64,000 bases of DNA, from contig NZ_CP107783.1 of the NCBI RefSeq assembly GCF_036345255.1, positions 6,370,001 through 6,434,000 on the forward strand, read 5' to 3'. The notes beneath the pieces are model-generated. The model saw only the letters and a program-made list of their open reading frames with translations, was not told the origin of the DNA and did no database searches. This document shows, piece after piece, positions 1-64,000 of the stretch. The first letter of the stretch is position 1. Each line of letters begins with the position of its first letter. This DNA comes from Streptomyces sp. NBC_00569 (lineage in GTDB: Bacteria > Actinomycetota > Actinomycetes > Streptomycetales > Streptomycetaceae). The position numbers and the translations under genes are program-made.

Positions 1-65
1 CCGGTCGTCTCGGACGTCACATTCACAAGTGCTGACGCAGCGATCGGCGAACCGAGGGGGCACGG

Positions 66-1691
66 ATGAGGCCTGACAGCGAGCACCGGGCAGGGGACCG
101 CGACCGTACGCGGGCACCGGCGCGGGCGCGAAGGCGGCCGCGCGCGCGGACACGGGCACGGGCGGCCGGCCTGCTCGCGGCGGCGCTCGTGGGCGGGCTC
201 CTCGTCACCGGGTGCGCCGGCGGGGGCGGCGGCTCCTCGTCGGACGGCAGCAAGGCGCGGCGCACGGGCCCGCTGCCCGCGCCCGCCCCGGCCCGCCCGT
301 CCGCACCCGCGCCGACCGCGCCGGGCACCGAGGCCGACGGCGAGCAGCGCGACATCGCGCCGACCGACACCCCGTCGCCGACGCCCGCGGACTACCTCTC
401 CACGTTCGCCCTGGACGTCGACACCGCGTCCTACGGCTACGCCCGCCGCACCCTCGCCGACGGGCGCCTGCCCGACCCGAAGACCGTGCGGCCCGAGGAG
501 TTCATCAACAGCTTCCGCCAGGACTACCCGCGTCCCGAGGGCGACGGCTTCTCCGTGACGGCCGACGGGGCCCGCGCCGGCGAGGAGGGCTGGTCCTTCC
601 TTCGCATCGGTCTCGCCACCGGCCCGGCGGCCCCGGCGTCCGAGCGCCCGCCCGCCGCGCTCACCTTCGTCATCGATGTCTCCGGCTCCATGGCCGAACC
701 CGGCAGGCTCGACCTGGTCAAGCAGTCTCTCGGTGTCATGACCGACCAACTGCGCTCCGACGACTCACTCGCCCTCGTCACCTTCAGCGACACGGCCGAG
801 ACGGTGCTGCCGATGACCCGCGTCGGCGGCAGCCGGGAGCGGGTCCACGACGCGATCGACAGCCTGGAGCCCAGGTCCTCCACGAACCTCGACGCGGGCG
901 TCCGCACCGGCTACGACACCGCGGTCGAGGGAGCGCGCCCCGGCGCCACCAACCGCGTCGTCCTTCTCTCCGACGCCCTCGCCAACACCGGTGAGACCGA
1001 CGCAGACGCGATCCTCGACCGGATCTCCGACGCCCGCCGCGAGCACGGCATCACGCTGTTCGGCGTAGGGGTCGGCAGCGAGTACGGCGACGCCCTGATG
1101 GAGCGCCTCGCCGACAAGGGCGACGGCCACACGACGTACGTCTCCACGCCCGAGGAGGCCCGGAAGGTCTTCTGCGACGAGCTGCCGCAGAACATCGAAC
1201 TGCGCGCCCGTGAGGCCAAGGCGCAGGTCGCCTTCGACCCGCAGACCGTGCAGCGGTTCCGGCTCATCGGCTACGACGACCGGCAGGTCGCCGACGACGA
1301 CTACCGCGACGACCGCGTGGACGGCGGCGAGGTCGGCCCCGGCCACACCGTGACGGCGCTGTACGCGGTACGGCTGCGCCCGGGCGCGAGCGGCCACGTC
1401 GCGACGGCGGGCGTGCGCTGGCTGGACCCCGACACGCGGGCCCCGCACGAGGAGACGGCCCAGATCGAGGCGTCCGCGCTGGACACGGACGTATGGCGCT
1501 CGAACCACGGCCTCCAACTGACGGCCACGGCGGCCTACTTCGCGGACGCCCTGAGGCAGGGCGCGCTGCCAGGAGCCCCCACGCTGCCCCAACTGGCGTC
1601 GCGCGCGGACAAGTTGGCCCGCGCGACGGAGGACAAGGGCGTGCGGCAGCTCGCGGAAGCGATACGCCGGGCCGACGGCCTGCAGAACTGA
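66..1691 (+). CDS. VWA-domain lipoprotein (YfbK-like)
   Basis: Predicted membrane-anchored lipoprotein of 541 residues. An Arg-rich N-terminus and a hydrophobic stretch end in a lipobox (LVTGC, Cys about residue 50), followed by a Gly/Ser and Ala/Pro linker. A YfbK-type N-terminal segment (YLSTFALDVDTASY, from about 110) precedes the von Willebrand A domain with an intact MIDAS (DVSGSM, about 204-209). The last 170 or so residues match the DUF3520-type C-terminal region of this family. GAGGGGG sits just upstream of the ATG. The gene stands alone. Family members probably bind a protein ligand through a metal ion at the cell surface; the partner is unknown. Family confident, role unknown. Confidence 0.9.
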   Translation: MRPDSEHRAGDRDRTRAPARARRRPRARTRARAAGLLAAALVGGLLVTGCAGGGGGSSSDGSKARRTGPLPAPAPARPSAPAPTAPGTEADGEQRDIAPTDTPSPTPADYLSTFALDVDTASYGYARRTLADGRLPDPKTVRPEEFINSFRQDYPRPEGDGFSVTADGARAGEEGWSFLRIGLATGPAAPASERPPAALTFVIDVSGSMAEPGRLDLVKQSLGVMTDQLRSDDSLALVTFSDTAETVLPMTRVGGSRERVHDAIDSLEPRSSTNLDAGVRTGYDTAVEGARPGATNRVVLLSDALANTGETDADAILDRISDARREHGITLFGVGVGSEYGDALMERLADKGDGHTTYVSTPEEARKVFCDELPQNIELRAREAKAQVAFDPQTVQRFRLIGYDDRQVADDDYRDDRVDGGEVGPGHTVTALYAVRLRPGASGHVATAGVRWLDPDTRAPHEETAQIEASALDTDVWRSNHGLQLTATAAYFADALRQGALPGAPTLPQLASRADKLARATEDKGVRQLAEAIRRADGLQN

Positions 1692-1732
1692 GAGCCGGGA
1701 ATATCGAAGGCCGAAGCTGTCATTTCGCCCTG

Positions 1733-1864
1733 TAAGTTCTGGGTGAATATCGCGGCGGAGTCATCGGCCGCGGAATGGGGCGCCGTAAATTCTGTGTGAA
1801 TGGCTGTTCAGTTCCTGAAGGGTGATGAGAATTGAACTCAGACGTAACTGATCGAGTTCTCATC
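1733..1864. promoter_or_regulatory. Leader with direct repeat and palindrome upstream of small peptide gene
   Basis: The AT-rich leader before the peptide gene at 1970 contains a 17-base direct repeat with two mismatches (GTAAGTTCTGGGTGAAT near 1733 and GTAAATTCTGTGTGAAT near 1786, about 53 bases apart) and an inverted repeat GATGAGAA (1824-1831) / TTCTCATC (1857-1864). These look like operator elements, but no regulator is known. Function is inferred from position only. Confidence 0.4.
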
Positions 1865-1969
1865 CCATTTGGTCATTCCGGGGCGGGAGCCCGCGTAATG
1901 TTTTCCGTGTCGAAGCCGAACAGGGCTTACGGCAAACGGAAAAGCGTCACCGAGAAAGGGACAACCCTC

Positions 1970-2110
1970 ATGAGCTTCCACAAGATCGCCCCCGTCAAGA
2001 AGACCCGCAAGCCCGGCGCGAAGCCGGCCGCCGCACACCAGGCGGCGCCCAAGCCGAAGCAGCGGCCCCGCCGCCGTCCGGTCGGCAACAAGGCCGGCAA
2101 GGACTGCTGA
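1970..2110 (+). CDS. Small cationic Lys/Pro/Arg-rich peptide, possible export substrate
   Basis: Encodes 46 residues starting MSFHKIAPVKKTRKPG and ending GNKAGKDC. The ATG at 1970 is chosen because GAGAAAGGGAC precedes it; a longer in-frame start at 1832 has no ribosome site. The peptide is strongly basic (about 14 Lys/Arg), rich in Pro and Ala, and has a single Cys, the last residue. It lacks a classical signal peptide. It is followed by a strong hairpin (2121-2158) and then by a lone ABC exporter, an arrangement common for exported peptides or ribosomal peptide precursors. No modification enzyme lies beside it. It could also be a small nucleic-acid-binding protein. Function unknown. Confidence 0.6.
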   Translation: MSFHKIAPVKKTRKPGAKPAAAHQAAPKPKQRPRRRPVGNKAGKDC

Positions 2111-2120
2111 ACCGTGCCGT

Positions 2121-2158
2121 CGAGGCGGGCCCCGGGCGTGTGCCGGGGGCCCGCCTCG
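2121..2158 (+). terminator. Hairpin between peptide gene and ABC exporter
   Basis: A perfect 13-base inverted repeat (CGAGGCGGGCCCC at 2121-2133, GGGGCCCGCCTCG at 2146-2158) with a 12-base loop starts 10 bases after the peptide stop. There is no T tract, as is usual in Streptomyces. It may act as a partial terminator, giving more peptide than transporter transcript, or as an mRNA stabiliser. Confidence 0.65.
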
Positions 2159-2216
2159 GCCGTGTTCACAGTGCGGACGAACAGAGTTGAGGAAGTCGGA
2201 TGGGTTGGGGGAGTTG

Positions 2217-3953
2217 ATGGAGCGCAAAAGCACAGGTGCCCGTCAGGCGTTCCGGCGTTTCTGGCCGTTGACGCGTGGTGACCGCAGATGGCTGTTCCTG
2301 ATCATTTTCTGCGTCGTGGTCGCCGCGCTCGCCGAGACAGCCGCGATCCTGATTTTCGCGAATCTCACCGACCATGCGCTGACCGCGGGATCGCTCTCCG
2401 CATTCTGGGTGCCCGCCGCACAGTGGCTCGGTGTCGCCGTGATCGGCGCCGCGGTCGGGTATGCCGGGAACTCGCTCGCCGTATGGACCGCGGAGCGGTT
2501 CGTCCTGCGGCTGCGCGCCGGTGTGTTCCGTCATGTGCAGGGGCTGCCCCCGCACTTCTTCCAGAAGCACCGGCAGGGCGATCTCGTCGAGCGGCTCACC
2601 GGTGATGTCGAGGCCATCGAACAGATGGTGGTGTCCGGCGTGGTCGGCACCGTTTCCGCGTTGTTCTCCGCCGTCTTCTACATGGCCGCTGCCCTCTGGC
2701 TCCGCTGGGACCTCGCCCTCGTCACCTTCCTGCTCGCCCCTCTCTTCCTCGTCGCCGCCCGCCGCTTCGCCGGCCGCATCAGGTCCGCGGCCCGTGACGA
2801 GCGCGCCGCCGACGGCGCCATCACCTCGGTCGTGGAGGAGTCCCTCGGCAACGTCGTCCTCACCCAGGCCTACAACCTGCGCCGGGACGAGGAGCGCCGG
2901 CTCGACCGGGAGGCCCGTGCGTGGCTGCGCGCCTCCGTGCGCGGCGCCCGCGCGAGCGAGCTGTACGAGCAGTTCGTCGAGGTCGTCGAGACGCTGTGCG
3001 TGCTGGCCGTCATCGGATGCGGCGCCTGGGAGATCGCCGCGGGCCGTATGACACTCGGCGATCTGCTCGCCTTCGCGGCCTTCATCGGCTACCTCTACCC
3101 GCCGATCCGCAGCCTCGGGCAGCTGGGCCTCACGCTCACCGCCGCCACGGCCGGAGCGGAACGGATCCAGGAGGTCCTGGACGCCGAGCCCGCCGTGACC
3201 GACCCCGTCTCACCCCGGCCGGCCTGGCCCGTGCACGGCCGCATCAGCCTGGAGAGCGTCTCCTTCCGCTACCCGGACGCTCCCGCGGACTCGCTGGCAG
3301 AGGTGTCACTGACCGCCGAGCCCGGCGAACTCGTCCTGATCACAGGGGAAAGCGGAGCGGGCAAGTCGACCCTCTCCAAGCTGCTGCTGCGCTTCTACGA
3401 CCCGACGGCGGGGACCGTACGCCTCGACGGGGTGCCGCTCACCGACGTACCGCTGGAGTTCCTCCGCGAGAACGTGGCCCTGCTGCCCCAGGAGACCCTC
3501 GTCCTGCACGGCACCATCCGCGAGAACATCGCCTGCGGCCTCCCGGGCGCCGGCGAGCGGGAGATCCGTCGGGCCGCGGTGGACGCGGCCGCCCACGAGT
3601 TCATCACCGGCCTGCCCGAGGGCTACGACACCCGGATCGCCCCGGGCACCGCCGCCCTCTCCGGCGGCCAGCTGCAGCGCATCGCCATCGCCCGCGCCAT
3701 GCTGCGCGGCGCCCCCGTCCTCGTTCTCGACGAGCCGACCGCCGGACTCGACGCGCTGGCCGCACGACGCGTGGTGCAGCCGCTGCGCCGGCTGATGGCG
3801 GGCCGTACGACCATCGTGATCACCCACGATCTGGCGCTGGCGCCGGACGCGGACCGCATTCTCGTCGTCGACCGCGGCCGTCTCGTGGAGTGCGGTACGC
3901 ACAGGGAACTCCTCGCCCGGGGCGGGGCGTACGCGCGGCTGCGCAGTGCCTAG
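2217..3953 (+). CDS. ABC exporter, fused TMD-NBD
   Basis: A 578-residue half-transporter, probably a homodimer. The first 320 or so residues form the six-helix exporter domain (including GDLVERLTGDVEAIEQM at the intracellular coupling region). The nucleotide-binding domain has Walker A GESGAGKST (about 377), signature LSGGQ, Walker B VLVLDEPTAGLD and H-loop ITHD. There is no N-terminal C39 peptidase, so any peptide substrate would be exported uncleaved or cleaved elsewhere. ATG at 2217 follows GGGGGAG; an upstream TTG at 2187 is less likely. The gene lies 106 bases after the small basic peptide gene, which is its best candidate substrate. Substrate is an inference. Confidence 0.88.
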   Translation: MERKSTGARQAFRRFWPLTRGDRRWLFLIIFCVVVAALAETAAILIFANLTDHALTAGSLSAFWVPAAQWLGVAVIGAAVGYAGNSLAVWTAERFVLRLRAGVFRHVQGLPPHFFQKHRQGDLVERLTGDVEAIEQMVVSGVVGTVSALFSAVFYMAAALWLRWDLALVTFLLAPLFLVAARRFAGRIRSAARDERAADGAITSVVEESLGNVVLTQAYNLRRDEERRLDREARAWLRASVRGARASELYEQFVEVVETLCVLAVIGCGAWEIAAGRMTLGDLLAFAAFIGYLYPPIRSLGQLGLTLTAATAGAERIQEVLDAEPAVTDPVSPRPAWPVHGRISLESVSFRYPDAPADSLAEVSLTAEPGELVLITGESGAGKSTLSKLLLRFYDPTAGTVRLDGVPLTDVPLEFLRENVALLPQETLVLHGTIRENIACGLPGAGEREIRRAAVDAAAHEFITGLPEGYDTRIAPGTAALSGGQLQRIAIARAMLRGAPVLVLDEPTAGLDALAARRVVQPLRRLMAGRTTIVITHDLALAPDADRILVVDRGRLVECGTHRELLARGGAYARLRSA

Positions 3954-4924
3954 GGCAGCGCCGCCCCCCGAGCCGACACCCACAGCTCGTACCACTCCTC
4001 GTGGGTGAGTTCGGGGTCACGGACGGCGGCGTCGCGGCAGGCGCGGATGCGGGTGGGGTTCGCCGTGCCGATGACCGGGGCGATGCGGGCCGGGTGGCGC
4101 TGGAGCCACCACAGGATGATCGTCTCCGGGGTGGTGTGCTTCTTCTCGGCCAGGGCCGTGACCAGCTGCGCCGTGGCGTATTCGGCGGGGGTCGCCTCGC
4201 GGCCCGTGTAGCTGCCCTGGGCGAGCGGGCCCCACGCCTGGAGGCGGATCCCGTGGGTGGCGCAGTGTTCCAGGGTGCCGAGCGGGAAGCCGTTCGCTGC
4301 GGCCTCGGGCGTGTTCACCAGCACCCCGGCCTCCACCCAGTCCCGGCTCTTCAGGCTCATCTCCAGCTGGTTGGCGACGAGCGGGAAGTCCAGGTGGGCC
4401 TGGAGGTGGGCGATCTGGTGGGCGTTCATGTTGGAGACGCCGAAACTCCTGACGAGGCCCTGCTCCTGGAGCGAGGTGAGGGCCTTGGCCACTTCGCCCG
4501 GGTCCGCCAGCGGGTCGGGGCGGTGCAGCAGCAGGACGTCGACGTGGTCGGTCCGCAGCCGGGTCAGGCTCTCCTCGACGCACCGCACGATGCGGGCGCC
4601 GCTCAGGTCGTACACCCCGGGGCGGTCGCCGTCGGCGAGGCGGATCCCGCACTTGGTCTGTACGGTGATGCGCTCGCGCAGCCCGGGCGTCCGGGCGAGC
4701 ACCTCGCCGAACACGGCCTCGGCCTTGCCGTCGCGGTAGATGTCGGCGTGGTCGAACGCGGTGATGCCGCTGTCGAGGGCCGCCTGCACGGCGGCCTCGG
4801 CGGCGTCGATGTCGGCGGCCTTGTAGGGCGCGGAGTCCCAACTCCCGCCCAGCCCCATGCATCCGTAGATCAGCCGGTCCTGGTCGGTGTGCGCGTGCGG
4901 GTGCGCGTGCGGTGTCGTGGTCAC
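3950..4924 (-). CDS. Aldo/keto reductase
   Basis: NADPH-dependent oxidoreductase of 324 residues. The TIM-barrel AKR signature is visible: FDHADIYRDGKAE (catalytic Asp and Tyr), the conserved Lys in VQTKCGI, HRPDPLADPGEV, and the C-terminal cofactor segment PVIGTANPTRIRA. It most resembles the YdhF subfamily. The GTG at 4924 is chosen from homology. The gene converges on the ABC exporter and the two stop codons share the palindrome CTAG (3950-3953). Physiological substrate unknown; no link to its neighbours is evident. Confidence 0.88.
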   Translation of the reverse strand: MTTTPHAHPHAHTDQDRLIYGCMGLGGSWDSAPYKAADIDAAEAAVQAALDSGITAFDHADIYRDGKAEAVFGEVLARTPGLRERITVQTKCGIRLADGDRPGVYDLSGARIVRCVEESLTRLRTDHVDVLLLHRPDPLADPGEVAKALTSLQEQGLVRSFGVSNMNAHQIAHLQAHLDFPLVANQLEMSLKSRDWVEAGVLVNTPEAAANGFPLGTLEHCATHGIRLQAWGPLAQGSYTGREATPAEYATAQLVTALAEKKHTTPETIILWWLQRHPARIAPVIGTANPTRIRACRDAAVRDPELTHEEWYELWVSARGAALP

Positions 4925-4946
4925 CCCGGCAGAGTAGGCCCCGCCG

Positions 4947-5426
4947 TCACGGCTTGGGGATGTCGAAGTAGCGGTTGAGGCCCGCGGCGAGGGCGACATC
5001 GCCGGTGATCCTGACCTTGCGCGTCATGAACATCATGACGGGGCTCTGATTGCCCGAGACCAGTTTCAGGAAGTCCGCGTCGCCCATGGCGAGCGTGACG
5101 CGCGGCGTGGCGTCCGAGCGTCCCTCGGTGACCGTGCAGGTCCCGTCCGCGATCGCCGTCTCGTACACGGCCTCCGCCTGGTCCGCGGCGCTCGTGACCT
5201 TCCAGCGGATCAGGGCCTGGAGCGAGCCCGCGGCGTCCGGCTTGAACTGCCGCTCCATGCGCGCGAAGACCTCTTTGAGGATGCGGGCCCGCAGCTCGCC
5301 GTCCCGCGCCATCCGGTCGATCTCCTTGGCGGACAGGCCCTTCACGATCTTCGCGAACTGCTCGGGCGTGACCGCCGAGAAGTCGAGGCCGGCAATTCCG
5401 TCACGCGTGCCTGCGCCCTCGCTCAT
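4947..5426 (-). CDS. SCP2 sterol-carrier-domain protein
   Basis: A 159-residue cytoplasmic protein. Residues 45-155 form an SCP2-like lipid-binding domain (LIRWKVTSAADQAEAVYE, then DATPRVTLAMGDADFLKLVSG and the C-terminal VALAAGLNRYF). Such domains bind hydrophobic ligands such as acyl-CoA. It is transcribed divergently from a TetR gene, and two copies of the TTAC-N6-GTAA palindrome lie just upstream of its ATG, so it is probably repressed by that regulator. The acyl-CoA ligase downstream of the TetR gene fits a common role in lipid handling. Confidence 0.85.
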   Translation of the reverse strand: MSEGAGTRDGIAGLDFSAVTPEQFAKIVKGLSAKEIDRMARDGELRARILKEVFARMERQFKPDAAGSLQALIRWKVTSAADQAEAVYETAIADGTCTVTEGRSDATPRVTLAMGDADFLKLVSGNQSPVMMFMTRKVRITGDVALAAGLNRYFDIPKP

Positions 5427-5450
5427 GGAACCCTCCGTGTACCGAAACTG

Positions 5451-5482
5451 CTTACCATTCAGTAAACTTACCAATCGGTAAG
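5451..5482. promoter_or_regulatory. Tandem TetR-type operators between SCP2 and tetR genes
   Basis: Two palindromes of the same design lie side by side: CTTAC-CATTCA-GTAAA (5451-5466) and CTTAC-CAATCG-GTAAG (5467-5482, perfect arms). They sit in the 86-base divergent promoter region and fit a homodimeric TetR regulator controlling both genes. A third copy precedes the acyl-CoA ligase gene (6293-6308). Confidence 0.75.
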
Positions 5483-5512
5483 GTTACGGCCGGGACAGAT
5501 GGGCTGACAAGC

Positions 5513-6235
5513 GTGACGGGTACAACGGGCGATCCGGCAGAAGGCCACGGGGGGCTCGGTGTGCCTTCCGGGGTGCGCGGTGGCGGACCGGGCGCCGCCG
5601 GCCGACGGCGCCGCGTCCCACGCCGCGAACGTGAGCAGCAGATGATCGACGTCGCCGTGCGGGTCTTCGCCAGGCGCGGGTACCACGCCGCGTCCGTCGA
5701 CGAGATCGCCGAACTCGCCGGGGTCTCCAAGCCGATGGTCTATCTCTACCTCGACTCCAAGGAAGGGCTGTTCCTGGCATGCCTGCGCCGGGAGTCGGAC
5801 CGGCTCGTCGCCGCGTTCCAGGGGGCGGCGCGGGCGGGCGGCGAGCCCGAGGAGCGGCTCTACGCGGGGCTCGCCGCGTTCTTCGCGTTCGTCGCCGGAC
5901 ACCGTGACTCCTGGGTCGTCCTGCACCGCCAGGCCTCCGAGCTCAGCGCCGCCATCGCCGCCGCGGTCGCGGAGGCGCGCCGGGCCGTCATGGCCGAGGT
6001 CGCGGGCCTGGTCGGGGACGGCATCGCGGACAGCGGGCGGGGAGCCCTGCTCGACGCCGAGGACGCCGACTTCGTGGCGCACGCGCTCGTCGGCGCCGCG
6101 GACGCGCTCACCGACTGGATGGAGCGCCACCCGGGCCAGTCGCCGAACGGGGTCGCGCTGCGGCTGATGAACATGGTGTGGGTGGGGATGCGGCACGTCC
6201 TCGACGGCGAGGTCTGGACCCCGCGCGACGCCTGA
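5513..6235 (+). CDS. TetR-family regulator of lipid genes
   Basis: A 240-residue repressor. An unusually long Gly-rich N-terminal extension (about 35 residues) precedes the TetR helix-turn-helix (FARRGYHAASVDEIAELAGVSKPMVYLYL, about 52-80). The C-terminal ligand pocket is helical, as in FadR-like TetR proteins. GTG at 5513 is used because few alternatives lie before the DNA-binding domain; a start closer to RRRRVPRRE cannot be excluded. It is divergent from the SCP2 gene and upstream of the acyl-CoA ligase; the shared palindromes suggest it controls both and itself. An acyl-CoA inducer is likely but inferred. Confidence 0.86.
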   Translation: MTGTTGDPAEGHGGLGVPSGVRGGGPGAAGRRRRVPRREREQQMIDVAVRVFARRGYHAASVDEIAELAGVSKPMVYLYLDSKEGLFLACLRRESDRLVAAFQGAARAGGEPEERLYAGLAAFFAFVAGHRDSWVVLHRQASELSAAIAAAVAEARRAVMAEVAGLVGDGIADSGRGALLDAEDADFVAHALVGAADALTDWMERHPGQSPNGVALRLMNMVWVGMRHVLDGEVWTPRDA

Positions 6236-6292
6236 CCGCACAGGATCCCCTCACCCCGCGCAGTCCGGTCGCGTCGGCCCCATTGAATTTCC

Positions 6293-6308
6293 TTTACGCG
6301 TGAGTAAG
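6293..6308. promoter_or_regulatory. TetR-type operator upstream of acyl-CoA ligase
   Basis: TTTAC-GCGTGA-GTAAG has the TTAC-N6-GTAA layout of the two sites at 5451-5482, with one arm mismatch. It lies 80 bases before the ligase start, and half-site-like GAGTAAG and TGTAAG follow within 30 bases. Probably the binding site of the upstream TetR protein. Confidence 0.6.
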
Positions 6309-6387
6309 TTGACGGCCGAGTAAGTCTGTAAGTCTGCGTGGGACGAGCGAGACGCAGGGATCACGTCAGCCGCGACCTGGAGCCGTC

Positions 6388-8328
6388 ATGGGCGTACGCA
6401 AGGATCTTCAACGGGCACAGCAGCGCACCGACTTGACGGACCGGGCCGCCGTCGAGACCGTCAAGGACGAGCACGGAACCGTGCGCGAGGTGCGCACGGC
6501 CTCCCTCGCCGCGGACCCCGGCGGGAGCACGCCCGCCGACATCCCCTTCACGAACGCCGCCGAGGCGCCCGACGCCGTGGTCCTGCGGCGCAAGGAGGGC
6601 GAGCACTGGCGTCCCGTCACGGCGGCGGCCTTCGTGCGTGAGGTGACCGCAGCGGCCAAGGGGCTGATCGCGGGCGGCCTCGAACCCGGCGGGCGCGTCG
6701 CCCTCATGTCCCGTACGCGCTACGAGTGGACCGTCCTCGACTTCGCCATCTGGGCGGCCGGCGGGCAGACCGTACCCGTCTACGCCACCTCGTCGGCCGA
6801 ACAGATCGAGTGGATCGTCCGGGACTCGGGCGCGCGCCATCTGATCACCGAGACACCCGGGAACACGGCCACCGCACGGGCCGCGCTCGCCGCGCTGCCC
6901 GAGGAGGAGCGTCCGCGCTGCTGGGAACTGGACGCGGGCGCCGTACTCGAACTCGCCACCCTGGGAAGGGAGATGGACGACGACGAGGTGACGAAGCGGC
7001 GTGCCGCCCTCACCCCCGACACCGTCGCGACCGTCTGCTACACCTCCGGGACCACCGGGAAGCCGAAGGGCTGCGTCCTCACCCACGCCAATCTGCACGC
7101 CGAGGCCGCGAACACGGTGGAGCTGCTGCACCCCATCTTCAAGGAGGTGACCGGACAGGTCGCCTCGACGCTGCTGTTCCTGCCCCTGGCGCACATCCTC
7201 GGCCGCACCATCCAGATCTCCTGCATGCTCGCCCGTATCGAGCTGGGCCACTGCCCCGGCATCAAGCCCGACGAGCTGCGGCCCCAACTGCGCTCGTTCC
7301 GGCCGACGTTCGTCGTCGGGGTGCCGTACCTCTTCGAGAAGATCCACGACACGGGCCGGGCCACCGCGGAGAAGCTCGGCCGCGGTGCGTCCTTCGACCG
7401 GGCCGACCGGATCGCGGTGAACTACGGCGAGGCGCACATGGCCCGCTTTCTCGCCCGCGGCAGGGAGCCCCGCGGCAAGGGCCCTTCCCTCGGTCTCAGG
7501 GCGGCCCGCGGCCTCTACGACCTGCTGGTGTTCCGCCGCGTGCGCAAGGAGCTCGGCGGGCGCCTGCGCTACGCGATCAGCGGCGGCTCCCCCCTCGACC
7601 GGCGCCTCAACCTCTTCTTCTACGCCGCCGGGATCCTCGTCTACGAGGGGTACGGCCTGACGGAGACCAGCGCCGCCGCCACGATCACTCCGCCGCTCGC
7701 CCCGCGCCCCGGGACGGTCGGCCTCCCGGTGCCGGGCACGGCCGTCCGGATCGCCGACGACGGGGAGGTGCTCGTCAAGGGCGGCATCGTGTTCGGCGGA
7801 TACCGGAACAACCCCGAGGCGACGGCGGAGGTGCTCGACGGCGGCTGGTTCGCCACCGGTGACCTGGGGGCCCTCGACGAGGACGGCTATCTCACCATCA
7901 CCGGCCGCAAGAAGGACATCATCGTCACCTCCGGCGGAAAGAACGTCTCGCCGGCCGTCCTGGAGGACCGGCTGCGCAGCCGCCCGCCGGTCGGCCAGTG
8001 CATCGTCGTGGGCGACAACCGTTCCCACGTCGCCGCGCTGATCACACTGGAGCCGGAGGCGGTCGCGCACTGGCTGTCCGTACGGAAGATGCCCGCCCAC
8101 ACCCCGATGGCCGACGTCGTCCGCGACCCGCGGATGATCGCGGCGGTGCAGCAGGCCGTCGACTATGCGAACGAGGCGGTCTCGCGGGCCGAGTCCATCC
8201 GCCGATTCGCCCTGGTGGACGGCGAGTTCACCGAGGACAACGGGCTGCTCACCCCCTCGTTGAAGATCAAGCGGCATGCGGTCGCGGCCGCGTACGAGCG
8301 GGAGATCGAGGACCTCTACCGGCGCTGA
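6388..8328 (+). CDS. Long-chain acyl-CoA ligase (FadD15-like)
   Basis: A 646-residue AMP-forming ligase that activates fatty acids to acyl-CoA. The AMP-binding motif YTSGTTGKPKG lies near residue 217, YGLTE(TS) near 425, GDLG and ITGRKKDIIVTSGGKNV near 510. The C-terminal catalytic Lys is in LTPSLKIKRHA. Length and motifs match actinobacterial FadD15. GGAGC precedes the ATG. An operator-like palindrome lies in its promoter. Its last 13 bases overlap the 3' end of the opposing TetR gene. It may serve general beta-oxidation; supplying the adjacent PKS locus is possible but not required. Confidence 0.93.
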   Translation: MGVRKDLQRAQQRTDLTDRAAVETVKDEHGTVREVRTASLAADPGGSTPADIPFTNAAEAPDAVVLRRKEGEHWRPVTAAAFVREVTAAAKGLIAGGLEPGGRVALMSRTRYEWTVLDFAIWAAGGQTVPVYATSSAEQIEWIVRDSGARHLITETPGNTATARAALAALPEEERPRCWELDAGAVLELATLGREMDDDEVTKRRAALTPDTVATVCYTSGTTGKPKGCVLTHANLHAEAANTVELLHPIFKEVTGQVASTLLFLPLAHILGRTIQISCMLARIELGHCPGIKPDELRPQLRSFRPTFVVGVPYLFEKIHDTGRATAEKLGRGASFDRADRIAVNYGEAHMARFLARGREPRGKGPSLGLRAARGLYDLLVFRRVRKELGGRLRYAISGGSPLDRRLNLFFYAAGILVYEGYGLTETSAAATITPPLAPRPGTVGLPVPGTAVRIADDGEVLVKGGIVFGGYRNNPEATAEVLDGGWFATGDLGALDEDGYLTITGRKKDIIVTSGGKNVSPAVLEDRLRSRPPVGQCIVVGDNRSHVAALITLEPEAVAHWLSVRKMPAHTPMADVVRDPRMIAAVQQAVDYANEAVSRAESIRRFALVDGEFTEDNGLLTPSLKIKRHAVAAAYEREIEDLYRR

Positions 8329-8843
8329 CCGCCCGCCGCCGGAACCGGAACCGGGATCGGAGCCGGTGCCGCGATCGGAGTCCGGAGCGGGGGCGCTGCG
8401 GGCGGCAGGCCGTGGGCGAAGAGCGCGGCGAGTTCGGCGGGTGTGGCGCCCGTGCGCTCGCCGGCCAGGTCCCACAGGTCCAGCCAGCCGCGCCGGACCC
8501 GCGCGGCGAAGGCGTCCTGGCCCGGCGACGCGGCCGTGGCGGCGGCCTGGAGCAGCATGAGGGTGACGTCCCGGTCGGCGCGCAGCTCCGCGTACGCCCG
8601 GGACATCCCCTCCAGAGTCGCGGGCGCCTCGCCCAGGGCCTGGGCGAGGCGTCGGAAACAGCTATCGGTGGCCGCCTCGAACAGGGCGTGCTTGGTCGGG
8701 AAGAAGCGGAACAGGTACGGCTGCGACACCCCGGCCCGCCGCGCGATCGCCTCCGTCGACGTGCCGTGGAACCCGCGCCGGGCGAACTCGGCGAACGCGG
8801 CCCGCACGACGGCCTCCCGCCGCGCGCCGGCGCTCAGCCGCAT
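8316..8843 (-). CDS. TetR-family regulator at the edge of the PKS locus
   Basis: A 175-residue regulator. The helix-turn-helix spans about residues 8-55 (AFAEFARRGFHGTSTEAIARRAGVSQPYLFRFF). The C-terminal half resembles the TetR ligand domain, and the tail is rich in Ala and Pro. ATG at 8843 is preceded by GGGGTGAG; an open frame extends further upstream through a 15-base tandem repeat but lacks a ribosome site. It lies downstream of the flavoenzyme gene on the same strand and may be co-transcribed with it. It does not look like an ArpA/ScbR-type butyrolactone receptor, but sequence reading alone cannot exclude that. Confidence 0.85.
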   Translation of the reverse strand: MRLSAGARREAVVRAAFAEFARRGFHGTSTEAIARRAGVSQPYLFRFFPTKHALFEAATDSCFRRLAQALGEAPATLEGMSRAYAELRADRDVTLMLLQAAATAASPGQDAFAARVRRGWLDLWDLAGERTGATPAELAALFAHGLPPAAPPLRTPIAAPAPIPVPVPAAGGQRR

Positions 8844-8915
8844 CGCGTGCTCACCCCGCGTCGCCCGCACACGCCGGCTCGGCAGCGGCCGATACGGGCC
8901 ACGATCAGGGTGGGC

Positions 8916-8960
8916 ATCTGGGGTCTCCTCATCGGGGGTCTCCACATCAGAGGTCTTCTT
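8916..8960. repeat. 15-base tandem repeat, three copies
   Basis: Three head-to-tail units, ATCTGGGGTCTCCTC, ATCGGGGGTCTCCAC and ATCAGAGGTCTTCTT, fill the gap between the flavoenzyme stop and the TetR gene start. Phase is conserved (15 bases), so the reading frame across them stays open. Function unknown. Confidence 0.7.
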
Positions 8961-8970
8961 GTGGGTCGGT

Positions 8971-10629
8971 TCAGAGCGGGACGTCGTCTCCCTTGGACAC
9001 ATCCAGCGGATCCCAGCCCTCGCCTCGCTCCGGGAGCAGGGACGGAGCCGACAGGACGGATCCGGTGTGCACCTCGTGCATCAGGCGGCGGTCCAGGATC
9101 CGGCCCGCGCAGGCGATGCCGCTGACCGCCGAGCCCGTGATGCCGTTGCCGTAGCGGGTGTCCGCGCCGGCGATGTAGAGGCCCTCGACGAAGGTCGCCG
9201 AGTCCGGGCGGGCCCCGGCCGCGCCCCAGTGAGCCATGCCGAAGGGCGTACCGCCGCTGGAGAGCGTGTAGCGCTCGTGGGTGAGGGGAGTCGCGGTCTC
9301 CAGGTGCGTGATGTGACCGCGCAGCGGGCCGAGCAGCTCCTCCGCCGCGTCCAGGACCGCGTCCGTGAGGCGGGCCTTCTCTTTCTGGTACGCGGGGTTG
9401 CGGCGGTACTTCTCGCCGTCCGCAGGGCCCGTACTCACGCCCCACTGCTCGAAGCCGGGCGGGCACAGCGTCATCAGCTGGAAGTTGGAGTGGCCCGGAG
9501 GGCAGATGCGAGGGGTGACGTCGTCCTTGCCGGAGGCGAACGACGCGAAGAGGAAGTCCGAGCCGCCCTCCACGGTCCCGGCGCGCAGCCCCGCGTAGAA
9601 CCGCTCGATGTCGTCGCCGCGGTACCACCACAGGTTGGCGTGCTGTCCGACGTCCCGGTCGAGAGCCACGTAGACCGCCGCCCAGGGGAGCGCCATCCGC
9701 GCGTCGCGCGTCTTGGCGGCGAGGCGGCGCGGCAGGTTCCGCGCGCCGACGAGGTCCAGCATGGTGCGCCGGTAGTCGGCGTTCGAGACGACGACCGGGG
9801 CGGGCGCGCGGCTGCCGTCGGCGAACTCGACACCGCGCGTACGGCCCTCCTCGACGGCGATCCGCGTCACCCTGCTGTACGTGCGCAGCGCGCCGCCGTG
9901 CGCGCGGATCACCTCGAGGAGGCCGGCCGCGAGCATCTGGCCGCCGCCCTGCGGGTAGTAGGCGCCCCGGATGTAGTGGTCGGTGACCGTGGCGTGCAGG
10001 GCGACGGTCGCCTCGTCGGGCGCCATGCCGTAGTTCGGCGACTGGGCGGCGAGCAGCGTACGGGCCCGTGGCGACAGGCCGCAGTGGTCGAACAGCTCGG
10101 TCAGGGTGCGGCGCCCCCAGGCCACCGACTGCGGTGCCTGCTGCGGGAGTTCGGACATCGGGAGGTCCTCGGCGGCGACGATCGCGTCCCGCCGCTCGGT
10201 GCCGAGCCCCGCCACGACGTCGAGGAACGCGTCGATCCCCGCCGCGTCGGCCGGACACGCCTCCTGGAGCCGCTTGCGGTACGTCGCCCAGTCCGCCGGC
10301 ATGTCGAGCGTGGCTCCGGGGATCACGATGCGGTCGAAGCCGTCCGGGTTCATCTCGCGGTACGTGAGCCGCTCGCGCAGGCCGAGCCCGCCCAGGACCG
10401 CGGGCAGCAGCCCGTCCGGTCCGCAGTCGCCGAGATAGTGCACGCCGACGTCGAACTCGTAGGCGCGGCGCCTGCGGAACACATGGCTGTTGCCGCCCGC
10501 GACGCCGCCCTGCTCGGCGACCAGGACCCGCTTCCCGGAGACCGCGAGATACGCGGCGCAGACAAGACCGCCGATGCCGGAGCCGACGACGACCGCGTCC
10601 CAGCTGTCCGGAGCCTGCGTGAAGTTCAT
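8971..10629 (-). CDS. Phytoene-desaturase/retinol-saturase-like FAD oxidoreductase
   Basis: A 552-residue flavoprotein. The dinucleotide-binding motif GSGIGG (residues 16-21) and EQGGVAGGNSHVF are typical of the carotenoid desaturase family. A C-terminal FAD-contact region, GLYIAGADTRYGNGITGSAVSG, is also present. Family members desaturate, saturate or isomerise polyene chains. No carotenoid genes are nearby, while a type II PKS with dehydratases is, so a polyene acyl chain is the likely substrate; related enzymes have been proposed for ring formation in cinnamoyl-lipid pathways. The ATG at 10629 overlaps the malonyltransferase stop by ATGA, so the two are translationally coupled. Confidence 0.85.
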   Translation of the reverse strand: MNFTQAPDSWDAVVVGSGIGGLVCAAYLAVSGKRVLVAEQGGVAGGNSHVFRRRRAYEFDVGVHYLGDCGPDGLLPAVLGGLGLRERLTYREMNPDGFDRIVIPGATLDMPADWATYRKRLQEACPADAAGIDAFLDVVAGLGTERRDAIVAAEDLPMSELPQQAPQSVAWGRRTLTELFDHCGLSPRARTLLAAQSPNYGMAPDEATVALHATVTDHYIRGAYYPQGGGQMLAAGLLEVIRAHGGALRTYSRVTRIAVEEGRTRGVEFADGSRAPAPVVVSNADYRRTMLDLVGARNLPRRLAAKTRDARMALPWAAVYVALDRDVGQHANLWWYRGDDIERFYAGLRAGTVEGGSDFLFASFASGKDDVTPRICPPGHSNFQLMTLCPPGFEQWGVSTGPADGEKYRRNPAYQKEKARLTDAVLDAAEELLGPLRGHITHLETATPLTHERYTLSSGGTPFGMAHWGAAGARPDSATFVEGLYIAGADTRYGNGITGSAVSGIACAGRILDRRLMHEVHTGSVLSAPSLLPERGEGWDPLDVSKGDDVPL

Positions 10630-11606
10630 GCCACGCTCCGGGTCGGCGTCGACGGAAGCGGAGCCGGCACCGCGGGCAGCTGCCCCGGTTCGCCGACCGT
10701 GAGCCGGGAGACGCGCGGCGCGGTCTTGCGGGCCAGGCCCGTGAGCGTACGGCCGGGACCGATCTCGACGAACATGTCGCAGTGCAGCTCGTCGGCCATC
10801 GTGCGCACCGAGTCCGTCCAGCGCACCGGGGACGTCAGCTGCCGCCTCAGGAGCTCGGGCCAGCCGTCGGAACCGCGGTAGGGGCGGGCATCGACGTTCG
10901 CCACGACCGGCGCGAAGCCGTGCAGGAACTCGGTCCTCGCGAGCGCCCGCTCGAACGACACGGCCGCCGGGGCCATCAGCGGCGTATGGAAGGCGCCGCC
11001 CACCGGGATCGACACGACCCGCGCCGCCCCCAGCTCCACGGCCACCGCCGAGCACCGCTCCACAGCCTCGGCCTCGCCCGAAAGGACCGTCTGCTGCGGC
11101 GAGTTGAGATTTGCGACCCAGACCCGGCCGCCGTCCTCGCGCACATACGCGGCGGCCTTCTCCAGTTCACCGGCGGACAGCCCGAGGACCACGGCCATCG
11201 TGCCGGGCGCGTCCGCGCACGCCTTGCGCATCGCCTCGCCGCGCGCCGCGACGAGCCGTACGCCGTCCTCGAAACCGATGACACCGGCCGCGACGAGCGC
11301 CGCGTACTCGCCGAGGCTGTGGCCCGCGCACACCAGGGGGCGGCCCGCGGCGGGCAGGACCTGCCGCAGCTCGCTCAGGATCACCATCTCCAGGACGAAC
11401 GTGGCGAGCTGCGCGTTGTCGGTGCGCCGCAGATACGCGTCGTCGGCGCGGAGCAGCAGTTCCACCACGTCACGCCCGGACACCTCGCTCGCCCGCTCGG
11501 CCAGGAACCAGCCGGGGCTCGACGCCCATGGCCGGCCCATTCCCGCCTGCTGCGCGCCCTGCCCCGGAAACACCAGAGCCAATCGCGGACCTGTCATCTC
11601 GTCCAT
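10626..11606 (-). CDS. Malonyl-CoA:ACP acyltransferase (FabD-like)
   Basis: A 326-residue discrete acyltransferase that would load malonyl units on the ACP encoded opposite. The family start LVFPGQGAQQAGMG (about 11-24) and nucleophile motif GHSLGEYAA (Ser about 97) are intact, and the catalytic-His region GGAFHTPLM is present. Two close starts exist (11606 and 11597); the first is reported. It is the first gene of a two-gene unit with the flavoenzyme. It is divergent from the ACP-KS-CLF operon across a 231-base promoter region. Most type II PKS loci borrow FabD from fatty-acid synthesis, so a dedicated copy is notable. Confidence 0.92.
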   Translation of the reverse strand: MDEMTGPRLALVFPGQGAQQAGMGRPWASSPGWFLAERASEVSGRDVVELLLRADDAYLRRTDNAQLATFVLEMVILSELRQVLPAAGRPLVCAGHSLGEYAALVAAGVIGFEDGVRLVAARGEAMRKACADAPGTMAVVLGLSAGELEKAAAYVREDGGRVWVANLNSPQQTVLSGEAEAVERCSAVAVELGAARVVSIPVGGAFHTPLMAPAAVSFERALARTEFLHGFAPVVANVDARPYRGSDGWPELLRRQLTSPVRWTDSVRTMADELHCDMFVEIGPGRTLTGLARKTAPRVSRLTVGEPGQLPAVPAPLPSTPTRSVA

Positions 11607-11770
11607 CGCCTTCTTCTGTCTCCCGGAATTACGGCTACGGCGATGATTCCAGAGGGATTTGGAACCGTCGTAGAGGGCAGATAAAAGGTCTCCGAATACT
11701 CGCGCGGGGCGGGGGAGAAGCCTTTGCTGTCACTTTCGGGGAATGCGCTGTCTCTTTCGTTGGGCGCCCC

Positions 11771-11800
11771 TTGTCCGGCCCGCTCCGGCCCGCTTACGTT
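11771..11800 (+). promoter_or_regulatory. Putative promoter of the ACP-KS-CLF operon
   Basis: TTGTCC (11771-11776) and TACGTT (11795-11800) are 18 bases apart and resemble a vegetative promoter, ending about 38 bases before the ACP ATG. It lies in the divergent region shared with the malonyltransferase gene. Weak match; inference. Confidence 0.4.
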
Positions 11801-11837
11801 CCCTTCGTCAAGGCAGCAGGCGATGAGAGGAACACAC

Positions 11838-12128
11838 ATGACTCAGCAGACCGTGGCGTCGGCGGCCGGCTACCACGAGCAGGTGAGCCGGATCGTCATC
11901 GAGGAACTCGAACTGGAAGAGGGAGAGCTGACGGACAGCGGTCATTTCATCGACGACTACGACAGCGACTCGCTCTCCCTCATCACCGTGGTCTCCCGAA
12001 TAGAGAAGGAATTGGGAGTTGCCATTCCGAAGGACACCCTCGGTGATCTGGTGAATGTGCGCCTCCTCGTCGACGCCGTTGTGCAGCACGCCGCGGACCA
12101 GCAGGCGGGGGAGAGCGCGAATGGCTGA
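11838..12128 (+). CDS. Acyl carrier protein
   Basis: A 96-residue carrier protein. The phosphopantetheine site is DSDSLSL (Ser about 45) at the start of helix II, followed by the acidic recognition helix and VAIPKDTLGDLVNVRLLVDAV. The ATG at 11838 follows GAGAGG. It is first in an operon with KS, CLF and two dehydratase subunits and overlaps the KS start by 8 bases. It requires 4'-phosphopantetheine; an Sfp-type transferase gene lies at 27.3 kb. It would carry the growing acyl chain for all enzymes of this locus. Confidence 0.93.
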   Translation: MTQQTVASAAGYHEQVSRIVIEELELEEGELTDSGHFIDDYDSDSLSLITVVSRIEKELGVAIPKDTLGDLVNVRLLVDAVVQHAADQQAGESANG

Positions 12129-13359
12129 CACCGCCGGTGCGGCGCGCCCCTCGCGCCGCGTCGTCATCACCGGACTCGGCGCGGTGTCGCCCGTCGGCAT
12201 CGGCGCCGACGTCTTCGCCGCGGCCGTCCGGGCGGGCGTCGACGGCACCGCCCCCATCGAGTCCTTCGACGCGAGCGCCTTCCCGCGCCGCAAGGCCGGC
12301 GAAGTCCTCGACTTCGAGCCCGCCGACCACCTCAAGCGGCTCGACCCGCCGCGCTGGGGTCGCAGCGGCCTGCTCGCGGCGGCCGCCGCCCGGCTCGCCG
12401 TCGCCGACGCGGGCATCGACGAGGAGCAGCTCGACACGGCCCGCGCGGGCGCCGTCATGGGCACCACCAGCGGCGAGTCCGCGGTCGTCCAGGCCCTCGC
12501 CGAGCAGTGGATCGAGGGCGGTCTCGCCTCGATCGACGGCGAACTCGCGGGCCAGACACCGGCGTCCAGGATCGCCAACGCGGTCAGCGCCGAGCTGCGC
12601 CTCACCGGCGAGACGCAGACCATCCCGACGGCCTGCTCCGCCTCCAACTACGCGCTCGGCTACGCCTACGACCTGGTGCGCAGCGGCGAGGCCGAGGTGA
12701 TGCTCGCGGGCGGCGCCGACGCCGTCAACCGCCTCACCCACGCCGGGTTCTACGCGCTCGGCGCGATGGCCGAGGACGTGCCGCGGCCCTTCGCCGCCGA
12801 CCGCTCCGGCATCGTCACCGGCGAGGGCGGCGCCGTCCTCGTCCTGGAGACGTACGAGCACGCCGTGGCGCGCGGCGCCCGGATGTACGCGGAGATCCTC
12901 GGCTACGCGGCCAACTGCGACGCCGCCCACATGGTGCACCCCGACGCGACCAGCATCGCCGCGGGCATCAGGGCCGCGCACGAGGCGGCCGGCGTCGAGC
13001 CCGAGCAGATCGACTACATCTGCGCGCACGGCACCGGCACACCGACGAACGACTCCACCGAGGTGGCCGCCGCCCGCGAGGTGTTCGGCGACCGCATCCC
13101 GCCGATCAGCTCCATCAAGTCGATGCTCGGCCACACCATGGGCGCCGCGTCCGGCTTCGGCGCGATCGCCTGCTGCAAGGCGTTCGAGCAGGACTTCCTG
13201 CCGCCCACGGCCAACGTCACCGAGCCCGACCCGGCGCTCGGCGAGGGCGTGGACTGCGTGCCCGGCGTCGGCCGCGAGGCCCGCCTGGACATCGTGCAGA
13301 ACCACGGGTTCGCCTTCGGCGGGAACAACGTCATCACCATCCTGGGGAGGGTCTCGTGA
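12121..13359 (+). CDS. Type II PKS ketosynthase alpha (FabF-like)
   Basis: A 412-residue condensing enzyme that extends the ACP-bound chain. The triad is intact: Cys172 in IPTACSASN, His303 in CAHGTGTPTND and His338 in LGHTMGAAS. The fold begins at RRVVITGLGAVSPVG. ATG at 12121 overlaps the ACP stop; its own stop overlaps the CLF start by GTGA, the classical KS-CLF arrangement. With ketoreductase and dehydratases nearby but no aromatase or cyclase of the aromatic type, it looks like a ketosynthase of the highly reducing type II class (ishigamide-like), not one making aromatic polyketides. Confidence 0.93.
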   Translation: MADTAGAARPSRRVVITGLGAVSPVGIGADVFAAAVRAGVDGTAPIESFDASAFPRRKAGEVLDFEPADHLKRLDPPRWGRSGLLAAAAARLAVADAGIDEEQLDTARAGAVMGTTSGESAVVQALAEQWIEGGLASIDGELAGQTPASRIANAVSAELRLTGETQTIPTACSASNYALGYAYDLVRSGEAEVMLAGGADAVNRLTHAGFYALGAMAEDVPRPFAADRSGIVTGEGGAVLVLETYEHAVARGARMYAEILGYAANCDAAHMVHPDATSIAAGIRAAHEAAGVEPEQIDYICAHGTGTPTNDSTEVAAAREVFGDRIPPISSIKSMLGHTMGAASGFGAIACCKAFEQDFLPPTANVTEPDPALGEGVDCVPGVGREARLDIVQNHGFAFGGNNVITILGRVS

Positions 13360-14465
13360 CGACCGCGACTGCGACCGCGGGCACCACCGCCGTCGCGACC
13401 GCCGCACCGCTCTACGTCACCGGCGCCGGGGTCGTCTCCGCGGCCGGGTACGGACTCGCCCCGCTCGGTGAACTCCTGCTCGGTCAGGGTGAGCCGGAAA
13501 GGAGCCCGGTCGGCGCGGACGCCGACGCGTACCCGCCGCGCCCCGTCCGCGCCGTCCACGGCTTCGACGTCAAGACGCACCTGGGCCGCAAGGGCACCAA
13601 GTACCTCGACCGGCTCACCTCCTTCGGCCTGGTGGCCTGCAAAGAGGTGCTCGAAGGGGCGGAGGTGAGCGGCGGCCGTACCGGCGTGGTGCTCGCCACC
13701 AACACCGGCTCCGTGTCGACACACAGCTCCCTCCTGTACGACACGCTGACCCTGGAGAAGCCGTACCTGGTGAACCCGGGCCAGTTCCCGAACACCGTCA
13801 TGAACAGCACCTCCGGGCAGATCGCCATCCGCAACGGCCTGCGCGGCCTGAACGCGACCGTCGCCGGCGGTCAGACCGCCTCGCTGCTCGCGTTCCGGCA
13901 CGCACGCCTCGCGCTCGGCCTCGGCCGCGCCGAACGGCTCCTCGTCGGCGGCGTGGAGGAACTGAGCGCCCCGGCGGCCTGGGCGTGGCACCGCACCGGG
14001 GTGCTCCGCGACGACGCGGCGCTCGGTGAGGGCGCGGCCGTCTTCACCGTTCAGCAGGACCCTGCGGAGGGGGCCCTGGCCGAACTCCTCGCGTGCGAGG
14101 TGCGGTTCACGCCGGACCCGCGGCAGTACGCCGAAGGTCTCGCGAACGTCGTCTCGCGGGCCCTCGACCGCAGCGGGGTCCGCCCCGAGGAGGTGACGGC
14201 CGTCTCCCTCGGCGCCGCCCACCACCGCGGCCTGGAGCGGATCGAGGAGCGCGGCGTGCGGGCCGCGCTGGGGGGCGAACTGCCGCGTGCCGTACGGGTC
14301 GCCGATGTGCTCGGCGAGACGTACAGCGCCAGTGGCGCGCTGCAGCTCGCCGCCCTCCTCGCCCTGTGGCAGGCCGAGCCGCCGGCCTCACCGGTGACGG
14401 CGCTCGTCACCTCCGTGGGCCGGGACGGCAACGCCGCGGCCCTGGTGGTGCGCAGCCCCCGCTGA
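13356..14465 (+). CDS. Chain-length factor (ketosynthase beta)
   Basis: A 369-residue KS homologue in which the active-site Cys is replaced by Gln (about residue 173, in VAGGQTASLLAF), the hallmark of chain-length factors. The His-containing motifs are also degenerate: AHHRGLERIE stands where KS has HGTGT. It should pair with the upstream KS as a heterodimer and set chain length. The GTG at 13356 overlaps the KS stop (GTGA), ensuring equal synthesis. It begins with an unusual Thr/Ala-rich stretch before LYVTGAGVVSAAG. A strong terminator-like hairpin follows its stop. Confidence 0.92.
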   Translation: MTTATATAGTTAVATAAPLYVTGAGVVSAAGYGLAPLGELLLGQGEPERSPVGADADAYPPRPVRAVHGFDVKTHLGRKGTKYLDRLTSFGLVACKEVLEGAEVSGGRTGVVLATNTGSVSTHSSLLYDTLTLEKPYLVNPGQFPNTVMNSTSGQIAIRNGLRGLNATVAGGQTASLLAFRHARLALGLGRAERLLVGGVEELSAPAAWAWHRTGVLRDDAALGEGAAVFTVQQDPAEGALAELLACEVRFTPDPRQYAEGLANVVSRALDRSGVRPEEVTAVSLGAAHHRGLERIEERGVRAALGGELPRAVRVADVLGETYSASGALQLAALLALWQAEPPASPVTALVTSVGRDGNAAALVVRSPR

Positions 14466-14481
14466 GACCTGCCCCGATGAC

Positions 14482-14525
14482 GGCAGCGGCGCCCGCGAGT
14501 CTCCCCGCGGGCGCCGCTGCCTTTT
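14482..14525 (+). terminator. Strong hairpin with T tract inside the PKS operon
   Basis: A perfect 16-base stem (arms at 14482-14497 and 14506-14521) with an 8-base loop is followed by TTTT. It lies between the CLF stop and the dehydratase genes on the same strand. It should terminate or attenuate transcription, so the dehydratases may be made at lower levels or under antitermination. Confidence 0.8.
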
Positions 14526-14552
14526 CCGCCGACTGCCCCTGAAGGAGCCCGT

Positions 14553-14978
14553 ATGCCCGCCGCCACCTTCGACCCGGCCTGCGCAGGCCGCACCTACCCG
14601 CCCACCGAGCCGTACGAAGTGGGCCGCGAGAAGATCAGGGAGTTCGCCGCCGTCCTCGGGGCGCCGGCCGGTGACGGCGCCGTCGCGCCGCCCACCTTCC
14701 CCATCGTGCTGTCCCTGCACGTCATGAAGCAGATCCTCGACGACCCGGACCTCGGCTTCGACTTCGCGCGGGCCGTCCACCGCGACCAGCGCTTCGAGTC
14801 GGTCCGCCCGGTGCGCGCCGGGGACCGGCTCACCGTCACCGTCGAGATCGTCACCGCCGGGACGGTCGACGGGAACGACGTCGTCACCCTGCGCGGACAC
14901 CTGCGCGAGGCGGACGGCGGCGCGCCCGTGTGCACGACGACCTCGACCCTCGTCTCCCGTATGGAGAAAGCCGTATGA
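14553..14978 (+). CDS. HadA-like (MaoC N-terminal type) dehydratase subunit
   Basis: A 141-residue hot-dog protein matching the FAS1-like dehydratase family (HadA/HadC of mycobacterial fatty-acid elongation): RTYPPTEPYEVGREKIREFA at the start, APPTFPIVLSL, and HRDQRFESVRPVRAGDRLTVTVEI. This subunit lacks the Asp/His catalytic motif and would bind acyl chains while its partner supplies catalysis. AAGGAG precedes the ATG. The stop overlaps the next gene by ATGA, so the two subunits are probably made one to one and form a heterodimer dehydrating beta-hydroxyacyl-ACP. Confidence 0.88.
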   Translation: MPAATFDPACAGRTYPPTEPYEVGREKIREFAAVLGAPAGDGAVAPPTFPIVLSLHVMKQILDDPDLGFDFARAVHRDQRFESVRPVRAGDRLTVTVEIVTAGTVDGNDVVTLRGHLREADGGAPVCTTTSTLVSRMEKAV

Positions 14979-15391
14979 GCCAGGTACCGCGGCCCGGCGA
15001 CCGGCTGCCCACCCGCACCTTCCGCTACACCCGCGAGCGGCTCGTGGCCTACGCCGCCGCGTCCGGCGACCACAACCCCATCCACTGGTCCGACTCCCGC
15101 GCCGCCGCGGTGGGCCTGCCCGGCGTCATCGCGCACGGCATGCTCGGCATGGGCGTCGCCGCGACCGCCGTCACCCGGTGGGCGGGCGAGCGGGCCACCC
15201 TCATCGAGTACGGCACCCGCTTCACCCGTCCGGTCCTCGTCCCCGACACCGCCGACGGTGTGGACCTCACCGTCGACGGCACCGTGGGCGACGTCAGGGA
15301 AGACGGGACGGTTCGGGTCGATCTGACGGTGCGCTGTGCGGAGCAGAAGGTGCTGGCGCGGACGCGCGCGGTGCTGGCGTACGACCGATAG
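14975..15391 (+). CDS. HadB-like (MaoC) dehydratase catalytic subunit
   Basis: A 138-residue MaoC-type hot-dog enzyme. The hydratase-2 motif is intact in SGDHNPIHWSD (Asp32, His37), with PGVIAHGMLGMG following. It would catalyse (R)-3-hydroxyacyl-ACP dehydration with the HadA-like partner, introducing trans double bonds after ketoreduction. The start overlaps the partner's stop. Its last 98 bases overlap the 3' end of the opposing MFS gene. Highly reducing type II PKS loci described so far generally use FabA/FabZ-like dehydratases, so a split HadAB-type pair would be unusual. Confidence 0.9.
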   Translation: MSQVPRPGDRLPTRTFRYTRERLVAYAAASGDHNPIHWSDSRAAAVGLPGVIAHGMLGMGVAATAVTRWAGERATLIEYGTRFTRPVLVPDTADGVDLTVDGTVGDVREDGTVRVDLTVRCAEQKVLARTRAVLAYDR

Positions 15392-16700
15392 CGAGCCCCG
15401 CGAACGCCCCGGCGAACACCACGGCGGCCCCCGTCAGCACCGCGCTGCGGAGGCCGCCGTGCGTGTACACGGCGGTCAGGACGGCGATGCCGAGGGCGCC
15501 GCCGAACTCGCGGATCGTGTTGTTCACGCCGGACGCGAGATTGTGCTCGTGCTCCGCGACCGAGCCGATGACCGTCGCCGGGTTCGCGGCGAAGACGAGA
15601 CCCATGCCGACGCCCGCGAGAACCATCGCGCCGACCATCTGCCCATACGCCAGACCGGGCTTCGAGATCAGCGCCAGCCACACCAGCGCGACCGCCTGGA
15701 GCAGACACCCCGCCGCCTGGAGCGGCCCGCCGCCCACCCGCCCGACCAGCGCGCTGGCCAGCGGAACGATCACCATCGGCGCCGCGGTCCACGGCAGCGT
15801 ACGCAGACCCGCCTCGAACGGCGAGTAGCCCATCGGCCCCTGCATGAACTGCGCCAGGAAGAAGATCGCGCCGAACACCCCGAAGTACATCGTCAGGGCC
15901 AGCGCGTTGCTCAGCATGAACGGGCGCACGCGGTAGAGGTGCAGCGGCGCGAGAGGCGTCGGGGTGCGCCGCTGCCACCAGGTGAAGCCGGCGAACAGCG
16001 CGGCGGACACGGCGAGTCCGGCCAGCGGACGCACCGCGGTCCAGCCGCTGTCGGCCGCCTGCACGATGCCCCACACGGCCGCCACCACCGCACCCGTGAC
16101 GAACGCGATGCCCGGCACGTCGAGACGGCGCGGCGCGCCCTTGGACTCCCGGATCGCCCACAGGGCGAGGGGGAGGGCGACCGCCCCCACCGGCACGTTG
16201 ATCCAGAAGATCCAGTGCCAGTCGAGGCCCTGTGTGACCAGGCCGCCGGCCATCGGGCCGAGCGCGATGCCCAGGCCGTTGACGCCGCCCCACACGCCGA
16301 CCGCGAGCGGCCTGCGCTCCGGGGCGACGGCCGCGACGGCCAGCGTCAGCGAGACCGGCAGGACGGCGGCGGCCCCCGCCCCCTGCACGACGCGGGCGGC
16401 GACGAGCAGGCCCGCCGAGTCGGAGAGCGCGCACGCCGCGGACGCGACGGTGAAGAGCCCGATGCCCCACACGAAGACGCGCCGCCGGCCGATCCGGTCG
16501 CCGAGAGCGGCGCCCGCGAGCAGCAGCCCCGCGAACGCCAGGATGTATCCGTTGACGACCCACTGGAGGCCGGACTGGCGCACCCCCAGGTCCCGGGAGA
16601 TGACGGTCAGCGCGTTGGTCACGACGAGGTTGTCGACGGCCACCATGAACATGGGCAGCGAGGTCGCGATCAGCGCCCACGCCGCCCCCTTGGCTCGCAC
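15294..16700 (-). CDS. MFS drug exporter (DHA2, 14-TMS type)
   Basis: A 468-residue transporter of the EmrB/QacA-like DHA2 family. Motifs seen are DNLVVTNALTVISRDLG in helix 1, GDRIGRRRVFVWG in loop 2-3 and WHWIFWINVPVG after helix 5. About 14 hydrophobic segments can be traced; the tail is rich in Pro, Ala and Ser. The GTG start at 16700 follows AAGGAAAG. It is last in the afsA-HAD-KR-SnoaL unit, so it is the likely exporter of, or self-resistance determinant for, the locus product. Its 3' end overlaps the dehydratase gene tail to tail. Confidence 0.9.
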   Translation of the reverse strand: MRAKGAAWALIATSLPMFMVAVDNLVVTNALTVISRDLGVRQSGLQWVVNGYILAFAGLLLAGAALGDRIGRRRVFVWGIGLFTVASAACALSDSAGLLVAARVVQGAGAAAVLPVSLTLAVAAVAPERRPLAVGVWGGVNGLGIALGPMAGGLVTQGLDWHWIFWINVPVGAVALPLALWAIRESKGAPRRLDVPGIAFVTGAVVAAVWGIVQAADSGWTAVRPLAGLAVSAALFAGFTWWQRRTPTPLAPLHLYRVRPFMLSNALALTMYFGVFGAIFFLAQFMQGPMGYSPFEAGLRTLPWTAAPMVIVPLASALVGRVGGGPLQAAGCLLQAVALVWLALISKPGLAYGQMVGAMVLAGVGMGLVFAANPATVIGSVAEHEHNLASGVNNTIREFGGALGIAVLTAVYTHGGLRSAVLTGAAVVFAGAFAGLAIGRTPAPRASAPAPSAPHSAPSDRPEPSRLP

Positions 16701-16789
16701 GATGTCTTTCCTTCCATACGGCTTGGGGACGCGAGGAGGCCGCCGGCCCTCTGGAGGTCCGGCGGCCTGACCCGCGCGTACGAACGGCG

Positions 16790-17233
16790 TTACGCCTGCG
16801 TGCCCGCCGGCGGCAGCTTCAGCTCGACGGCGCCGATCTGGGCCAGCAGGAACAGGTCCTGGCGGCAGGCCCAGTGCTCGTGCACCAGACCGTCGTCACC
16901 GACGCGGTAGATGTGGATGTGCTCGACGTCGACCTTGTTGCCGGTGCCCTCGAAGCCGAGGAAGTCGCCGGTGTGGATGCCGGTGAAGCGCACCCGGATG
17001 ACGGCCTTGTCGCCGTCGGCGAACGAGTCGATGTGGTCCCAGCTCGCCTCGGAGAACACGGAGTTCATCCAGCGGGCGGTGCCGAGGTAGCCGGAGGGGC
17101 CGCCGGGGGTGCCGGGCGGGGCCTCGTAGTCGACGAAGCCGGGGGCGACCAGCTCATGGGCGACCTTCTCGTCGAGGTCGTTGAAGATCTTGCCCATCTG
17201 CTGGGCGATCTCCAGAACGGTGGCGTCGGACAT
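16790..17233 (-). CDS. SnoaL-like protein
   Basis: A 147-residue cone-shaped alpha+beta barrel protein of the SnoaL/NTF2 family: FNDLDEKVAHELVAPGFVDYEAPPG, VRFTGIHTGDFLGFEGTGN and VEHIHIYRVGDDGLVHEHWACRQD are typical of the ester-cyclase branch. Members act as polyketide cyclases, hydratases or hydroxylases; some have no enzymatic role. AGGAAAGGA precedes the ATG. It lies between the ketoreductase and exporter genes and may shape or cyclise the acyl product. The exact reaction cannot be read from sequence. Confidence 0.85.
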   Translation of the reverse strand: MSDATVLEIAQQMGKIFNDLDEKVAHELVAPGFVDYEAPPGTPGGPSGYLGTARWMNSVFSEASWDHIDSFADGDKAVIRVRFTGIHTGDFLGFEGTGNKVDVEHIHIYRVGDDGLVHEHWACRQDLFLLAQIGAVELKLPPAGTQA

Positions 17234-17284
17234 GGAGTTCCTTTCCTGTAAAGGGACTTGGGGGGTTCTGCGGTGTGGGGGGAA

Positions 17285-17989
17285 TCAGTGGCCGACGCCG
17301 AGGCCGCCCGTGACCGGGAGGATCGCCGCCGTGACGTACGAGGCCTCCTCGCTCGCCAGGAAGCGGACGGCGGCGGCGACCTCGTCCGGGGTGCCGGCCC
17401 GGAACAGGGACGTCTGGCCGAGGACGTGCTGACGCCGGGCGTCGGTGACGTCCTTGACCATGTCGGTCTCGATCAGGCCGGGCGAGACGATGTTGACCGT
17501 GATGTTGCGGCGGCCCACCTCGCGGGCGAGCGAGCGGCCGAAACCGATCAACCCGGCCTTGGACGCGGCGTAGTTGGTCTGGCCGGGGGCACCCGCCATC
17601 GCGCTCATCGAGGACATGAGGACGACCCGGCCCCAGCGGGCCTTGAGCATGTCCGGCACGACCTCCTTGGCGACGGTCACCGCCGACATCAGGTTCGTCT
17701 CGATGACCGCGCGGAAGTCGTCGTCCTCCATACCGACGAGCAGCTCGTCGCGGGTGATCCCGGCGTTGGAGACGAGCACCTGGATCGGCCCGTGCTGGAT
17801 GCGGGCCTCGTCGACCGCGCGCCGGACGGACTCGGGGTCCGTCACGTCGCAGCGCACCCCGAACAGGCCCTCGGGCGGCTCACCGGTGCGGTACGTGACG
17901 GCGACCTTGTCGCCCTGTCCGGCCAGGGCGCGGGCGGTGGCGAGGCCGATGCCCCGGTTCCCGCCGGTGACGAGCACGGAACGGCTCAC
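17285..17989 (-). CDS. 3-oxoacyl-ACP reductase (FabG-type ketoreductase)
   Basis: A 234-residue short-chain dehydrogenase. It has the NADPH motif GGNRGIG (9-15), NAG (75-77) and catalytic Ser127, Tyr140 and Lys144 (QTNYAASKAG). Sequence similarity to FabG is high (SPGLIETDM, LASEEASYVT), so it should reduce beta-keto groups after each KS/CLF extension, feeding the HadAB-like dehydratase. The GTG at 17989 lies 4 bases after the HAD stop and has AGGAG in the end of that gene. It is part of the afsA operon, so reduction and the AfsA step are co-expressed. Confidence 0.92.
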   Translation of the reverse strand: MSRSVLVTGGNRGIGLATARALAGQGDKVAVTYRTGEPPEGLFGVRCDVTDPESVRRAVDEARIQHGPIQVLVSNAGITRDELLVGMEDDDFRAVIETNLMSAVTVAKEVVPDMLKARWGRVVLMSSMSAMAGAPGQTNYAASKAGLIGFGRSLAREVGRRNITVNIVSPGLIETDMVKDVTDARRQHVLGQTSLFRAGTPDEVAAAVRFLASEEASYVTAAILPVTGGLGVGH

Positions 17990-17993
17990 GGAG

Positions 17994-18683
17994 TCAGCTC
18001 CTAGGGGTGGGGGACAGGGCCGCCGGCAGGAGGGCGTCGAGCCGCTCCGCCGCCTCGGCCGTGCCGGTGAAGTGGATCGCCTGCCATCCGGCCGCCTCCG
18101 CACCCGCGCAGTTGTGCGCAAGGTCGTCGACGAGCACACAGTTCTCGGCCGGTACCCCGGCCCGCTCGGCGGCGAGGGCGAACATGCCGGGCGACGGCTT
18201 GCGCCGGCCGACCTCGAAGGACAGCAGGACGTCGTCGAAGAGCTCCGCCGGATCGACCATGCGGCGCCAGTGCGCGTCCCAGGTCGGCACCATGTTGGAG
18301 AGCATCCCGACGAACGCGCCGCGCTCGCGCGCCGTGCGCAGCGCCGCCACCCACGCGTGGTTGGTCTCCCGCCCGTCGAACCAGGCGTCGGCCAGCGTCG
18401 TCAGGCGCACGCCGGTCACACCGTGGTCGGCTGCTAGCACCTCGGAGACCTGCGCGAGCCACTCCTCCTCGGAGACGAGAGGGGTGTCGATCGGCTCCAT
18501 GATGTCGCTCGTGCCGTAGCGGGCGGTCACCTTGCCGAGCGCCTGCTGGAGGGCCTGCGGGTCGATGCCCTGCGAGGTGCAGAACGTGCCCATCGTGTGG
18601 GCGATCGGCGGGGTGAGGACCCCGCCGAAGTCGGTCCAGACGGCGAGGCGCCGGGGCGCCCGCGCGTCCTGCGTGCTGCTCAC
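17994..18683 (-). CDS. HAD-superfamily phosphatase
   Basis: A 229-residue HAD-IA hydrolase. Motif I is DFGGVLT: the nucleophile Asp is present but the second Asp is Gly, as in YihX/epoxide-hydrolase-N-like members. Motif II is MLSNM, motif III the Lys in GRRKPSPGMF, and motif IV VDDLAHN. The GTG at 18683 overlaps the afsA stop (GTGA). In butyrolactone biosynthesis the AfsA product carries a phosphate that must be removed, so a translationally coupled phosphatase is a logical partner. That role is inferred; the missing second Asp makes a test worthwhile. Confidence 0.85.
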   Translation of the reverse strand: MSSTQDARAPRRLAVWTDFGGVLTPPIAHTMGTFCTSQGIDPQALQQALGKVTARYGTSDIMEPIDTPLVSEEEWLAQVSEVLAADHGVTGVRLTTLADAWFDGRETNHAWVAALRTARERGAFVGMLSNMVPTWDAHWRRMVDPAELFDDVLLSFEVGRRKPSPGMFALAAERAGVPAENCVLVDDLAHNCAGAEAAGWQAIHFTGTAEAAERLDALLPAALSPTPRS

Positions 18684-19672
18684 AGCTCACTCCCGGGTGC
18701 GACGGTGACGGTGACGTGCGCGATCTCGGCGTCGCCCTGGAGGAAGCGCACGGGGGTCTGCGTCCGGCCGCCGTCCGCGCGCGTCCGCGGCGCCTCGGCG
18801 TGCACCGGCTCGTCGAGCTCCGCGAACCGTGAGAAGCGCGCCTCGAACCCGACGGCGTACGTCGTCCGCGGCTCGCCCGTGGACAGCAGGGCCAGCTGCC
18901 GCGCCGCCTCGACGAGCGTCATCGCGGGCAGGTGGTCGTAGACGTGGTCGAACAGCGCGCGGTTGTCGAAGCGCGGGGTGACCTCGGCCGAGACCGCGGC
19001 GGGGGACGTCTCGGGGCGGGACAGGACGACGTTCAGCGGGTTGCCGCGGCCCACCCGGGCGGGCTCGGCCTGCCAGGTGTCGTCCGCCGCGGCCCCGTGG
19101 TCGCAGAAGTCCGAGGTGAGCGGGGCGGGTGTGCCGCGCTGGGCGTGCCGCAGGACCTCGTTCTCGTGCTGGTTGAGGAACAGCACGTCCATCTCGTGCT
19201 CGCCGACCTCGGTGTCGTCGACGAAGTAGCGCTGGGCGACCTTGCCCTTGCGGTAGCGGCCGCGCCGCGTCGGCTGCCCGATGTACTCGGTGTCGATGCG
19301 CAGCCGGCCGGGCTCCGGGCCGACGACCAGTTCCTTGAGCCCGTACAGGTCGAGCCGGAACGTGTCGACGATCATCGTGGTGCCCTTGGACAGCCCGATG
19401 TGCGCGTGCGACCCCGCGATGGCCGCCTGCCGGCCCGACTCCAGGAGCAACAGCGCGTCGTAGACCGCCGGCCGCTGCACATGGTCGCTGTAGTAGCCGT
19501 GGGTGAGCGGGAGTTGGACCGCGGAGCGGACCTTCTTGGCGGCCAGCGCTCTGATGTCCGTGACGAAGACCTCGGAGACCGCGGCCCGGTGGACCAGGGA
19601 GCGGTCGACGGTGCGCCCGTAACTGAGTTCGGCGGGCGCCGAAGGAATCTCCGGAGCCACGTGTGTGGTCAT
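18680..19672 (-). CDS. AfsA/ScbA-family butenolide synthase-like protein
   Basis: A 330-residue protein with two AfsA hot-dog repeats (about 22-160 and 205-320). Family signatures are HRAAVSEVFVTDI, GYYSDHV in the first repeat, and LFDHVYDHLPAMTLVEAARQ in the second. AfsA condenses a beta-ketoacyl-ACP with dihydroxyacetone phosphate to a butenolide phosphate, the first step to gamma-butyrolactone signals. ATG at 19672 is chosen because AAAGGAAAC precedes it; an ATG at 19720 has no ribosome site. It heads the operon afsA-HAD-KR-SnoaL-MFS and is divergent from a MerR gene. Its substrate may be the acyl chain built by the adjacent PKS. Confidence 0.9.
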   Translation of the reverse strand: MTTHVAPEIPSAPAELSYGRTVDRSLVHRAAVSEVFVTDIRALAAKKVRSAVQLPLTHGYYSDHVQRPAVYDALLLLESGRQAAIAGSHAHIGLSKGTTMIVDTFRLDLYGLKELVVGPEPGRLRIDTEYIGQPTRRGRYRKGKVAQRYFVDDTEVGEHEMDVLFLNQHENEVLRHAQRGTPAPLTSDFCDHGAAADDTWQAEPARVGRGNPLNVVLSRPETSPAAVSAEVTPRFDNRALFDHVYDHLPAMTLVEAARQLALLSTGEPRTTYAVGFEARFSRFAELDEPVHAEAPRTRADGGRTQTPVRFLQGDAEIAHVTVTVAPGSEL

Positions 19673-19897
19673 ACCTGTTTCCTTTGGCTGGGGTCCCTCG
19701 AAGACTTCTCGCGCGGACATCTCGTGAAGGCATCCGGTGAGGTTTCCGTCTGAGCGGAGGGGTTCGCTGCGGAATGAGCGTCGCAGGGGCGCATGGAAGC
19801 GCGATGGTGCGGGAATTCAACGGTGATAAAAGCGTCTTCGCATTCACGTGCACCGGGTGGGGAGCACGCCGCGGGGAAAGCGCAGTATCCTCGTGGA

Positions 19898-20542
19898 ATG
19901 CGTATCGGAGAGCTGGCGCGGCGTACCGGAGTTCCGGTCCCCACCATCAAGTACTACTCGCGCGAGGGCCTGTTGCCCCCGGGTGAGCGCACCAGCCCGA
20001 ACCAGGTCGCGTACGACGATTCCCATGTCCGCAGGCTCAAGCTGATCCGGGCGATGCTGGAGGTCGGCGGCCTGTCCATCGCGGCCGCACGCGATGTCCT
20101 GTCCGAGGTCGACTCCCCGACCCGCACGGTCCACGGCATGCTCGGCGTCGCCCAGTCCGCGGTGACCAGGGCCGCCGTCGAGCGGGGCACCGACGAGGAC
20201 CGGGAGCGGGCCGAGGGCGAGGTCCGTGAGCTCGTGCTCCGGCACGGCTGGGCGGCCAAGCCGGAGAACCCCGGCTGGCAGGCGCTCGTCCAGATCGTGC
20301 TGACCTACCGCGACCTCGACCGGGGCGACCTGCTCACCCTGCTCGACAAGTACGCCGCCGCGGCGGGGGAGTTGGCGGTCGCCGAGCTCGGGGCGCTCGC
20401 CGATGTGCCCAGCGCCGACGGCAAGGTCGAGGGCGTCGTCCTCGGCACGGTCCTCGGCGACGCGGCCATGGCGGCCCTGCGCCGGATCGCCCAGGAGGAC
20501 GCCTCCGGCCGGATCCGCAGCGGGCACAGGCACAGCGCGTAG
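19898..20542 (+). CDS. MerR-family regulator divergent from afsA homologue
   Basis: A 214-residue regulator. The N-terminal winged helix (MRIGELARRTGVPVPTIKYY, RRLKLIRAMLEVGGLSI) is followed by a long helical region and an effector domain of about 100 residues. The latter contains ENPGWQALVQIVLTYRDLDRGDL and ends GTVLGDAAMAALRRIAQ. The effector region is shared with the MerR protein at 32.1-32.8 kb and is not a metal-binding one. It is separated by 225 bases from the afsA start and is the best candidate for controlling that operon, possibly sensing its lipid product. Confidence 0.87.
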   Translation: MRIGELARRTGVPVPTIKYYSREGLLPPGERTSPNQVAYDDSHVRRLKLIRAMLEVGGLSIAAARDVLSEVDSPTRTVHGMLGVAQSAVTRAAVERGTDEDRERAEGEVRELVLRHGWAAKPENPGWQALVQIVLTYRDLDRGDLLTLLDKYAAAAGELAVAELGALADVPSADGKVEGVVLGTVLGDAAMAALRRIAQEDASGRIRSGHRHSA

Positions 20543-20553
20543 CCCTCGCCGGC

Positions 20554-21186
20554 TCACCCGGCGTACGCCGGCAGCGGCGCCACTGGCGCCAGATGGTGCA
20601 CATGGGCGGGCGGCAGATTCCCGAACACCGTCTCCGTACGGAACCGGTGCCGGTCCAGGGTCCGCCCGACGACGGCCTGCACCGCGAGGGTCCGTTCGCG
20701 CGCCCCGCCCGTCGTGAACACCCGGCGCAGCGGGGGCATCCCCGCGTACGCGAAGAACGACAGCGTGCCGCCGGGGCGCAGCGCCGCAAGGAGCCGGCCG
20801 AAGATGTCGTCGACGGTGCCCGCGTCGAAGTTGGCGAACGGCAGCCCGCACACGACGGTGTCGTAGCTCCCCAGCTCGTGCTCCTGCACGAGTCCGGTGA
20901 GCAGCCGCACCCGCTCGTCGCCGCCGTAGTCGCGGTGCAGGAGCTCGGCGAAGCGGGGGTTCGCCTCGACCAGGTCGAGGGTGTCCAGGGCGCCGAGCGA
21001 GGCCCTGATGTGCCGGGTCACGGCACCCGTGCCGGGGCCGACCTCGAGCACCGCGCGGGCGCGGCCGGGACTGGGGATCACGTAGCGGGTCAGGGCCCGC
21101 GCCAGCAGGGGACTGCTGGGCGCGATGGCCCCGGTGTCCCGGCGGGTGCGGGCGAACTCTCGGAGGAACAGCGTCACATCGGTCAT
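20554..21186 (-). CDS. SAM-dependent methyltransferase (phospholipid N-methyltransferase-like)
   Basis: A 210-residue class I methyltransferase. Motif I is LEVGPGTGAVT, motif II DLVEANPRFAEL, and the post-motif region YDTVVCGLPFANFDAGTVDDIF. The N-terminus VTLFLREFARTRRDTGAIAPSSPLLAR resembles PmtA-type lipid methyltransferases. The ATG at 21186 has AGGTGG just upstream; another ATG at 21201 lacks a ribosome site. It converges on the MerR gene. Substrate could be a membrane lipid or the locus product; undetermined. Confidence 0.82.
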   Translation of the reverse strand: MTDVTLFLREFARTRRDTGAIAPSSPLLARALTRYVIPSPGRARAVLEVGPGTGAVTRHIRASLGALDTLDLVEANPRFAELLHRDYGGDERVRLLTGLVQEHELGSYDTVVCGLPFANFDAGTVDDIFGRLLAALRPGGTLSFFAYAGMPPLRRVFTTGGARERTLAVQAVVGRTLDRHRFRTETVFGNLPPAHVHHLAPVAPLPAYAG

Positions 21187-21205
21187 GGCCACCTGCGTCA
21201 TTAGT

Positions 21206-21220
21206 GATAGTGAAACTATC
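21206..21220. promoter_or_regulatory. Palindrome upstream of methyltransferase gene
   Basis: GATAGT-GAA-ACTATC (perfect 6-base arms), followed directly by another GATAG, lies 20 bases before the methyltransferase start, between it and the divergent DedA gene. The base composition is AT-rich against its surroundings. It looks like an operator for a TetR- or MarR-type regulator; which one is unknown. Confidence 0.55.
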
Positions 21221-21365
21221 GATAGCGTAGGTTACTGTTGAAGCTCGGGACACGCCCAGCCGCTGCCCACAGCGACGCTAGTGGGCCTCTGACCTGGGAA
21301 CACGCCTCACCAAAGACCCAGCGAATGCCTCCAAAGAGGCATCGGGCCCAGGGAAAGGGAGACCG

Positions 21366-21998
21366 ATGGACTTCGCCTCACTCATGTCGTGGGTCGACTT
21401 CACGTCCGGCCTGTCCACCCGGATGTCGGGCGCCGCCTGCTGGGCGTACGCGATCCTCGCGGTCACCACGCTGCCGCCCCTGCTGCCCAACGCGGTGCTC
21501 CTGGTCACCGGCGGGATGCTCGCCGCGCGCGGCGAGATGTCCCTCGTCCTGGTCCTGCTCTCGGTGGCCGGCAGCGCGCTCGCCGGCGACGTCCTCATCC
21601 ACCGCTTCGGCTGGTTCGCCGGACGCAGGGTGCGCGGCGGCGCCGCGGGGCGCGGGCGCAGGGGCGAGCTGTTCGACTGGGCCGCTGGGCGGGTGCAGCG
21701 CGGCGGGATCCCGTTCGTCGTCGGCGTCCGCTTCCTGCCCAGCGGGCGCCTCCTCGGCGGGCTCGCGGCCGGTGCGGCGCGCTACCCGGCCGGCAAGTTC
21801 GCGATCGGTGCCGCACTCGCCGAAGTCGTCTGGGCCGCCTACTCGGTGGGCGTGGGCTACTTCGGCGGAGCGGTCAGCGACGACCCCGTGTACTCCGTCG
21901 CGATAGGCCTCGGCCTTTCCGTCGCCGTCGGCGCGGTCGCGGCACTCGCCCAGCGCAGGGCGACCGCCACGGCCGCGGATGTCTCGAAGGGGGCATAG
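21366..21998 (+). CDS. DedA-family membrane protein
   Basis: A 210-residue integral membrane protein of the DedA (VTT/SNARE-associated) family. It has LPPLLPNAVLLVTGGMLAARG near residue 38-58, an amphipathic GDVLIHRFGWFAGRRV, and the conserved re-entrant VVGVRFLPSGRLLGGLAAG. Recent work on the family supports a role as phospholipid or undecaprenyl-phosphate flippases. GGGAG precedes the ATG. It lies between the methyltransferase and the MMPL transporter; link to the PKS product is only by position. Confidence 0.86.
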   Translation: MDFASLMSWVDFTSGLSTRMSGAACWAYAILAVTTLPPLLPNAVLLVTGGMLAARGEMSLVLVLLSVAGSALAGDVLIHRFGWFAGRRVRGGAAGRGRRGELFDWAAGRVQRGGIPFVVGVRFLPSGRLLGGLAAGAARYPAGKFAIGAALAEVVWAAYSVGVGYFGGAVSDDPVYSVAIGLGLSVAVGAVAALAQRRATATAADVSKGA

Positions 21999-22153
21999 CG
22001 CGTTCCCCGAAACGCGGATATCGGAAGCGCACCTTTCCTGGAAGCCTCGGAATTCGTGTGCTGCGGACCAGAATTCACCGCAGCCGCCCGCCGCCGACGT
22101 CGCATGACATAGACGTTCGCCACACGCCATTTGATTGATTCAGGGAGACAGAA

Positions 22154-24349
22154 GTGTTTGCCGCTATCGGAAAGTTCACCGCGCGGCGCCGGAAATGGGT
22201 CGTCATCGCGGCAGTCGTCTTCACGCTGTTCGCCGGCGTGTGGGGCACCGGGGTCTTCGGCTCGTTCACCGGCGGCGCCGGCTTCGACGACCCGGCCAGC
22301 GAGTCCGTCCAGGCCGACAAGGTCCTCGACGGCCCGCTGGGCCGAGAGTCAAACGACCTCATCGTCCTGTACGAGTCGAAGAACGAAAACGCCACGGTCG
22401 ACACCTTCGGCAGAGCCGTCCGCGCCGCGCTGGACGACGTCCCACGCGCCGGCATCGCCCGCCTGGACTCGTTCTGGCACCCCGGCACCCAGAGCCCGAG
22501 CGCGTACGTGTCGAAGAACAACCGACAGACGTACGCGACCGTCCAGTTCACCAGCGACGACGACCAGAAGCAGGTCGAGGCGCTGGAGAAGATCAAGGAC
22601 GACTTCGCGGCCGACGGCGTCACGGTCCGCTACGGCGGCGTCGCCGCGATGACCGACCAGGTCAACACCCTCACCGGCTCGGACATCGCGCGCGCCGAGA
22701 TGCTGTCGGTCCCGATCCTCCTGATCCTCCTGGTCCTGATCTTCCGCAGCGCGATCGCGGCGCTCCTGCCGCTGGCCGTCGGCTCGTTCGTGGCCCTGGG
22801 CTCCTTCGTCGTGCTCCGCGTCCTGACGATGTTCACGGAGATCTCCAGCACCGTCATCAACGTCATCACGATCCTCGGCCTCGGCCTCGCGATCGACTAC
22901 GCGCTCTTCCTCGTCAACCGCTTCCGCGAAGAACTCCACGCGGGAGCCGACGTCGACACGGCCGTGGAGCGCGCCACCGCGACGGCGGGCCGCACGGTCG
23001 CCTTCTCCGGCATCGCCGTGGCGATCTCCTTCGCGGGACTGGCTTTCTTCCCCTCCCGCTTCCTCTCCTCGATGGGGTACGCGGCGGTCGCCGTGGTCGC
23101 GTTCGCGGTGGTCGGCTCCCTCACCCTCCTGCCTGCCCTCCTGCGCTACACCGGGCACAGCATCGACAAGTGGCGTATCCCGCTGGGCGGCAGGAACCGT
23201 GCCCCCAAGCCGGAGAAGGAGGGCCGCTGGTACCGCACGGCCCACGCGGTCATGCGCAAGCCGCTGATCTCCTCGCTGGCGATCGTCGCCGTCCTCGTGG
23301 GACTCGGAGCCCCGCTCCTGGGCGTCAACTGGGCACGCCCCGGCGAGTGGGTGCTGCCCTCGGACGCCGACGCGAAGGTGGTCAGCAAGACGCTCGCATC
23401 GGACTTCGGGACGAACCCCGCACAGATCATGACCTCGGTCGTCCAGGGCGCCACCGGCCCCGTGGACCGCGCCGAAGTGAGCGCCTACGCGGCCAAGTTG
23501 GCCGAGGTGGACGGCGTGGCCTCCGCGACCCCGACAGCCTTCGAGGGCAACGACGCGCGCATCACGCTCCGCTACACGCCGGACGCCATGTCCGACGCCG
23601 CGCAGAGCATGGTCCACGACCTGCGCGCCACGGCGCCCCCGGCCGGAGCGGACACGCTCCTGACGGGCATGCCCGCGTCGCGGGTCGACATCGTCGGCAT
23701 GATCGGCGAGCGCCTCCCGTGGATGGCCCTGTTCGTGGCGGTCGTCTCCTTCTTCGTCCTCTTCCTGGCCTTCGGCTCCCTGCTGCTCCCGCTCAAGTCG
23801 GTGATCCTCAACCTCCTCTCGCTCCTGGCCGCGTTCGGAGCGATCAAGTGGATCTTCCAGGACGGCCACCTCTCGGGCCTCCTGGGCTTCGAACCGATCG
23901 GAGCGGTGGACGCCAACTTCCCGGTCCTGGTCGTGGCCATCGCCTTCGGACTCGCGATGGACTACGAGGTGTTCCTGCTCTCCCGCGTGCGTGAGGAGTG
24001 GGAACTGAGCGGCGACCCGGTCGAGTCGGTGGCACTGGGCGTCCAGCGTACAGCCAAGATCATTACGAGTGCGGCACTGCTCCTCGTCGTGGTCGTGGGC
24101 GGCTTCATGGCCTCCTCGATCCTCTTCATGAAGATGATCGGGGTCGGCCTGGTCATCGCCGTCCTCGTCGACGCGACGATCGTACGAGGCCTGCTGGTGC
24201 CCGCGACGATGGCGCTGCTCGGCAAGTGGGCCTGGTGGGCACCGGCCCCGCTGGCGCGCTGGTGGTCCAAGTACGGCTTCCGCGAGTCCTCGGCCCCGCC
24301 GCCCCCGCCCGCGCCCGCCCCGGCGCCGCGCACCGAGGCGCTGCGGTGA
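22154..24349 (+). CDS. MMPL/RND-family transporter
   Basis: A 731-residue transporter with the duplicated MMPL layout: helix 1 near residues 14-36, a large extracytoplasmic loop, then six helices (about 175-335), and a second loop and helix set (about 370-690). The motif GLAIDYALFLVNRFREEL in the first half is mirrored by FGLAMDYEVFLLSRVREEW in the second; these carry the proton-relay Asp-Tyr pairs. The tail is Pro/Ala-rich. The GTG at 22154 has AGGGAGA upstream. Actinobacterial MMPL proteins export lipids or lipid-linked polyketides, which fits an acyl product from the adjacent PKS. Its stop overlaps the next gene (GTGA). Confidence 0.92.
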   Translation: MFAAIGKFTARRRKWVVIAAVVFTLFAGVWGTGVFGSFTGGAGFDDPASESVQADKVLDGPLGRESNDLIVLYESKNENATVDTFGRAVRAALDDVPRAGIARLDSFWHPGTQSPSAYVSKNNRQTYATVQFTSDDDQKQVEALEKIKDDFAADGVTVRYGGVAAMTDQVNTLTGSDIARAEMLSVPILLILLVLIFRSAIAALLPLAVGSFVALGSFVVLRVLTMFTEISSTVINVITILGLGLAIDYALFLVNRFREELHAGADVDTAVERATATAGRTVAFSGIAVAISFAGLAFFPSRFLSSMGYAAVAVVAFAVVGSLTLLPALLRYTGHSIDKWRIPLGGRNRAPKPEKEGRWYRTAHAVMRKPLISSLAIVAVLVGLGAPLLGVNWARPGEWVLPSDADAKVVSKTLASDFGTNPAQIMTSVVQGATGPVDRAEVSAYAAKLAEVDGVASATPTAFEGNDARITLRYTPDAMSDAAQSMVHDLRATAPPAGADTLLTGMPASRVDIVGMIGERLPWMALFVAVVSFFVLFLAFGSLLLPLKSVILNLLSLLAAFGAIKWIFQDGHLSGLLGFEPIGAVDANFPVLVVAIAFGLAMDYEVFLLSRVREEWELSGDPVESVALGVQRTAKIITSAALLLVVVVGGFMASSILFMKMIGVGLVIAVLVDATIVRGLLVPATMALLGKWAWWAPAPLARWWSKYGFRESSAPPPPPAPAPAPRTEALR

Positions 24350-25365
24350 CGTTGCCCTCCGCAGGGCGGGCGGGTGAGGCGCCCAGCACGGAGGCGCCCA
24401 CCCCGCCCGCCCCTCGAACCGGGACGGCCGGCAACCCCGGTCCGGCCGTCCCCTCAGACACGCCGCGCCCCGGCCCCGTCACTCCCCCGTCGACGGCAAC
24501 CCGGGGCGCGGCGTCCCCCCGCACCGATGAACAGGCACCCGATGACCAGAAAGACCCCGCCTCCTCGGACGACCGGGCCGCACTCGCGGAGGACGACCGG
24601 GCGGCACTGGCCAGGGACAACCGGGACGACCGGCTCGCGCTCGCCGGAATCATCGCGGCCGGCGTCACCGCGGTACTCGCCGCGCTCTTCGGGGACTGGG
24701 GAACCTGGTCCGCGCCTCTGGGCGACGGCCTGCCCGGCTTCCCGCTCGCATGGGGAGTGACGGCGGGACCGCCGGTCGTACTCATAGCCCTGGCAGGCGT
24801 GTTCGTGGCCTGGGCGGGCGCGCCCTCCTTCGCGCGTACGTGGGCGCACACCGCTGCCGCACTGGCGGCGGCCACCGGACTCCTGGCCTTGTTACGGCTG
24901 CCCGTAGGCCCCGACACCACCTGGGCGGCGCTGGCCGAGGCCTCGCACGCGGGCCTGTTCGGCGTGCTCGCGGGCTGGGCCCCGGCACTGGCGGCGCTGG
25001 CCGTCACCCGACGGCGCGCGGCAGGTCGTACGGGACTCACCCCATACGTCTGGGTAACGGCTCTGGCGGCCATGGCCCCTCTGCTTGTCCTGGCCGCCGG
25101 AACGGCGTGGAGCAGCCCGGCCCACGCGGCCCTGTGCACGGCGTCGGAGTGCATCAGCCCGCGCGCCGGCCTCCTCTTCACCGGCGAAGTCACACTGCGC
25201 CTGGCCCTACCCGCCTGGGCGGCGGCGATCGCCGTGCTGGCGGCGGCCCGCCGGACACCGCGGTTCCGCGAGCTGCGCGCGACCTGGCAGATCCTCCTGG
25301 CCCTCGCGGCGGCGGGCCTGGCGATCCTGCTGGCACCCGGGCTGATACTCGGAGCGAAGATCTGA
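24346..25365 (+). CDS. Hypothetical multi-pass membrane protein with repeat-containing acidic linker
   Basis: A 339-residue protein not assigned to a family. The first 85 residues are disordered, rich in Pro, Thr and Ala, and contain a short repeat (DDRAALAE, DDRAALAR, DDRLALAG). About seven hydrophobic helices follow (from LAGIIAAGVTAVLAALFG onward). Two Cys (ALCTASEC) lie in a predicted outer loop. The GTG at 24346 overlaps the MMPL stop, so it is coupled to the transporter and may be an accessory subunit; that is inferred from coupling only. Confidence 0.75.
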   Translation: MTLPSAGRAGEAPSTEAPTPPAPRTGTAGNPGPAVPSDTPRPGPVTPPSTATRGAASPRTDEQAPDDQKDPASSDDRAALAEDDRAALARDNRDDRLALAGIIAAGVTAVLAALFGDWGTWSAPLGDGLPGFPLAWGVTAGPPVVLIALAGVFVAWAGAPSFARTWAHTAAALAAATGLLALLRLPVGPDTTWAALAEASHAGLFGVLAGWAPALAALAVTRRRAAGRTGLTPYVWVTALAAMAPLLVLAAGTAWSSPAHAALCTASECISPRAGLLFTGEVTLRLALPAWAAAIAVLAAARRTPRFRELRATWQILLALAAAGLAILLAPGLILGAKI

Positions 25366-25430
25366 CGCGCAGGCCCACCGTCTGGCCCCGCGGACGAGAG
25401 GGACCACGGAGCCCACCGGCCGATGAGCCA

Positions 25431-25690
25431 CGTACGAGACAAGGCCGGGCAACGGGGCAGTGGCAGCCCTACCGAACGACGGCGCCGCGTACGAGGCAGG
25501 GCCCGGCGACGGGGAGGGCACAGCCGCACCGAACGACGGCCGCACACGAGACAAGGCCCGGCGACGGGAAGGCAGCCCCGCCGAAAGGCCAACCGCGTAC
25601 GAGACGCGCGGCAGCGAGTCCTACCGGCAGCGAGCCCCACTGGCAGCGAGTCCCATGGGCGCGAGTCTCGCGGGCAGCGAGTCCCACCGG
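25431..25690. repeat. Two adjacent tandem-repeat arrays in a gene-free gap
   Basis: The 583-base gap 25366-25948 has no convincing gene. It holds a degenerate 53-57-base repeat beginning CGTACGAGACAAGG(C)CCGGC at about 25431, 25488, 25543 and 25596, and directly after it five units of a 16-base repeat (core GGCAGCGAGTCCCACC) with GCAGCGAG or close variants at 25611, 25627, 25643, 25659 and 25674. Both run past the 3' end of the membrane-protein gene toward the lactonase gene. Function unknown. Confidence 0.75.
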
Positions 25691-25948
25691 CGGTGAGACA
25701 CCGACGAGACGGGAGGGGACGTGGGGGCATGTGCGCGCGGAGCCACCAGCACCACGTACAGGCAATCAGCTCGCCGACGTACACCCGTAGAACAGCGAGC
25801 ACGTACATGCCCCCGCGGCCCCGCACCCGACAACGCAACGGCCGAGGACAGCCGGCACAGCAGACGAGGCCAAGGCCCAAACCCCACCACTCGTCGCCCA
25901 TGACGCTGCCCCGACCATCCCCCCTCCACGACAACGGAGAGCCGAACC

Positions 25949-27148
25949 ATGAACGCGAACGCGACGCACCACCCAAACCGCCGAAGGCTGCTCGCAGCAT
26001 CCGCGGCCGGAGTCGTCGCCGCACTGGCGTGGACCGGGGCCACCGCCGTCGCGGGTGACGCCCCGCGCCCCCGAGCCAGGCGTGCGTACATCGGCGGGTT
26101 CACGCTCGGCGAGTACGGTCTGCCGGGCCTCCCCGGCATCGGCATCGCCCGGGTCGGAGCGGCCGGACAGCTCGAACTCGCGGGCTGGCAGCGGGACATC
26201 GTGAACCCCTCCTACCTCACCCTCGCCCCGAACCACCGCCACCTGTACGCCGTGAGCCAACGCCCCGGCGGCGCCACCGGCTCGCTCCACGCGTACCGCA
26301 TCGACGGCGACCGACTGCACCCCCAGGGCCTACCGCGCTCCAGCCACGGCGCCGCCCCCGTCCACCTGGCCGTGCACCCCAAGGGCCGCTTCCTGCTCAC
26401 CGTGAACTACGACTCGGGTCACCTCGCGGTCCTGCCGGTGCACCCCGACGGCTCCCTCGGCGAGGCCGTCCAGGTGCTTCGCCACCACGGCCACGGCCCG
26501 CACCCGCAGGAACAGCGCGGCCCTCACCCGCACATGATCGCCTTCGACCCCGCGGGCCGCCGCGTCCTCGTCCCCGACAAGGGCAACGACCACATCTACA
26601 TCTACGACTTCGACACGCGCACCGGCCGCCTGGAGCTCGCCGACCGGACCCATGTCGGCCGAGGCATCGGCCCACGCCACCTCGTCTTCCATCCCGCCGG
26701 CAAGCTGGCCTACGTCACCAACGAACTGGGCCACTCCGTGACCGTCCACGCGTACGACGCGGCCACGGGCCGGCTCACTCCGGTCTCGCACGCCTCCGTG
26801 GCCCCGCCCGGCATCAACCCGCGTAACGCCCCCTCCGCCGTCCACCTCACGCGAGACGGCGACACCCTGGTGACGGCTGACCGGGGCCTCGACACGGTCG
26901 AGTCGTTCCGCGTGGAGAACGCGGGCCGCACCCTCACGCTGCTCGCGTCGCAGCCGGTCACGGCGAAGGCTCCGGGGACCCGCTGGCCCAGGGACGTGGC
27001 ACTCGACGCGTCGGACCGGTTCGTCTACACGGCGAACCAGGCGGGCCAGTCGGTCAGCGCGTTCCGCCTGGACCCGGCCACGGGCCGCCTCGCCCCGACG
27101 GCACCGCCGCTCCAAGTGGCGAGCCCCAGCTGCGTACTGCTGGCGTAG
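25949..27148 (+). CDS. Secreted beta-propeller lactonase (6-phosphogluconolactonase-like)
   Basis: A 399-residue seven-bladed propeller of the YbhE/Pgl lactonase family. An N-terminal signal with a twin Arg (RRRLLAASAAGVVAALAW) and an AGDA-type cleavage region suggests Tat export. Blade motifs recur: NPSYLTLAPNHRHLYAVSQ, VHLAVHPKGRFLLTVNY, PHMIAFDPAGRRVLVPDKG and PRDVALDASDRFVYTANQ. Because it is exported, a cytoplasmic pentose-phosphate role is unlikely. GGAGAG precedes the ATG. Being near an afsA homologue it might hydrolyse a lactone signal, but secreted family members are common and often of unknown function. Confidence 0.85.
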   Translation: MNANATHHPNRRRLLAASAAGVVAALAWTGATAVAGDAPRPRARRAYIGGFTLGEYGLPGLPGIGIARVGAAGQLELAGWQRDIVNPSYLTLAPNHRHLYAVSQRPGGATGSLHAYRIDGDRLHPQGLPRSSHGAAPVHLAVHPKGRFLLTVNYDSGHLAVLPVHPDGSLGEAVQVLRHHGHGPHPQEQRGPHPHMIAFDPAGRRVLVPDKGNDHIYIYDFDTRTGRLELADRTHVGRGIGPRHLVFHPAGKLAYVTNELGHSVTVHAYDAATGRLTPVSHASVAPPGINPRNAPSAVHLTRDGDTLVTADRGLDTVESFRVENAGRTLTLLASQPVTAKAPGTRWPRDVALDASDRFVYTANQAGQSVSAFRLDPATGRLAPTAPPLQVASPSCVLLA

Positions 27149-27154
27149 AACGCA

Positions 27155-27240
27155 CCGCGACACGACACGACACGACACCAGACGAGACGAGACGAGACGA
27201 GCCGACAGGACACACACGACACGACACAACACAACACGAG
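27155..27240. repeat. Low-complexity ACGAC/CGAGA repeats
   Basis: Just after the lactonase stop, about 85 bases consist of pentanucleotide-like runs: CACGA repeated, then CGAGA four times near 27181-27200, then ACACG and ACAAC runs. One strand is nearly free of T. Such simple sequence is unusual in a Streptomyces intergenic region and could vary in copy number. Confidence 0.8.
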
Positions 27241-27241
27241 C

Positions 27242-27283
27242 GAGGGGCGACCCCCAGATCCACAGATCCGAGAACCGCCCCTC
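27242..27283. terminator. Possible bidirectional terminator
   Basis: GAGGGGCG (27242-27249) and CGCCCCTC (27276-27283) form perfect 8-base arms between the convergent lactonase and PPTase genes. The 26-base loop is long and there is no T tract, so confidence is modest. Confidence 0.4.
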
Positions 27284-27302
27284 ACGCACACGCGCGCCCC
27301 AC

Positions 27303-28190
27303 CTAGGGCCGCCAAGGCACCACAGTCACCCCGACGTCGGCCCGCCCGCTGGCCACAGAGGCCGCATAGCCGTCAGGCGAGCGCACGCTGCGCACGAACC
27401 ACTCGTGACCAGAGCCCGGCACACGCGCCGCCCGCCAGGTGCCGAAGACGTGCCCGGTGTAGCGAGGCGGCGTCCGGCTCAGGCCTGTACCCGCGGCCTT
27501 CACCAGCGCCTCGGCGCGCGTCCACTGCTCGAAGCCGTGGGTGTTGCGGCCGCCCTGGACGCAGGGGATCCGGTTCCAGTCCATGTCGGCCCTGACCCGC
27601 TCGATGTCGACGCCGACGGGTACCTCGGCCGAGTCACCGACGGCGATGAGCGCGTACGCCGCCGAGTGCGACAGGCTCGCCGACAGGGTGGTCCCGTCGG
27701 GCGCGAACGGCACGGGCTTGCCGTGCCCGTCGTCACCGCAGCGCGCACAGAACCGGCGGAATCCCACGTCGGCCGGGTCGACCCCGAGGGCATGGCCGAG
27801 CACGGTCCGGTAGACGTGATGGACGGCCAGATACCGCATCCGGTCACCGCCTCGCCGGAACCGGGCGAAGCGCTCACGCTCGGCCGGGTCGAGAACGCCG
27901 TAGGCCTCTTCATGGGGAACGGCGGAGGCAGCCGAGGCGACGGACACAGTCCAGAGCCGAATGCCCCCGCCCACCGAACCGCTCGCCGAATGGCCCACCG
28001 AGCCGCTCGCCGAACGACGCACCGAACCACTTACAGAACCGCCCACCGAACCACTTACAGAACCGCCTACCGAGCCACTCACAGAACCGCCTACCGAGCC
28101 ACTCACAGAACCGCCCACCGAGCCACTCACAGAACCGCCCACCGAACCACGGGCCGGCCCACCCCCCGTACGGACAAAGATGCTGCTCAC
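27303..28190 (-). CDS. Sfp-type 4'-phosphopantetheinyl transferase with N-terminal GSV repeats
   Basis: A 295-residue enzyme that converts apo-carrier proteins to holo forms. The transferase core starts near residue 95 (EAYGVLDPAERERFARFRRGGDRMRYL) and has ASLSHSAAYALIAVG, the Mg-binding VGVDIERV and WTRAEALVKAAGTGL, where Arg/Ala replace the usual Lys-Glu-Ala order. The first 80 residues are almost entirely Gly, Ser and Val, from eight-residue repeats (GGSVSGSV) encoded by a 24-base tandem repeat. GTG at 28190 overlaps the SARP stop (GTGA). It probably activates the ACP at 11.8 kb, the only carrier protein seen here. Confidence 0.85.
   Translation of the reverse strand: MSSIFVRTGGGPARGSVGGSVSGSVGGSVSGSVGGSVSGSVGGSVSGSVGGSVSGSVRRSASGSVGHSASGSVGGGIRLWTVSVASAASAVPHEEAYGVLDPAERERFARFRRGGDRMRYLAVHHVYRTVLGHALGVDPADVGFRRFCARCGDDGHGKPVPFAPDGTTLSASLSHSAAYALIAVGDSAEVPVGVDIERVRADMDWNRIPCVQGGRNTHGFEQWTRAEALVKAAGTGLSRTPPRYTGHVFGTWRAARVPGSGHEWFVRSVRSPDGYAASVASGRADVGVTVVPWRP
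27966..28150. repeat. 24-base tandem repeat inside PPTase gene
   Basis: Seven or so units of the 24-base motif ACAGAACCGCCCACCGAGCC(ACTC) follow one another in phase and encode Gly-Ser-Val repeats on the minus strand. Units in the middle are nearly identical and those at the left edge have diverged. Because the unit is a multiple of three, copy-number change would not break the frame. Confidence 0.88.
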
Positions 28191-29044
28191 GCCGCAGACC
28201 CACCCGCCAGGATGTGATGCTGGAGCTGACGCAGGTCCTCGGAGGGCTCCAGTCCCAGCTCCTCGGCGAGCACGGCCCGTACGTCGTGGAAGGCGCGCAG
28301 CGCGTCCCCCCGGCGCCCGCACCGGTGCAGCGCGTCGATGAGGCGCGCGTGCAGCCACTCGTTGAGCGGGTCGACGGCGACCAGACGGCGCAGCTCGGGC
28401 ACGAGCTCGCGGTGGCGGCCGAGCCCCATGGCCGCCTCGATGCGCAACTCCTGGGCACGTACGCGCAGTTCCTCGATGCGGGCGGCGTGCCCGGCGAGTA
28501 CGCGGCCGTGGCCGACATCGGACAGCGTCCGCCCACGCCACAGCCCGAGCGCGGTGTCCAGGCGCTCCAGGGCCTTCTCGCGGCGCCCGGCGCGCAGCTC
28601 GGCGCGCCCCTGCCCGTACAGGCGGGTGAAGTTTTCCAGGTCGAGGCGGCCCGGCGCGGTGCGGAGCGAATACCCGGTGGCCTCGGTGGAGATGACGTCG
28701 CGGACGGCGCCGGCGCCGAGCTCGCGCTCCAGCTCCTGGCGCAGGTGATAGATGTGCGTGCGCACGGTGCTGACGGCGGTGGGCGGCGGAGCCCCGTCCC
28801 AGAGCTCCTCGACGAGCGTGTCCACCTCGACGATGTCGTGGGCGCGCACGGCGAGGAGCGCGAGCAGCTTGCGCACCTTGGGCCCGCGTGGCCGGTGCGT
28901 CACGCCGCCGCCGACGGCCTCCAGTGGGCCGAGGATGCGGAAGCCGACGCTCCCGTCGGGTTCTGAGGCCGTGACGCCGGGTATTCGGAAGCGGGCCTGG
29001 GTGTCGCGCATCGTGGGTCCCCCGTTTCTGTCGGAACTGCTCAT
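28187..29044 (-). CDS. SARP-family pathway activator
   Basis: A 285-residue Streptomyces antibiotic regulatory protein. An OmpR-like winged helix (FRILGPLEAVGGGVTHRPRGPKVRKLLALLAVRAHDIV, about 32-115) is followed by a bacterial transcriptional activation domain (LENFTRLYGQGRAELRAG to EDLRQLQHHIL). No ATPase or TPR extension is present, so it is of the small type (ActII-ORF4-like). The ATG at 29044 overlaps the UbiA stop (ATGA); a second ATG at 29011 with GGGGGAC upstream may be the true start. It is coupled to the PPTase gene. SARPs activate nearby biosynthetic operons, so the PKS operons are its expected targets. Confidence 0.9.
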   Translation of the reverse strand: MSSSDRNGGPTMRDTQARFRIPGVTASEPDGSVGFRILGPLEAVGGGVTHRPRGPKVRKLLALLAVRAHDIVEVDTLVEELWDGAPPPTAVSTVRTHIYHLRQELERELGAGAVRDVISTEATGYSLRTAPGRLDLENFTRLYGQGRAELRAGRREKALERLDTALGLWRGRTLSDVGHGRVLAGHAARIEELRVRAQELRIEAAMGLGRHRELVPELRRLVAVDPLNEWLHARLIDALHRCGRRGDALRAFHDVRAVLAEELGLEPSEDLRQLQHHILAGGSAA

Positions 29045-29997
29045 GCGATGGGCTGGGCGAAGGTGACGAGATGCGCCGCGTACTGGGTGACCATGAAGAT
29101 CCGGTACGGCAGCCGGCGCCGGGCCCGCGAGTCGTCGGGGCGGGCGGTCAGCGCGGCGGCGCTCAGCGCGAGCGCCCCGCACAGGACCACACCGGCGGGC
29201 GCGAGCAGCCCGTACGAGGCAGTGGCCACGGCGCACACGAGGAGCGCGGCGCCGATCCCCACGGCGCTCAGCGACACGATCAGCGCGGTGACGGCGCGGC
29301 CCCAGACCACGGTCCAGTTGCGGCGGCCGTGCTTGGCGTCGCCCTCGGCGTCGGAGAAGTCCTTGGCCACCGCGCCGACCATGCCCATCCACAGACACAT
29401 GGCGGCCGAGAAGGCGAGCAGCGCGGGGGACAGGGGCGCGGCGCCGCTCAGGGCGCCCGCGGTGTAGGCGAGGGCGCCGCTGGCCACGACGACGGCGATG
29501 GTGCCGGGGGTGCGGCTCTTGAGGGCGAGGCCGGGCGCGGAGTACGCGTATCCGAGCAGCAGCATGCCGGCGGTGACCAGGAACATCAGCGGGCCGAGCA
29601 CGGCGCCGCCGGTGAGGGCGAGGGCGGCGAGCACCCGGGCGGTGTTGCGGGCGAAGCGGACGGGCAGGGCGCCGCGTGCGATGGGCCGCACGGAGCCGTT
29701 GGCCCGGTCCTCGTGGATATCCGTGACACCGTTGTAGAGATAGGTGAATGCGACGGAACAGAACCAGACGGCCGCGCCGAGAACGAGTGACGGCCGAATT
29801 GCCAGGTGGGACACGTAAGAAGCGGTTCCGGCCGTACCGGCCACCAGGAAGCGCAGCAGAAAGATGACCTGCACGGCATACCTGGATTCCTGTGCGCACA
29901 GGGCCAGGAGGTGGAACTTCCCCAGGGTACCGGCCGATTTTCCGGATCGCGGAGTCGAGGTGGGTATCAGGGTTTTCGCAGGCGTCGCTATCGACAT
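29041..29997 (-). CDS. UbiA-family prenyltransferase
   Basis: A 318-residue membrane enzyme with about eight helices. Both Asp-rich prenyl-diphosphate motifs are seen: NGVTDIHEDRANGSVRPIARG (NxxxD type) and KDFSDAEGDAKHGRRNW. It would transfer a prenyl group from a soluble or polyprenyl diphosphate to an acceptor. No prenyl-diphosphate synthase is in the window. It is the first gene of UbiA-SARP-PPTase, linked by overlaps, suggesting that prenylation (or a lipid-carrier role) belongs to the regulated pathway. Acceptor unknown. Confidence 0.87.
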   Translation of the reverse strand: MSIATPAKTLIPTSTPRSGKSAGTLGKFHLLALCAQESRYAVQVIFLLRFLVAGTAGTASYVSHLAIRPSLVLGAAVWFCSVAFTYLYNGVTDIHEDRANGSVRPIARGALPVRFARNTARVLAALALTGGAVLGPLMFLVTAGMLLLGYAYSAPGLALKSRTPGTIAVVVASGALAYTAGALSGAAPLSPALLAFSAAMCLWMGMVGAVAKDFSDAEGDAKHGRRNWTVVWGRAVTALIVSLSAVGIGAALLVCAVATASYGLLAPAGVVLCGALALSAAALTARPDDSRARRRLPYRIFMVTQYAAHLVTFAQPIA

Positions 29998-30047
29998 ACC
30001 TGTGAACCTAATCCGAGTGGGGGAGAGGTGACAGACTCTCCATGGGC

Positions 30048-30079
30048 CACGGGGATACTCCCTAAGATGTATCCCCGTG
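30048..30079. promoter_or_regulatory. Perfect 11-base palindrome between response regulator and UbiA genes
   Basis: Arms CACGGGGATAC (30048-30058) and GTATCCCCGTG (30069-30079) flank a 10-base spacer. It lies 12 bases past the response-regulator stop and 50 bases before the UbiA start. A related GGGATAC-N6-GTATAGG is upstream of the kinase gene at about 32019-32037. It is either an operator for the response regulator or a terminator of its operon; there is no T tract. Confidence 0.65.
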
Positions 30080-30090
30080 ACTCAACCTTC

Positions 30091-30795
30091 CTATGGGTTG
30101 GGCGATTTCGCGTCACGTCCAGGACCCTGTGGTCTTCTGATCAGCTGCGCGTCCACTGCTTTGTTAACGGCGTCGATACGCGATACGGCGTGGAGTTTCT
30201 CGAAGATGTTGCGCAGATGTCGCTTCACGGTGCCTTCGGTAATCCGCAGCCGGGTGGCGATCTGGCGATTGCTCAGGGCGGCGGCCGCCTGCGTGAGCAC
30301 TTCCCGTTCCCTGGGGGAAAGGGTCTGCTGGGGCTCACTGAATCCGGATTCTGGAATTCCGCTGCGGGGCACGGCGATCGTCACATGAGGATCGCGCGCC
30401 GCCGTATTCCGGATCGCCGACAGGAGCGACTCGCGCGGCACGCTCTTGTGCAGATAGCCGCGCGCGCCGCGGGCGAGCAGTTCCTGCACCAGCTGCGCGT
30501 CGTTGTACATCGTCAGCATCAGCACGTGCAGTTCCGGGAAGCGCCCCGTCAGCTCGCTCACGACGCTGGGCGCGTGGTGATCGGGCATCTCCACGTCGAG
30601 CAGCACCACCTGCGCGCCCGTGCGCTCCACCAGGTCGCCCAGGCCCTGCGAGGTGTCGACGTCCGCCACGACCCGCAGGTCGTCCTCCGCGTCGAGCAGC
30701 TGGCACAGGGCGGTGCGCAGCAGGGAGTGGTCGTCGACGGCGATGATGCCGATCGGCTCAGCCGTGGCGTGCCGTCCCTCGTCCGTCGTCTGCAT
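30091..30795 (-). CDS. NarL/LuxR-family response regulator
   Basis: A 234-residue two-component regulator. The receiver domain (about 14-130) has the acidic pair VDDH (Asp21, Asp22), phospho-acceptor Asp67 in LLDVEMP, and Lys in LHKS. The LuxR-type DNA-binding domain follows (LSPREREVLTQAAAALSNRQIATRLRITEGTVKRHLRNIFEKL, about 160-205). ATG at 30795 lies within the kinase gene, giving a 38-base overlap. It is the partner of the kinase upstream. The palindrome right after it suggests control of the UbiA-SARP-PPTase unit. Confidence 0.92.
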   Translation of the reverse strand: MQTTDEGRHATAEPIGIIAVDDHSLLRTALCQLLDAEDDLRVVADVDTSQGLGDLVERTGAQVVLLDVEMPDHHAPSVVSELTGRFPELHVLMLTMYNDAQLVQELLARGARGYLHKSVPRESLLSAIRNTAARDPHVTIAVPRSGIPESGFSEPQQTLSPREREVLTQAAAALSNRQIATRLRITEGTVKRHLRNIFEKLHAVSRIDAVNKAVDAQLIRRPQGPGRDAKSPNP

Positions 30796-31894
30796 GTTCC
30801 TCCTCGTCCAGGGGGACGGACAGCTCGATGGCCGTGCCGTGCCCGGGGGCACTGTCGATGGTGAGCCGTCCGGCCAGGAGCTGGGCCCGCTCGGTCAGCG
30901 ACGCGAGCCCGTTCCCCTTCCGCTGCCCCGGTACGAAGCCGATGCCGTCGTCGTGCACGGACGCCTGGACGTGACGCGCGTCGACCTTTACGTCGATGGT
31001 GACGCGGGAGGCCGAGGCGTGGGCCAGCGCGTTGCGCAGGCACTCGCGGAGCATGATGAACAGGTCGTCGCTGACGCCGCGGGGCAGCAGGTCGTCCGGG
31101 TCGTCGACATGGATCTCCACCACGGGTTCGTCGATCGCCATGGCGCTGACGAACGCGGACAGGGCCAGCTGGAGCGAGCGGCACGTGTCCGACCTCGTGC
31201 GCAGCTCGGTGACGATGTCCCGGGTGGTGTAGAGCGTCTCCAGGATCGCCTGCTTGAGGCTGCCGAGCCGGGCGTCCGACGAGGCCGCGTGCTGCGTGAG
31301 TTCGTAGAGCTCGAGCTGGCGCAGGGCAAGGCCGGCGGTGCTGCCGATCCGGTCGTGGATCTCGCGCGCCATGCCGTGCCGGCCCTGCTGCGCGGCGTCA
31401 CGCACGATGTCGAGCAGGAAGAGGTCGTATCCGCTGGATCCTTCCTCCAGGCGCCGCGTGATCGCGGACTGCAGAATGGGCGGCACCTTCATCAGGTAAT
31501 GCTCGGAGCCGGGCCGGTCCGCGAAGATCCGTCCCAGGAACTCCATGGTGATCTGGAAGAACGCGGATCCCGCGCGGACCGAGTGGACCGGCGGAATTCC
31601 CTGGGAGATCCGGGCGCCGCCCAGGCGCCGGGTCTTCTTCATGAGCTGGGGATTGAGCGGCGCTTCGGTGCCGTACCGCAAGGCGTGCGCGCATTCCCCG
31701 AGAATATGCTGGGCCTGCTCGCGGCAGGAGGTCCAGGCTTCCTGATCCATGCCGAGCGGATTCTTCTGCTCGAGCAGAGCGCGCCGATAGACGTCGAGCA
31801 GTTCCGCTTCCAGTGCCTGTAATTCCGCAGCGAGCGTCGCGCCTTCAGGATCCGGAGTCTCCCCCTGGATTTCCTGCGGCGATGCGTCGTGCAC
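30758..31894 (-). CDS. Cytoplasmic sensor histidine kinase
   Basis: A 378-residue kinase with no membrane segment, so it senses an internal signal. An N-terminal region of about 160 residues is not recognised. The HisKA_3 motif MAREIHDRIGSTAGLALRQLELYE places the phospho-His near residue 180. The ATPase domain has the N-box ECLRNALAHASA and DDGIGFVPGQRKGNGLASLTERAQLLAG. The GTG at 31894 follows AAGGAAAC. It overlaps the response-regulator start. Such soluble NarL-type kinases occur in several Streptomyces antibiotic loci. Confidence 0.9.
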   Translation of the reverse strand: MHDASPQEIQGETPDPEGATLAAELQALEAELLDVYRRALLEQKNPLGMDQEAWTSCREQAQHILGECAHALRYGTEAPLNPQLMKKTRRLGGARISQGIPPVHSVRAGSAFFQITMEFLGRIFADRPGSEHYLMKVPPILQSAITRRLEEGSSGYDLFLLDIVRDAAQQGRHGMAREIHDRIGSTAGLALRQLELYELTQHAASSDARLGSLKQAILETLYTTRDIVTELRTRSDTCRSLQLALSAFVSAMAIDEPVVEIHVDDPDDLLPRGVSDDLFIMLRECLRNALAHASASRVTIDVKVDARHVQASVHDDGIGFVPGQRKGNGLASLTERAQLLAGRLTIDSAPGHGTAIELSVPLDEEEHADDGRGTARHG

Positions 31895-32018
31895 GTTTCC
31901 TTCCCCCCGTCGATACCCGTCGCCGCTTCCAGGTCCGGACTACGTTGTCAAGAGGGAAGACGGTTCGAAGATCGGATTGAGCATGCCTCGTGCCGCGACG
32001 GGGTGTCAAGCGACAACC

Positions 32019-32038
32019 GGGATACTCCGCCGTATAGG
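32019..32038. promoter_or_regulatory. Operator-like GGGATAC/GTATAGG site upstream of kinase gene
   Basis: GGGATACTCCGCCGTATAGG resembles a shortened form of the perfect palindrome at 30048-30079 (GGGATACTCC shared exactly). It lies about 125 bases upstream of the kinase start. Suggests autoregulation of the two-component system; spacer lengths differ, so this is tentative. Confidence 0.4.
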
Positions 32039-32098
32039 AGCGGCCTTCAACTACCTGTATTTACGGGCCTTCTGACAAGGCAATCCACGGCGCCGTCG

Positions 32099-32815
32099 TC
32101 AGCTCTCGCGGGCGGCATCCAGGACTTCGTCGCGAGCGGAACGCGTGGTTTCCCGACCCTTCACGTCCGTGGGCCCGCCACGGGTCGTATCGTCTGTTTC
32201 GGCCAACTTCTGTGCCGAGCACGAGAAATGTTCATGAATCAGCCGGCGCAGCGCAGAAAGCGCGACGTCGCCGAGCACGGTGCCGGACACCATGCTCGCC
32301 GCGGCACTCTCCGGGTCGGGCTGCCGGCGCAGCAACTGCACCTCGATGTCGACGACCCGCTCGAGCGCCTCCGCATACGTCTCCAGGAGCCGCGGCAGAT
32401 CGCGCTGTTCCAGCCATTCGCAGGTGACCAGTACCTGAGTGAGCGTCTGCCAGGCCGGATTGTCCGGGCTGACCTGCCACGACCGCTGCTCGGCGAGCGC
32501 CGTGGTCCGCTTCTTGGCGCGCTCCCACTCCTGGTCCTGCGACACGGACCCGCGCGAGGGCAGCGCGTACTGGACCGCGCCGAGCAGCTCGTGCAGCGGC
32601 GGCGAGGTGTCCATCCGCCCGACGATCTGCCGGATCGCCGCGGGGGAGAGCCCGCCGACATCGAGCAGCGTCCGCACGAGCGCCACCCGCCGGACATGGG
32701 ACTCGTCGTACTCCTGGGACTCGTCAAGAGCCGGCAGGAGCTCCATGCGCAGATAGAACCTGAGCATGCGGTCGGGGACGCCGGTCCGGCGGCTCAGATC
32801 GGAGAGCTGCGGCAC
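32099..32815 (-). CDS. MerR-family regulator, paralogue of the afsA-linked one
   Basis: A 238-residue regulator. The winged helix (LSDLSRRTGVPDRMLRFYL, VRRVALVRTLLDVGGLSP) and a C-terminal effector region (DNPAWQTLTQVLVTCEWLEQRDLPRLLETYAE, GTVLGDVALSALRRLIHEHF) align with the MerR protein at 19.9-20.5 kb over most of their length. A polar tail of about 35 residues is extra. The GTG at 32815 has GAAGGTGAG upstream. It lies just upstream of the two-component genes on the same strand, with 204 bases between. The paralogy ties this regulatory block to the PKS locus. Confidence 0.85.
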   Translation of the reverse strand: MPQLSDLSRRTGVPDRMLRFYLRMELLPALDESQEYDESHVRRVALVRTLLDVGGLSPAAIRQIVGRMDTSPPLHELLGAVQYALPSRGSVSQDQEWERAKKRTTALAEQRSWQVSPDNPAWQTLTQVLVTCEWLEQRDLPRLLETYAEALERVVDIEVQLLRRQPDPESAAASMVSGTVLGDVALSALRRLIHEHFSCSAQKLAETDDTTRGGPTDVKGRETTRSARDEVLDAARES

Positions 32816-33123
32816 GTCTCACTCACCTTCGGGCCAACTCGGCTGAACAGCCGTCCACTTCGGGGCGTACGGGCGGATCCGTGCGGAACGGCGAGGGGAA
32901 TCAGCGGGACCATATGCAGCATCGGAACCCGGGCACAAGACGGCCCGAGTGAACTCGATCACCAGTACAACCAAGGAAGTACCCGCGCTGTCCCCTGAGA
33001 CCGGACCGATCGCCGCTCGGGCGTGTCGGGGGTGGTACGGGCGGGGGTGGCCGCGGATCCGTCGGTGCGGTATCGCTTACGCCACTGCTACAGCCGGCTC
33101 GCTAGCGTCCGGCGAACCCCATG
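32816..33123. other. Intergenic region without recognisable gene
   Basis: About 300 bases between the second MerR gene and the tRNA terminator. It must include the MerR promoter. No open frame with a ribosome site and no repeat stood out; it probably marks the left boundary between the biosynthetic locus and core genes. Confidence 0.5.
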
Positions 33124-33149
33124 AAAAAAGGCCCTCCCTGGGGAGGGCC
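33124..33149 (-). terminator. Intrinsic terminator of tRNA-Arg
   Basis: On the minus strand GGCCCTCCC-CA-GGGAGGGCC is followed by six T (33130-33149 stem, 33124-33129 T tract). A textbook Rho-independent terminator 21 bases after the tRNA 3' end. Confidence 0.93.
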
Positions 33150-33170
33150 GGCGACCCGGTGACGATGCGG

Positions 33171-33243
33171 TGCCCCCGGCAGGACTCGAACCTGCGGCCA
33201 AGCGCTTAGAAGGCGCCTGCTCTATCCACTGAGCTACGGGGGC
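33171..33243 (-). tRNA. tRNA-Arg (anticodon TCT)
   Basis: On the minus strand a 73-base cloverleaf: acceptor GCCCCCG pairs with CGGGGGC plus discriminator A, D arm GCTCAGTGGATAGAGC, anticodon loop CTTCTAA with TCT reading AGA codons, and T arm GCAGGTTCGAGTCCTGC. CCA is not encoded. Followed by a strong terminator. A diverged copy of its 3' half occurs at 41453-41488. Confidence 0.95.
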
Positions 33244-33559
33244 CGGTGTGTGGCCAGTGGCTCGGGACGGATGTGGGGGAGATCCGTGACCTTGCCGGGA
33301 CCAAGGATAGGGCTCCCGGATCCCTGTCCCTGCTGCTTCGCCTCCGTGGCACGATGTGGAGGTTCGGTGAAGCGGTCCTGATAATCGCAGGCAGGTACGA
33401 ATCCTGCACCGCTTTTGGCGTCTCGCGCCCCGGGTGTTGTGCACTCGTTATGCCTGCGCCCCAGTCGTCCCTTCCGTCCCATGGACCGGATGGGCCGCAT
33501 CGGCGCGCAGAGACGTCCATATGCTTCAGAAAGCCGCCAAAATTGGGCATTCTTCGCAT
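33244..33559. other. Intergenic region between tRNA-Arg and GTPase operon
   Basis: About 315 bases holding the divergent promoters of the tRNA and of the GTPase genes. The open frame of the GTPase extends upstream to 33434, with ATG candidates at 33521 and elsewhere, but none with a good ribosome site. No other feature seen. Confidence 0.5.
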
Positions 33560-35173
33560 GTGGTGACCTTGGACGTACGGCCTCAGTTGCTCGACGCACT
33601 CTCCGCGCTGCGCGACCGTGTCGCCGCCGCGCGCTTTCCCCTCCCTCTCCCGGGGGCGCCGCGTGCGCGTGCCAACCGGGCGGAGCTCCTCGCGCAGCTC
33701 GACGACTACGTCGTGCCCCGGCTGAGAGACCCCGAAGCCCCCTTGCTCGCCGTGATCGGCGGGTCGACCGGCGCCGGGAAGTCGACCCTCGTCAATTCCC
33801 TCGTCGGGCGGAAGGTCAGCGAGGCCGGGGTGCTGCGGCCCACGACCCGCACCCCCGTACTCGTCTGCCACCCGGAGGACCACCGCTGGTTCTCCGGGGC
33901 CCGCGTCCTGCCCGACCTCACCCGCGTGTGGACGCCACGGCGGCCCGACGACACCGAGCTCGGTGCCTGCGCCCCCGCCGACGACGGCGAAGACGTCCTG
34001 CGCGTCGAGACGTCCGGCAACCTGCCCCGCGGGCTCGCTCTCCTCGACGCGCCCGACGTCGACTCCCTCGTCGCCCACAACCGCGTACTCGCCGCCCGGC
34101 TCATCAGCGCCGCGGACGTGTGGATCATGGTCACCACCGCCTCCCGTTACGCCGACGCCGTGCCTTGGCACCTGCTGCGCAGCGCCAAGGAGAACAACGC
34201 GACCCTCGTCACCGTCCTCGACCGCGTGCCCCACCAGATGGTCGCCGAGGTCTCCCGCCAGTACGGGGCCCTGCTCGCCAAGGCCGGACTCGGCGACGTA
34301 CCGCGCTTCACCGTCCCCGAACTGCCCGAGTCCACCGGCGGCGGCGGCCTCCTGCCGGCGTCCGCCGTCGCCCCCCTGCGGGCCTGGCTCACCCACCGCG
34401 TGCAGGAACCCACCGCCCGCTGCACGGCCATCACCCGCACCGCCAACGGCGTCATCGACTCGCTCCGGGTCCGCACCCCCGAACTCGCCGGCGCCGTCGC
34501 CGCCCAGTACGCCGCCGCCCTGCGCCTCACCGCCACCGTCGACGAGGCGTACGCGAGGGAGGACGCGCGGGTGCGCACCCGGCTCCAGAGCGGCGGCGTG
34601 CTCGCCGGGGACGCCCTCAAGCGGTGGCGCAGCTACCCCCTCGACTGCGCGCCCGCCGAACTCCTCGACGCGCTCACCGAGAGCCTCGGCGCGCTCCTCC
34701 TGTGCGCCGTCACCGCCGCCGACGAACGCATCGACGAGGCCTGGCACCGCGACCCCGCGGGCGCGGCGGACGGACTCGCCGCCCGCGACCCCGACCTGGA
34801 GACCGCGGAACACCGCATCGGCATGGCCGTACGCCGCTGGCGCCGCGTGCTCGAGGAGTACGCGGAGGAACAGGTACGCACCCTGGACACCACCCCGCCG
34901 CCCGACACCGAACTCGTCGCCGCCCTCCTCGCCACCGCGCTCCTCGGCGGGAACCGCGCCCGCAGCGCGGGCGAGAGTCTCGCCGAACGCGTCGGTGCCC
35001 AAGGAGCCCTGCGCCTGCGTGACCGGGGCGGGCGGCTGCTCACCGACTACCTGGACAAGGTCCTCGCCGTGGAGCGTGAGCGCAGGCTCGCGCCGCTCGA
35101 CGCACTCGACGTACACCCCGAGTCCCAGGCCGAACTGATCGCCGCGCTGTCCGTACTGCAGAAGGAGAGGTGA
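33560..35173 (+). CDS. Dynamin-like GTPase, first of a coupled pair
   Basis: A protein of about 537 residues. G1 is [10 protein letters not shown] (about 69-78), the switch region has RPTTRTPV, G3 is LDAPDVDS, and TVLDRVP stands in the G4 position. The rest is helical, as in bacterial dynamin-related proteins. Start is uncertain: GTG at 33560 (giving [11 protein letters not shown]) is chosen because it begins at the conserved part; ATG at 33521 is possible. It overlaps the next GTPase gene by GTGA. In Streptomyces two adjacent dynamin-like proteins, DynA and DynB, stabilise sporulation septa, and this pair fits that arrangement. Confidence 0.85.
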
Positions 35174-36966
35174 CCGCGGTGACCGCCGTCACGGAGCACA
35201 CCGATCACGCCGAGCACGCCGATGGGACGGAACCGGCCGGGCGGGTGGATCCGCCCGGGGACGACGCGGACGGCTTCGGCGGCGGCGCCTGGGACGACGG
35301 GCTCATCGCCCGGCGCGTCGCGGACTCCGGCGTCTTCGACGTGGAGGACGCACCCGACCAGTACGCCCACGGCGACGAGCTGCACGGCCCCGACGCGGAA
35401 CTCGTCGACCGCCTCGAAGCGCTGCGCGAACTCGTCGGTCTCTCCCGGGCCCGCGTCGACGGCGCGGCCCTCGCCGAGGCGGGCCACGTGCTCGACCAGG
35501 CGGCCGCCCGGCGCCGGCTCTCCCACCGGCACACCGTCGTCGCCATCGCGGGCGCCACCGGCAGCGGCAAGTCGACCCTCTTCAACGCCCTCGCGGGCGT
35601 GCCCCTGTCCGAGACGGGACTGCGCAGGCCCACCACCTCCGCGCCCATCGCGTGCAGCTGGACGGACGGCGCCGCGGGGCTCCTCGACCGGCTCGGCATC
35701 CCGGGCCGGCTGCGCCGCCGCCCGCTCCAGGGCCAGGGCACCCAGGGCGTGGAAGCGCCGCTCAAGGGGCTCGTCCTGGTGGACCTGCCCGACCACGACT
35801 CGGCGGCCGTCGCGCACCGTGAGCAGGTCGACCGGATCCTTGAGCTCGTCGACGCCGTCATCTGGGTCGTCGACCCCGAGAAGTACGCCGACGCGATGCT
35901 GCACGAGCGCTATCTGCGGCCCCTGGCCGGCCACGCCGAGGTCACCTTCGTCGTCCTCAACCAGGTGGACCGGCTGCCCGGCGAGGCCGCCGACCTCGTA
36001 CTCGACGATCTGCGGCGCCTCCTCGACGAGGACGGGATCGCGCTCGGCGAGCACGGCGAACCGGGCGCGACCGTGCTCTCCCTGTCCGCGCTCACCGGTG
36101 ACGGTGTCGATGAACTGCGCGAGTCCCTGGACCAGTTCACCCGGGAGCAGGGCGCCGCCGCCCGCCGGATCGCGGCCGACATCGACGCGGCGGCGCTGCG
36201 GCTGCGGCCCGTGTACGCGACCGGGCGCAAGAGCGGGCTCAGCGAGGACGCCCGCGAGGAGTTCGCCGACCGCCTCGCCGACGCCGTGGGCGCCGAGGCC
36301 GCGGGGCAGGCGGCCGAGCGTGCCTGGCGCCGCAACGCCAACAAGGCGTGCGGCACCCCGTGGCTGCGGCTCTGGCGCTGGTGCGAGGGCCGGCGCGCCC
36401 CGAGCGCCACACTGACGGTCAGGCCCGCGCCCTCCGACGAGGAGGCGACGGCGCGCCAGCGCGTGGAGCACGCGGTGCGCATCGTGGGCGAGCGGGCGTC
36501 GGCGGGACTGCCGGGGCCCTGGGGGCAGGCGGTGCGCGAGGCGGCGACGCGGGGAGCCGAGGGGCTTCCGGAGACGCTCGACGGCCTGGCGGTCTCGGCG
36601 GGGTCTCCGCCGCCTCGGCTGCCGAGGCCCGGCTGGTGGCCGGTCGCGGTACTCGCGCAGATCTCCATGACGATCATTCAGGTCATCGGCGGGCTATGGC
36701 TGTTGGGGCAGATCGTCGGCGTACTCGACCCGAACCTCGGGGTGCCGGTGCTGTTGATGCTGTGCGGCATCGTCGGCGGACCGTGCGTGGAGTGGTCGTG
36801 CCGGATGGCGGCGAAGGGGCCGGCGCGGCGCTACGGGCTCGACGCGGAACGGCGCCTGCGGGAGGCCGCGGCGGGGTGCGGCCGGGCCCGTGTCCTCGAT
36901 CCGGTGGCCGCCGAGCTGCTGCGGTACCGGGAGGTCAGGGAGCAGTACGTGAAGGTGACGGGGTGA
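35170..36966 (+). CDS. Dynamin-like GTPase with C-terminal membrane segments
   Basis: A 598-residue GTPase (YfjP-like). An acidic N-terminus precedes G1 GATGSGKST (about 127-135), [10 protein letters not shown]3 DLPDHDS, and G4 NQVD. Two hydrophobic helices near residues 498-545 ([22 protein letters not shown] and [13 protein letters not shown]) anchor it in the membrane. The GTG overlaps the upstream GTPase stop. Asymmetric pairs of this kind act together at the division septum in Streptomyces (DynA/DynB); one subunit has membrane helices. Function by homology and context. Confidence 0.87.
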
Positions 36967-37161
36967 GCGGCGGCTTCCACCTGGCCCCGGCCGAGTGACG
37001 GGGTTTTCCACAACCGGCCGGTAGAACACAGGCTTCAGCGGGCTCGTCCCGGCACAGGCACTCTGAGATCGCGAACCCGGAACCGACCGGGAACGCGGTA
37101 CGGGCGAGGCCGTGCGGGACGGGCCCGCACGCGTCCGTGCGCAGGGGAGGGGTGGACCGAC

Positions 37162-37641
37162 ATGAGCGAGACGACGGTGACGATCGTGGGGAACGTCGCG
37201 ACGACGCCGGTGTACCGGGAGCTGCCGAAGGGACCGGTGGCGCGGTTCCGGCTCGCGGCGACCGCCCGGCGCTTCGACCGGGTGCGCAACGAGTGGGTGG
37301 ACGGGCACACGAACTTCTTCACGGTGTGGGCGTGGGGCGCGCTCGGCACGAATGTGCAGGGTTCGCTGTCCATCGGTGAACCGGTGCTCGTCCAGGGGAG
37401 GTTGAGGGTGCGGGACGAGGAGCGGGGCGGGCAGCACTGGACGTCGGCGGACATCCAGGCGTCGGCCGTCGGGCACGACCTGTCGCGCGGGACGACCGCG
37501 TTCCGGCGCGCCCGGCAGGGCCAGCCGGGAGGCCAACCGGACGGCGACGAACCATCGTTCGAGATCGATCCGCAGGGGGAGGGTGAACCCAGGGAGCGGG
37601 GTGAACAGAGCGAACAGCGAGAACCGGCCGCCGTCGGCTGA
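37162..37641 (+). CDS. ssb: Single-stranded DNA-binding protein paralogue
   Basis: A 159-residue SSB. The OB fold is clear (TTVTIVGNVATTPVYRELPKGPVARFRLAAT, NEWVDGHTNFFTVWAWGALG, GEPVLVQGRLRVRDEE). The tail is Gly/Glu-rich and ends EPAAVG, without the acidic DDxPF-type tip of the main replicative SSB, so this is the second (SsbB-type) protein seen in Streptomyces, linked to chromosome segregation in sporulation. GGGGAGGGG precedes the ATG. Its position after the dynamin-like pair is compatible with a sporulation role. Confidence 0.9.
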   Translation: MSETTVTIVGNVATTPVYRELPKGPVARFRLAATARRFDRVRNEWVDGHTNFFTVWAWGALGTNVQGSLSIGEPVLVQGRLRVRDEERGGQHWTSADIQASAVGHDLSRGTTAFRRARQGQPGGQPDGDEPSFEIDPQGEGEPRERGEQSEQREPAAVG

Positions 37642-37695
37642 AACAGGCCGCCGAGCCCTCGGGCCGGGGCGCGTGACGCATGCGGCCCGAAGTGC

Positions 37696-37747
37696 GGCTT
37701 ATCGGCGAATGAACACCGGTTCCATGCCGTTGATTTGTCGATAAGCC
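37696..37747. promoter_or_regulatory. Nine-base inverted repeat after ssb
   Basis: GGCTTATCG (37696-37704) and CGATAAGCC (37739-37747) are perfect arms 34 bases apart in the 322-base gap between ssb and the surface-protein gene. The AT-rich arms are unusual here. Could be an operator of the surface-protein gene or an ssb terminator with a long loop; the remaining gap shows nothing else recognisable. Confidence 0.45.
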
Positions 37748-37963
37748 AGGGTCGTAATCCTTAGCGGCGATAACGATTCCGAGTCGGATCGCTCTCGTAC
37801 GCCTCTGACCTGGGGACTGTGGTGCGCGGCTTCCTTAGGATGCCGGGCGTAGCCCACGGGGCCATTGATTCGGACGTCTGCTCAAGCGTCTGATTCACAC
37901 ATCGTTCTGTCGGCGGGACGTCACCCCCCTCGTGCCAATGTCTCCCGCCTGAAGGGGAATTCT

Positions 37964-39379
37964 GTGTTCTCTGCGGTATCTGTGTTGTCGGCGGTCACCC
38001 CGAGCGGGCGGCGCGCCGCCCGCTTCGCCGCGGCGGCCCTGGTGTCCGGACTCGTGGCCACGGCCGCGATATCCGGCGCTGGTGCGGCCTCTGCGGACGA
38101 GGTCCCCCAGCAGCAGGGCGGCGCGACCGCCACGATCGGCGGGCTCAAGACCTACGGCCAGGCCGTCATCCACGACCACGGCCAGGACCAGCCCGTCTCC
38201 GCCGGACTCTTCGAGATGTCCGTCGACAACGGCGGCACGCTGCAGACGTACTGCATCGACATCCACAACCCGACCCAGCGGGACGCCAAGTACCAGGAGA
38301 CCCCCTGGAGCGGCACGTCGCTGAACGGGAACGCGGACGCGGGCAAGATCCGCTGGATCCTGCAGAACTCCTACCCCCAGGTCAACGACCTCGCCGAGCT
38401 GGCCCGCAAGGCCGGCGCCGGCAGCCTCACCGAGAAGGACGCCGCGGCCGGCACCCAGGTCGCCATCTGGCGCTACTCGGACGGCGCGGACGTGGACGCG
38501 GTCAGCCCCGCGGCCGAGAAGCTCGCCGACTATCTGCACAAGAGCGCCCAGCCCCTCGCCGAGCCGAAGGCCTCGCTGAACCTGGAGCCCTCCGCCGTCT
38601 CCGGCCGCGCCGGTGACCGGCTCGGTCCCGTCACGGTCCGTACGAACGCCGACAGCGTGAGCGTGACGCCGCCCGCCGACGCGGCCGCCAGCGGCGTCAA
38701 GGTCGTCGACAAGGACGGCAAGCCCGTGACGTCCGCCGTCGACGGCGGGCAGCTGTTCTTCGACGTCCCCGCGGACGCCGCCGACGGCACGGCCGCGCTG
38801 ACGGTGCAGGCGTCGACGACCGTGCCGGTCGGCCGGGCCTTCGCCTCCGAGACCCGCAGCCAGACGCAGATCCTCGCCGGTTCCAGCGAGTCCACGGTCT
38901 CCGCGACCGCCACGGCGAACTGGGCGAAGAAGGGCGCGGCCCCCGCGCTGTCGGCCCAGAAGAACTGCGCCAAGGGCGGCGTGGACATCACGGCGACCAA
39001 CAAGGGCGACGAGGCGTTCACCTTCAAGCTGATGGGCATCGAGCACACCATCGCTGCCGGTGCCACGCAGACGGTGACGATCCCGTTGCAGGAGGACCAG
39101 GCGTACGACTTCACGATCAAGGGTCCGAACGGCTTCGAGAAGCGCTTCAAGGGTGTCCTCGACTGCAAGACCGAGAGCACCACGGGCGGCGGTGAGCAGC
39201 CGTCGTCGCAGCCCAGCCCGGCCTCCGTGGGCGGCACCGGCACCCAGGCCGGCGACCTCGCCGAGACCGGCAGCTCGAACGCCACCCCGATGATCGCGGG
39301 CATCGCCATCGCCCTCGTGGTGATCGGCGGCGGAGCGGTCTTCCTGGTCCGTAAGAAGAAGGCCCCGGCTCAGGACTGA
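37964..39379 (+). CDS. Sortase-anchored thioester-domain (TED) surface protein
   Basis: A 471-residue secreted protein. The Sec signal (GRRAARFAAAALVSGLVATAAISGAG) ends near ASADE (about 45). The thioester domain has Cys97 in TYCIDIHNPTQ and Gln165 in GTQVAIWRYSDG, the residues that form the internal Cys-Gln bond in Gram-positive adhesins. Ig-like or beta-rich segments follow, then a Ser/Gly/Thr linker, sortase signal LAETG, hydrophobic helix and RKKK tail. The GTG at 37964 is preceded by GAAGGGG; the frame is open further upstream. It is anchored to the wall and may attach covalently to hyphae or surfaces. Confidence 0.9.
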   Translation: MFSAVSVLSAVTPSGRRAARFAAAALVSGLVATAAISGAGAASADEVPQQQGGATATIGGLKTYGQAVIHDHGQDQPVSAGLFEMSVDNGGTLQTYCIDIHNPTQRDAKYQETPWSGTSLNGNADAGKIRWILQNSYPQVNDLAELARKAGAGSLTEKDAAAGTQVAIWRYSDGADVDAVSPAAEKLADYLHKSAQPLAEPKASLNLEPSAVSGRAGDRLGPVTVRTNADSVSVTPPADAAASGVKVVDKDGKPVTSAVDGGQLFFDVPADAADGTAALTVQASTTVPVGRAFASETRSQTQILAGSSESTVSATATANWAKKGAAPALSAQKNCAKGGVDITATNKGDEAFTFKLMGIEHTIAAGATQTVTIPLQEDQAYDFTIKGPNGFEKRFKGVLDCKTESTTGGGEQPSSQPSPASVGGTGTQAGDLAETGSSNATPMIAGIAIALVVIGGGAVFLVRKKKAPAQD

Positions 39380-39398
39380 CCCCCACCACGCCCGACCG

Positions 39399-39432
39399 CG
39401 GCCCCGGCCCGCCTCCACGGTGGCCGGGGCCG
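39399..39432 (+). terminator. Terminator of the TED-protein gene
   Basis: CGGCCCCGGCC (39399-39409) and GGCCGGGGCCG (39422-39432) form a perfect 11-base stem with a 12-base loop, starting 20 bases after the stop codon. No T tract, as usual for this genus. Confidence 0.75.
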
Positions 39433-39495
39433 TATGCGTTCCCGGCCGCGGAGGGACGCCGTGCGCGAGTGCCTGCCGGTTCGTGGTGAGCGTGG

Positions 39496-39572
39496 TGGGC
39501 TTCCGTCCCGTCCGCGGTGGACCACGCCTGCTCCACGGTGTGTGGGTGGGCGGCGGACGGGATGGAAGCCGG
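39496..39572. repeat. Palindromic dispersed repeat, copy A
   Basis: Ends GGCTTCCGTCCCGTCCGC and GCGGACGGGATGGAAGCC are inverted copies with one mismatch, enclosing about 40 bases that include ACCACGCC-GCTCCACGGTGTGTGGGT. A second, longer copy lies at 43361-43515 with about 60 bases nearly identical in its right half. It resembles a small non-autonomous mobile or REP-type element. No gene overlaps it. Confidence 0.7.
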
Positions 39573-39664
39573 GGAGAGCGATGGGTGAACGGGCCGGCTC
39601 AAAGGACGCTTCGCTTTCTTGGGGCGATCACCGGTCGGCAGCCCCGCCTCAGGAAAGCGTGCGG

Positions 39665-41176
39665 CTAGCTGGTGCGGACCAGCAGGGACACCGTGAGGCC
39701 GGTGGGGCGCGCTTCCTCGGACACCTTGTAGTGGGCCTGCAGCGCCGCCGCCTGAGGGAGGGGCAGCCCTTGCAGCGGATCCGGCGCGTTTCCCTCCACC
39801 ACCACCCAGATCCGCTGCTCGTCCCGAAGGCACCGGGCCGGGTCGGGGCACTCGGTCGCCGCCAGGTCGTCGCGCCGGATCGGTGACTCGGAGAGGAAGA
39901 CGTCGCGCAGCTTCAGGTCGCGGGGAAGGTAGTAGCTGACGCCCAGGGAGAGGGCCTCCTCCTGGACCCGGTTGTAGACGACCGCGTCGCCGGAAGCGTA
40001 GCCCTGCTGGATGGTCCGTGCGGCCGCGGCGAAGTCGGGGCCGTCCGACCAGTAGTGCGCGAGCGGCTCGCGCATGGATTTCTGGTCCGAGAGCGTGAGC
40101 AGGGTGAGGACCGCGAGGACCGACGCGATCACCCGCCGGGACCGTGCCGCGGTGGCAAGCCCGGCCCCGGCCAGCATCGCGAGCGCCGGCAGGGTGAACA
40201 GCATGTAGCGGAAGTAGAAGTACGAGATGTGTCCGTGGGACACCGCCCAGATCAGCAGGACGGGCGCCACGGCCGACACGGTGCAGAAGACGACGGCGTC
40301 GCGGCGCGCCCGGCAGGCGACGAGGGCCAGCAGGAGCACCGTCCCCGCGCACAGGCCGGAGTAGAACAGCTGGGACCAGATGTCGATCAGGCTCCACGGC
40401 CCCGGCTTGGCGATCCACCAGATCTGCCGCGCGGTCTGCGCCCTGCCCAGCACCACGACCGGGACCAGCCAGACGACGCCGCCCAGAACCGCGCAGCCGA
40501 AGCCGAGCCAGGTCCGGCGCTCGCGCCGGGCCCGCATGGCCACCAGGACCAGATGTCCGATCAGGCACGTCAACGCGATCAAGTGGAACAGTCCGACGGC
40601 GGTCAGGGCGAGCGCGTAACCCGCCCATCGCCACGGGCTGCCGGGACGGTCCAGGGCCCTCAGCAGCAGCAGCGCGGACAGGATCACGGCCAGCACCACC
40701 AGGGCATAGGGGCGGGCCTCGTGGGCGAAGCGGCTCACGCCCGGGATCAGGGCGAACAGCAGACCGGCGGCCAGTCCCGCGCGGTGGCCGAACAGCCGCC
40801 GCCCGACCAGCGCGACACAGCAGGCGGCACCGGTCATGGCCAGCGCCGAGGGCACGCGCAGGGCGAGGGCCGAGTCACCGAAGACGCTCGTCCAGGCGTG
40901 CAGGATCAAGTAGTACGTGCCCAGTACCCCGTCCACCCGCTGCACCGTGGCCAGCACCTGGCCGACGCTGCGGCCGGACATGTCCCAGCTCGTCAACTCG
41001 TCGCGGCCGAGCAGCGGTTCGCCGATCCGGTACATCGCCAGGACGAGAGTGACCATCGCCGGACACCACCACAGACGGACCGCCGTCGCCTTCCGGTCGC
41101 CGTGCTGTGCTTCGCGGGCCGGATCGTCGTCCGTGCGCGGGGCGGTAGGGGAGAGAGTTGCCATGGCGAAAGCCAT
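39665..41176 (-). CDS. GT-C family glycosyltransferase (mannosyltransferase-like)
   Basis: A 503-residue integral membrane protein of the GT39/GT83-like class. The first extracytoplasmic loop has the catalytic acidic pair GRDELTSWDMSG (about 57-68), and the FHEARPY-like FAHEARPYALVVLA follows. About nine to eleven helices are followed by a C-terminal extracytoplasmic domain of about 120 residues. Such enzymes use polyprenyl-phosphate sugars. Two nearby ATG starts (41176, 41164) are equally plausible. It is a single gene. Acceptor unknown; actinobacterial homologues modify cell-envelope components. Confidence 0.82.
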   Translation of the reverse strand: MAFAMATLSPTAPRTDDDPAREAQHGDRKATAVRLWWCPAMVTLVLAMYRIGEPLLGRDELTSWDMSGRSVGQVLATVQRVDGVLGTYYLILHAWTSVFGDSALALRVPSALAMTGAACCVALVGRRLFGHRAGLAAGLLFALIPGVSRFAHEARPYALVVLAVILSALLLLRALDRPGSPWRWAGYALALTAVGLFHLIALTCLIGHLVLVAMRARRERRTWLGFGCAVLGGVVWLVPVVVLGRAQTARQIWWIAKPGPWSLIDIWSQLFYSGLCAGTVLLLALVACRARRDAVVFCTVSAVAPVLLIWAVSHGHISYFYFRYMLFTLPALAMLAGAGLATAARSRRVIASVLAVLTLLTLSDQKSMREPLAHYWSDGPDFAAAARTIQQGYASGDAVVYNRVQEEALSLGVSYYLPRDLKLRDVFLSESPIRRDDLAATECPDPARCLRDEQRIWVVVEGNAPDPLQGLPLPQAAALQAHYKVSEEARPTGLTVSLLVRTS

Positions 41177-41790
41177 AGCGGTGCGGCGGCGCGGGCGTCC
41201 GCCGTGACCCGCCCGTTGTGGGCGGCTTCCCCTGTTCGGCCCTGAGCTGTAGCGGAACCGGGCCCACGAGGGAGACCGTCGCCGCGGCTTCTCACGGCGG
41301 GACTCTCGGCGTCAGCCATGGAGTGACCGTGCTCACGACGGCCAGGAGTGCGTGGCCCTGGTGGCCCCCGACGGCCCCACCGGCGGCTTCTCCGGCGCGG
41401 CAGGCCCCCTGCCCCGGTACCCGGCGAGGGGGTGCCTCGCGTACGACTGCGGAGCGCCTGGTCGTAGGTTCGACTCCGGCCGGGGGCGCCGAAGCCGGTC
41501 GGAAACGGCGGCGGGAGCGGATCGCCGTACCGGCGCCGTCACGGATGCGGGAGCGTGGACGGGCCATCGCGGGGGATGGACCGAGGGGAAGCAGCTGCTG
41601 CCGTGATCTGGCTGAGTCCGTCGAGGGCGCTCCGCCAGGTGCCCCGCCCCGCCGTGAGGAACAGCGTTCGGCCGCCCGGCCGTCTGCGGGCCGTGCGAAG
41701 GGGCTCAGAGGTGACCGACGTCGACAACCAGTGACAGGTCAGCTACCGAGGCGCACCAGGAACGGCCAGGTCATGGGCCCCTGGCCATAC
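41177..41790. other. Gene-poor region containing a tRNA remnant
   Basis: About 600 bases with several open frames on both strands but none with a ribosome site or recognisable product. It contains a decayed tRNA-Arg 3' half (41453-41488). The region looks like decayed sequence at the edge of an integrated element. Confidence 0.5.
41453..41488 (+). pseudogene. Decayed tRNA-Arg 3' half
   Basis: Thirty-six bases from AGCGCCTGGTCGTAGG to GGGGGCG match the 3' half of the tRNA-Arg(TCT) at 33171-33243 (from the anticodon stem to the discriminator) at 30 positions. The T loop GGTTCGACTCC and acceptor strand CCGGGGGC are kept; the 5' half is absent. A 3' half alone is typical of an old attachment site of a tRNA-targeting integrase. 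It is in opposite orientation to the intact gene. Confidence 0.65.
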
Positions 41791-41813
41791 TGGTTTCCCC
41801 CATGGGGTGGCGG

Positions 41814-41830
41814 TCAGGCAAGATGGGGTG
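41814..41830. repeat. Direct repeat, left copy (possible att site)
   Basis: TCAGGCAAGATGGGGTG is identical to 46431-46447 near the ettA start. Flanking bases are also alike (CATAC-GGTTTCC upstream and TA-CTTGCC / TATCTGCC downstream), with GGTGACCGAC about 100 bases upstream in both. An integrase 3' remnant begins within 30 bases to the right, as expected for an attL site. Confidence 0.75.
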
Positions 41831-41857
41831 GTACTTGCCGAACGAGGGCATGAAACA

Positions 41858-41930
41858 GCCCCTCACCAGCGGGTTTCCCGTCGATGAGGGGCCGTGTCCG
41901 GCGGCTTGGGCCGCCTGTGGGCCGTCAGCC
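41858..41930 (-). pseudogene. Integrase 3' end remnant with terminator, copy 1
   Basis: GCCCCTCA (41858-41865) and TGAGGGGC (41885-41892) form a terminator whose sequence, and about 35 bases to its right, are alike to the terminator and last codons of the integrase pseudogene at 42656-42728. Read on the minus strand it gives a tail like DGPQAAQAA, against DGPETAQAA in copy 2. The rest of that integrase gene is gone, replaced by the 198-residue gene. Confidence 0.6.
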
Positions 41931-42521
41931 GGGAGAGGGTAGTTGTTGGGGGCCGATTGCCGGTTGCCCGTAGGGAACGTCCCCGGCGCCGATATCGGCG
42001 CGCATCACGTCGCGCATCCTCTCCCATCGCTCCCAAAGACGAGCGAAGTCTGTCCGTAGGTCGTCGAATGACCCATCCGGGTCCGGATTCCCTTCTTCCA
42101 GGCACATGGTGCGTCGGTAGACCTCAGACAGCGCCGCAGTCATCTCATCCAGCTCGGCCAGAACAGCTGCGGATGCGATCAGCTGAGCCTCAGCGAAGAC
42201 TGAGTGGTGATCGCGTCGGGCCTCCTCGACCAGCTCCCGTGCATCCGGCGTGACAGCTTCTTTGTGCACGATCCAGAGGAAGTTCACGAGATGCGTCCGG
42301 TAGCGTCGGAAGGAGGCGTTGACCTGCATGTAGCCGTCGCGTCGACGGTTCAGCTCACCTACCTGTTGTTCGCGGCGCCACTGAGCCTCGGTCAACTGCT
42401 GCTGACGCTCGAACTGTTCCGATTGAACGCGGCCTAGAAGGCGTTGCGACAGGACAGAGGCAACTAGCGTGCCGGTGACACCAACCACGGCAGCAGCTAA
42501 CCCGATGAGAGCGCTTCCCAT
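41925..42521 (-). CDS. Hypothetical protein with N-terminal membrane helix and coiled coil
   Basis: A 198-residue protein of unknown function. It has one N-terminal helix (ALIGLAAAVVGVTGTLVASVLS), then a charged coiled-coil region (QSEQFERQQQLTEAQWRREQQVGELNRRRDGYMQVNASFRRY) and a helical cytoplasmic domain. GGGGGG precedes the ATG at 42521. Similar proteins are frequent in Streptomyces accessory regions and phage-like elements. Codon use is less GC-biased than that of the neighbours outside the island, consistent with transfer. Confidence 0.8.
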   Translation of the reverse strand: MGSALIGLAAAVVGVTGTLVASVLSQRLLGRVQSEQFERQQQLTEAQWRREQQVGELNRRRDGYMQVNASFRRYRTHLVNFLWIVHKEAVTPDARELVEEARRDHHSVFAEAQLIASAAVLAELDEMTAALSEVYRRTMCLEEGNPDPDGSFDDLRTDFARLWERWERMRDVMRADIGAGDVPYGQPAIGPQQLPSPG

Positions 42522-42655
42522 TGAACCCCCCGACTGATTGACAGATTCACGTCAGTTGCATTCTGCCCGCGATGTGGTGGTTACGGACGTACTTTCGCGC
42601 CTCAGTGCCATCGCCTCCCCGTACCTAAGCGTTCGCTGAGTGCGGGCACAAAGAT

Positions 42656-42690
42656 GCCCCTCACCAGCAGATTTCCCGCTGATGAGGGGC
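42656..42690 (-). terminator. Terminator of integrase pseudogene
   Basis: GCCCCTCA (42656-42663) and TGAGGGGC (42683-42690), with inner CAGC/GCTG pairing, form a hairpin just after the stop at 42695; CATCTTTG follows on the minus strand. Related in sequence to the hairpin at 41858-41892. Confidence 0.75.
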
Positions 42691-42694
42691 CGTC

Positions 42695-43309
42695 TCAGGC
42701 AGCCTGGGCGGTCTCTGGGCCGTCATGTGCGTGACCGGCGGCCCGGTACATCGCACTGATGGATTTGCGGGTCCGGGTCTCGCTGCTCGGCATCAGGTGC
42801 GTGTACACACGGAGCGTGAAACCCGGATCGCCGTGACCGAGGTACAGGCTCAGCGCCTTGATGTTCTCCCCGGCGTCCAGGAGGACCGAGGCGTAGAAGT
42901 GCCGCAGGGCATGCATGCCGTGCTCGCGGGCCGCCGCGTACCGCTGCCCCTTCTCGGGAAACGGGATGATTCCGGCGGACGCCAGCGCGGGTTTCCACGA
43001 TTGATCGTTGAACCCGTTGCTCCAAAGTGCAGCGCCGATACCGCTCGTGAAGACGAGCCGATGCGTAACCCTCGGCCCGGTCGGCGTCAACCAGGGCAAG
43101 GTCACTTCAACCGGCGGGAAACGCTCCATGTGGTTGGCCAAGGCCGCCGACACCTCGGGGTCCAGCGGCACGTCACGGAGCTTGCCGCGCTTGGGCGGCG
43201 CGAAGACCAGCGAGCCGCGGACCTTCTTGACCTGCTGCCGCACGTAGAGCCAGCCGAGATCACCGAGGTTGTCGACCGCCAGACCGAAGATCTCGCCTTG
43301 ACGGAGTCC
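42695..43309 (-). pseudogene. Tyrosine-recombinase integrase, N-terminally truncated
   Basis: About 205 residues corresponding to the catalytic domain of a phage/AICE integrase. Arg I (GLRQGEIFGL), the beta-hairpin Lys (PPKRGKLRDVPLD), HALRH (box II His-Arg), LGHGDPGFTLRVYTH (His and nucleophile Tyr) are all present. The arm- and core-binding domains are missing: upstream of about 43309 the frame continues for 84 codons into unrelated sequence that overlaps the dispersed palindromic repeat at 43361-43515. It ends DGPETAQAA followed by a terminator. It cannot be an active integrase alone. Confidence 0.85.
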
Positions 43310-43360
43310 GGGATGGAGGGGGCGCCGTTCCCGGCCGCGGGCACATCGTGGCGAGCGTTG

Positions 43361-43515
43361 GGGGCTTCCATCCCGTCCACCATCGCCCCAGGCAGAGCCG
43401 AGCAGACGCGGCCCATGGCGTCCAGGTCGTTCGTACAGTGGCGCGCTCCACCTGGACGCCATGAACCACGCCCGCTCCACGGTGTGTGGGTCGACGGCGG
43501 ACGGGATGGGAGCTG
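43361..43515. repeat. Palindromic dispersed repeat, copy B, with nested palindrome
   Basis: Outer arms GGCTTCCATCCCGTCC and GGACGGGATGGGAGC match those of the copy at 39496-39572, and the right half (ACCACGCCCGCTCCACGGTGTGTGGGT) is nearly identical. Unlike copy A the centre holds an extra segment that is itself bounded by perfect 14-base inverted arms, CATGGCGTCCAGGT (from about 43414) and ACCTGGACGCCATG (to about 43463). It sits exactly where the integrase gene is broken. Confidence 0.7.
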
Positions 43516-43574
43516 GGGAAGAAGTGGGTTGGGGAAAGGTCGGGTGCGGGGCCGGCGGCACGTAGCCTCACCCC

Positions 43575-43763
43575 GTGAAGATCCCACGCCCGGTCGTGCC
43601 GGAACCCCTGGTCTGGGTCCTAGCCTGGATCGTTGTCACCGTGATGTTCTGGTCGCTTGCCCAGGTGCTCGGCAGCCCGAACAGCTGGTACACGAGTGCA
43701 CTCCTCGCAGGGATCGCCATCGTCGCCGTAGAACTCGCCGACCGCTACAGGCAGAAGCGCTGA
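43575..43763 (+). CDS. Small membrane protein (62 aa)
   Basis: Encodes two hydrophobic helices (PLVWVLAWIVVTVMFWSLAQVLG and SALLAGIAIVAVELADRY) and a basic tail. No family recognised. The GTG start has no ribosome site but TAGCCT ends 6 bases before it, a layout of leaderless transcripts. First of four small membrane proteins in the island. Confidence 0.55.
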   Translation: MKIPRPVVPEPLVWVLAWIVVTVMFWSLAQVLGSPNSWYTSALLAGIAIVAVELADRYRQKR

Positions 43764-43788
43764 CCAGGTCCGAGGTGCGCCGAACCCC

Positions 43789-43817
43789 TTGGCGATGAGT
43801 TGGCCGCTTGTTATCTT
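43789..43817 (+). promoter_or_regulatory. Promoter for a leaderless transcript
   Basis: TTGGCG (43789-43794) and TATCTT (43812-43817) are 17 bases apart, and the ATG at 43823 lies 5 bases after the -10 box, where transcription would start. No ribosome site precedes this gene, so a leaderless mRNA is likely. Confidence 0.6.
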
Positions 43818-43822
43818 CACGC

Positions 43823-44263
43823 ATGATTCAGGCATTCTGCGGTGCCCTCATCGGCAGCGTGATCGGGATTCTTCTCCTTGCGCGGCGAGCGCGGCGAACA
43901 GCCACTCAGACCGAAGCAGGGCAAATAGTCTTCTTCCAAGTCGGGGCCAACCTGCCGGACGAGGGGCCCCGATACAGCCTTGGCCAGGTACGCGCCGGAG
44001 GCAAGTTCCAATGGAAGCCTCGCTGGTCGAGGACGCGGCTGCGTGAACTCCCGAAAGATCTGCGCTACATCCGCGCACGCCATCCGTCCTTCCGCGAAGT
44101 GTTGTGGGTCCCGACCAGAGCGCTGGTGATCGAGTGTGAATCGTCTGCGGTGCCTGTACGGCTATGGGCCTACCCGGAGCAGGCGGTGCACGTTGTGGAG
44201 ATGATCCGGCGTGCAAGTAGCCCGAACTCGTCAAGCGCCCCGGTTCCCGACGTCAGCAGCTGA
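43823..44263 (+). CDS. Hypothetical membrane-anchored protein (146 aa)
   Basis: One N-terminal helix (AFCGALIGSVIGILLLARRARR) is followed by a soluble domain with RYSLGQVRAGGKFQWKPRWSRTRLRELPKDL. The pattern weakly recalls the actinobacterial DUF2550 family, but I am not sure. ATG at 43823 is chosen for its position just after a promoter; an upstream TTG at 43808 is in the promoter. The gene's 3' end (PVPDVSS, stop, ACACCAACAG) is shared with the gene at 44416. Confidence 0.7.
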   Translation: MIQAFCGALIGSVIGILLLARRARRTATQTEAGQIVFFQVGANLPDEGPRYSLGQVRAGGKFQWKPRWSRTRLRELPKDLRYIRARHPSFREVLWVPTRALVIECESSAVPVRLWAYPEQAVHVVEMIRRASSPNSSSAPVPDVSS

Positions 44264-44415
44264 CACCAACAGACCGCTCACGGGCCCCATGGCGACTGGG
44301 CCACGGACCGCCGGACTCATCGGAAGACCACGGGGCCATGAGCCCCCGCATCGAAGCACTCCCGGCCAGAGTCGCTCCGCTGACCTCGCTATAAGGTGCG
44401 TGTGAGGAGGGTCCA

Positions 44416-44658
44416 ATGCCAGAGAAGCAACGTGCACCCATGCGGGCCTGGTTGTACGCACTGGTGGCCATCGCATTCATCATCGACCTTGGGGTCAGGG
44501 CGGTGACTGAGTCCAGCATGATCACGCGAGCCGGGGCGATTTTCGGTCTGGTCGTTCTGGCCTTCGCTGTGGGAACCGTCTATGGCCGGCAGCAGGAGCG
44601 GCGGAAATCCAACCCCCAAGGTCCCCAGGGCACCCCTGCTCCTGACATCAGCGCCTGA
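44416..44658 (+). CDS. Small membrane protein (80 aa)
   Basis: Two hydrophobic helices (AWLYALVAIAFIIDLGVRAV and AGAIFGLVVLAFAVGTVYG) and a polar tail ending TPAPDISA. GAGGAGGG is well placed before the ATG, so the gene is real. No family recognised. Its last 30 bases and the 13 after the stop resemble those of the gene at 43823. Confidence 0.75.
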   Translation: MPEKQRAPMRAWLYALVAIAFIIDLGVRAVTESSMITRAGAIFGLVVLAFAVGTVYGRQQERRKSNPQGPQGTPAPDISA

Positions 44659-44740
44659 CACCAACAGGCGCGAACGGCACCGGACAACGCCTCACTTCCG
44701 CGCCCTGCCAACCGATGCGATGCATGGGCCGAACGGCGCG

Positions 44741-44819
44741 AACGACGCCCCGTGATCGACCTGATAAGGATGAGGCCGCAGGTTCAAATCCTGTTAGTCC
44801 CACCAGCCGGGGCGTCGTT
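44741..44819. other. tRNA-Ile 3' half enclosed in a perfect 12-base inverted repeat
   Basis: AACGACGCCCCG (44741-44752) and CGGGGCGTCGTT (44808-44819) are perfect inverted arms. Between them, 44760-44805 reads as the 3' half of a tRNA-Ile with anticodon GAT: CTGATAAGGATGAGG, T arm GCAGGTTCAAATCCTG, and a CCA end. The 5' half is absent. The anticodon-to-CCA segment is the usual att core of tRNA-targeting integrases, and inverted arms around it could be integrase-binding sites. Confidence 0.65.
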
Positions 44820-44900
44820 AGCCGGACCATGGACTTCTTCTGGAGATGCAGCCACCAGGGATAGCCTTCCAGTCCGTTCGAAGGCTACTGGAGGCTCTCT

Positions 44901-45062
44901 GTGCACACCGCCGTCTTCCTGCTGCGGGATGCGCTGGGCCTAGGTGGCGGTCTTGTAGGCGTCTGGGAACTGACCCGCCAGGCTTCGGGACCGGGCTGGA
45001 GGAAGCTGCGGGTCTTCTCTGCGGTGGTCGCTTTGATGCTCGCCGGGTTGCTCGCCATCTAG
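44901..45062 (+). CDS. Small membrane protein (53 aa)
   Basis: A short open frame starting GTG at 44901, preceded by GGAGG at a good distance: VHTAVFLLRDALGLGGGL, then a Trp/Lys/Arg-rich turn and a hydrophobic helix (FSAVVALMLAGLLAI) at the very end. A perfect terminator follows 90 bases later. No family recognised; the ribosome site and helix make it credible. Confidence 0.6.
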   Translation: MHTAVFLLRDALGLGGGLVGVWELTRQASGPGWRKLRVFSAVVALMLAGLLAI

Positions 45063-45151
45063 AGATGGCCAGTCGGCGTGCCCCTCCCGTGCCCGTTCGG
45101 TCGGGAAACAGCGGGGAACAGCGGTCGCTGACGGACAACGCTCACGTAAAC

Positions 45152-45182
45152 GGCCCCTGACCGAGTTACCTAGTCAGGGGCC
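45152..45182 (+). terminator. Terminator after the 53-aa gene
   Basis: GGCCCCTGAC (45152-45161) and GTCAGGGGCC (45173-45182), a perfect 10-base stem with an 11-base loop, lie between the small gene and the insertion-sequence fragment. Confidence 0.75.
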
Positions 45183-45212
45183 ATTCACCTGCGGTGGGTG
45201 TGGGATTTTGGG

Positions 45213-45776
45213 CTTGATCCGCTTTGACGGATATCTGGGATCAGGGGTTCTGCCCCCGGAAGGATGTCCATCATGGAGAGCATGGGGAAGAAGAAGCCTC
45301 GGCCTCGCCGTTCGTTCACGCCGGAGTTCAAGGCCGAGATCGTCGAGCTGTTTCGGCGCGGTGACCGCTCGGTCGGTCAGGTTGCCAAGGACTTCGACCT
45401 GACCGAGACCGCGGTACGGCTGTGGGTCGGCCAGGCCGAGGTGGACGCGGGTGAGCGCGACGGGCTGACCAGCAGCGAACGCGAGGAGTTGGCCGCGTTG
45501 CGGCGGGAGAACCGTCGGCTGCGGGAGGACGTGGAGGTCCTCAAGCGGGCCACGGCTTTCTTCGCGAAGGAGACCCGGTGACGGTGCATCCGTTCATCGA
45601 GGCGGAGAAGCGAGACGGTCACAGCGTCAAGCGCGCGTGTGAACTGCTGCAGGTCTCCCGAGCCGCCTTCTATGCCCGTCGCAGTGGCAGGCCCGGTCCG
45701 CGGGCGGTCCGCGATGCCGAACTGGCCGAGAAGATCGCCGAAGTCCACGACCGGTCCCGCGGAACCTACGGGGCCC
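45213..45776 (+). mobile_element. IS3-family insertion sequence, right part missing
   Basis: Complete orfA plus the first 66 codons of orfB. The left end lies near TGATCCGCTTTGACGGATAT (about 45213). The sequence breaks at about 45776, inside the conserved RSRGTYGA motif, and runs on in frame into a regulator gene. No right inverted repeat is found, so the element cannot move by itself. Confidence 0.75.
45264..45581 (+). CDS. IS3-family transposase OrfA
   Basis: A 105-residue OrfA. The helix-turn-helix (RSFTPEFKAEIVELFRRGDRSVGQVAKDFDLTETAVRLWV) is followed by a leucine-zipper-like segment (LAALRRENRRLREDVEVLKRATAFFAKE). It binds IS ends and dimerises with OrfAB. The stop overlaps the orfB start by GTGA. 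Intact as a gene, though its partner is truncated. Start may be 45264 or 45273. Confidence 0.9.
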   Translation: MSIMESMGKKKPRPRRSFTPEFKAEIVELFRRGDRSVGQVAKDFDLTETAVRLWVGQAEVDAGERDGLTSSEREELAALRRENRRLREDVEVLKRATAFFAKETR

Positions 45777-46282
45777 AGCAGCCCGACGGCTCCCCGTTCC
45801 GCGCGGACATGAAGGCCGCGGGTAAGCAGGGCGACTGGGAGAGTCGTACCGAAGCCAAGGTGCCGGCGCCCGCCGAGATCGCGGTGCGACTCGGCGTCTC
45901 TGAGGGCGATCTGTGCGTCCGTACTGTTTACGAGTTCCTGGCCGACGGCAGGCCCGTGCAGCTGTCCACGAGTTGGGAGCCGTACGACCTCACCGCCGGG
46001 ACGCTCGTCGTTCTCCCCGAAGGTGGGCCGCATGCGGGGGCGGGAGTCGTGAATCGGATGGCGGCGATCGGCGTCACCGTCAGCCACGTCGTCGAGCAGC
46101 CGGAGCCGCGCCAGGCGAGCGCCGAGGAGGCGTCACTCCTCGGTATTCAGAAGTCCGCCCTCGTGACGCACATCCGGCGCACGTACTGCAGCGATCAAGG
46201 ACGGCCCGTCGAGACGGCCGACATCGTCGTGCCCGCTGCCCTGTGCGAGATCGTCTATGAGGTTCCCATCGGGAGTCAGTGA
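45578..46282 (+). CDS. Chimeric protein: truncated IS3 OrfB fused to GntR-type UTRA domain
   Basis: A 234-residue open frame with two origins. Residues 1-66 are the N-terminus of IS3 OrfB, including its helix-turn-helix (SVKRACELLQVSRAAFYARR), and stop at RSRGTYGA before the DDE catalytic domain. Residues 67-234 are the effector half of a GntR/HutC regulator: APAEIAVRLGVSEGD, DGRPVQLSTSWEPYDLTAGT, EEASLLGI, RPVETADIVVPAALCEIVYEVPI. The regulator's own winged helix is lost. The join (about 45776) keeps the frame, so a hybrid of HTH and ligand-binding domain may be made. GntR-type KorSA-like repressors are common in Streptomyces integrative elements, which fits the context. Confidence 0.8.
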   Translation: MTVHPFIEAEKRDGHSVKRACELLQVSRAAFYARRSGRPGPRAVRDAELAEKIAEVHDRSRGTYGAQQPDGSPFRADMKAAGKQGDWESRTEAKVPAPAEIAVRLGVSEGDLCVRTVYEFLADGRPVQLSTSWEPYDLTAGTLVVLPEGGPHAGAGVVNRMAAIGVTVSHVVEQPEPRQASAEEASLLGIQKSALVTHIRRTYCSDQGRPVETADIVVPAALCEIVYEVPIGSQ

Positions 46283-46430
46283 GATCGTTCCCGGGCCGTC
46301 CCTGGGCCGTGCGACGTTGCCCGAGGGTGACCAATGGTGACCGACAGTGACGGCTCTGCTGTGACGGACTGGGGTCGAACGCCCAGTTCAGGGCCTCAGG
46401 CGCATACGGGTTTCCATCCAGGGATGGACG

Positions 46431-46447
46431 TCAGGCAAGATGGGGTG
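46431..46447. repeat. Direct repeat, right copy, in the ettA leader
   Basis: TCAGGCAAGATGGGGTG, identical to 41814-41830, ends 35 bases before the ettA start. If this is attR, the element lies in the 5' leader of ettA and replaced its upstream sequence. Confidence 0.75.
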
Positions 46448-46482
46448 TATCTGCCCACACATCGATTGCCGGACGGTTTCTC

Positions 46483-48147
<1,665 letters not shown>

Positions 48148-48149
48148 TC

Positions 48150-48587
48150 GTGCGTCACATCTACGCCTGCCCCCTGCGCTGGTCGGACATGGATGCCTTC
48201 GGGCACGTCAACAACGTCGTCTTCCTGCGGTATCTGGAAGAGGCGCGGATCGACTTCATGTTCCGGCTGGCGCCCGGGGACGGGTCGCCGTCCTTCTCCG
48301 GCGGGTCCGTCGTGGCCCGTCACGAGATCGACTACGTACGCCCGCTGGTGCACCGGCACGAGCCGGTCACCATCGAGTCGTGGGTCACCAAGCTCGGCGC
48401 CGCGTCCCTGACGATCGCGTACGAGGTCAAGGACACCGACCAGGTGTACGTGCGGGCCTCGACCGTGGTCGTGCCCTTCGACCTGGAGGCTCAGCGGCCC
48501 CGGCGGATCAGCGCCGAGGAGAAGCGGTACCTGCAGGAGTACATGGACGACAGTGCCGACAGCGGCGCGGGGGCGCTGGCCGCATGA
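48150..48587 (+). CDS. Acyl-CoA thioesterase (4HBT hot-dog)
   Basis: A 145-residue hot-dog thioesterase with the 4HBT signature WSDMDAFGHVNNVVFLRYLEEARIDF (catalytic Asp in the DMDAFGHVNN loop). GTG at 48150 lies two bases after the ettA stop, so translation is likely coupled. It probably hydrolyses acyl- or hydroxybenzoyl-CoA-type thioesters. The ettA-thioesterase pair is conserved in Streptomyces as a housekeeping arrangement. Stop overlaps the next gene (ATGA). Confidence 0.88.
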   Translation: MRHIYACPLRWSDMDAFGHVNNVVFLRYLEEARIDFMFRLAPGDGSPSFSGGSVVARHEIDYVRPLVHRHEPVTIESWVTKLGAASLTIAYEVKDTDQVYVRASTVVVPFDLEAQRPRRISAEEKRYLQEYMDDSADSGAGALAA

Positions 48588-49258
48588 CGGCACCCGTGCT
48601 GCACTTCGCCGACGCCGGGGAAGGCGCGGACCTCGCCGCCTTCCTCGGCCGGCTGGTGCACTACGACCGGGCCGCCGCCGTGCGGCTCCAGGCGGGCGGA
48701 CAGGCGCTGGCCGTCTTCGGGCGGCCGCCGTCGTTCGAGGTGCTCGCGATCCGCACGGCCCGCCTCCTGAAGCCGTACGAGAACGGGCTGGACAGCTCGC
48801 TCGACGTGACCGTGTCGGCCGGTGAGCTGCTCGAGTCGATCGACGAGGCCGCCGGGACCGCGCGGGTGCCCGCCGCGGTGACCGGGCCTCCGTGGGCCGG
48901 TGTCCTGCCCCCTCGCGGCGGCTGGGAGCTGGTTCCCGGCTTCCCTGACGTGGACGTCGTGCGCGGGCTCGTACGGGCGGCTGTCGCCGAGTTCAAGGCG
49001 CGTGTCGAGGAGTTGGCCCCCGACGGGCGCACCCGCGCCGAACTGGACCGGATCGGGCGCGAGATCTGGTCGCGGACCATCGGCGACACCGGAGTTCCGG
49101 TGCGGGCCGCCCACGCGGCCCAGTCGCTCGGCTTCCTCCGCGGGGACGCGCTCGACCTCCTGAGCAGCGGCTCGTGGCTGCGGCTGCGCACGGCCTACGG
49201 CTCCGTGGCGCTGCGGCGCAGCAACGGGCTCTCCGGCCTCTTGGTGACGCCCGCCTGA
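48584..49258 (+). CDS. Conserved actinobacterial hypothetical protein
   Basis: A 224-residue soluble protein without a recognised domain. It begins MTAPVLHFADAGEGADLAAFLGRL, and has two half-domains of mixed alpha/beta pattern. The C-terminus (GFLRGDALDLLSSGSWLRLRTAYGSVALRR) looks like a small DNA- or ligand-binding fold but no motif is firm. ATG overlaps the thioesterase stop, so it belongs to the ettA operon and may be functionally tied to it. Confidence 0.8.
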   Translation: MTAPVLHFADAGEGADLAAFLGRLVHYDRAAAVRLQAGGQALAVFGRPPSFEVLAIRTARLLKPYENGLDSSLDVTVSAGELLESIDEAAGTARVPAAVTGPPWAGVLPPRGGWELVPGFPDVDVVRGLVRAAVAEFKARVEELAPDGRTRAELDRIGREIWSRTIGDTGVPVRAAHAAQSLGFLRGDALDLLSSGSWLRLRTAYGSVALRRSNGLSGLLVTPA

Positions 49259-49288
49259 CCGACGGCACCAAGACGCCCGCCTGACGGA

Positions 49289-50245
49289 TCAGACCGGCTC
49301 GGTGTCGTCCGGCCACACCCCGATGTGGTCCTCCTCCAGCTCCAGGAGCACTCTGTCCCGCATGCCCAGTGCCCGCGTGTGGTCCGCGGGGAGCTGGAGC
49401 CGGCCCGCGCGGTCGAGCATCGCGTACTCGCGTGAGATCAGGGACTCCTGGCCCGTCGCCGCGTCGACCTGCGTGCGGCGCAGGACCTCCGTCGAGGTGC
49501 GGCCGTCGCGGATGGCGACCGTGCGGCGGACCTCGGAGGCGACGGTCTGGTCGTGCGTGACGATCACGATGGTCGTGCCCAGCTCCTCGTTCGCGGTGCG
49601 GAACGCGGCGAAGATCTGCTCGCCCGTGTGGGAGTCCAGTTCGCCGGTCGGCTCGTCGGCGAGCAGGACCGACGGCTCGTTGGCGAGCGCCACCGCGATG
49701 GCGACGCGCTGCTGCTGGCCGCCCGACAGCGCCTGCGGGCGCCGGTCGCGGCAGTCGCCGACCCCCAGCAGGCCGAGGAGTTCCACGGCCCGCCGGGACT
49801 TGTGCGCGCGCTTGGTGCCGCCCTTCAACTGCATGGGCAGCGCCACGTTCTGAGCTGCCGTCAGGTAGGGGAGCAGATTGCGGGCCGTCTGCTGCCAGAC
49901 GAAGCCCACGATGTCCCTGCGGTAACGCAGGCGTTCCTTCGCGCCCATCGTGAGCAGGTCGCAGCCCGCGACCTTCGCCGCTCCCGCCGTAGGCTCGTCG
50001 AGCCCCGCGAGGATGTTCATCAGCGTCGACTTACCGCTGCCCGACGCGCCGACCAGGGCCATCAACTCGCCCTCGCGCACCAGGAGATCGAGCCCCTGGA
50101 GCGCCTGCACCTCGACGCCGTCCGTGGAGAAGATCCGCACCAGCCGGTCGCAGGTGATCAGGGCGTCATGGCCGTACGCGGGCTGCTCGCGGCGGTCCGC
50201 GGCGCGCCGTTCGAGATCGGCGAGGGTGGGGTCGGTGGTGGTCAT
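49289..50245 (-). CDS. MacB/LolD-type ABC transporter ATPase with C-terminal AbrB-like segment
   Basis: A 318-residue ATPase. Walker A is GASGSGKST (about 67), Q-loop WQQ, signature LSGGQQQR, Walker B VLLADEPTGELD and H-loop VTHD. After the ATPase core a 50-residue extension (EYAMLDRAGRLQLPADHTRALGMRDRVLLELEEDHIGV) has the pattern of a SpoVT/AbrB swapped-hairpin domain, not part of usual MacB ATPases. It may dimerise or regulate. GGGAGAG precedes the ATG. It serves the two FtsX-type permeases encoded upstream on the same strand. Confidence 0.9.
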   Translation of the reverse strand: MTTTDPTLADLERRAADRREQPAYGHDALITCDRLVRIFSTDGVEVQALQGLDLLVREGELMALVGASGSGKSTLMNILAGLDEPTAGAAKVAGCDLLTMGAKERLRYRRDIVGFVWQQTARNLLPYLTAAQNVALPMQLKGGTKRAHKSRRAVELLGLLGVGDCRDRRPQALSGGQQQRVAIAVALANEPSVLLADEPTGELDSHTGEQIFAAFRTANEELGTTIVIVTHDQTVASEVRRTVAIRDGRTSTEVLRRTQVDAATGQESLISREYAMLDRAGRLQLPADHTRALGMRDRVLLELEEDHIGVWPDDTEPV

Positions 50246-50336
50246 GATGTCTCTCCCGGTGTCCCTTCGGCCCTCGCCGCTGACGTTGCCGATCCTGTCG
50301 GTGTGATGACGCAGTACGCCCGCTGTCCGCGTCGGT

Positions 50337-53114
50337 TCATGACGTTTCCCCCGCCCTCAACTCCCGGACGAATCCACGCCGCCCGGCCCACCAGGCCTGC
50401 CCGGCCGCCACGGCCGTGGCGAGCAGGACGACGCACAGTGCGGGCAGCAGGAGCGACAGGGCGTCGGTGCGCAGCTGCGCCACCGGGCCCTGGTCACCGG
50501 CCGTCGCCAGGGCCAGACCCGTCAGGTCGAGGCCCGGCGAGAGGAGCCGGATCGCCGCCCACCCCGTGAGGGCGCCGCCCGCCGCGGCGAGCGCGGCCTG
50601 GGGGAGCGCTTCGAGGACGAGGAGGCGGCGGGCCTGGCGGCGGGTGAGGCCCATGGTGCGCAGGCGCGCGAGGAGCGCGGTGCGTTCGGGGGCGGCGCGT
50701 GCGAGCGCGAGGAGCAGGGTGAGGGCCGCGTACCCCGCCCCGATGACGACGGCCGCCGAGTAGACGCGGGCGGCGCCGGTCTGCAGGGGCGAGTCGACGT
50801 ACCGGGCGCGTTCGGTGGCGCGCAGCCGCACCGACACCTTGGAGCCGGCCGCCTTGCGCAGGGCGGGCCCGTCGATGTGGTCGCCGGTGACGAGGAGGTC
50901 GCTGGGGAGGTAGCGGGACGCGATGTCCTCGTTGGCCTTCTGCCCGATGCCGACCCGGCGGGCCAGGGCCGTCCTGTCGACCACGAGGAAGTCGTCGGAC
51001 AGCGCGGGTGTCGTCGTACGGACCTCGGAGACGCGCAGCACGATGTCCTCGCCGTCCATCCACAGCGAGAACGGCCCGGTCCCGAAGACGTCCCGCATCG
51101 AGGGGGAGGCCAGCACGGGGAGCGGCGACGCGGCGGTGCCGGTTTTCGCGGCGTCCGTCGTCAGCGCGCCGGCGGGGAACCCACCGAGGTCCGTACGGGC
51201 GGCCAGACGCGCGTACGACGCCGTGTCCACGACCGCGAGGGGCACCTTGCGCTTGCCGTCCTTCGGCTCGGCGTCGTACCGCAGCGTCAGCGGCGCCACG
51301 TCCCGCACCCCGGGCATCTTCCTGACCTGCCCGGCGAGTGCGGAGGGCAGCGGGGAGGCGGACTCGACGCGGGCGTCCGCGCCGGTCGCGAGGACCGCAG
51401 CCCGGTCCCGTTCGTGGTCGATGCCCGCGAGGACCGAACCGCCGAACGCGGCTGTCGTCAGCGCCGTGAGCAGCGCGAGCAGGGGGAGTACCGCCGTACC
51501 GGCACCTGCCGTCGCGCGGCCCGTCCTCGCGAGCGACAGATAGCCGACGACGCCGCGCAGCCGCCCGGCGGGGCGGGCCAGCCAGCGCAGCGGCAGCGGA
51601 TACACGCGTACGAGGACGAACGCGGCGACGACACCGACCAGGACCGGCGCGAGCGCGACGAGGCTGTCCCCGCCGTCGGACGTGCCCCGGCGGCGCAGCG
51701 CCATGATGGACGCGACCGCGAGGGCGAGCACGGTGAGTTCGGCGACGGTGCGGCGGCGCGAGGGGCGGGCGTGGGCGAGGTCGTCGCGCGCGCCGCCCAC
51801 GTGGACGCGGCGGTGCGCGGCGACGGCTCGCAGGGGCAGCGCGAGGCACGTGAGCAGGACGACCGCGGCGGCCCCGAGCGCGGCGGGCTGCCAGCGGCCG
51901 TGCCGGACCGCGACCAGCGCGAGCGCGAGACCGGCCGCTCCCGCGGGCACGGCCACGACCGCCGTCTCGGCGAGCAGCCGCCCGGCGAGCCCGCGCACCG
52001 AGCCGCCGCGCGAGCGCAGGACGGTGAACTCGGCCCGGCGCCGCTCGGCGGCCAGGCCGCCCGCCATCAGGAGCACGATGCAGGCGACCGTCCCCGTGCC
52101 GTACGCGGCGACGGAGACGACCGGGCCGATACGGGACCGCAGGTCCTGGTAGCCGGTGATGAACTCGTCGAGGCCGGTGGCGACCTCGGTGTCGCCGCCC
52201 GTGGCCCGGCGCACCGCGAGCAGGCCCGGGCCGCCCTTCGTGGAGGCGAGAGCGGACTTGAGGGCGGGCATGGTGCGCGCGTCGAGGGTACCCAGGTCGG
52301 GCGCGAGCTGCCAGAACTGCTCGGGGTCGCCCGCCGTGCCGAGCAGCGCGGGCGCCGCGTCGGGCGCGAGGAGGAGCCCGCCGACCCAGAAATGCGACGG
52401 AGGTATCGTCTCGGTCTGTCGCATCGACGGGGCGGCGAGGACCGGATTGGCCGCCCAGTACGACGCTTCGGGGTCCCGCACCTTCAGGACGCCCGTGATG
52501 CGCACGGACACGTCGCCCTTCATCAGCGCGGGCACATGGATCACCGAACCGGGCTCGATGTGCAGCGCCTTGGCGGTCGCGGCCGTCACGGCGCCCTCCA
52601 CCTCGGTCGTCTCCCAGGTGACCTTGCCCGCGCGCGGCATCCGTCCCGCCGTGACGCTGCTGTGCCGGGCGAGCCCGGTCTGCGCGGAGAGGGTGAACTG
52701 GGCGCCCAGCCCGTCGGGCCGCGGCAGCCATGTGTCGGTGTCCGCTGCCTTCAGCTGCACGGTGGTGCGCAGCCCGTACGAGGACTGCGTCTCGTCCACG
52801 GCGAGCGGCGCGTGCAGGGAGCCGACGATCTTGTCGTACGCGGCGCGCATGGACTCGGTGCGCATCAACTCGTCCCGCGCGTCCGCCTCCTGTTCGATGG
52901 CGGGCTGCGCGGTGGTGAGGTCGAGCACCGTGCGCTGGGGTGCCGCGGCCGAGATGACGTGGCGCAGGCCCGCGTCCTCGTAGTCCTGGACGGCGCGCGG
53001 GAACACGGCGGCCAGGCACGAGGTGAGGGCGACCAGGAGGGCGAGCGCGCAGGCGGCGCCGGGCGCGGCGCGCAAGCGGGTGCGCACCCAGGGGGCGACG
53101 GTCGGTGGCGTCAT
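50337..53114 (-). CDS. FtsX-type ABC permease, 925 aa
   Basis: Large permease of a MacB-like system. One helix at the N-terminus (ACALALLVALTSCLAAVF), a large extracytoplasmic region, and FtsX-like helix groups in the middle and at the C-terminus (VVIGAGYAALTLLLALARAAPERTALLARLRTMGLTRRQARRLLVLEALPQ, the FtsX coupling motif). ATG at 53114 is preferred over GTG at 53123 because AGGGGAG is correctly spaced from it. It follows the other permease by one base. Mechanotransmission-type systems of this kind move lipids, peptides or control cell-wall enzymes; substrate unknown. Confidence 0.87.
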   Translation of the reverse strand: MTPPTVAPWVRTRLRAAPGAACALALLVALTSCLAAVFPRAVQDYEDAGLRHVISAAAPQRTVLDLTTAQPAIEQEADARDELMRTESMRAAYDKIVGSLHAPLAVDETQSSYGLRTTVQLKAADTDTWLPRPDGLGAQFTLSAQTGLARHSSVTAGRMPRAGKVTWETTEVEGAVTAATAKALHIEPGSVIHVPALMKGDVSVRITGVLKVRDPEASYWAANPVLAAPSMRQTETIPPSHFWVGGLLLAPDAAPALLGTAGDPEQFWQLAPDLGTLDARTMPALKSALASTKGGPGLLAVRRATGGDTEVATGLDEFITGYQDLRSRIGPVVSVAAYGTGTVACIVLLMAGGLAAERRRAEFTVLRSRGGSVRGLAGRLLAETAVVAVPAGAAGLALALVAVRHGRWQPAALGAAAVVLLTCLALPLRAVAAHRRVHVGGARDDLAHARPSRRRTVAELTVLALAVASIMALRRRGTSDGGDSLVALAPVLVGVVAAFVLVRVYPLPLRWLARPAGRLRGVVGYLSLARTGRATAGAGTAVLPLLALLTALTTAAFGGSVLAGIDHERDRAAVLATGADARVESASPLPSALAGQVRKMPGVRDVAPLTLRYDAEPKDGKRKVPLAVVDTASYARLAARTDLGGFPAGALTTDAAKTGTAASPLPVLASPSMRDVFGTGPFSLWMDGEDIVLRVSEVRTTTPALSDDFLVVDRTALARRVGIGQKANEDIASRYLPSDLLVTGDHIDGPALRKAAGSKVSVRLRATERARYVDSPLQTGAARVYSAAVVIGAGYAALTLLLALARAAPERTALLARLRTMGLTRRQARRLLVLEALPQAALAAAGGALTGWAAIRLLSPGLDLTGLALATAGDQGPVAQLRTDALSLLLPALCVVLLATAVAAGQAWWAGRRGFVRELRAGETS

Positions 53115-53115
53115 G

Positions 53116-56100
53116 TCACTCACTCCCCTGGCGGCGCAGTGTGATGGCGGCGTCCGGCGGCCGGCGCAGGGCGATGCCCGCGGTGATCAGGACGGGCGTC
53201 ACGGCGACGCCCGCGAGGAGCAGCAGGACCTGCCCCCAGGGCAGTTCGACCAGGACCCGGGGCATCGGCTGGGTCGCCTGCCCGGTCAGCACGACGAGCG
53301 GTACGACGGCTCTCGTGAGGAACGATCCCAGGGCCAGCCCCACCAGGAGGGCGAGCGCGACCAGGATGCCCTGCTCGGCGGCGACGAGACGGGCGAGCTG
53401 GCGCCGGGGCGCGCCGAGCGCCCGCAGGATCGCGAACTCGTCGCCACGCTCACGCATCGAACCCGCCGTGTTCACGGCGAACCCGACCGCGGCGAGGAGG
53501 GCGGCGGCGACGGCGGCAGCGGCGAGCGCCGACTGCGGTCCCGCGCCGATCGGGTCGTCGCGCAGCGACTCGGCGATCTCGGACCGCACGACGACCTGCG
53601 CCGGGTCGGCGTCGGGGCGGGCGCGCAGCGCCGCGGCGGCCTCGGCACTGCGGCCGGGTTCGGTGCTCAGCCACCACTCGTCGGGCAGGACGGCCTCCTT
53701 GTGCCGGTCGGCGAGCGCCCGGTTCAGGGTGGGCAGATCGAGCAGCAGGGCGCCGCCGTCGGCGGACTTGGGGCCCGCGGCCGTCCCGGTCGTGGTGTCG
53801 GCTCCGGCCTCGGGTCCCGTGGTGGGCAGGGCGCGCACGCTCGCGGAGATGCGCACCTTGACGGGCGACCCGTTGACGGGCACGGCGACGGTGGACCCGA
53901 CCTTCGCGCCGGACGAGCTCAGGAAGCGGTCGGTGGCCACGGCGGTGACCTCCTTGGCCGGGGGGCGCTTCGCGGTGAGCCGGACGGTCATTCTGGGCGG
54001 CGCCCCGTTCGGGATGGTCAGCGGATTGAGCTGCCCGGTGTCGAACCCGACGGACACATGGCCGCCGGACTGCCGCTCGACCACGGGGGCGCTGGGCCGA
54101 CTGGCGCCGGTGTCTTCGGAGCCACCCTGCACGGAGGCCTGCCACCGCGTGCCCAGCTTCAGCGACTGCTGTGCCCCCGCCGCGTTCACGGACCGCAGTC
54201 CCTCGAACGTCAGGCGGTGCTTCACGGTCTCGGTGACGGGCTGGTCGATGTCGAGGGCCAGGCCGGTCAGGGTCAGGGGGGTCGCGGGCCGGTCGAGGGA
54301 GGAGGAGCCGCCGAAGGAGCCGCCCCCGCCGAGGTCCATCGTGAGCCGGTGCGCGCGTCCATCGGCGGGCAGGTCGTCCAGGAACACCTGGTACGGGATG
54401 CCGTAACGGTCCTCGACGATCGCGGTGACGGTGCCCCGCACATCGGACGGTGAGGCGTCGTGCGGACGGGCGGGCGCGCTCAGGCGCAGCGTGAGGGAGG
54501 CACCGGCCGCGTCGGCGGGCAGCACGACGCCGCGTGAGCGGCCGTCGACGCCGGTGCGCAGCGACGACAGCAGCCGCGACGGGGACTTCGACGCCATGTC
54601 GTCCCGCAGCATCAAGTGGTCCGTGGCGTGCGCCGTGTCGAGGGCGAGGAGCGTCGCCTCGCGGCTTCCGGTCAGCGGCATTGTGGCGCGCACGGCGGGC
54701 GCGGCGTCCTGCACGCCGGGAGCCGCCGCGTAGACCCCGGCCCGGCCGAGCCCGCCCCCCTCCGCGAGGACACGGATGGAGGCGCCCGCGCGGAAGTCCG
54801 CCTGGTCCTCCTGCGAGCGGTTCCAGGACGCACCCTGCCCGATCGCCAACATGCCCATGGCGACGGCGAGTACGAGGAGCAGGACGGGGCCCGCGCCGCG
54901 CAGCGGGCGGCGGCTGAGCTGCCAGCCCGCGAGCGCCGACGGCAGCCCGCGCCCGCCGGCCGCGCGCCGCTCCGCGAGCTTCGCGGCGGGCGGCAGCAGC
55001 CGCAGCGTCAGGACCGTACCGGCGAGCAGGGCCAGGGCGGGGGCCGTGACGAGGAGCGGGTCGATGCCGAGGGTGCCCGAGGCGCTGCTGCTGAGCGTGC
55101 CCGAACCGGAGGTCTGCCGGTCCAGCTGCCAGTACGCCACGGCCGCGATGACCAGGAGCCCGACGTCGGCGCCCGCCCGCAGCGGGGCGGGCAGGGCCCG
55201 GGCCCTGCCGCGCTCGGGACCGGCGGCGCTCAGCGAGGGCACCGTCACGGCGAGCGCGCAGCCCACCGCGACCGCCACCGCGACGAGCCACACCCCGCGG
55301 TCGGCGCTCACGTCGAGCCGCAGCCCGATCCGCGACAGGGCACCCCAGGAGGACAGCAGCCGGATCAGCGGGCCCGCGAGGAGCGGCGCGCACACGGCGG
55401 CGGGCAGCGCGAGCAGCAGCGCCTCGATGGCCGCGAGCGAGGTCACCCGGGCCCGCGAACCGCCGCGCGCCCGCAGCATCCACGTCTCGCCCGCCCGGTC
55501 CGCGCTCAGCAGCCGGGCCACCAGCAGCAGCGTGTACGTGGCGAGCAGGACGAGCTGCAGCGCGACGATGAGGAGCGTGGAGCGGGAGACGAGCAGGGCG
55601 CGCTCCGCCCGGTCGAGGGTCTCCGGCAGCGAGGTGGTCACCCCGGTCGTGCCCGCGAGAGCCTTCTCGTGCAGGAGCGCCCTGGTGCCTTCGCGGGCGC
55701 TGGTGCGCAGCCTGTCGATGTCCGACGTCGTCACCGACGAGAAGTCCGCGGACGCCAGCCAGGCCGACTTCCCGGCGGAGACTCGGCCGGCCGCGAGGTC
55801 GGCGGGGGCGGCGAGCAGCGGCCCGTACGTCGTGAAGGAGATCTTCTGGATGCCGCGGCCGCCGAGGTCGTCGAGCTTCCAGTAGGGGGCGGTCGGCCGG
55901 ACGGGCCGGTACACGCCGGTGAGTACGACCGACACCGTGGGGCCGCCGATGCGGTCCTTCAGGGTGAGCTTGTCGCCGGGGCGCAGCTTCAGCTGCCGGG
56001 CGGCGATCTCGGGGAGCGCCGCCTCGACGGGCGCCTTCGATCCCTGTGATGCCTTCGATCCTTGTGCCGCCTTGGGGGCGCGGCCCGTCGTGATGCGGAC

Positions 56101-56487
56101 CTCGCCGCGCTCCAGCGCCGCGAACTGGGTCAGGTCGGGGTTCCCGGAGCGGGCGGCGGGCGGCTGGAGGGAGCGCGGCAGCGCGTACGGGCCCGACCTC
56201 ATCAGCGTCTGCACCCGCACCGGCAGACCGTCGAAGGTGTCCCGTGCCCCGGACCGGACCGCCGCGTCCGCCGCCCCGCGGCCCTCGGCCGGCACATCGG
56301 CCTTGACCGTCAGCGCCGTGGTCGCCGCGTCCCGGGTGCGCAGGCTGTTGCGCAGGGCGGCGTCACCGATCGCGCCCGAGAAGGCGCTGAGCATCGCGAG
56401 GACCGACGTCGTCAGCAGGACCGCGAGAAGCGCAGCCGTCAGGAGCAACCGGTGCGCGCGCACCCGAAGAAGAACAAATCCTGACAC
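53116..56487 (-). CDS. FtsX-type ABC permease, 1123 aa
   Basis: The longest gene here. N-terminal helix (LLLTAALLAVLLTTSVLAMLSAF), two extracytoplasmic domains rich in beta structure, and FtsX helix triads, the last ending GDEFAILRALGAPRRQLARLVAAEQGILVALALLVGLALG. The GTG start at 56487 is first in the frame after a GGGGGCAGGG segment. Probably forms a heterodimer with the 925-residue permease, driven by the ATPase downstream; all three are on one strand with almost no gaps. Confidence 0.87.
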   Translation of the reverse strand: MSGFVLLRVRAHRLLLTAALLAVLLTTSVLAMLSAFSGAIGDAALRNSLRTRDAATTALTVKADVPAEGRGAADAAVRSGARDTFDGLPVRVQTLMRSGPYALPRSLQPPAARSGNPDLTQFAALERGEVRITTGRAPKAAQGSKASQGSKAPVEAALPEIAARQLKLRPGDKLTLKDRIGGPTVSVVLTGVYRPVRPTAPYWKLDDLGGRGIQKISFTTYGPLLAAPADLAAGRVSAGKSAWLASADFSSVTTSDIDRLRTSAREGTRALLHEKALAGTTGVTTSLPETLDRAERALLVSRSTLLIVALQLVLLATYTLLLVARLLSADRAGETWMLRARGGSRARVTSLAAIEALLLALPAAVCAPLLAGPLIRLLSSWGALSRIGLRLDVSADRGVWLVAVAVAVGCALAVTVPSLSAAGPERGRARALPAPLRAGADVGLLVIAAVAYWQLDRQTSGSGTLSSSASGTLGIDPLLVTAPALALLAGTVLTLRLLPPAAKLAERRAAGGRGLPSALAGWQLSRRPLRGAGPVLLLVLAVAMGMLAIGQGASWNRSQEDQADFRAGASIRVLAEGGGLGRAGVYAAAPGVQDAAPAVRATMPLTGSREATLLALDTAHATDHLMLRDDMASKSPSRLLSSLRTGVDGRSRGVVLPADAAGASLTLRLSAPARPHDASPSDVRGTVTAIVEDRYGIPYQVFLDDLPADGRAHRLTMDLGGGGSFGGSSSLDRPATPLTLTGLALDIDQPVTETVKHRLTFEGLRSVNAAGAQQSLKLGTRWQASVQGGSEDTGASRPSAPVVERQSGGHVSVGFDTGQLNPLTIPNGAPPRMTVRLTAKRPPAKEVTAVATDRFLSSSGAKVGSTVAVPVNGSPVKVRISASVRALPTTGPEAGADTTTGTAAGPKSADGGALLLDLPTLNRALADRHKEAVLPDEWWLSTEPGRSAEAAAALRARPDADPAQVVVRSEIAESLRDDPIGAGPQSALAAAAVAAALLAAVGFAVNTAGSMRERGDEFAILRALGAPRRQLARLVAAEQGILVALALLVGLALGSFLTRAVVPLVVLTGQATQPMPRVLVELPWGQVLLLLAGVAVTPVLITAGIALRRPPDAAITLRRQGSE

Positions 56488-56612
56488 CCTGCCCCCGTAC
56501 CCGCTCTACGCCGTACATCCCCCGAAAGTCTGTCCGGATGCTTTCAGAGCGAACGGACTTGGGGAAGGGGTTCGAACCGGATATCGGGGGTGGCGCATCG
56601 GATAACGGCGTC

Positions 56613-57017
56613 TCAGCCCTCCGTGTTCACCATCGAGGCCGCGGCGTACGTCATGTAGCTCCAGAGTGTGTGCTCGTGCTCCGCGGACAGGCCGAGCTCG
56701 TCGACCGCGGTCCGCATGTGCCTCAGCCACGCGTCGTGCGCCGCCCGGTCCACGGCGAACGGCGCGTGCCGCATCCGCAGGCGAGGGTGGCCCCGGTTGT
56801 CGCTGTAGGTGCGGGGACCGCCCCAGTACTGCATCAGGAACAGCGTGAGGCGCTCCTCGGCCGGACCCAGGTCCTCCTCCGGGTACATCGGCCGCAGCAG
56901 CGGGTCCTCGGCGACACCCTCGTAGAAGCGGTGGACCAGGCGCCGGAAGGTCTCCTCGCCGCCGACCTGCTCGTAGAAGGTCTGCTCCTGAAGCGTGCCG
57001 CGCGGAATCTCGGTCAC
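56613..57017 (-). CDS. Truncated haemoglobin (group II, GlbO-like)
   Basis: A 134-residue 2/2 haemoglobin. TFYEQVGGEETFRRLVHRFYEGVAEDPLLRPMYPEEDLGPAEERLTLFLMQYWGGP covers helices B to E, with the B10 Tyr and G8 Trp (DAWLRHM) of group II; the proximal His is in LRMRHAPF. GTG at 57017 is chosen because GTGAGG precedes it and homologues begin there; the frame is open up to 57104. Binds haem and oxygen, probably for nitric-oxide or peroxide detoxification. Divergent from the methyltransferase gene. Confidence 0.9.
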   Translation of the reverse strand: MTEIPRGTLQEQTFYEQVGGEETFRRLVHRFYEGVAEDPLLRPMYPEEDLGPAEERLTLFLMQYWGGPRTYSDNRGHPRLRMRHAPFAVDRAAHDAWLRHMRTAVDELGLSAEHEHTLWSYMTYAAASMVNTEG

Positions 57018-57224
57018 GTCGGTGGGCCTCACAACTCTCGCTCGGGTCACCCCGATGCCTTTCCGGCCGGGGGTCCGGGGGGCGTCCCCCGGGAAATGCA
57101 GCACGTGTCCATCGTCTCAGACGACCGGGACGAGGACTTGAGGCTTAGGCCCTGCCCTCCCCGCCCCCGACTACACCCCGGACGGGGGCTCGCTCTTACG
57201 CCCCCGGCGCAGCACAGTGGACGC

Positions 57225-58211
57225 ATGGGCGCACAGGACACGGACCCGGATGCGGGAGCCGACGCGGCACGGGCCGCGCTCGTGCGGGAGATCGCCGTGA
57301 GCGGCGCCTTCGACGGCGATCCGGCCTGGCGCGAGGTGTTCGAGCAGGTCCCGCGCCATGTGTTCGTGCCCTACTACTACCTTCCGGCGCCGACCGGCTA
57401 CCGGAGGCTGTGGCGCGAGGACCCCGACCCGCGGCAGCGGGAGCGCTGGTTGCGCGGCGCCTACGCCGACGAGCCGCTCGCCACCCGGGTGCGCGACGGG
57501 GAGCTGGTGTCGTCCAGCAGTCAGCCGTCCCTGATGGCACGGATGCTCGTCGAGCTGGACGTACGCGAGGGGCACCGCGTCCTGGAGATCGGCGCGGGCA
57601 CCGGCTACAACGCCGCGCTGCTGTCCCGCCGCGCCGGCGACGAGAACGTCACCACCGTCGACCTGGACCCGGAGATCACCGAGTCCGCGCGCCTGCACCT
57701 CGCCACAGCGGGCTTCCGGCCCCATGTCGTCACGGGCGACGGCGCGGCCGGCTGCCCCGAGCACGCCCCCTACGACCGGATCGTCGCGACCTGCGCGCTA
57801 CGGTCCGTGCCCAGTGCCTGGCCCGCGCAGTGCCGGCCCGGGGCGCGCATCCTGGCGCCCCTCACGACCGGCCTGATCCTGCTCACGGTCGGCGAGGCCG
57901 GCCACGCCGAGGGCCGCTTCCTGCACACGCCCGCCTACTTCGTGCCCCTGCGCGGCGGGACGCAGGGCGAGGAACCGGTGCAGCACATCGGCGGGCTGCC
58001 CCGCAGGGCGCTCGCCGACGACCTCTTCCGGTTCCTGCTCGCGCTGACCGCGGGCCGGCTCGACCCGCACGAGGCCCTCGCCCTGTGGGAGCGGGAGGGA
58101 CGGCCCGTGCGGGAACGGTTCGGCGTCACGGTCAGCGGCGAGCACGAGTGGGCCTGGCTGGACGACCCCGAAGGGCCGTACGCCTGGTCCCTGCGTCCCG
58201 ACCGGATGTAG
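57225..58211 (+). CDS. PCMT-like methyltransferase
   Basis: A 328-residue SAM-dependent enzyme of the protein-L-isoaspartate O-methyltransferase family. Motifs seen are VSSSSQPSLMARMLVELDVREGHRVLEIGAGTGYNAALLS (substrate loop and motif I), TVDLDPEITESARLHL, and YDRIVATCALRSVPSAW. It is longer than PCMT by a C-terminal domain of about 120 residues. The ATG at 57225 has no strong ribosome site. Family members with extra domains modify peptides or other substrates; no peptide precursor is nearby, so the substrate is unknown. Confidence 0.83.
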   Translation: MGAQDTDPDAGADAARAALVREIAVSGAFDGDPAWREVFEQVPRHVFVPYYYLPAPTGYRRLWREDPDPRQRERWLRGAYADEPLATRVRDGELVSSSSQPSLMARMLVELDVREGHRVLEIGAGTGYNAALLSRRAGDENVTTVDLDPEITESARLHLATAGFRPHVVTGDGAAGCPEHAPYDRIVATCALRSVPSAWPAQCRPGARILAPLTTGLILLTVGEAGHAEGRFLHTPAYFVPLRGGTQGEEPVQHIGGLPRRALADDLFRFLLALTAGRLDPHEALALWEREGRPVRERFGVTVSGEHEWAWLDDPEGPYAWSLRPDRM

Positions 58212-58214
58212 GGA

Positions 58215-59447
58215 CTAGCCCCGGTGGATCGTGATCGTCGTCCAGGCGCCCACGTGCACCCGGTCGCCGTCCTGGAGCGGCACGGGGACGAAGGGCTGGA
58301 TGGGCTCGTCGCCGCCGTTGACCGTGGTGCCGTTCGTCGAGTTCTGGTCGACGACCGCCCATGATCCGTCCGGCTGCTGCACCAGCACGGCGTGCTGGTG
58401 CGAGACGCCCGGGTCCTCCGGCGGCACCGACAGATCGATGTCCGGGGTGTCGCCGGTGGAGTGGCGGCGACGGCCGATCGTCATCTGGTTCCCGGTGAGC
58501 CGGCGCTGCTGCTCGGGCGAGTACGCGGGCAGGTTCAGGCCCGAGGCCTCGGGCCCGCTGCGGTGCATCATCGCCATGAAGTACTCGCGGTCCGGGCCGA
58601 TCGTCGCACTCCAGGACACCGGCTGCTGCTGGAACCCCTGGGGCGCCTGCGGGGCCTGGGTCTGCTGCGGTGGCGGGAAGCCCTGCGGGCCGCCCGGCGC
58701 CTCGGTCGCGCCGGGTCCCTGGCCCTGCTGCGCCGGGGCCGACGGGGGCGAAAGCACCCAGTCGTCCCCGCCGCCGAACGACGGACCCGACGGACCCGGC
58801 GAGGGCGGCGGCGGACCCTGCGGGCGGCCGGTCTCCTGCGGGAACGCGGGCGGGGCCGGCGGACCCGGCTGCTGGAACGCCTGCGGGGCGCCACCCGTGC
58901 GGGGGCCCGGCGGGGGCGGCGGGGCCTGCGCCGGGCCCCCGCCGAACGGCGGGATCGGCTCGGCGGGCCGGTTCATCTGCGAGGGCCGCGAGCCCTGGTA
59001 CTCGAACGAGTCACCGGGACCGGGCGGCTGCTGGAAGCGGAGCGCCGGATTCGGGCCGACGGGGCCCTGACCGGGACCGGGGCCCTGACCGGGACCCGGA
59101 CCGGGAGCAGGCGGGTTCGGCGCGGCCGGCGTGTAGGACGTGGCCGTGTTCGTCAGGAAGTTCCACCGGCACTCCTCGCAGAACGGCGCGCCGCCCTCAC
59201 GGGGCGTGCGGCACTGCGGGCACAGCTCGGGGCCGGCGCCGGGCGGCGGCGGAGCGGACTGTCCCGCGTTCCCCGGCGGCGGGTAGCCGTAGCCGGGAGG
59301 CGGGGTCTGGCCACCCTGGGGGTAGCCGTAACCGGCGGCCGGGGGCGGCGGCGGAGGGGGCGGGGGTACGGCACCGGCCATGCGGTGACCGCAGACCTCG
59401 CACCAGTCGTCGGAACCCGACTGGTGTCCGTTCGGGCAGGTCGGCAT
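58215..59447 (-). CDS. Zinc-ribbon and FHA-domain protein
   Basis: A 410-residue signalling adaptor. Two zinc ribbons (CPNGHQSGSDDWCEVCG at the start; CPQCRTPREGGAPFCEEC near 77-94) are followed by a long Pro/Gly/Gln-rich disordered region (about 100-275) and a C-terminal FHA domain (IGRRRH, VSHQHAVLVQ, STNGTTVNG). FHA domains bind phosphothreonine, so its ligand is probably a target of the kinase encoded at 62.4 kb. It follows the VWA gene by 35 bases on the same strand and completes a kinase-phosphatase-VWA-FHA module. Confidence 0.9.
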   Translation of the reverse strand: MPTCPNGHQSGSDDWCEVCGHRMAGAVPPPPPPPPPAAGYGYPQGGQTPPPGYGYPPPGNAGQSAPPPPGAGPELCPQCRTPREGGAPFCEECRWNFLTNTATSYTPAAPNPPAPGPGPGQGPGPGQGPVGPNPALRFQQPPGPGDSFEYQGSRPSQMNRPAEPIPPFGGGPAQAPPPPPGPRTGGAPQAFQQPGPPAPPAFPQETGRPQGPPPPSPGPSGPSFGGGDDWVLSPPSAPAQQGQGPGATEAPGGPQGFPPPQQTQAPQAPQGFQQQPVSWSATIGPDREYFMAMMHRSGPEASGLNLPAYSPEQQRRLTGNQMTIGRRRHSTGDTPDIDLSVPPEDPGVSHQHAVLVQQPDGSWAVVDQNSTNGTTVNGGDEPIQPFVPVPLQDGDRVHVGAWTTITIHRG

Positions 59448-59482
59448 GTCGGCGCTTCCCCCTCCGTTACTTCGCTACGTCG

Positions 59483-60835
59483 TCACTTCTTGACACGGAC
59501 AGTCTTCGTCGACCGGGTCTCGAGGGTCATTTCGTCGGCCTCGGCGACCTTGGCCTTCAATCGAACAGTACCTTCCGCGGCGTCGACCACGTCCACCACC
59601 TTCGAGAGCAGTTTGGCCGTATCCGCGTTCCCGGAGGCCGCGGCGAGCTGCACCGCGCGTCCCAGCTTGGCCGTCGCCCCGTCCGCATCGCCCGCTTTGC
59701 GGGCATCCAGACCCTGCTGGATGACCTGTGCCAGTTCCGCCTGACCCGTGTAGTGCGCGACCTGCGGATTGATCGACGTCGACGCCGTCATGTCGTCCGT
59801 CCACACGGCCCGTACGAGTCCCTGTCCGAGGGTCTGCGTGCTGCCGTCGGCGCCCGGGACCACCAGCGAGACGCGGCCTGCCAGCATCTCCTGGCCGAGC
59901 TCGGCGTTCGGGACCTGGACGCACACGTGGTAGTCGCGGGACTCGTCGCCCCACGAACCCGTCGGGTAGTCGCCCGCGCGGGGCCCCACCTCGACACGAC
60001 GGTCCGTCAACTCCTCGACAGTCGGAGCCACTTGCTTCACGAACTTGATCTCGGCGCCGAGCGGCGTCCACAGCCGCAGCGCGACGTCCGCGACCTCCTT
60101 GCCCATCGCCGTCTCCATCATCCGCGTGAAGTCGGCGGCCAGGCCGGCCGGGTCCGCGACGATGTCGGCGGTGCCGAGCATGGCCGAGGCGATCCCCGTG
60201 ACCTCCTTGACCTCCCAGTCCGTCCCCACGCCACGCGCGTCACACGTGAAGCGGCCCGCGCACGCGTCGAGCGCGGCCCGCAGGTCCTCGGGCGACTCGT
60301 GCTCGTTGCGGCCGTCGGTCAGCAGGATGCCGTGACGCACCGAGGACGCGGGGACGTCGGCGGCCCACAGCAGCCGGTCGGCGAGGCGCAGCCAGGTGCC
60401 GATCGCCGTGCCGCCGCCCGCGGACAGCTTGCGCAGCGCCTGCTTGGCCTGGTCACGGGTCTGCGCGTCGGCGACCGCGAGCCGGCCACCGCCCGGGAAG
60501 ACCTCCTTCGCCACATGCGTCCCGCCGATCACGGCGAAGTGCACACCGTCGCGCAGGGTGTCGATCGCGGCGGCCGTGGCGTCACGGGCGTTGCGCATCT
60601 TCGTCGACGGGTAGTCCATCGAGCCCGAGCAGTCGACCATCAGCGCGACCGCGGCGTCGGCCCCCCGGCCCGCGGCGTAGAACTGCGGAGCGGCCACCGC
60701 GCCGCCGACCGTGCCGCCGCCTGTCGACGTCACGGTCACGATCGCGTTGACCTCGCGGCCGCCCTCCGGCAGGAACTCGTTCTGATAGACGTCGACCGAG
60801 AACTGCGGAACGCTCGACTTCGAGAACTTGGCCAT
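59483..60835 (-). CDS. VWA-domain protein of the kinase/FHA module
   Basis: A 450-residue cytoplasmic protein. The VWA domain has an intact MIDAS (VDCSGSM, about 68-74, GGGTAIGT and TDGRNEHES). The C-terminal half includes a beta-rich domain and, near the end, a helical segment. GGGGGACC precedes the ATG at 60835. Similar to TerY/YegL-like VWA proteins associated with kinases and phosphatases. It lies between the PP2C and FHA genes on the same strand. Probably a scaffold binding a partner through a metal ion. Confidence 0.9.
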   Translation of the reverse strand: MAKFSKSSVPQFSVDVYQNEFLPEGGREVNAIVTVTSTGGGTVGGAVAAPQFYAAGRGADAAVALMVDCSGSMDYPSTKMRNARDATAAAIDTLRDGVHFAVIGGTHVAKEVFPGGGRLAVADAQTRDQAKQALRKLSAGGGTAIGTWLRLADRLLWAADVPASSVRHGILLTDGRNEHESPEDLRAALDACAGRFTCDARGVGTDWEVKEVTGIASAMLGTADIVADPAGLAADFTRMMETAMGKEVADVALRLWTPLGAEIKFVKQVAPTVEELTDRRVEVGPRAGDYPTGSWGDESRDYHVCVQVPNAELGQEMLAGRVSLVVPGADGSTQTLGQGLVRAVWTDDMTASTSINPQVAHYTGQAELAQVIQQGLDARKAGDADGATAKLGRAVQLAAASGNADTAKLLSKVVDVVDAAEGTVRLKAKVAEADEMTLETRSTKTVRVKK

Positions 60836-60911
60836 GGTTGTTGGTCCCCCCTGCACCTTCGTGCGCCTCGTGGAACTTCCCCGACGACCCGGCGACTTCC
60901 CCGCGTCGCCA

Positions 60912-61110
60912 GGGCCTTTCGTTTGGATCAGGCCGGGCTCGCGGGCCCCTGGCACCACACTTCGCGGCGTTGTCGTCGGTCCCCGACTCCCCCAAGCTCT
61001 CGGCTGCGCTCGAGCAGGGGGACCCCCATCGCGTCGACTCCCTCCTCCGCCTTGCGATGCACCGCACCGGACCCCGCTCCCTGATCCGGCCTGATCCGGA
61101 CGAAAGGCCC
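60912..61110. repeat. Long inverted repeat enclosing a REP-type hairpin
   Basis: Two 23-base arms (60912-60934 and 61088-61110, both containing GCCTTTCGT/ACGAAAGGC and GGATCAGGCC/GGCCTGATCC) match as inverted copies at 21 of 23 positions. Between them, 60988-61029 is the sequence CCCCAAGCTCTCGG-CTGCGCTCGAGCAGGGGG, a hairpin that I recognise as an abundant dispersed repeat of Streptomyces genomes. The right arm ends at the PP2C stop codon. The gap carries no gene. Confidence 0.75.
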
Positions 61111-62438
61111 TAGGCCGATCCTGCCCCTTGCGGCGGGACGGGGAACGGCAGCACGGCCACTGTTACGTTGTCGTGGCCGCCGCCGTCGAGCGCGTGGCCC
61201 ACGAGGACCTGGGCGCTGTGCAGCGGCCGGTGCGCCGCGTCGGCCGGGATGACCCTGGCCATCTCCTCCGCGGCCTCCGCGTAGTTCCACAGCCCGTCCG
61301 TGCACACCACGACCACGCCGGGGCGGTCGGGCTTGAACGAGGCCGTGTGCGGCTCCAGTTCGTACGCGTCCGCGCCGAGCCAGCCCGTGATGGCGTGCGC
61401 GCGCTCGTCCGCGTACGCCTCCGCCTCGTTCATCAGGCCCGCGGCGACCATCTGCGCCGCCCACGAGTCGTCCTCGGTGAGGCGGGCCGCGGGGGCGGTG
61501 CGGTCGTCGGGCACCCAGTAGGCGCGCGAGTCGCCGACCCAGCCGACGATCAGCAGGTCCTTGGCGACGATCGCGCCGACCAGCGTGCACGCGGGCGCGT
61601 TCTGGTGCGGGGCGTGCTCGCGGGCCGAACCGGGCTCCTGTGCCAGGACGTTGACCGCCTCGGCCGCCACGACGATCGCGTCGTGCATGGCCTGCTGCGG
61701 ATGCGTGCCGCGCGGCAGGGACTCAAGGAGTGCCTCGCTCGCGGCGCGCGACGCGGCCAGGGACGCCTCGTCGGGGCGGGTCGCCGAGGAGACGCCGTCG
61801 CAGACGATCGAGACGACGGACGGCGTCCCGTCGGGCAGCGCGGCCGACGCGATCGCGAACGCGTCCTCGTTGCGGTGGTGGCGCAGCCCCCGGTCGCTGA
61901 CCGCGGCGACCGCGCCCAGCTCCTGCTCCATGTGATCGCGTTCGCGCGGCTGCGCGTGCCCGCAGTTCTCGCAGTAGCCGTCACGGTCGACGTGCCCGGC
62001 CCGGCACGCCACGCAGAGCTTCGTGCCCGCGGGCGGGGTCGCGAGCGCCTCGGGAGGCACCGTACGCGGATCGGGCGCGGGCAGCGTGTAGTCGCCGGCG
62101 CCGGCGGACTCACCGGCCTGCTCGGGAACCCCGTCGAAGCGGACGGCCGACGGCAGTTCGGAGCCGCCCGAGTCGGTGCCCGGCAGGTCGGTGGGCAGAT
62201 GCACGGGCGCCGGGGTGTCGGAGCTGTCGAGCTCGGGGGCGGACGGCCAGTCCACGGCGGGCGCCTGCCCAGGCGCCGCGCCGTCCGTGCTCAGGGTGAC
62301 CGTCGGCAGGTCGTCCGGCGGGGCCGGCACCGCCGACAGGTCGTACCCGCACGCGCCGCAGAAGCGGTCACCCGACTCGAGGGGCTCCTCGCAGCTGGGG
62401 CACGTCGACATGGCCGTCGGCCGAGGCATCTGCGACAT
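61110..62438 (-). CDS. PP2C-type Ser/Thr phosphatase with zinc ribbons
   Basis: A 442-residue phosphatase. An N-terminal zinc ribbon (CPSCEEPLESGDRFCGACG), an acidic Pro/Ala linker and a second ribbon (CVACRAGHVDRDGYCENCG, about 145-163) precede the PP2C domain. Metal-binding motifs are RHHRNEDAF, SIVCDGVSS, GWVGDSRAY and GGGHDNVTV. It probably reverses the action of the adjacent kinase. The ATG at 62438 lies 4 bases after the kinase stop. Confidence 0.92.
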   Translation of the reverse strand: MSQMPRPTAMSTCPSCEEPLESGDRFCGACGYDLSAVPAPPDDLPTVTLSTDGAAPGQAPAVDWPSAPELDSSDTPAPVHLPTDLPGTDSGGSELPSAVRFDGVPEQAGESAGAGDYTLPAPDPRTVPPEALATPPAGTKLCVACRAGHVDRDGYCENCGHAQPRERDHMEQELGAVAAVSDRGLRHHRNEDAFAIASAALPDGTPSVVSIVCDGVSSATRPDEASLAASRAASEALLESLPRGTHPQQAMHDAIVVAAEAVNVLAQEPGSAREHAPHQNAPACTLVGAIVAKDLLIVGWVGDSRAYWVPDDRTAPAARLTEDDSWAAQMVAAGLMNEAEAYADERAHAITGWLGADAYELEPHTASFKPDRPGVVVVCTDGLWNYAEAAEEMARVIPADAAHRPLHSAQVLVGHALDGGGHDNVTVAVLPFPVPPQGAGSA

Positions 62439-62442
62439 CAAC

Positions 62443-64000
62443 TCACACCCACGTCCGTGGACGGTAACGGTTCGCCCGCTCCACCAGTTCGATCCTCTCC
62501 TCGCCAACCTGAGCGAGCCTGGCCAGTGTCCGGTACGAGCGCTCGAGGCCGAGTCGCAGCCCCCGCTCGTCCAGGTCGTTCCCCAGCACCAGGGTCCTCA
62601 CGGGTCCCTGGTGTGGAGCGGAACCTTGACTACCGGAGAGTACCCAGTCGAGCGCGGTGCCAAGGACCTCGGTCGACAACTGCTCCCGGCGCACCGCGTC
62701 AAGGCCGAACCCGTCCAGCGCCTCGACCTGGCCCGCCGCGGCCGTCAGGTCGTCGAGCAGGGGCCCGTGCGCGACGACCGCTTCGGCCATCCGCTGCCGC
62801 AGTCTTGACCGCACCGCGGCGACCCGGGCCGCCGTGTAGTGGATCGACGACTCCGGTACGGACTCCAGGGTGTGCACGGCACCGTGCCGGTCGGCCGCGG
62901 CGAGCTGCACCCGGGCCAGGCCGAACGCGGCGCTCACATAACTGGGGTCGGTGGCCCAGACGAGGCGGTAGTACTCCGCCGCGTTGTCCAGCTGGCCGAG
63001 CACCTCCGCGCACACACCGAGCGCGAGCTTCGGGGCGGGCTCGCCCGGGAACGCGTCGTAGACCGCGTCGAACGACAGGGCCGCGTTCGTGTGGTCGCCG
63101 GTCGCGAGCGCCGCGACCCCGCGGTACCAGACGACCCGCCAGTCGTCCGGGTGCTGTGCCTCCAGCTCCGTCAACGCATGGGCCGCGGAAACCAGTTCGC
63201 CCATTTCGAGGCGGGCCCGCAGCTCGCGCAGGCGCAGCTCCAGGGAGGTGGCGGGCGCGGCGCGCAGGGCGGTGATGAGCTCGCCCGGCGCGGACGCCAT
63301 GAGTCCCGCGAGGAACCCGGCGTTCGGGTCGCCCGGGTCGACTCTCGGCACGGGGAGCGCGAGCGCGGTGGCGGCGGCGTTGAGAGGCTTCACCAGCGAG
63401 GCGGGGGAGGCGGGAGTGCCCGGGGCGCCCGGGAGCGCGGTGGGCGGCACGCCGGCCGACGGGAGCGCGGGTGCGGCCTGTTGCGCGCCCCGCCCCTTCC
63501 GGCGCACCGGCTCCGCCCGGACCCCGAGCCGCGACACCTCGCCCGTCAGCTGCGCGAACAACTCCGTGTCCGTGACCTTGACCTCGGGCCCGAACAGCGT
63601 CGACAGGGCCGGGCGAGGACGGCCCGTCTGGAGGGCCACGACCTCGCGCAGGACGCCGGTCAGCTGCTCCGCCATCTCCTGCGCGGACGCGAACCGGCGG
63701 GCCGGGTCGGGGTCGGTGGCGCGTACGAGGAGCCGGTAGAACGACTCGTACGTGCGGAAGACCTCGATGCTGTCGGGGTCGGGCAGCGAGTCCGCGAAGA
63801 CGTTCGTGTAGCCCTGGAAGTCGAAGGTCAGGACGGCCAGCGTGCGCGCCACCGTGTACAGGTCGGAGGCGACGGAGGGTCCGACGTCCGCGACCTCTGG
63901 CGCCTGGTAGCCCACGGTCCCGTAGATCGCCGACTCGTCGTCGTCCATCCTGCGGACCGCGCCCATGTCGATGAGCTTGAGCTGGTCCTCCGTCTGGATC
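62443..64000 (-). CDS. pknG: PknG-like Ser/Thr protein kinase, C-terminal part (runs off window)
   Basis: The last 518 or so codons of a kinase whose 5' end lies beyond the right edge. At the edge the frame reads QLKLIDMGAVRRMDD, with DMG in place of DFG, then YGTVGYQAPEV (activation segment), the C-lobe (DLYTVARTLAVLTFDFQGY), and a long TPR-rich C-terminus (about residues 250-490), as in mycobacterial PknG. In PknG the kinase regulates glutamate metabolism through the FHA protein GarA; here an FHA, a VWA and a PP2C gene follow on the same strand. The N-terminal rubredoxin region, if present, is not visible. Confidence 0.9.
   Translation of the reverse strand, partial: IQTEDQLKLIDMGAVRRMDDDESAIYGTVGYQAPEVADVGPSVASDLYTVARTLAVLTFDFQGYTNVFADSLPDPDSIEVFRTYESFYRLLVRATDPDPARRFASAQEMAEQLTGVLREVVALQTGRPRPALSTLFGPEVKVTDTELFAQLTGEVSRLGVRAEPVRRKGRGAQQAAPALPSAGVPPTALPGAPGTPASPASLVKPLNAAATALALPVPRVDPGDPNAGFLAGLMASAPGELITALRAAPATSLELRLRELRARLEMGELVSAAHALTELEAQHPDDWRVVWYRGVAALATGDHTNAALSFDAVYDAFPGEPAPKLALGVCAEVLGQLDNAAEYYRLVWATDPSYVSAAFGLARVQLAAADRHGAVHTLESVPESSIHYTAARVAAVRSRLRQRMAEAVVAHGPLLDDLTAAAGQVEALDGFGLDAVRREQLSTEVLGTALDWVLSGSQGSAPHQGPVRTLVLGNDLDERGLRLGLERSYRTLARLAQVGEERIELVERANRYRPRTWV

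Follow-up and report, generated by a model that had tools for sequence, protein, structure and literature searches.

A type II polyketide synthase (PKS) and an AfsA-type protein share one conserved gene cluster in Streptomyces sp. NBC_00569. The window, the whole stretch of DNA that we analysed, spans 64,000 nt (GCF_036345255.1, NZ_CP107783.1, positions 6,370,001–6,434,000, forward strand). Coordinates are window positions, and gene families were assigned with Pfam and NCBIfam models. These models recovered every gene named in a preliminary description of the locus: ACP, KS, CLF, FabD, KR, HadA/HadB, a CrtI-like flavoenzyme, SnoaL, AfsA and HAD (Table 1). Its boundaries fared less well, as the interval it delimited (8316..21186) covers only about half of the cluster. 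Synteny in close relatives extends from about 8316 to 32815, about twice that length, and the added right half, up to 32,815, contributes VTT, MMPL, lactonase-type, PPTase-like, SARP, UbiA, LuxR/kinase and MerR genes, also syntenic in close relatives.

Table 1. Genes of the conserved cluster
Feature	Position	Strand	Evidence
TetR-family regulator	8316..8870	-	PF00440; left end of conserved block
CrtI/CRTISO/RetSat-like FAD oxidoreductase	8971..10629	-	best NCBIfam crtI_fam, 132 bits, under its cut-off
Malonyl-CoA:ACP transacylase (FabD-like)	10626..11606	-	PF00698; TIGR00128 260.3 bits (cut-off 260.9)
ACP, Ser45 in DSDSLS	11838..12128	+	PF00550; alignment of relatives
KS, Cys172/His303/His338	12121..13359	+	residues; PDB match; KS tree
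CLF, Gln173	13356..14465	+	residues; PDB match
HadA-like dehydratase subunit without Asp/His pair	14553..14978	+	PF13452; NCBIfam HadA below cut-off
HadB/MaoC-like dehydratase subunit, D32 and H37 in GDHNPIHW	14975..15391	+	PF01575; alignment
DHA2-type MFS exporter	15294..16700	-	PF07690; efflux_EmrB 232.7 bits, over cut-off 230.2
SnoaL/NTF2-fold protein	16790..17233	-	PF07366
FabG-type beta-ketoacyl-ACP reductase (KR), YAASK motif	17285..17989	-	PF13561; NCBIfam FabG1 306 bits, below cut-off
HAD-family hydrolase (proposed phosphatase), motif I DFGGV	17994..18683	-	PF00702
AfsA-type double-hotdog protein (proposed phosphorylated butenolide synthase, chain release)	18680..19672	-	PF03756
MerR regulator	19898..20542	+	PF13411
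SAM methyltransferase, distantly OlsG/PmtA-like	20554..21201	-	PF08242; NCBIfam OlsG 60.6 bits, below cut-off
DedA/VTT membrane protein	21366..21998	+	PF09335
MMPL exporter	22154..24349	+	PF03176; NCBIfam MmpL3 model 419 bits, below cut-off
7-bladed beta-propeller lactonase-type protein	25949..27148	+	PF10282 315 bits
4'-phosphopantetheinyl transferase-like	27303..27947	-	PF01648 19.9 bits (cut-off 25); HetI-type 42.8 bits, below cut-off
SARP-family activator	28187..29011	-	AfsR/SARP models 139.5 and 132.9 bits, both below cut-offs
UbiA prenyltransferase, motifs NGVTDIHED and DFSDAEGD	29041..29874	-	PF01040
LuxR-type response regulator (30091-30795) and sensor kinase (30758-31894)	30091..31894	-	gene calls; identity to annotated L037 genes
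Second MerR regulator	32099..32815	-	PF13411; right end of conserved block

Six close relatives define the limits of the cluster. The MMPL, SARP, response regulator/kinase and second MerR genes each occur in all six, the DedA/VTT gene is syntenic in six, and the PPTase-like gene is present in five. The lactonase-type gene also occurs in all six, with weaker counterparts in L075 and L076; by eye, the N-terminus of its product resembles a signal peptide. The response regulator and kinase are 44% and 32% identical, respectively, to L037 genes annotated 'response regulator' and 'ATP-binding protein'. At the left end, the TetR gene has counterparts in L060, L061, L062, L066 and L067 and was not matched in L064; beyond the right end, genes g31 and g32 were matched only in L130.

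A highly reducing polyketide synthase core

Sequence comparison places the KS and CLF in the highly reducing (polyene) group of type II PKSs. Such synthases are defined by a KS–CLF accompanied by a KR and a DH (PMC10698177), and family models and alignment identify all of these in the window. The residues first reported for both proteins proved correct, and a Cys-His-His KS paired with a CLF lacking the Cys is the pattern of this group. Ishigamide Iga11 and Iga12 are the best solved relatives of the KS (6kxd_A, 365.9 bits) and CLF (6kxd_B, 149.1 bits). In the KS tree, the window KS joins Iga11 and 9s5h in a 66-row clade with support of 100/100, while the actinorhodin KS, FabF and two aromatic-type KSs of the same genome all lie outside. 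On this position we dropped an aromatic or spore-pigment PKS, the placement that the preliminary description had said would count against it. A cispentacin-type PKS was discarded on the KS score against the AmcF model NF058662 (179.9 bits; cut-off 325); cispentacin AmcF/AmcG are another non-aromatic KS–CLF-like pair (PMC10698177).

The reductive genes point to an unsaturated chain. The split HadAB-type dehydratase proposed earlier is present as a HadA-like and HadB/MaoC-like pair. HadB, 53% identical to another HadB-like gene of the same genome, carries an Asp/His pair that we take to be the MaoC hydratase motif, and HadA is missing a segment present in three longer relatives. The block's scanned genes include no recognised enoyl reductase, which makes a polyene chain probable. 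Like the ishigamide type, the locus has a KR and a DH and no recognised enoyl reductase, but its single KS/CLF pair is accompanied by AfsA and HAD. Among the loci retrieved through the CLF, those in which AfsA is missing from the surrounding 10 kb or so mostly encode an additional KS/CLF-like pair, and many of them FadD.

AfsA and HAD beside the synthase across actinomycetes

AfsA is a recurrent companion of this PKS. A chance neighbour is ruled out because 28 other loci combine KS/CLF with AfsA, whereas the G000 genome has AfsA domains in just three genes across 10.3 Mb. The 28 loci, 29 with the window, comprise two plasmids and 26 of 64 fetched loci. AfsA, HAD hydrolase, KR, ACP, KS and CLF co-occur in eight genera, with KR, ACP, KS and CLF each found in all 28 loci. 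Their KSs fall in one clade (100/99) in which 29 of 31 rows have AfsA; four KS rows were excluded before counting as too short or misread (L065, L098, L103 and L121), and L041 was also excluded from one comparison, in which the L059 KS was a clearly misplaced long branch. AfsA was not seen in three KS-clade loci, across 37 kb of L039, about 43 kb of L046 with L161/L162 and the 15 kb contig of L045. Residues separating the AfsA-linked clade from other polyene KSs and CLFs suggested no mechanism.

AfsA and KS have also diverged in step. Their distances correlate with r = 0.93 over 29 loci and r = 0.77 over 16 dereplicated loci (0/2000 permutations in both), and the KS–CLF pair gives 0.95 and 0.87 in the same test. 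This co-inheritance may partly mirror organism descent. Recurrence and correlated change across eight genera strengthen the earlier proposal that AfsA draws its chain from a dedicated PKS. Accessory genes recur at lower counts, the CrtI-like flavoenzyme in 11 of the 28 loci and the first MerR in seven, including Nonomuraea L076. A homologue search for the function of the flavoenzyme returned a large family, with 876 of 7998 scored proteins at E<=1e-20, and no function.

The HAD gene is bound closely to afsA. The reported GTGA overlap of the two genes was verified on the minus strand (4 bases), and the coupled gene is indeed of the HAD family, with phosphatase its proposed role. HAD enzymes usually have a DxD motif I; the second Asp is missing here. 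In 27 of 28 loci the immediate neighbour of afsA, in the same orientation, is a HAD gene; 22 of these belong to the window's family and five to another protein cluster, of which the one member scanned is PF12710. The exception is L084, whose contig stops 31 bases past afsA.

The AfsA protein retains the features of its family. It scores above the PF03756 cut-off, and its predicted model (pLDDT 88.1) has a double hotdog fold. Residues E78, E255 and R258, which we take to be the conserved Glu and Glu-x-x-Arg with functional roles known from ScbA work, are present; E78 and E255 are invariant and R258 occurs in at least 90% of 61 aligned AfsA rows, a set without any characterised AfsA. Foldseek with the model returned acyl-ACP thioesterases first and also PKS dehydratase domains, all loose matches (TM about 0.5, rmsd 7–13). 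Searching PDB sequences with the AfsA profile yielded a single, meaningless match. The best AfsA outside the genome itself is 38% identical (41 relatives), making the window's branch a sparse one.

Proposed chain release by AfsA and its alternatives

AfsA probably releases the chain of a dedicated reducing type II PKS by condensing the last beta-ketoacyl-ACP with dihydroxyacetone phosphate (DHAP), after which HAD would dephosphorylate the product. ACP, KS, CLF, KR, HadAB and FabD would build the chain on the ACP through elongation, ketoreduction and dehydration, and the beta-keto group of the last elongation would be left unreduced. By analogy with AfsA-type enzymes elsewhere, AfsA would esterify this beta-ketoacyl-ACP with DHAP, and intramolecular aldol closure would give a 2-acyl-butenolide phosphate. 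The HAD enzyme would strip the phosphate to leave what we infer to be a polyenyl butenolide. The flavoenzyme may act on the polyene by desaturation, isomerisation or reduction, the methyltransferase and UbiA (by prenylation) may tailor the product, and the MFS and MMPL proteins may export it. Since AfsA and KR would both draw on one beta-keto intermediate in competition, chain length would depend in part on AfsA.

The chemistry has precedents. In vitro, the AfsA-like domain of gladiostatin biosynthesis joins a 3-ketothioester to DHAP (PMC7756379), and an intramolecular aldol condensation closes the ring of the AfsA product (PMC12301235). In the gladiostatin/gladiofungin system an AfsA-type enzyme (PBS) terminates polyketide assembly with DHAP, and the cluster has phosphatase genes; there, however, AfsA forms the C-terminal part of a trans-AT type I PKS (PMC7756379), whereas in the window it is encoded as a separate protein next to a type II PKS. 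Several observations speak against the proposed release: the three KS-clade loci with no AfsA in view, the few HadA/HadB calls in the AfsA-bearing loci, the missing second Asp of HAD motif I, the loose fold matches, the sparse branch of the window, and an AfsA score of 163.8 bits on the ScbA/BarX signalling equivalog NF041195 (cut-off 200).

AfsA might instead release a non-linear product, with SnoaL and the flavoenzyme folding a partly reduced chain to a carbocyclic or aromatic ring that UbiA perhaps prenylates, but we consider this unlikely. UbiA occurs in all six close relatives and also in L068, L069 and L082, and a SnoaL-like gene in 17 of 28 loci; the closest PDB relatives of the window's SnoaL include 4lgq, IdmH and other annotated polyketide cyclases. 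Gene calls gave HadA/HadB in only 10 of 28 loci, most viewed just 10 kb either side, although L038 has HadA/HadB-like DNA too; the polyene claim for the other AfsA-bearing loci thus rests on dehydratases unseen there. Against a ring, the KS groups with Iga11 and away from aromatic KSs, and the scanned genes of the block include no aromatase recognised by Pfam or NCBIfam. Moreover, SnoaL of the window and most complete relatives has Gln where the usual catalytic Asp aligns. L037, L038, L071, L075 and L076 have Asp there, and the residue that follows is Asp or Glu (Asp in the window). Because of this Gln we do not count SnoaL as a proven aldol cyclase; in butenolide formation it may help aldol closure.

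A separate signalling module is quite unlikely. AfsA, HAD and KR would then make a Sab/Srr-like butenolide or GBL signal from fatty acid synthesis, with the KS/CLF product distinct and signal-regulated. The chain comes from primary fatty acid synthesis in the GBL, SRB/SAB and methylenomycin furan pathways, and a receptor gene is commonly near. In contrast, no ScbR/ArpA-type receptor was found beside afsA in the window block; its TetR protein matches the ScbR family weakly (32.1 bits; cut-off 150). An ScbR-type gene is present in only two of 29 loci, the near-identical plasmids L037/L038. The likeness lies in the enzymes: these pathways have an AfsA-type synthase in common, and SAB butenolides also require a phosphatase (SabP) and ketoreductase (SabD) besides the synthase SabA (PMC7756379). 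The KR here, however, is FabG1-like, and AfsA–KS distances correlate.

The AfsA tree likewise separates the KS/CLF-linked proteins from five signal-type AfsAs, four with an ScbR-type gene in view (L148, L151, L152 and L153) and one, L149, with SARP genes and no ScbR in view. The KS/CLF-linked AfsAs occupy one side of a branch (99/96) relative to ten rows whose gene context was examined. As a strict clade they are rejected by the AU test (p 3.5e-7), because five unlabelled proteins fall inside (P0060, P0082, P0104, P0115 and P0119). The ScbR search and the tree led us to drop an ordinary hormone system as the main reading and keep it as a rival.

Another phosphorylated ketose (C4–C6) in place of DHAP is very unlikely: AvrD joins xylulose to beta-ketoacyl thioesters, a pentulose has been proposed as the substrate of MmyD (PMC12593393) and the unusual HAD could have another substrate, but the protein is of the PF03756 AfsA type and the AfsA-type enzymes described in PMC7756379 use DHAP. 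The methylenomycin enzyme MmyD, being AvrD-like (PMC12593393), was dropped as an AfsA example.

A possible built-in off-loader for discrete synthases

Release of a reducing type II PKS chain by AfsA would join two known machineries in a combination that appears undescribed. Among the matches listed in the open-access literature, no described locus has the same gene set, and the word 'butenolide' is absent from the main text of the cispentacin paper (PMC10698177). Because the same release occurs in vitro for the gladiostatin type I PKS (PMC7756379), the window case would extend known release chemistry and not be wholly new.

A broader reading, which we offer tentatively and think doubtful as a whole, is of a widespread and old actinomycete cluster family in which AfsA is a built-in off-loader setting chain length against the KR. 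The window's product could then be a prenylated, MMPL-exported polyenyl butenolide lipid with a DHAP-derived C3 head group, acted on by a secreted lactonase and resembling an antibiotic or pigment, not a hormone.

If AfsA does act as the release enzyme, AfsA-type release, demonstrated in vitro with one type I PKS (PMC7756379) and familiar from hormone pathways, would extend to discrete type II synthases. The small set of stand-alone enzymes would suit in vitro study of off-loading versus chain length. AfsA and HAD adjoining KS/CLF would give genome mining a handle on clusters in eight genera whose products have not been found, and the presence of afsA close to a PKS would not by itself indicate a hormone system.

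A conserved reducing type II PKS unit

The cluster lies in a single-contig 10.3 Mb genome (window, G000:C1:6370001-6434000). Family-model scans and a residue check recovered every gene and active-site residue named in the preliminary description. Gene calls overlap at ACP/KS, KS/CLF, HadA/HadB, FabD/flavoenzyme and afsA/HAD, and overlap is a habit of coupled genes. The Asp/His pair is present in HadB and not in HadA, the same split as in mycobacterial HadAB; another HadB-like gene in the genome is 53% identical to that of the window, so the window pair is a separate copy.

Six close relatives (L060, L061, L062, L064, L066 and L067) carry the same genes in near-identical order, with KS identity of 89-99% and AfsA identity of 72-98%. 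The nearest named relative at the locus is Streptomyces sp. NBC_01446 (CLF 97%). Right flanks of all six contain MMPL, PF10282 lactonase-type, SARP, UbiA, LuxR/kinase and second MerR genes, and five of the six a PPTase-like gene. Among these relatives, the four queries left of 8316 (g3-g6) matched in L060 only, and g31 and g32, past the right end, in the nearest relative alone, which sets the limits of the conserved unit. The span first described holds real genes and covers only the left half of this unit; the original observation is thus confirmed and enlarged, to 32,815.

Coordinates of the cluster and of other features
Sequence	Coordinates	Feature	Remarks
Window	about 8,316-32,815	Conserved unit
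Window	8316-21186	Span first described
Window	5636-5809	Short HTH match	Outside cluster block
Window	24350-25948	No confident gene call over about 1.6 kb separating the MMPL and lactonase genes	Similar gap in loci L130, L131
Window	42695-46282	Lower GC; g36-g38 judged by eye to be integrase-like and IS-type fragments	Resembles the scar of a mobile element
L038 (S. goshikiensis plasmid)	675-1655	HadA/HadB-like DNA where plasmid L037 has a MaoC pair	No HadA/HadB genes annotated; frames look disturbed
L154 (same genome, G000:C1:5053001-5073000)	2866-17698	Second butenolide-type cluster: FabD-like, carboxyltransferase-like, AfsA, KAS III-like, flavin monooxygenase-like, ACP, FabF-like KS, AKR-like, HAD-like	Most names by look of sequence
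L150 (plasmid pFiD188, Rhodococcus fascians)	2468-4143	AfsA-HAD pair accompanied by genes for MFS, flavin monooxygenase and MMPL

Among solved structures, the ketosynthase pair comes closest to that of ishigamide. Iga11 was the best solved match to the window KS (365.9 bits, versus 189.3 bits for actinorhodin KS) and Iga12 to the CLF (149.1 bits). A maximum-likelihood tree of 74 rows, which left out 4 of 68 window, plasmid and genome-contig loci, united the KS with Iga11 and 9s5h (100/100), apart from actinorhodin KS, FabF and two aromatic-type KS from the window's genome. The reducing rather than aromatic affiliation proposed earlier is borne out by this placement.

Recurrence of AfsA with the reducing KS/CLF

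AfsA accompanies one branch of these synthases. Within the 74-row tree, a subclade (100/99) holds 29 AfsA loci, the truncated contig L063 and L039, a plasmid without AfsA. A second tree, built by a quicker method on 84 rows with further loci added, gave an AfsA-rich clade of 41 rows (SH-aLRT 99), 36 with AfsA; 75 of its 84 rows are distinct, several rows of the two sets coming from the same genomes. Inside that clade, L040 and L063 are contig-truncated, with KS identical to each other, and AfsA is absent from the available sequence of L039, L045 and L046, the last with its flanks included.

A CLF-alignment scan of species-representative genomes returned at least 64 loci. AfsA matched at 26 of the 64 listed, all of which fall in the AfsA-bearing subclade of the KS tree, and went unmatched at the other 38, including the short window-type contigs L063 and L065. 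Loci without AfsA mostly carry a second KS/CLF-like pair, often with FadD. Adding two plasmid loci to the 26 gave 28 AfsA-positive loci, every one with KR, ACP, KS and CLF. Gene calls also placed SnoaL-like proteins in at least 17 of the 28, the flavoenzyme in at least 11, HadA and HadB in at least 10, KAS III-like proteins in at least 9 and FabD in at least 8; these are lower bounds because 10 kb on each side was examined for most loci. Around the 20 best CLF matches outside the window's own genome (246 genus genomes searched), AfsA was found in seven regions; L040, L041 and L045 among the 20 are short contigs. The window branch is sparse: of 245 other genomes, 4 had a CLF of more than 60% identity, and among 41 relatives no AfsA outside the own genome exceeded 38%.

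AfsA distances track those of the synthase. Across 29 loci, pairwise AfsA distances correlated with KS (r 0.93), CLF (0.93) and KR (0.94), a level reached in 0 of 2000 permutations; 16 dereplicated loci gave r 0.77 for KS-AfsA and 0.87 for KS-CLF. Descent of the organisms can explain part or all of these uncorrected r values.

Related arrangements vary. Nocardiopsis sp. FR4 (L094) has two KS/CLF/ACP/KR sets side by side, adjoining AfsA-HAD. In a sister cluster type (L070, L072, L073, L074 and L077), the AfsA/KS/CLF core is accompanied by ATP-grasp (L-amino-acid-ligase-like), PRA-isomerase-like, GFO/IDH and AMP-binding genes, which hint at a product linked to an amino acid. Three Streptomyces plasmids (L144, L145 and L146) have AfsA adjoining a HAD-IB hydrolase and KAS III, near a flavin-dependent oxidoreductase or monooxygenase gene, with no KS/CLF within the stretch examined; by gene content, they are a further putative AfsA-based cluster type.

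AfsA as candidate chain-release enzyme

Sequence and predicted structure are compatible with AfsA releasing the PKS chain, putatively onto DHAP. The window AfsA retains conserved E78, E255 and R258, which we take to be functional residues. Its predicted model (mean pLDDT 88.1) has the look of a double hotdog. Foldseek matched it first to acyl-ACP thioesterases and to dehydratase domains of PKS (TM about 0.5, rmsd 7-13), which fits a candidate role for AfsA in off-loading acyl-ACP. KR and AfsA would compete for one beta-keto intermediate, and release would have to beat reduction in the last round. AfsA-type enzymes are described as joining a beta-ketoacyl thioester to DHAP, and an AfsA-type domain as releasing the gladiostatin PKS chain in vitro (PMC7756379); PMC12301235 describes ring closure of the resulting ester by intramolecular aldol condensation.

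The best single sign that the AfsA product may be phosphorylated is a phosphatase-type gene that stays beside afsA though its family changes. In 27 of the 28 loci the immediate same-strand neighbour of afsA is a HAD gene; at the other, L084, the contig ends and leaves no neighbour to score. The HAD is of the window's family in 22 loci, often overlapping afsA by 4 or 8 bases, and of another cluster in L080, L081, L085, L087 and L090 (a PF12710 member in L090).

AfsA might instead make a signalling hormone. Four ScbR-type receptors used as queries picked up such a receptor in just 2 of 29 loci, two near-identical plasmids; the window and L060 gave only a short HTH match. The second cluster of the window's genome, L154, has a further AfsA and an ScbR-like TetR gene. 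In a 46-row AfsA tree, a branch (99/96) separates the 29 KS/CLF-linked proteins from five other-cluster rows and from five signal-type rows, four of which have an ScbR-type gene in the stretch examined. Another five proteins, of unlabelled context, group among the 29, and a strict KS/CLF-linked clade was rejected. The scarcity of receptors and the tree grouping speak for AfsA as a probable pathway enzyme.

The window and all six relatives have a PF10282 lactonase-type gene, and L075 and L076 gave weaker matches; SGL-type propellers scored above cut-off in L070 and L073 and below it in L037, and the L079 protein clustered in this comparison had no Pfam match. Lactonase-type neighbours are suggestive, no more, of a lactone-type product.

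No title or abstract opening among those listed from an open-access library reports AfsA together with a reducing type II PKS, and the combination is provisionally undescribed. Two surveys of type II PKS and NaPDoS2 (PMC10132072, PMC12664062, PMC9582728) do not use "butyrolactone" in their main texts, and that of PMC12664062 contains neither "butenolide" nor "AfsA". The analysis supports the earlier interpretation of a putative butenolide-type product with a dedicated PKS chain; the proposed AfsA release from a reducing type II PKS would be a new variation on already known AfsA release chemistry.
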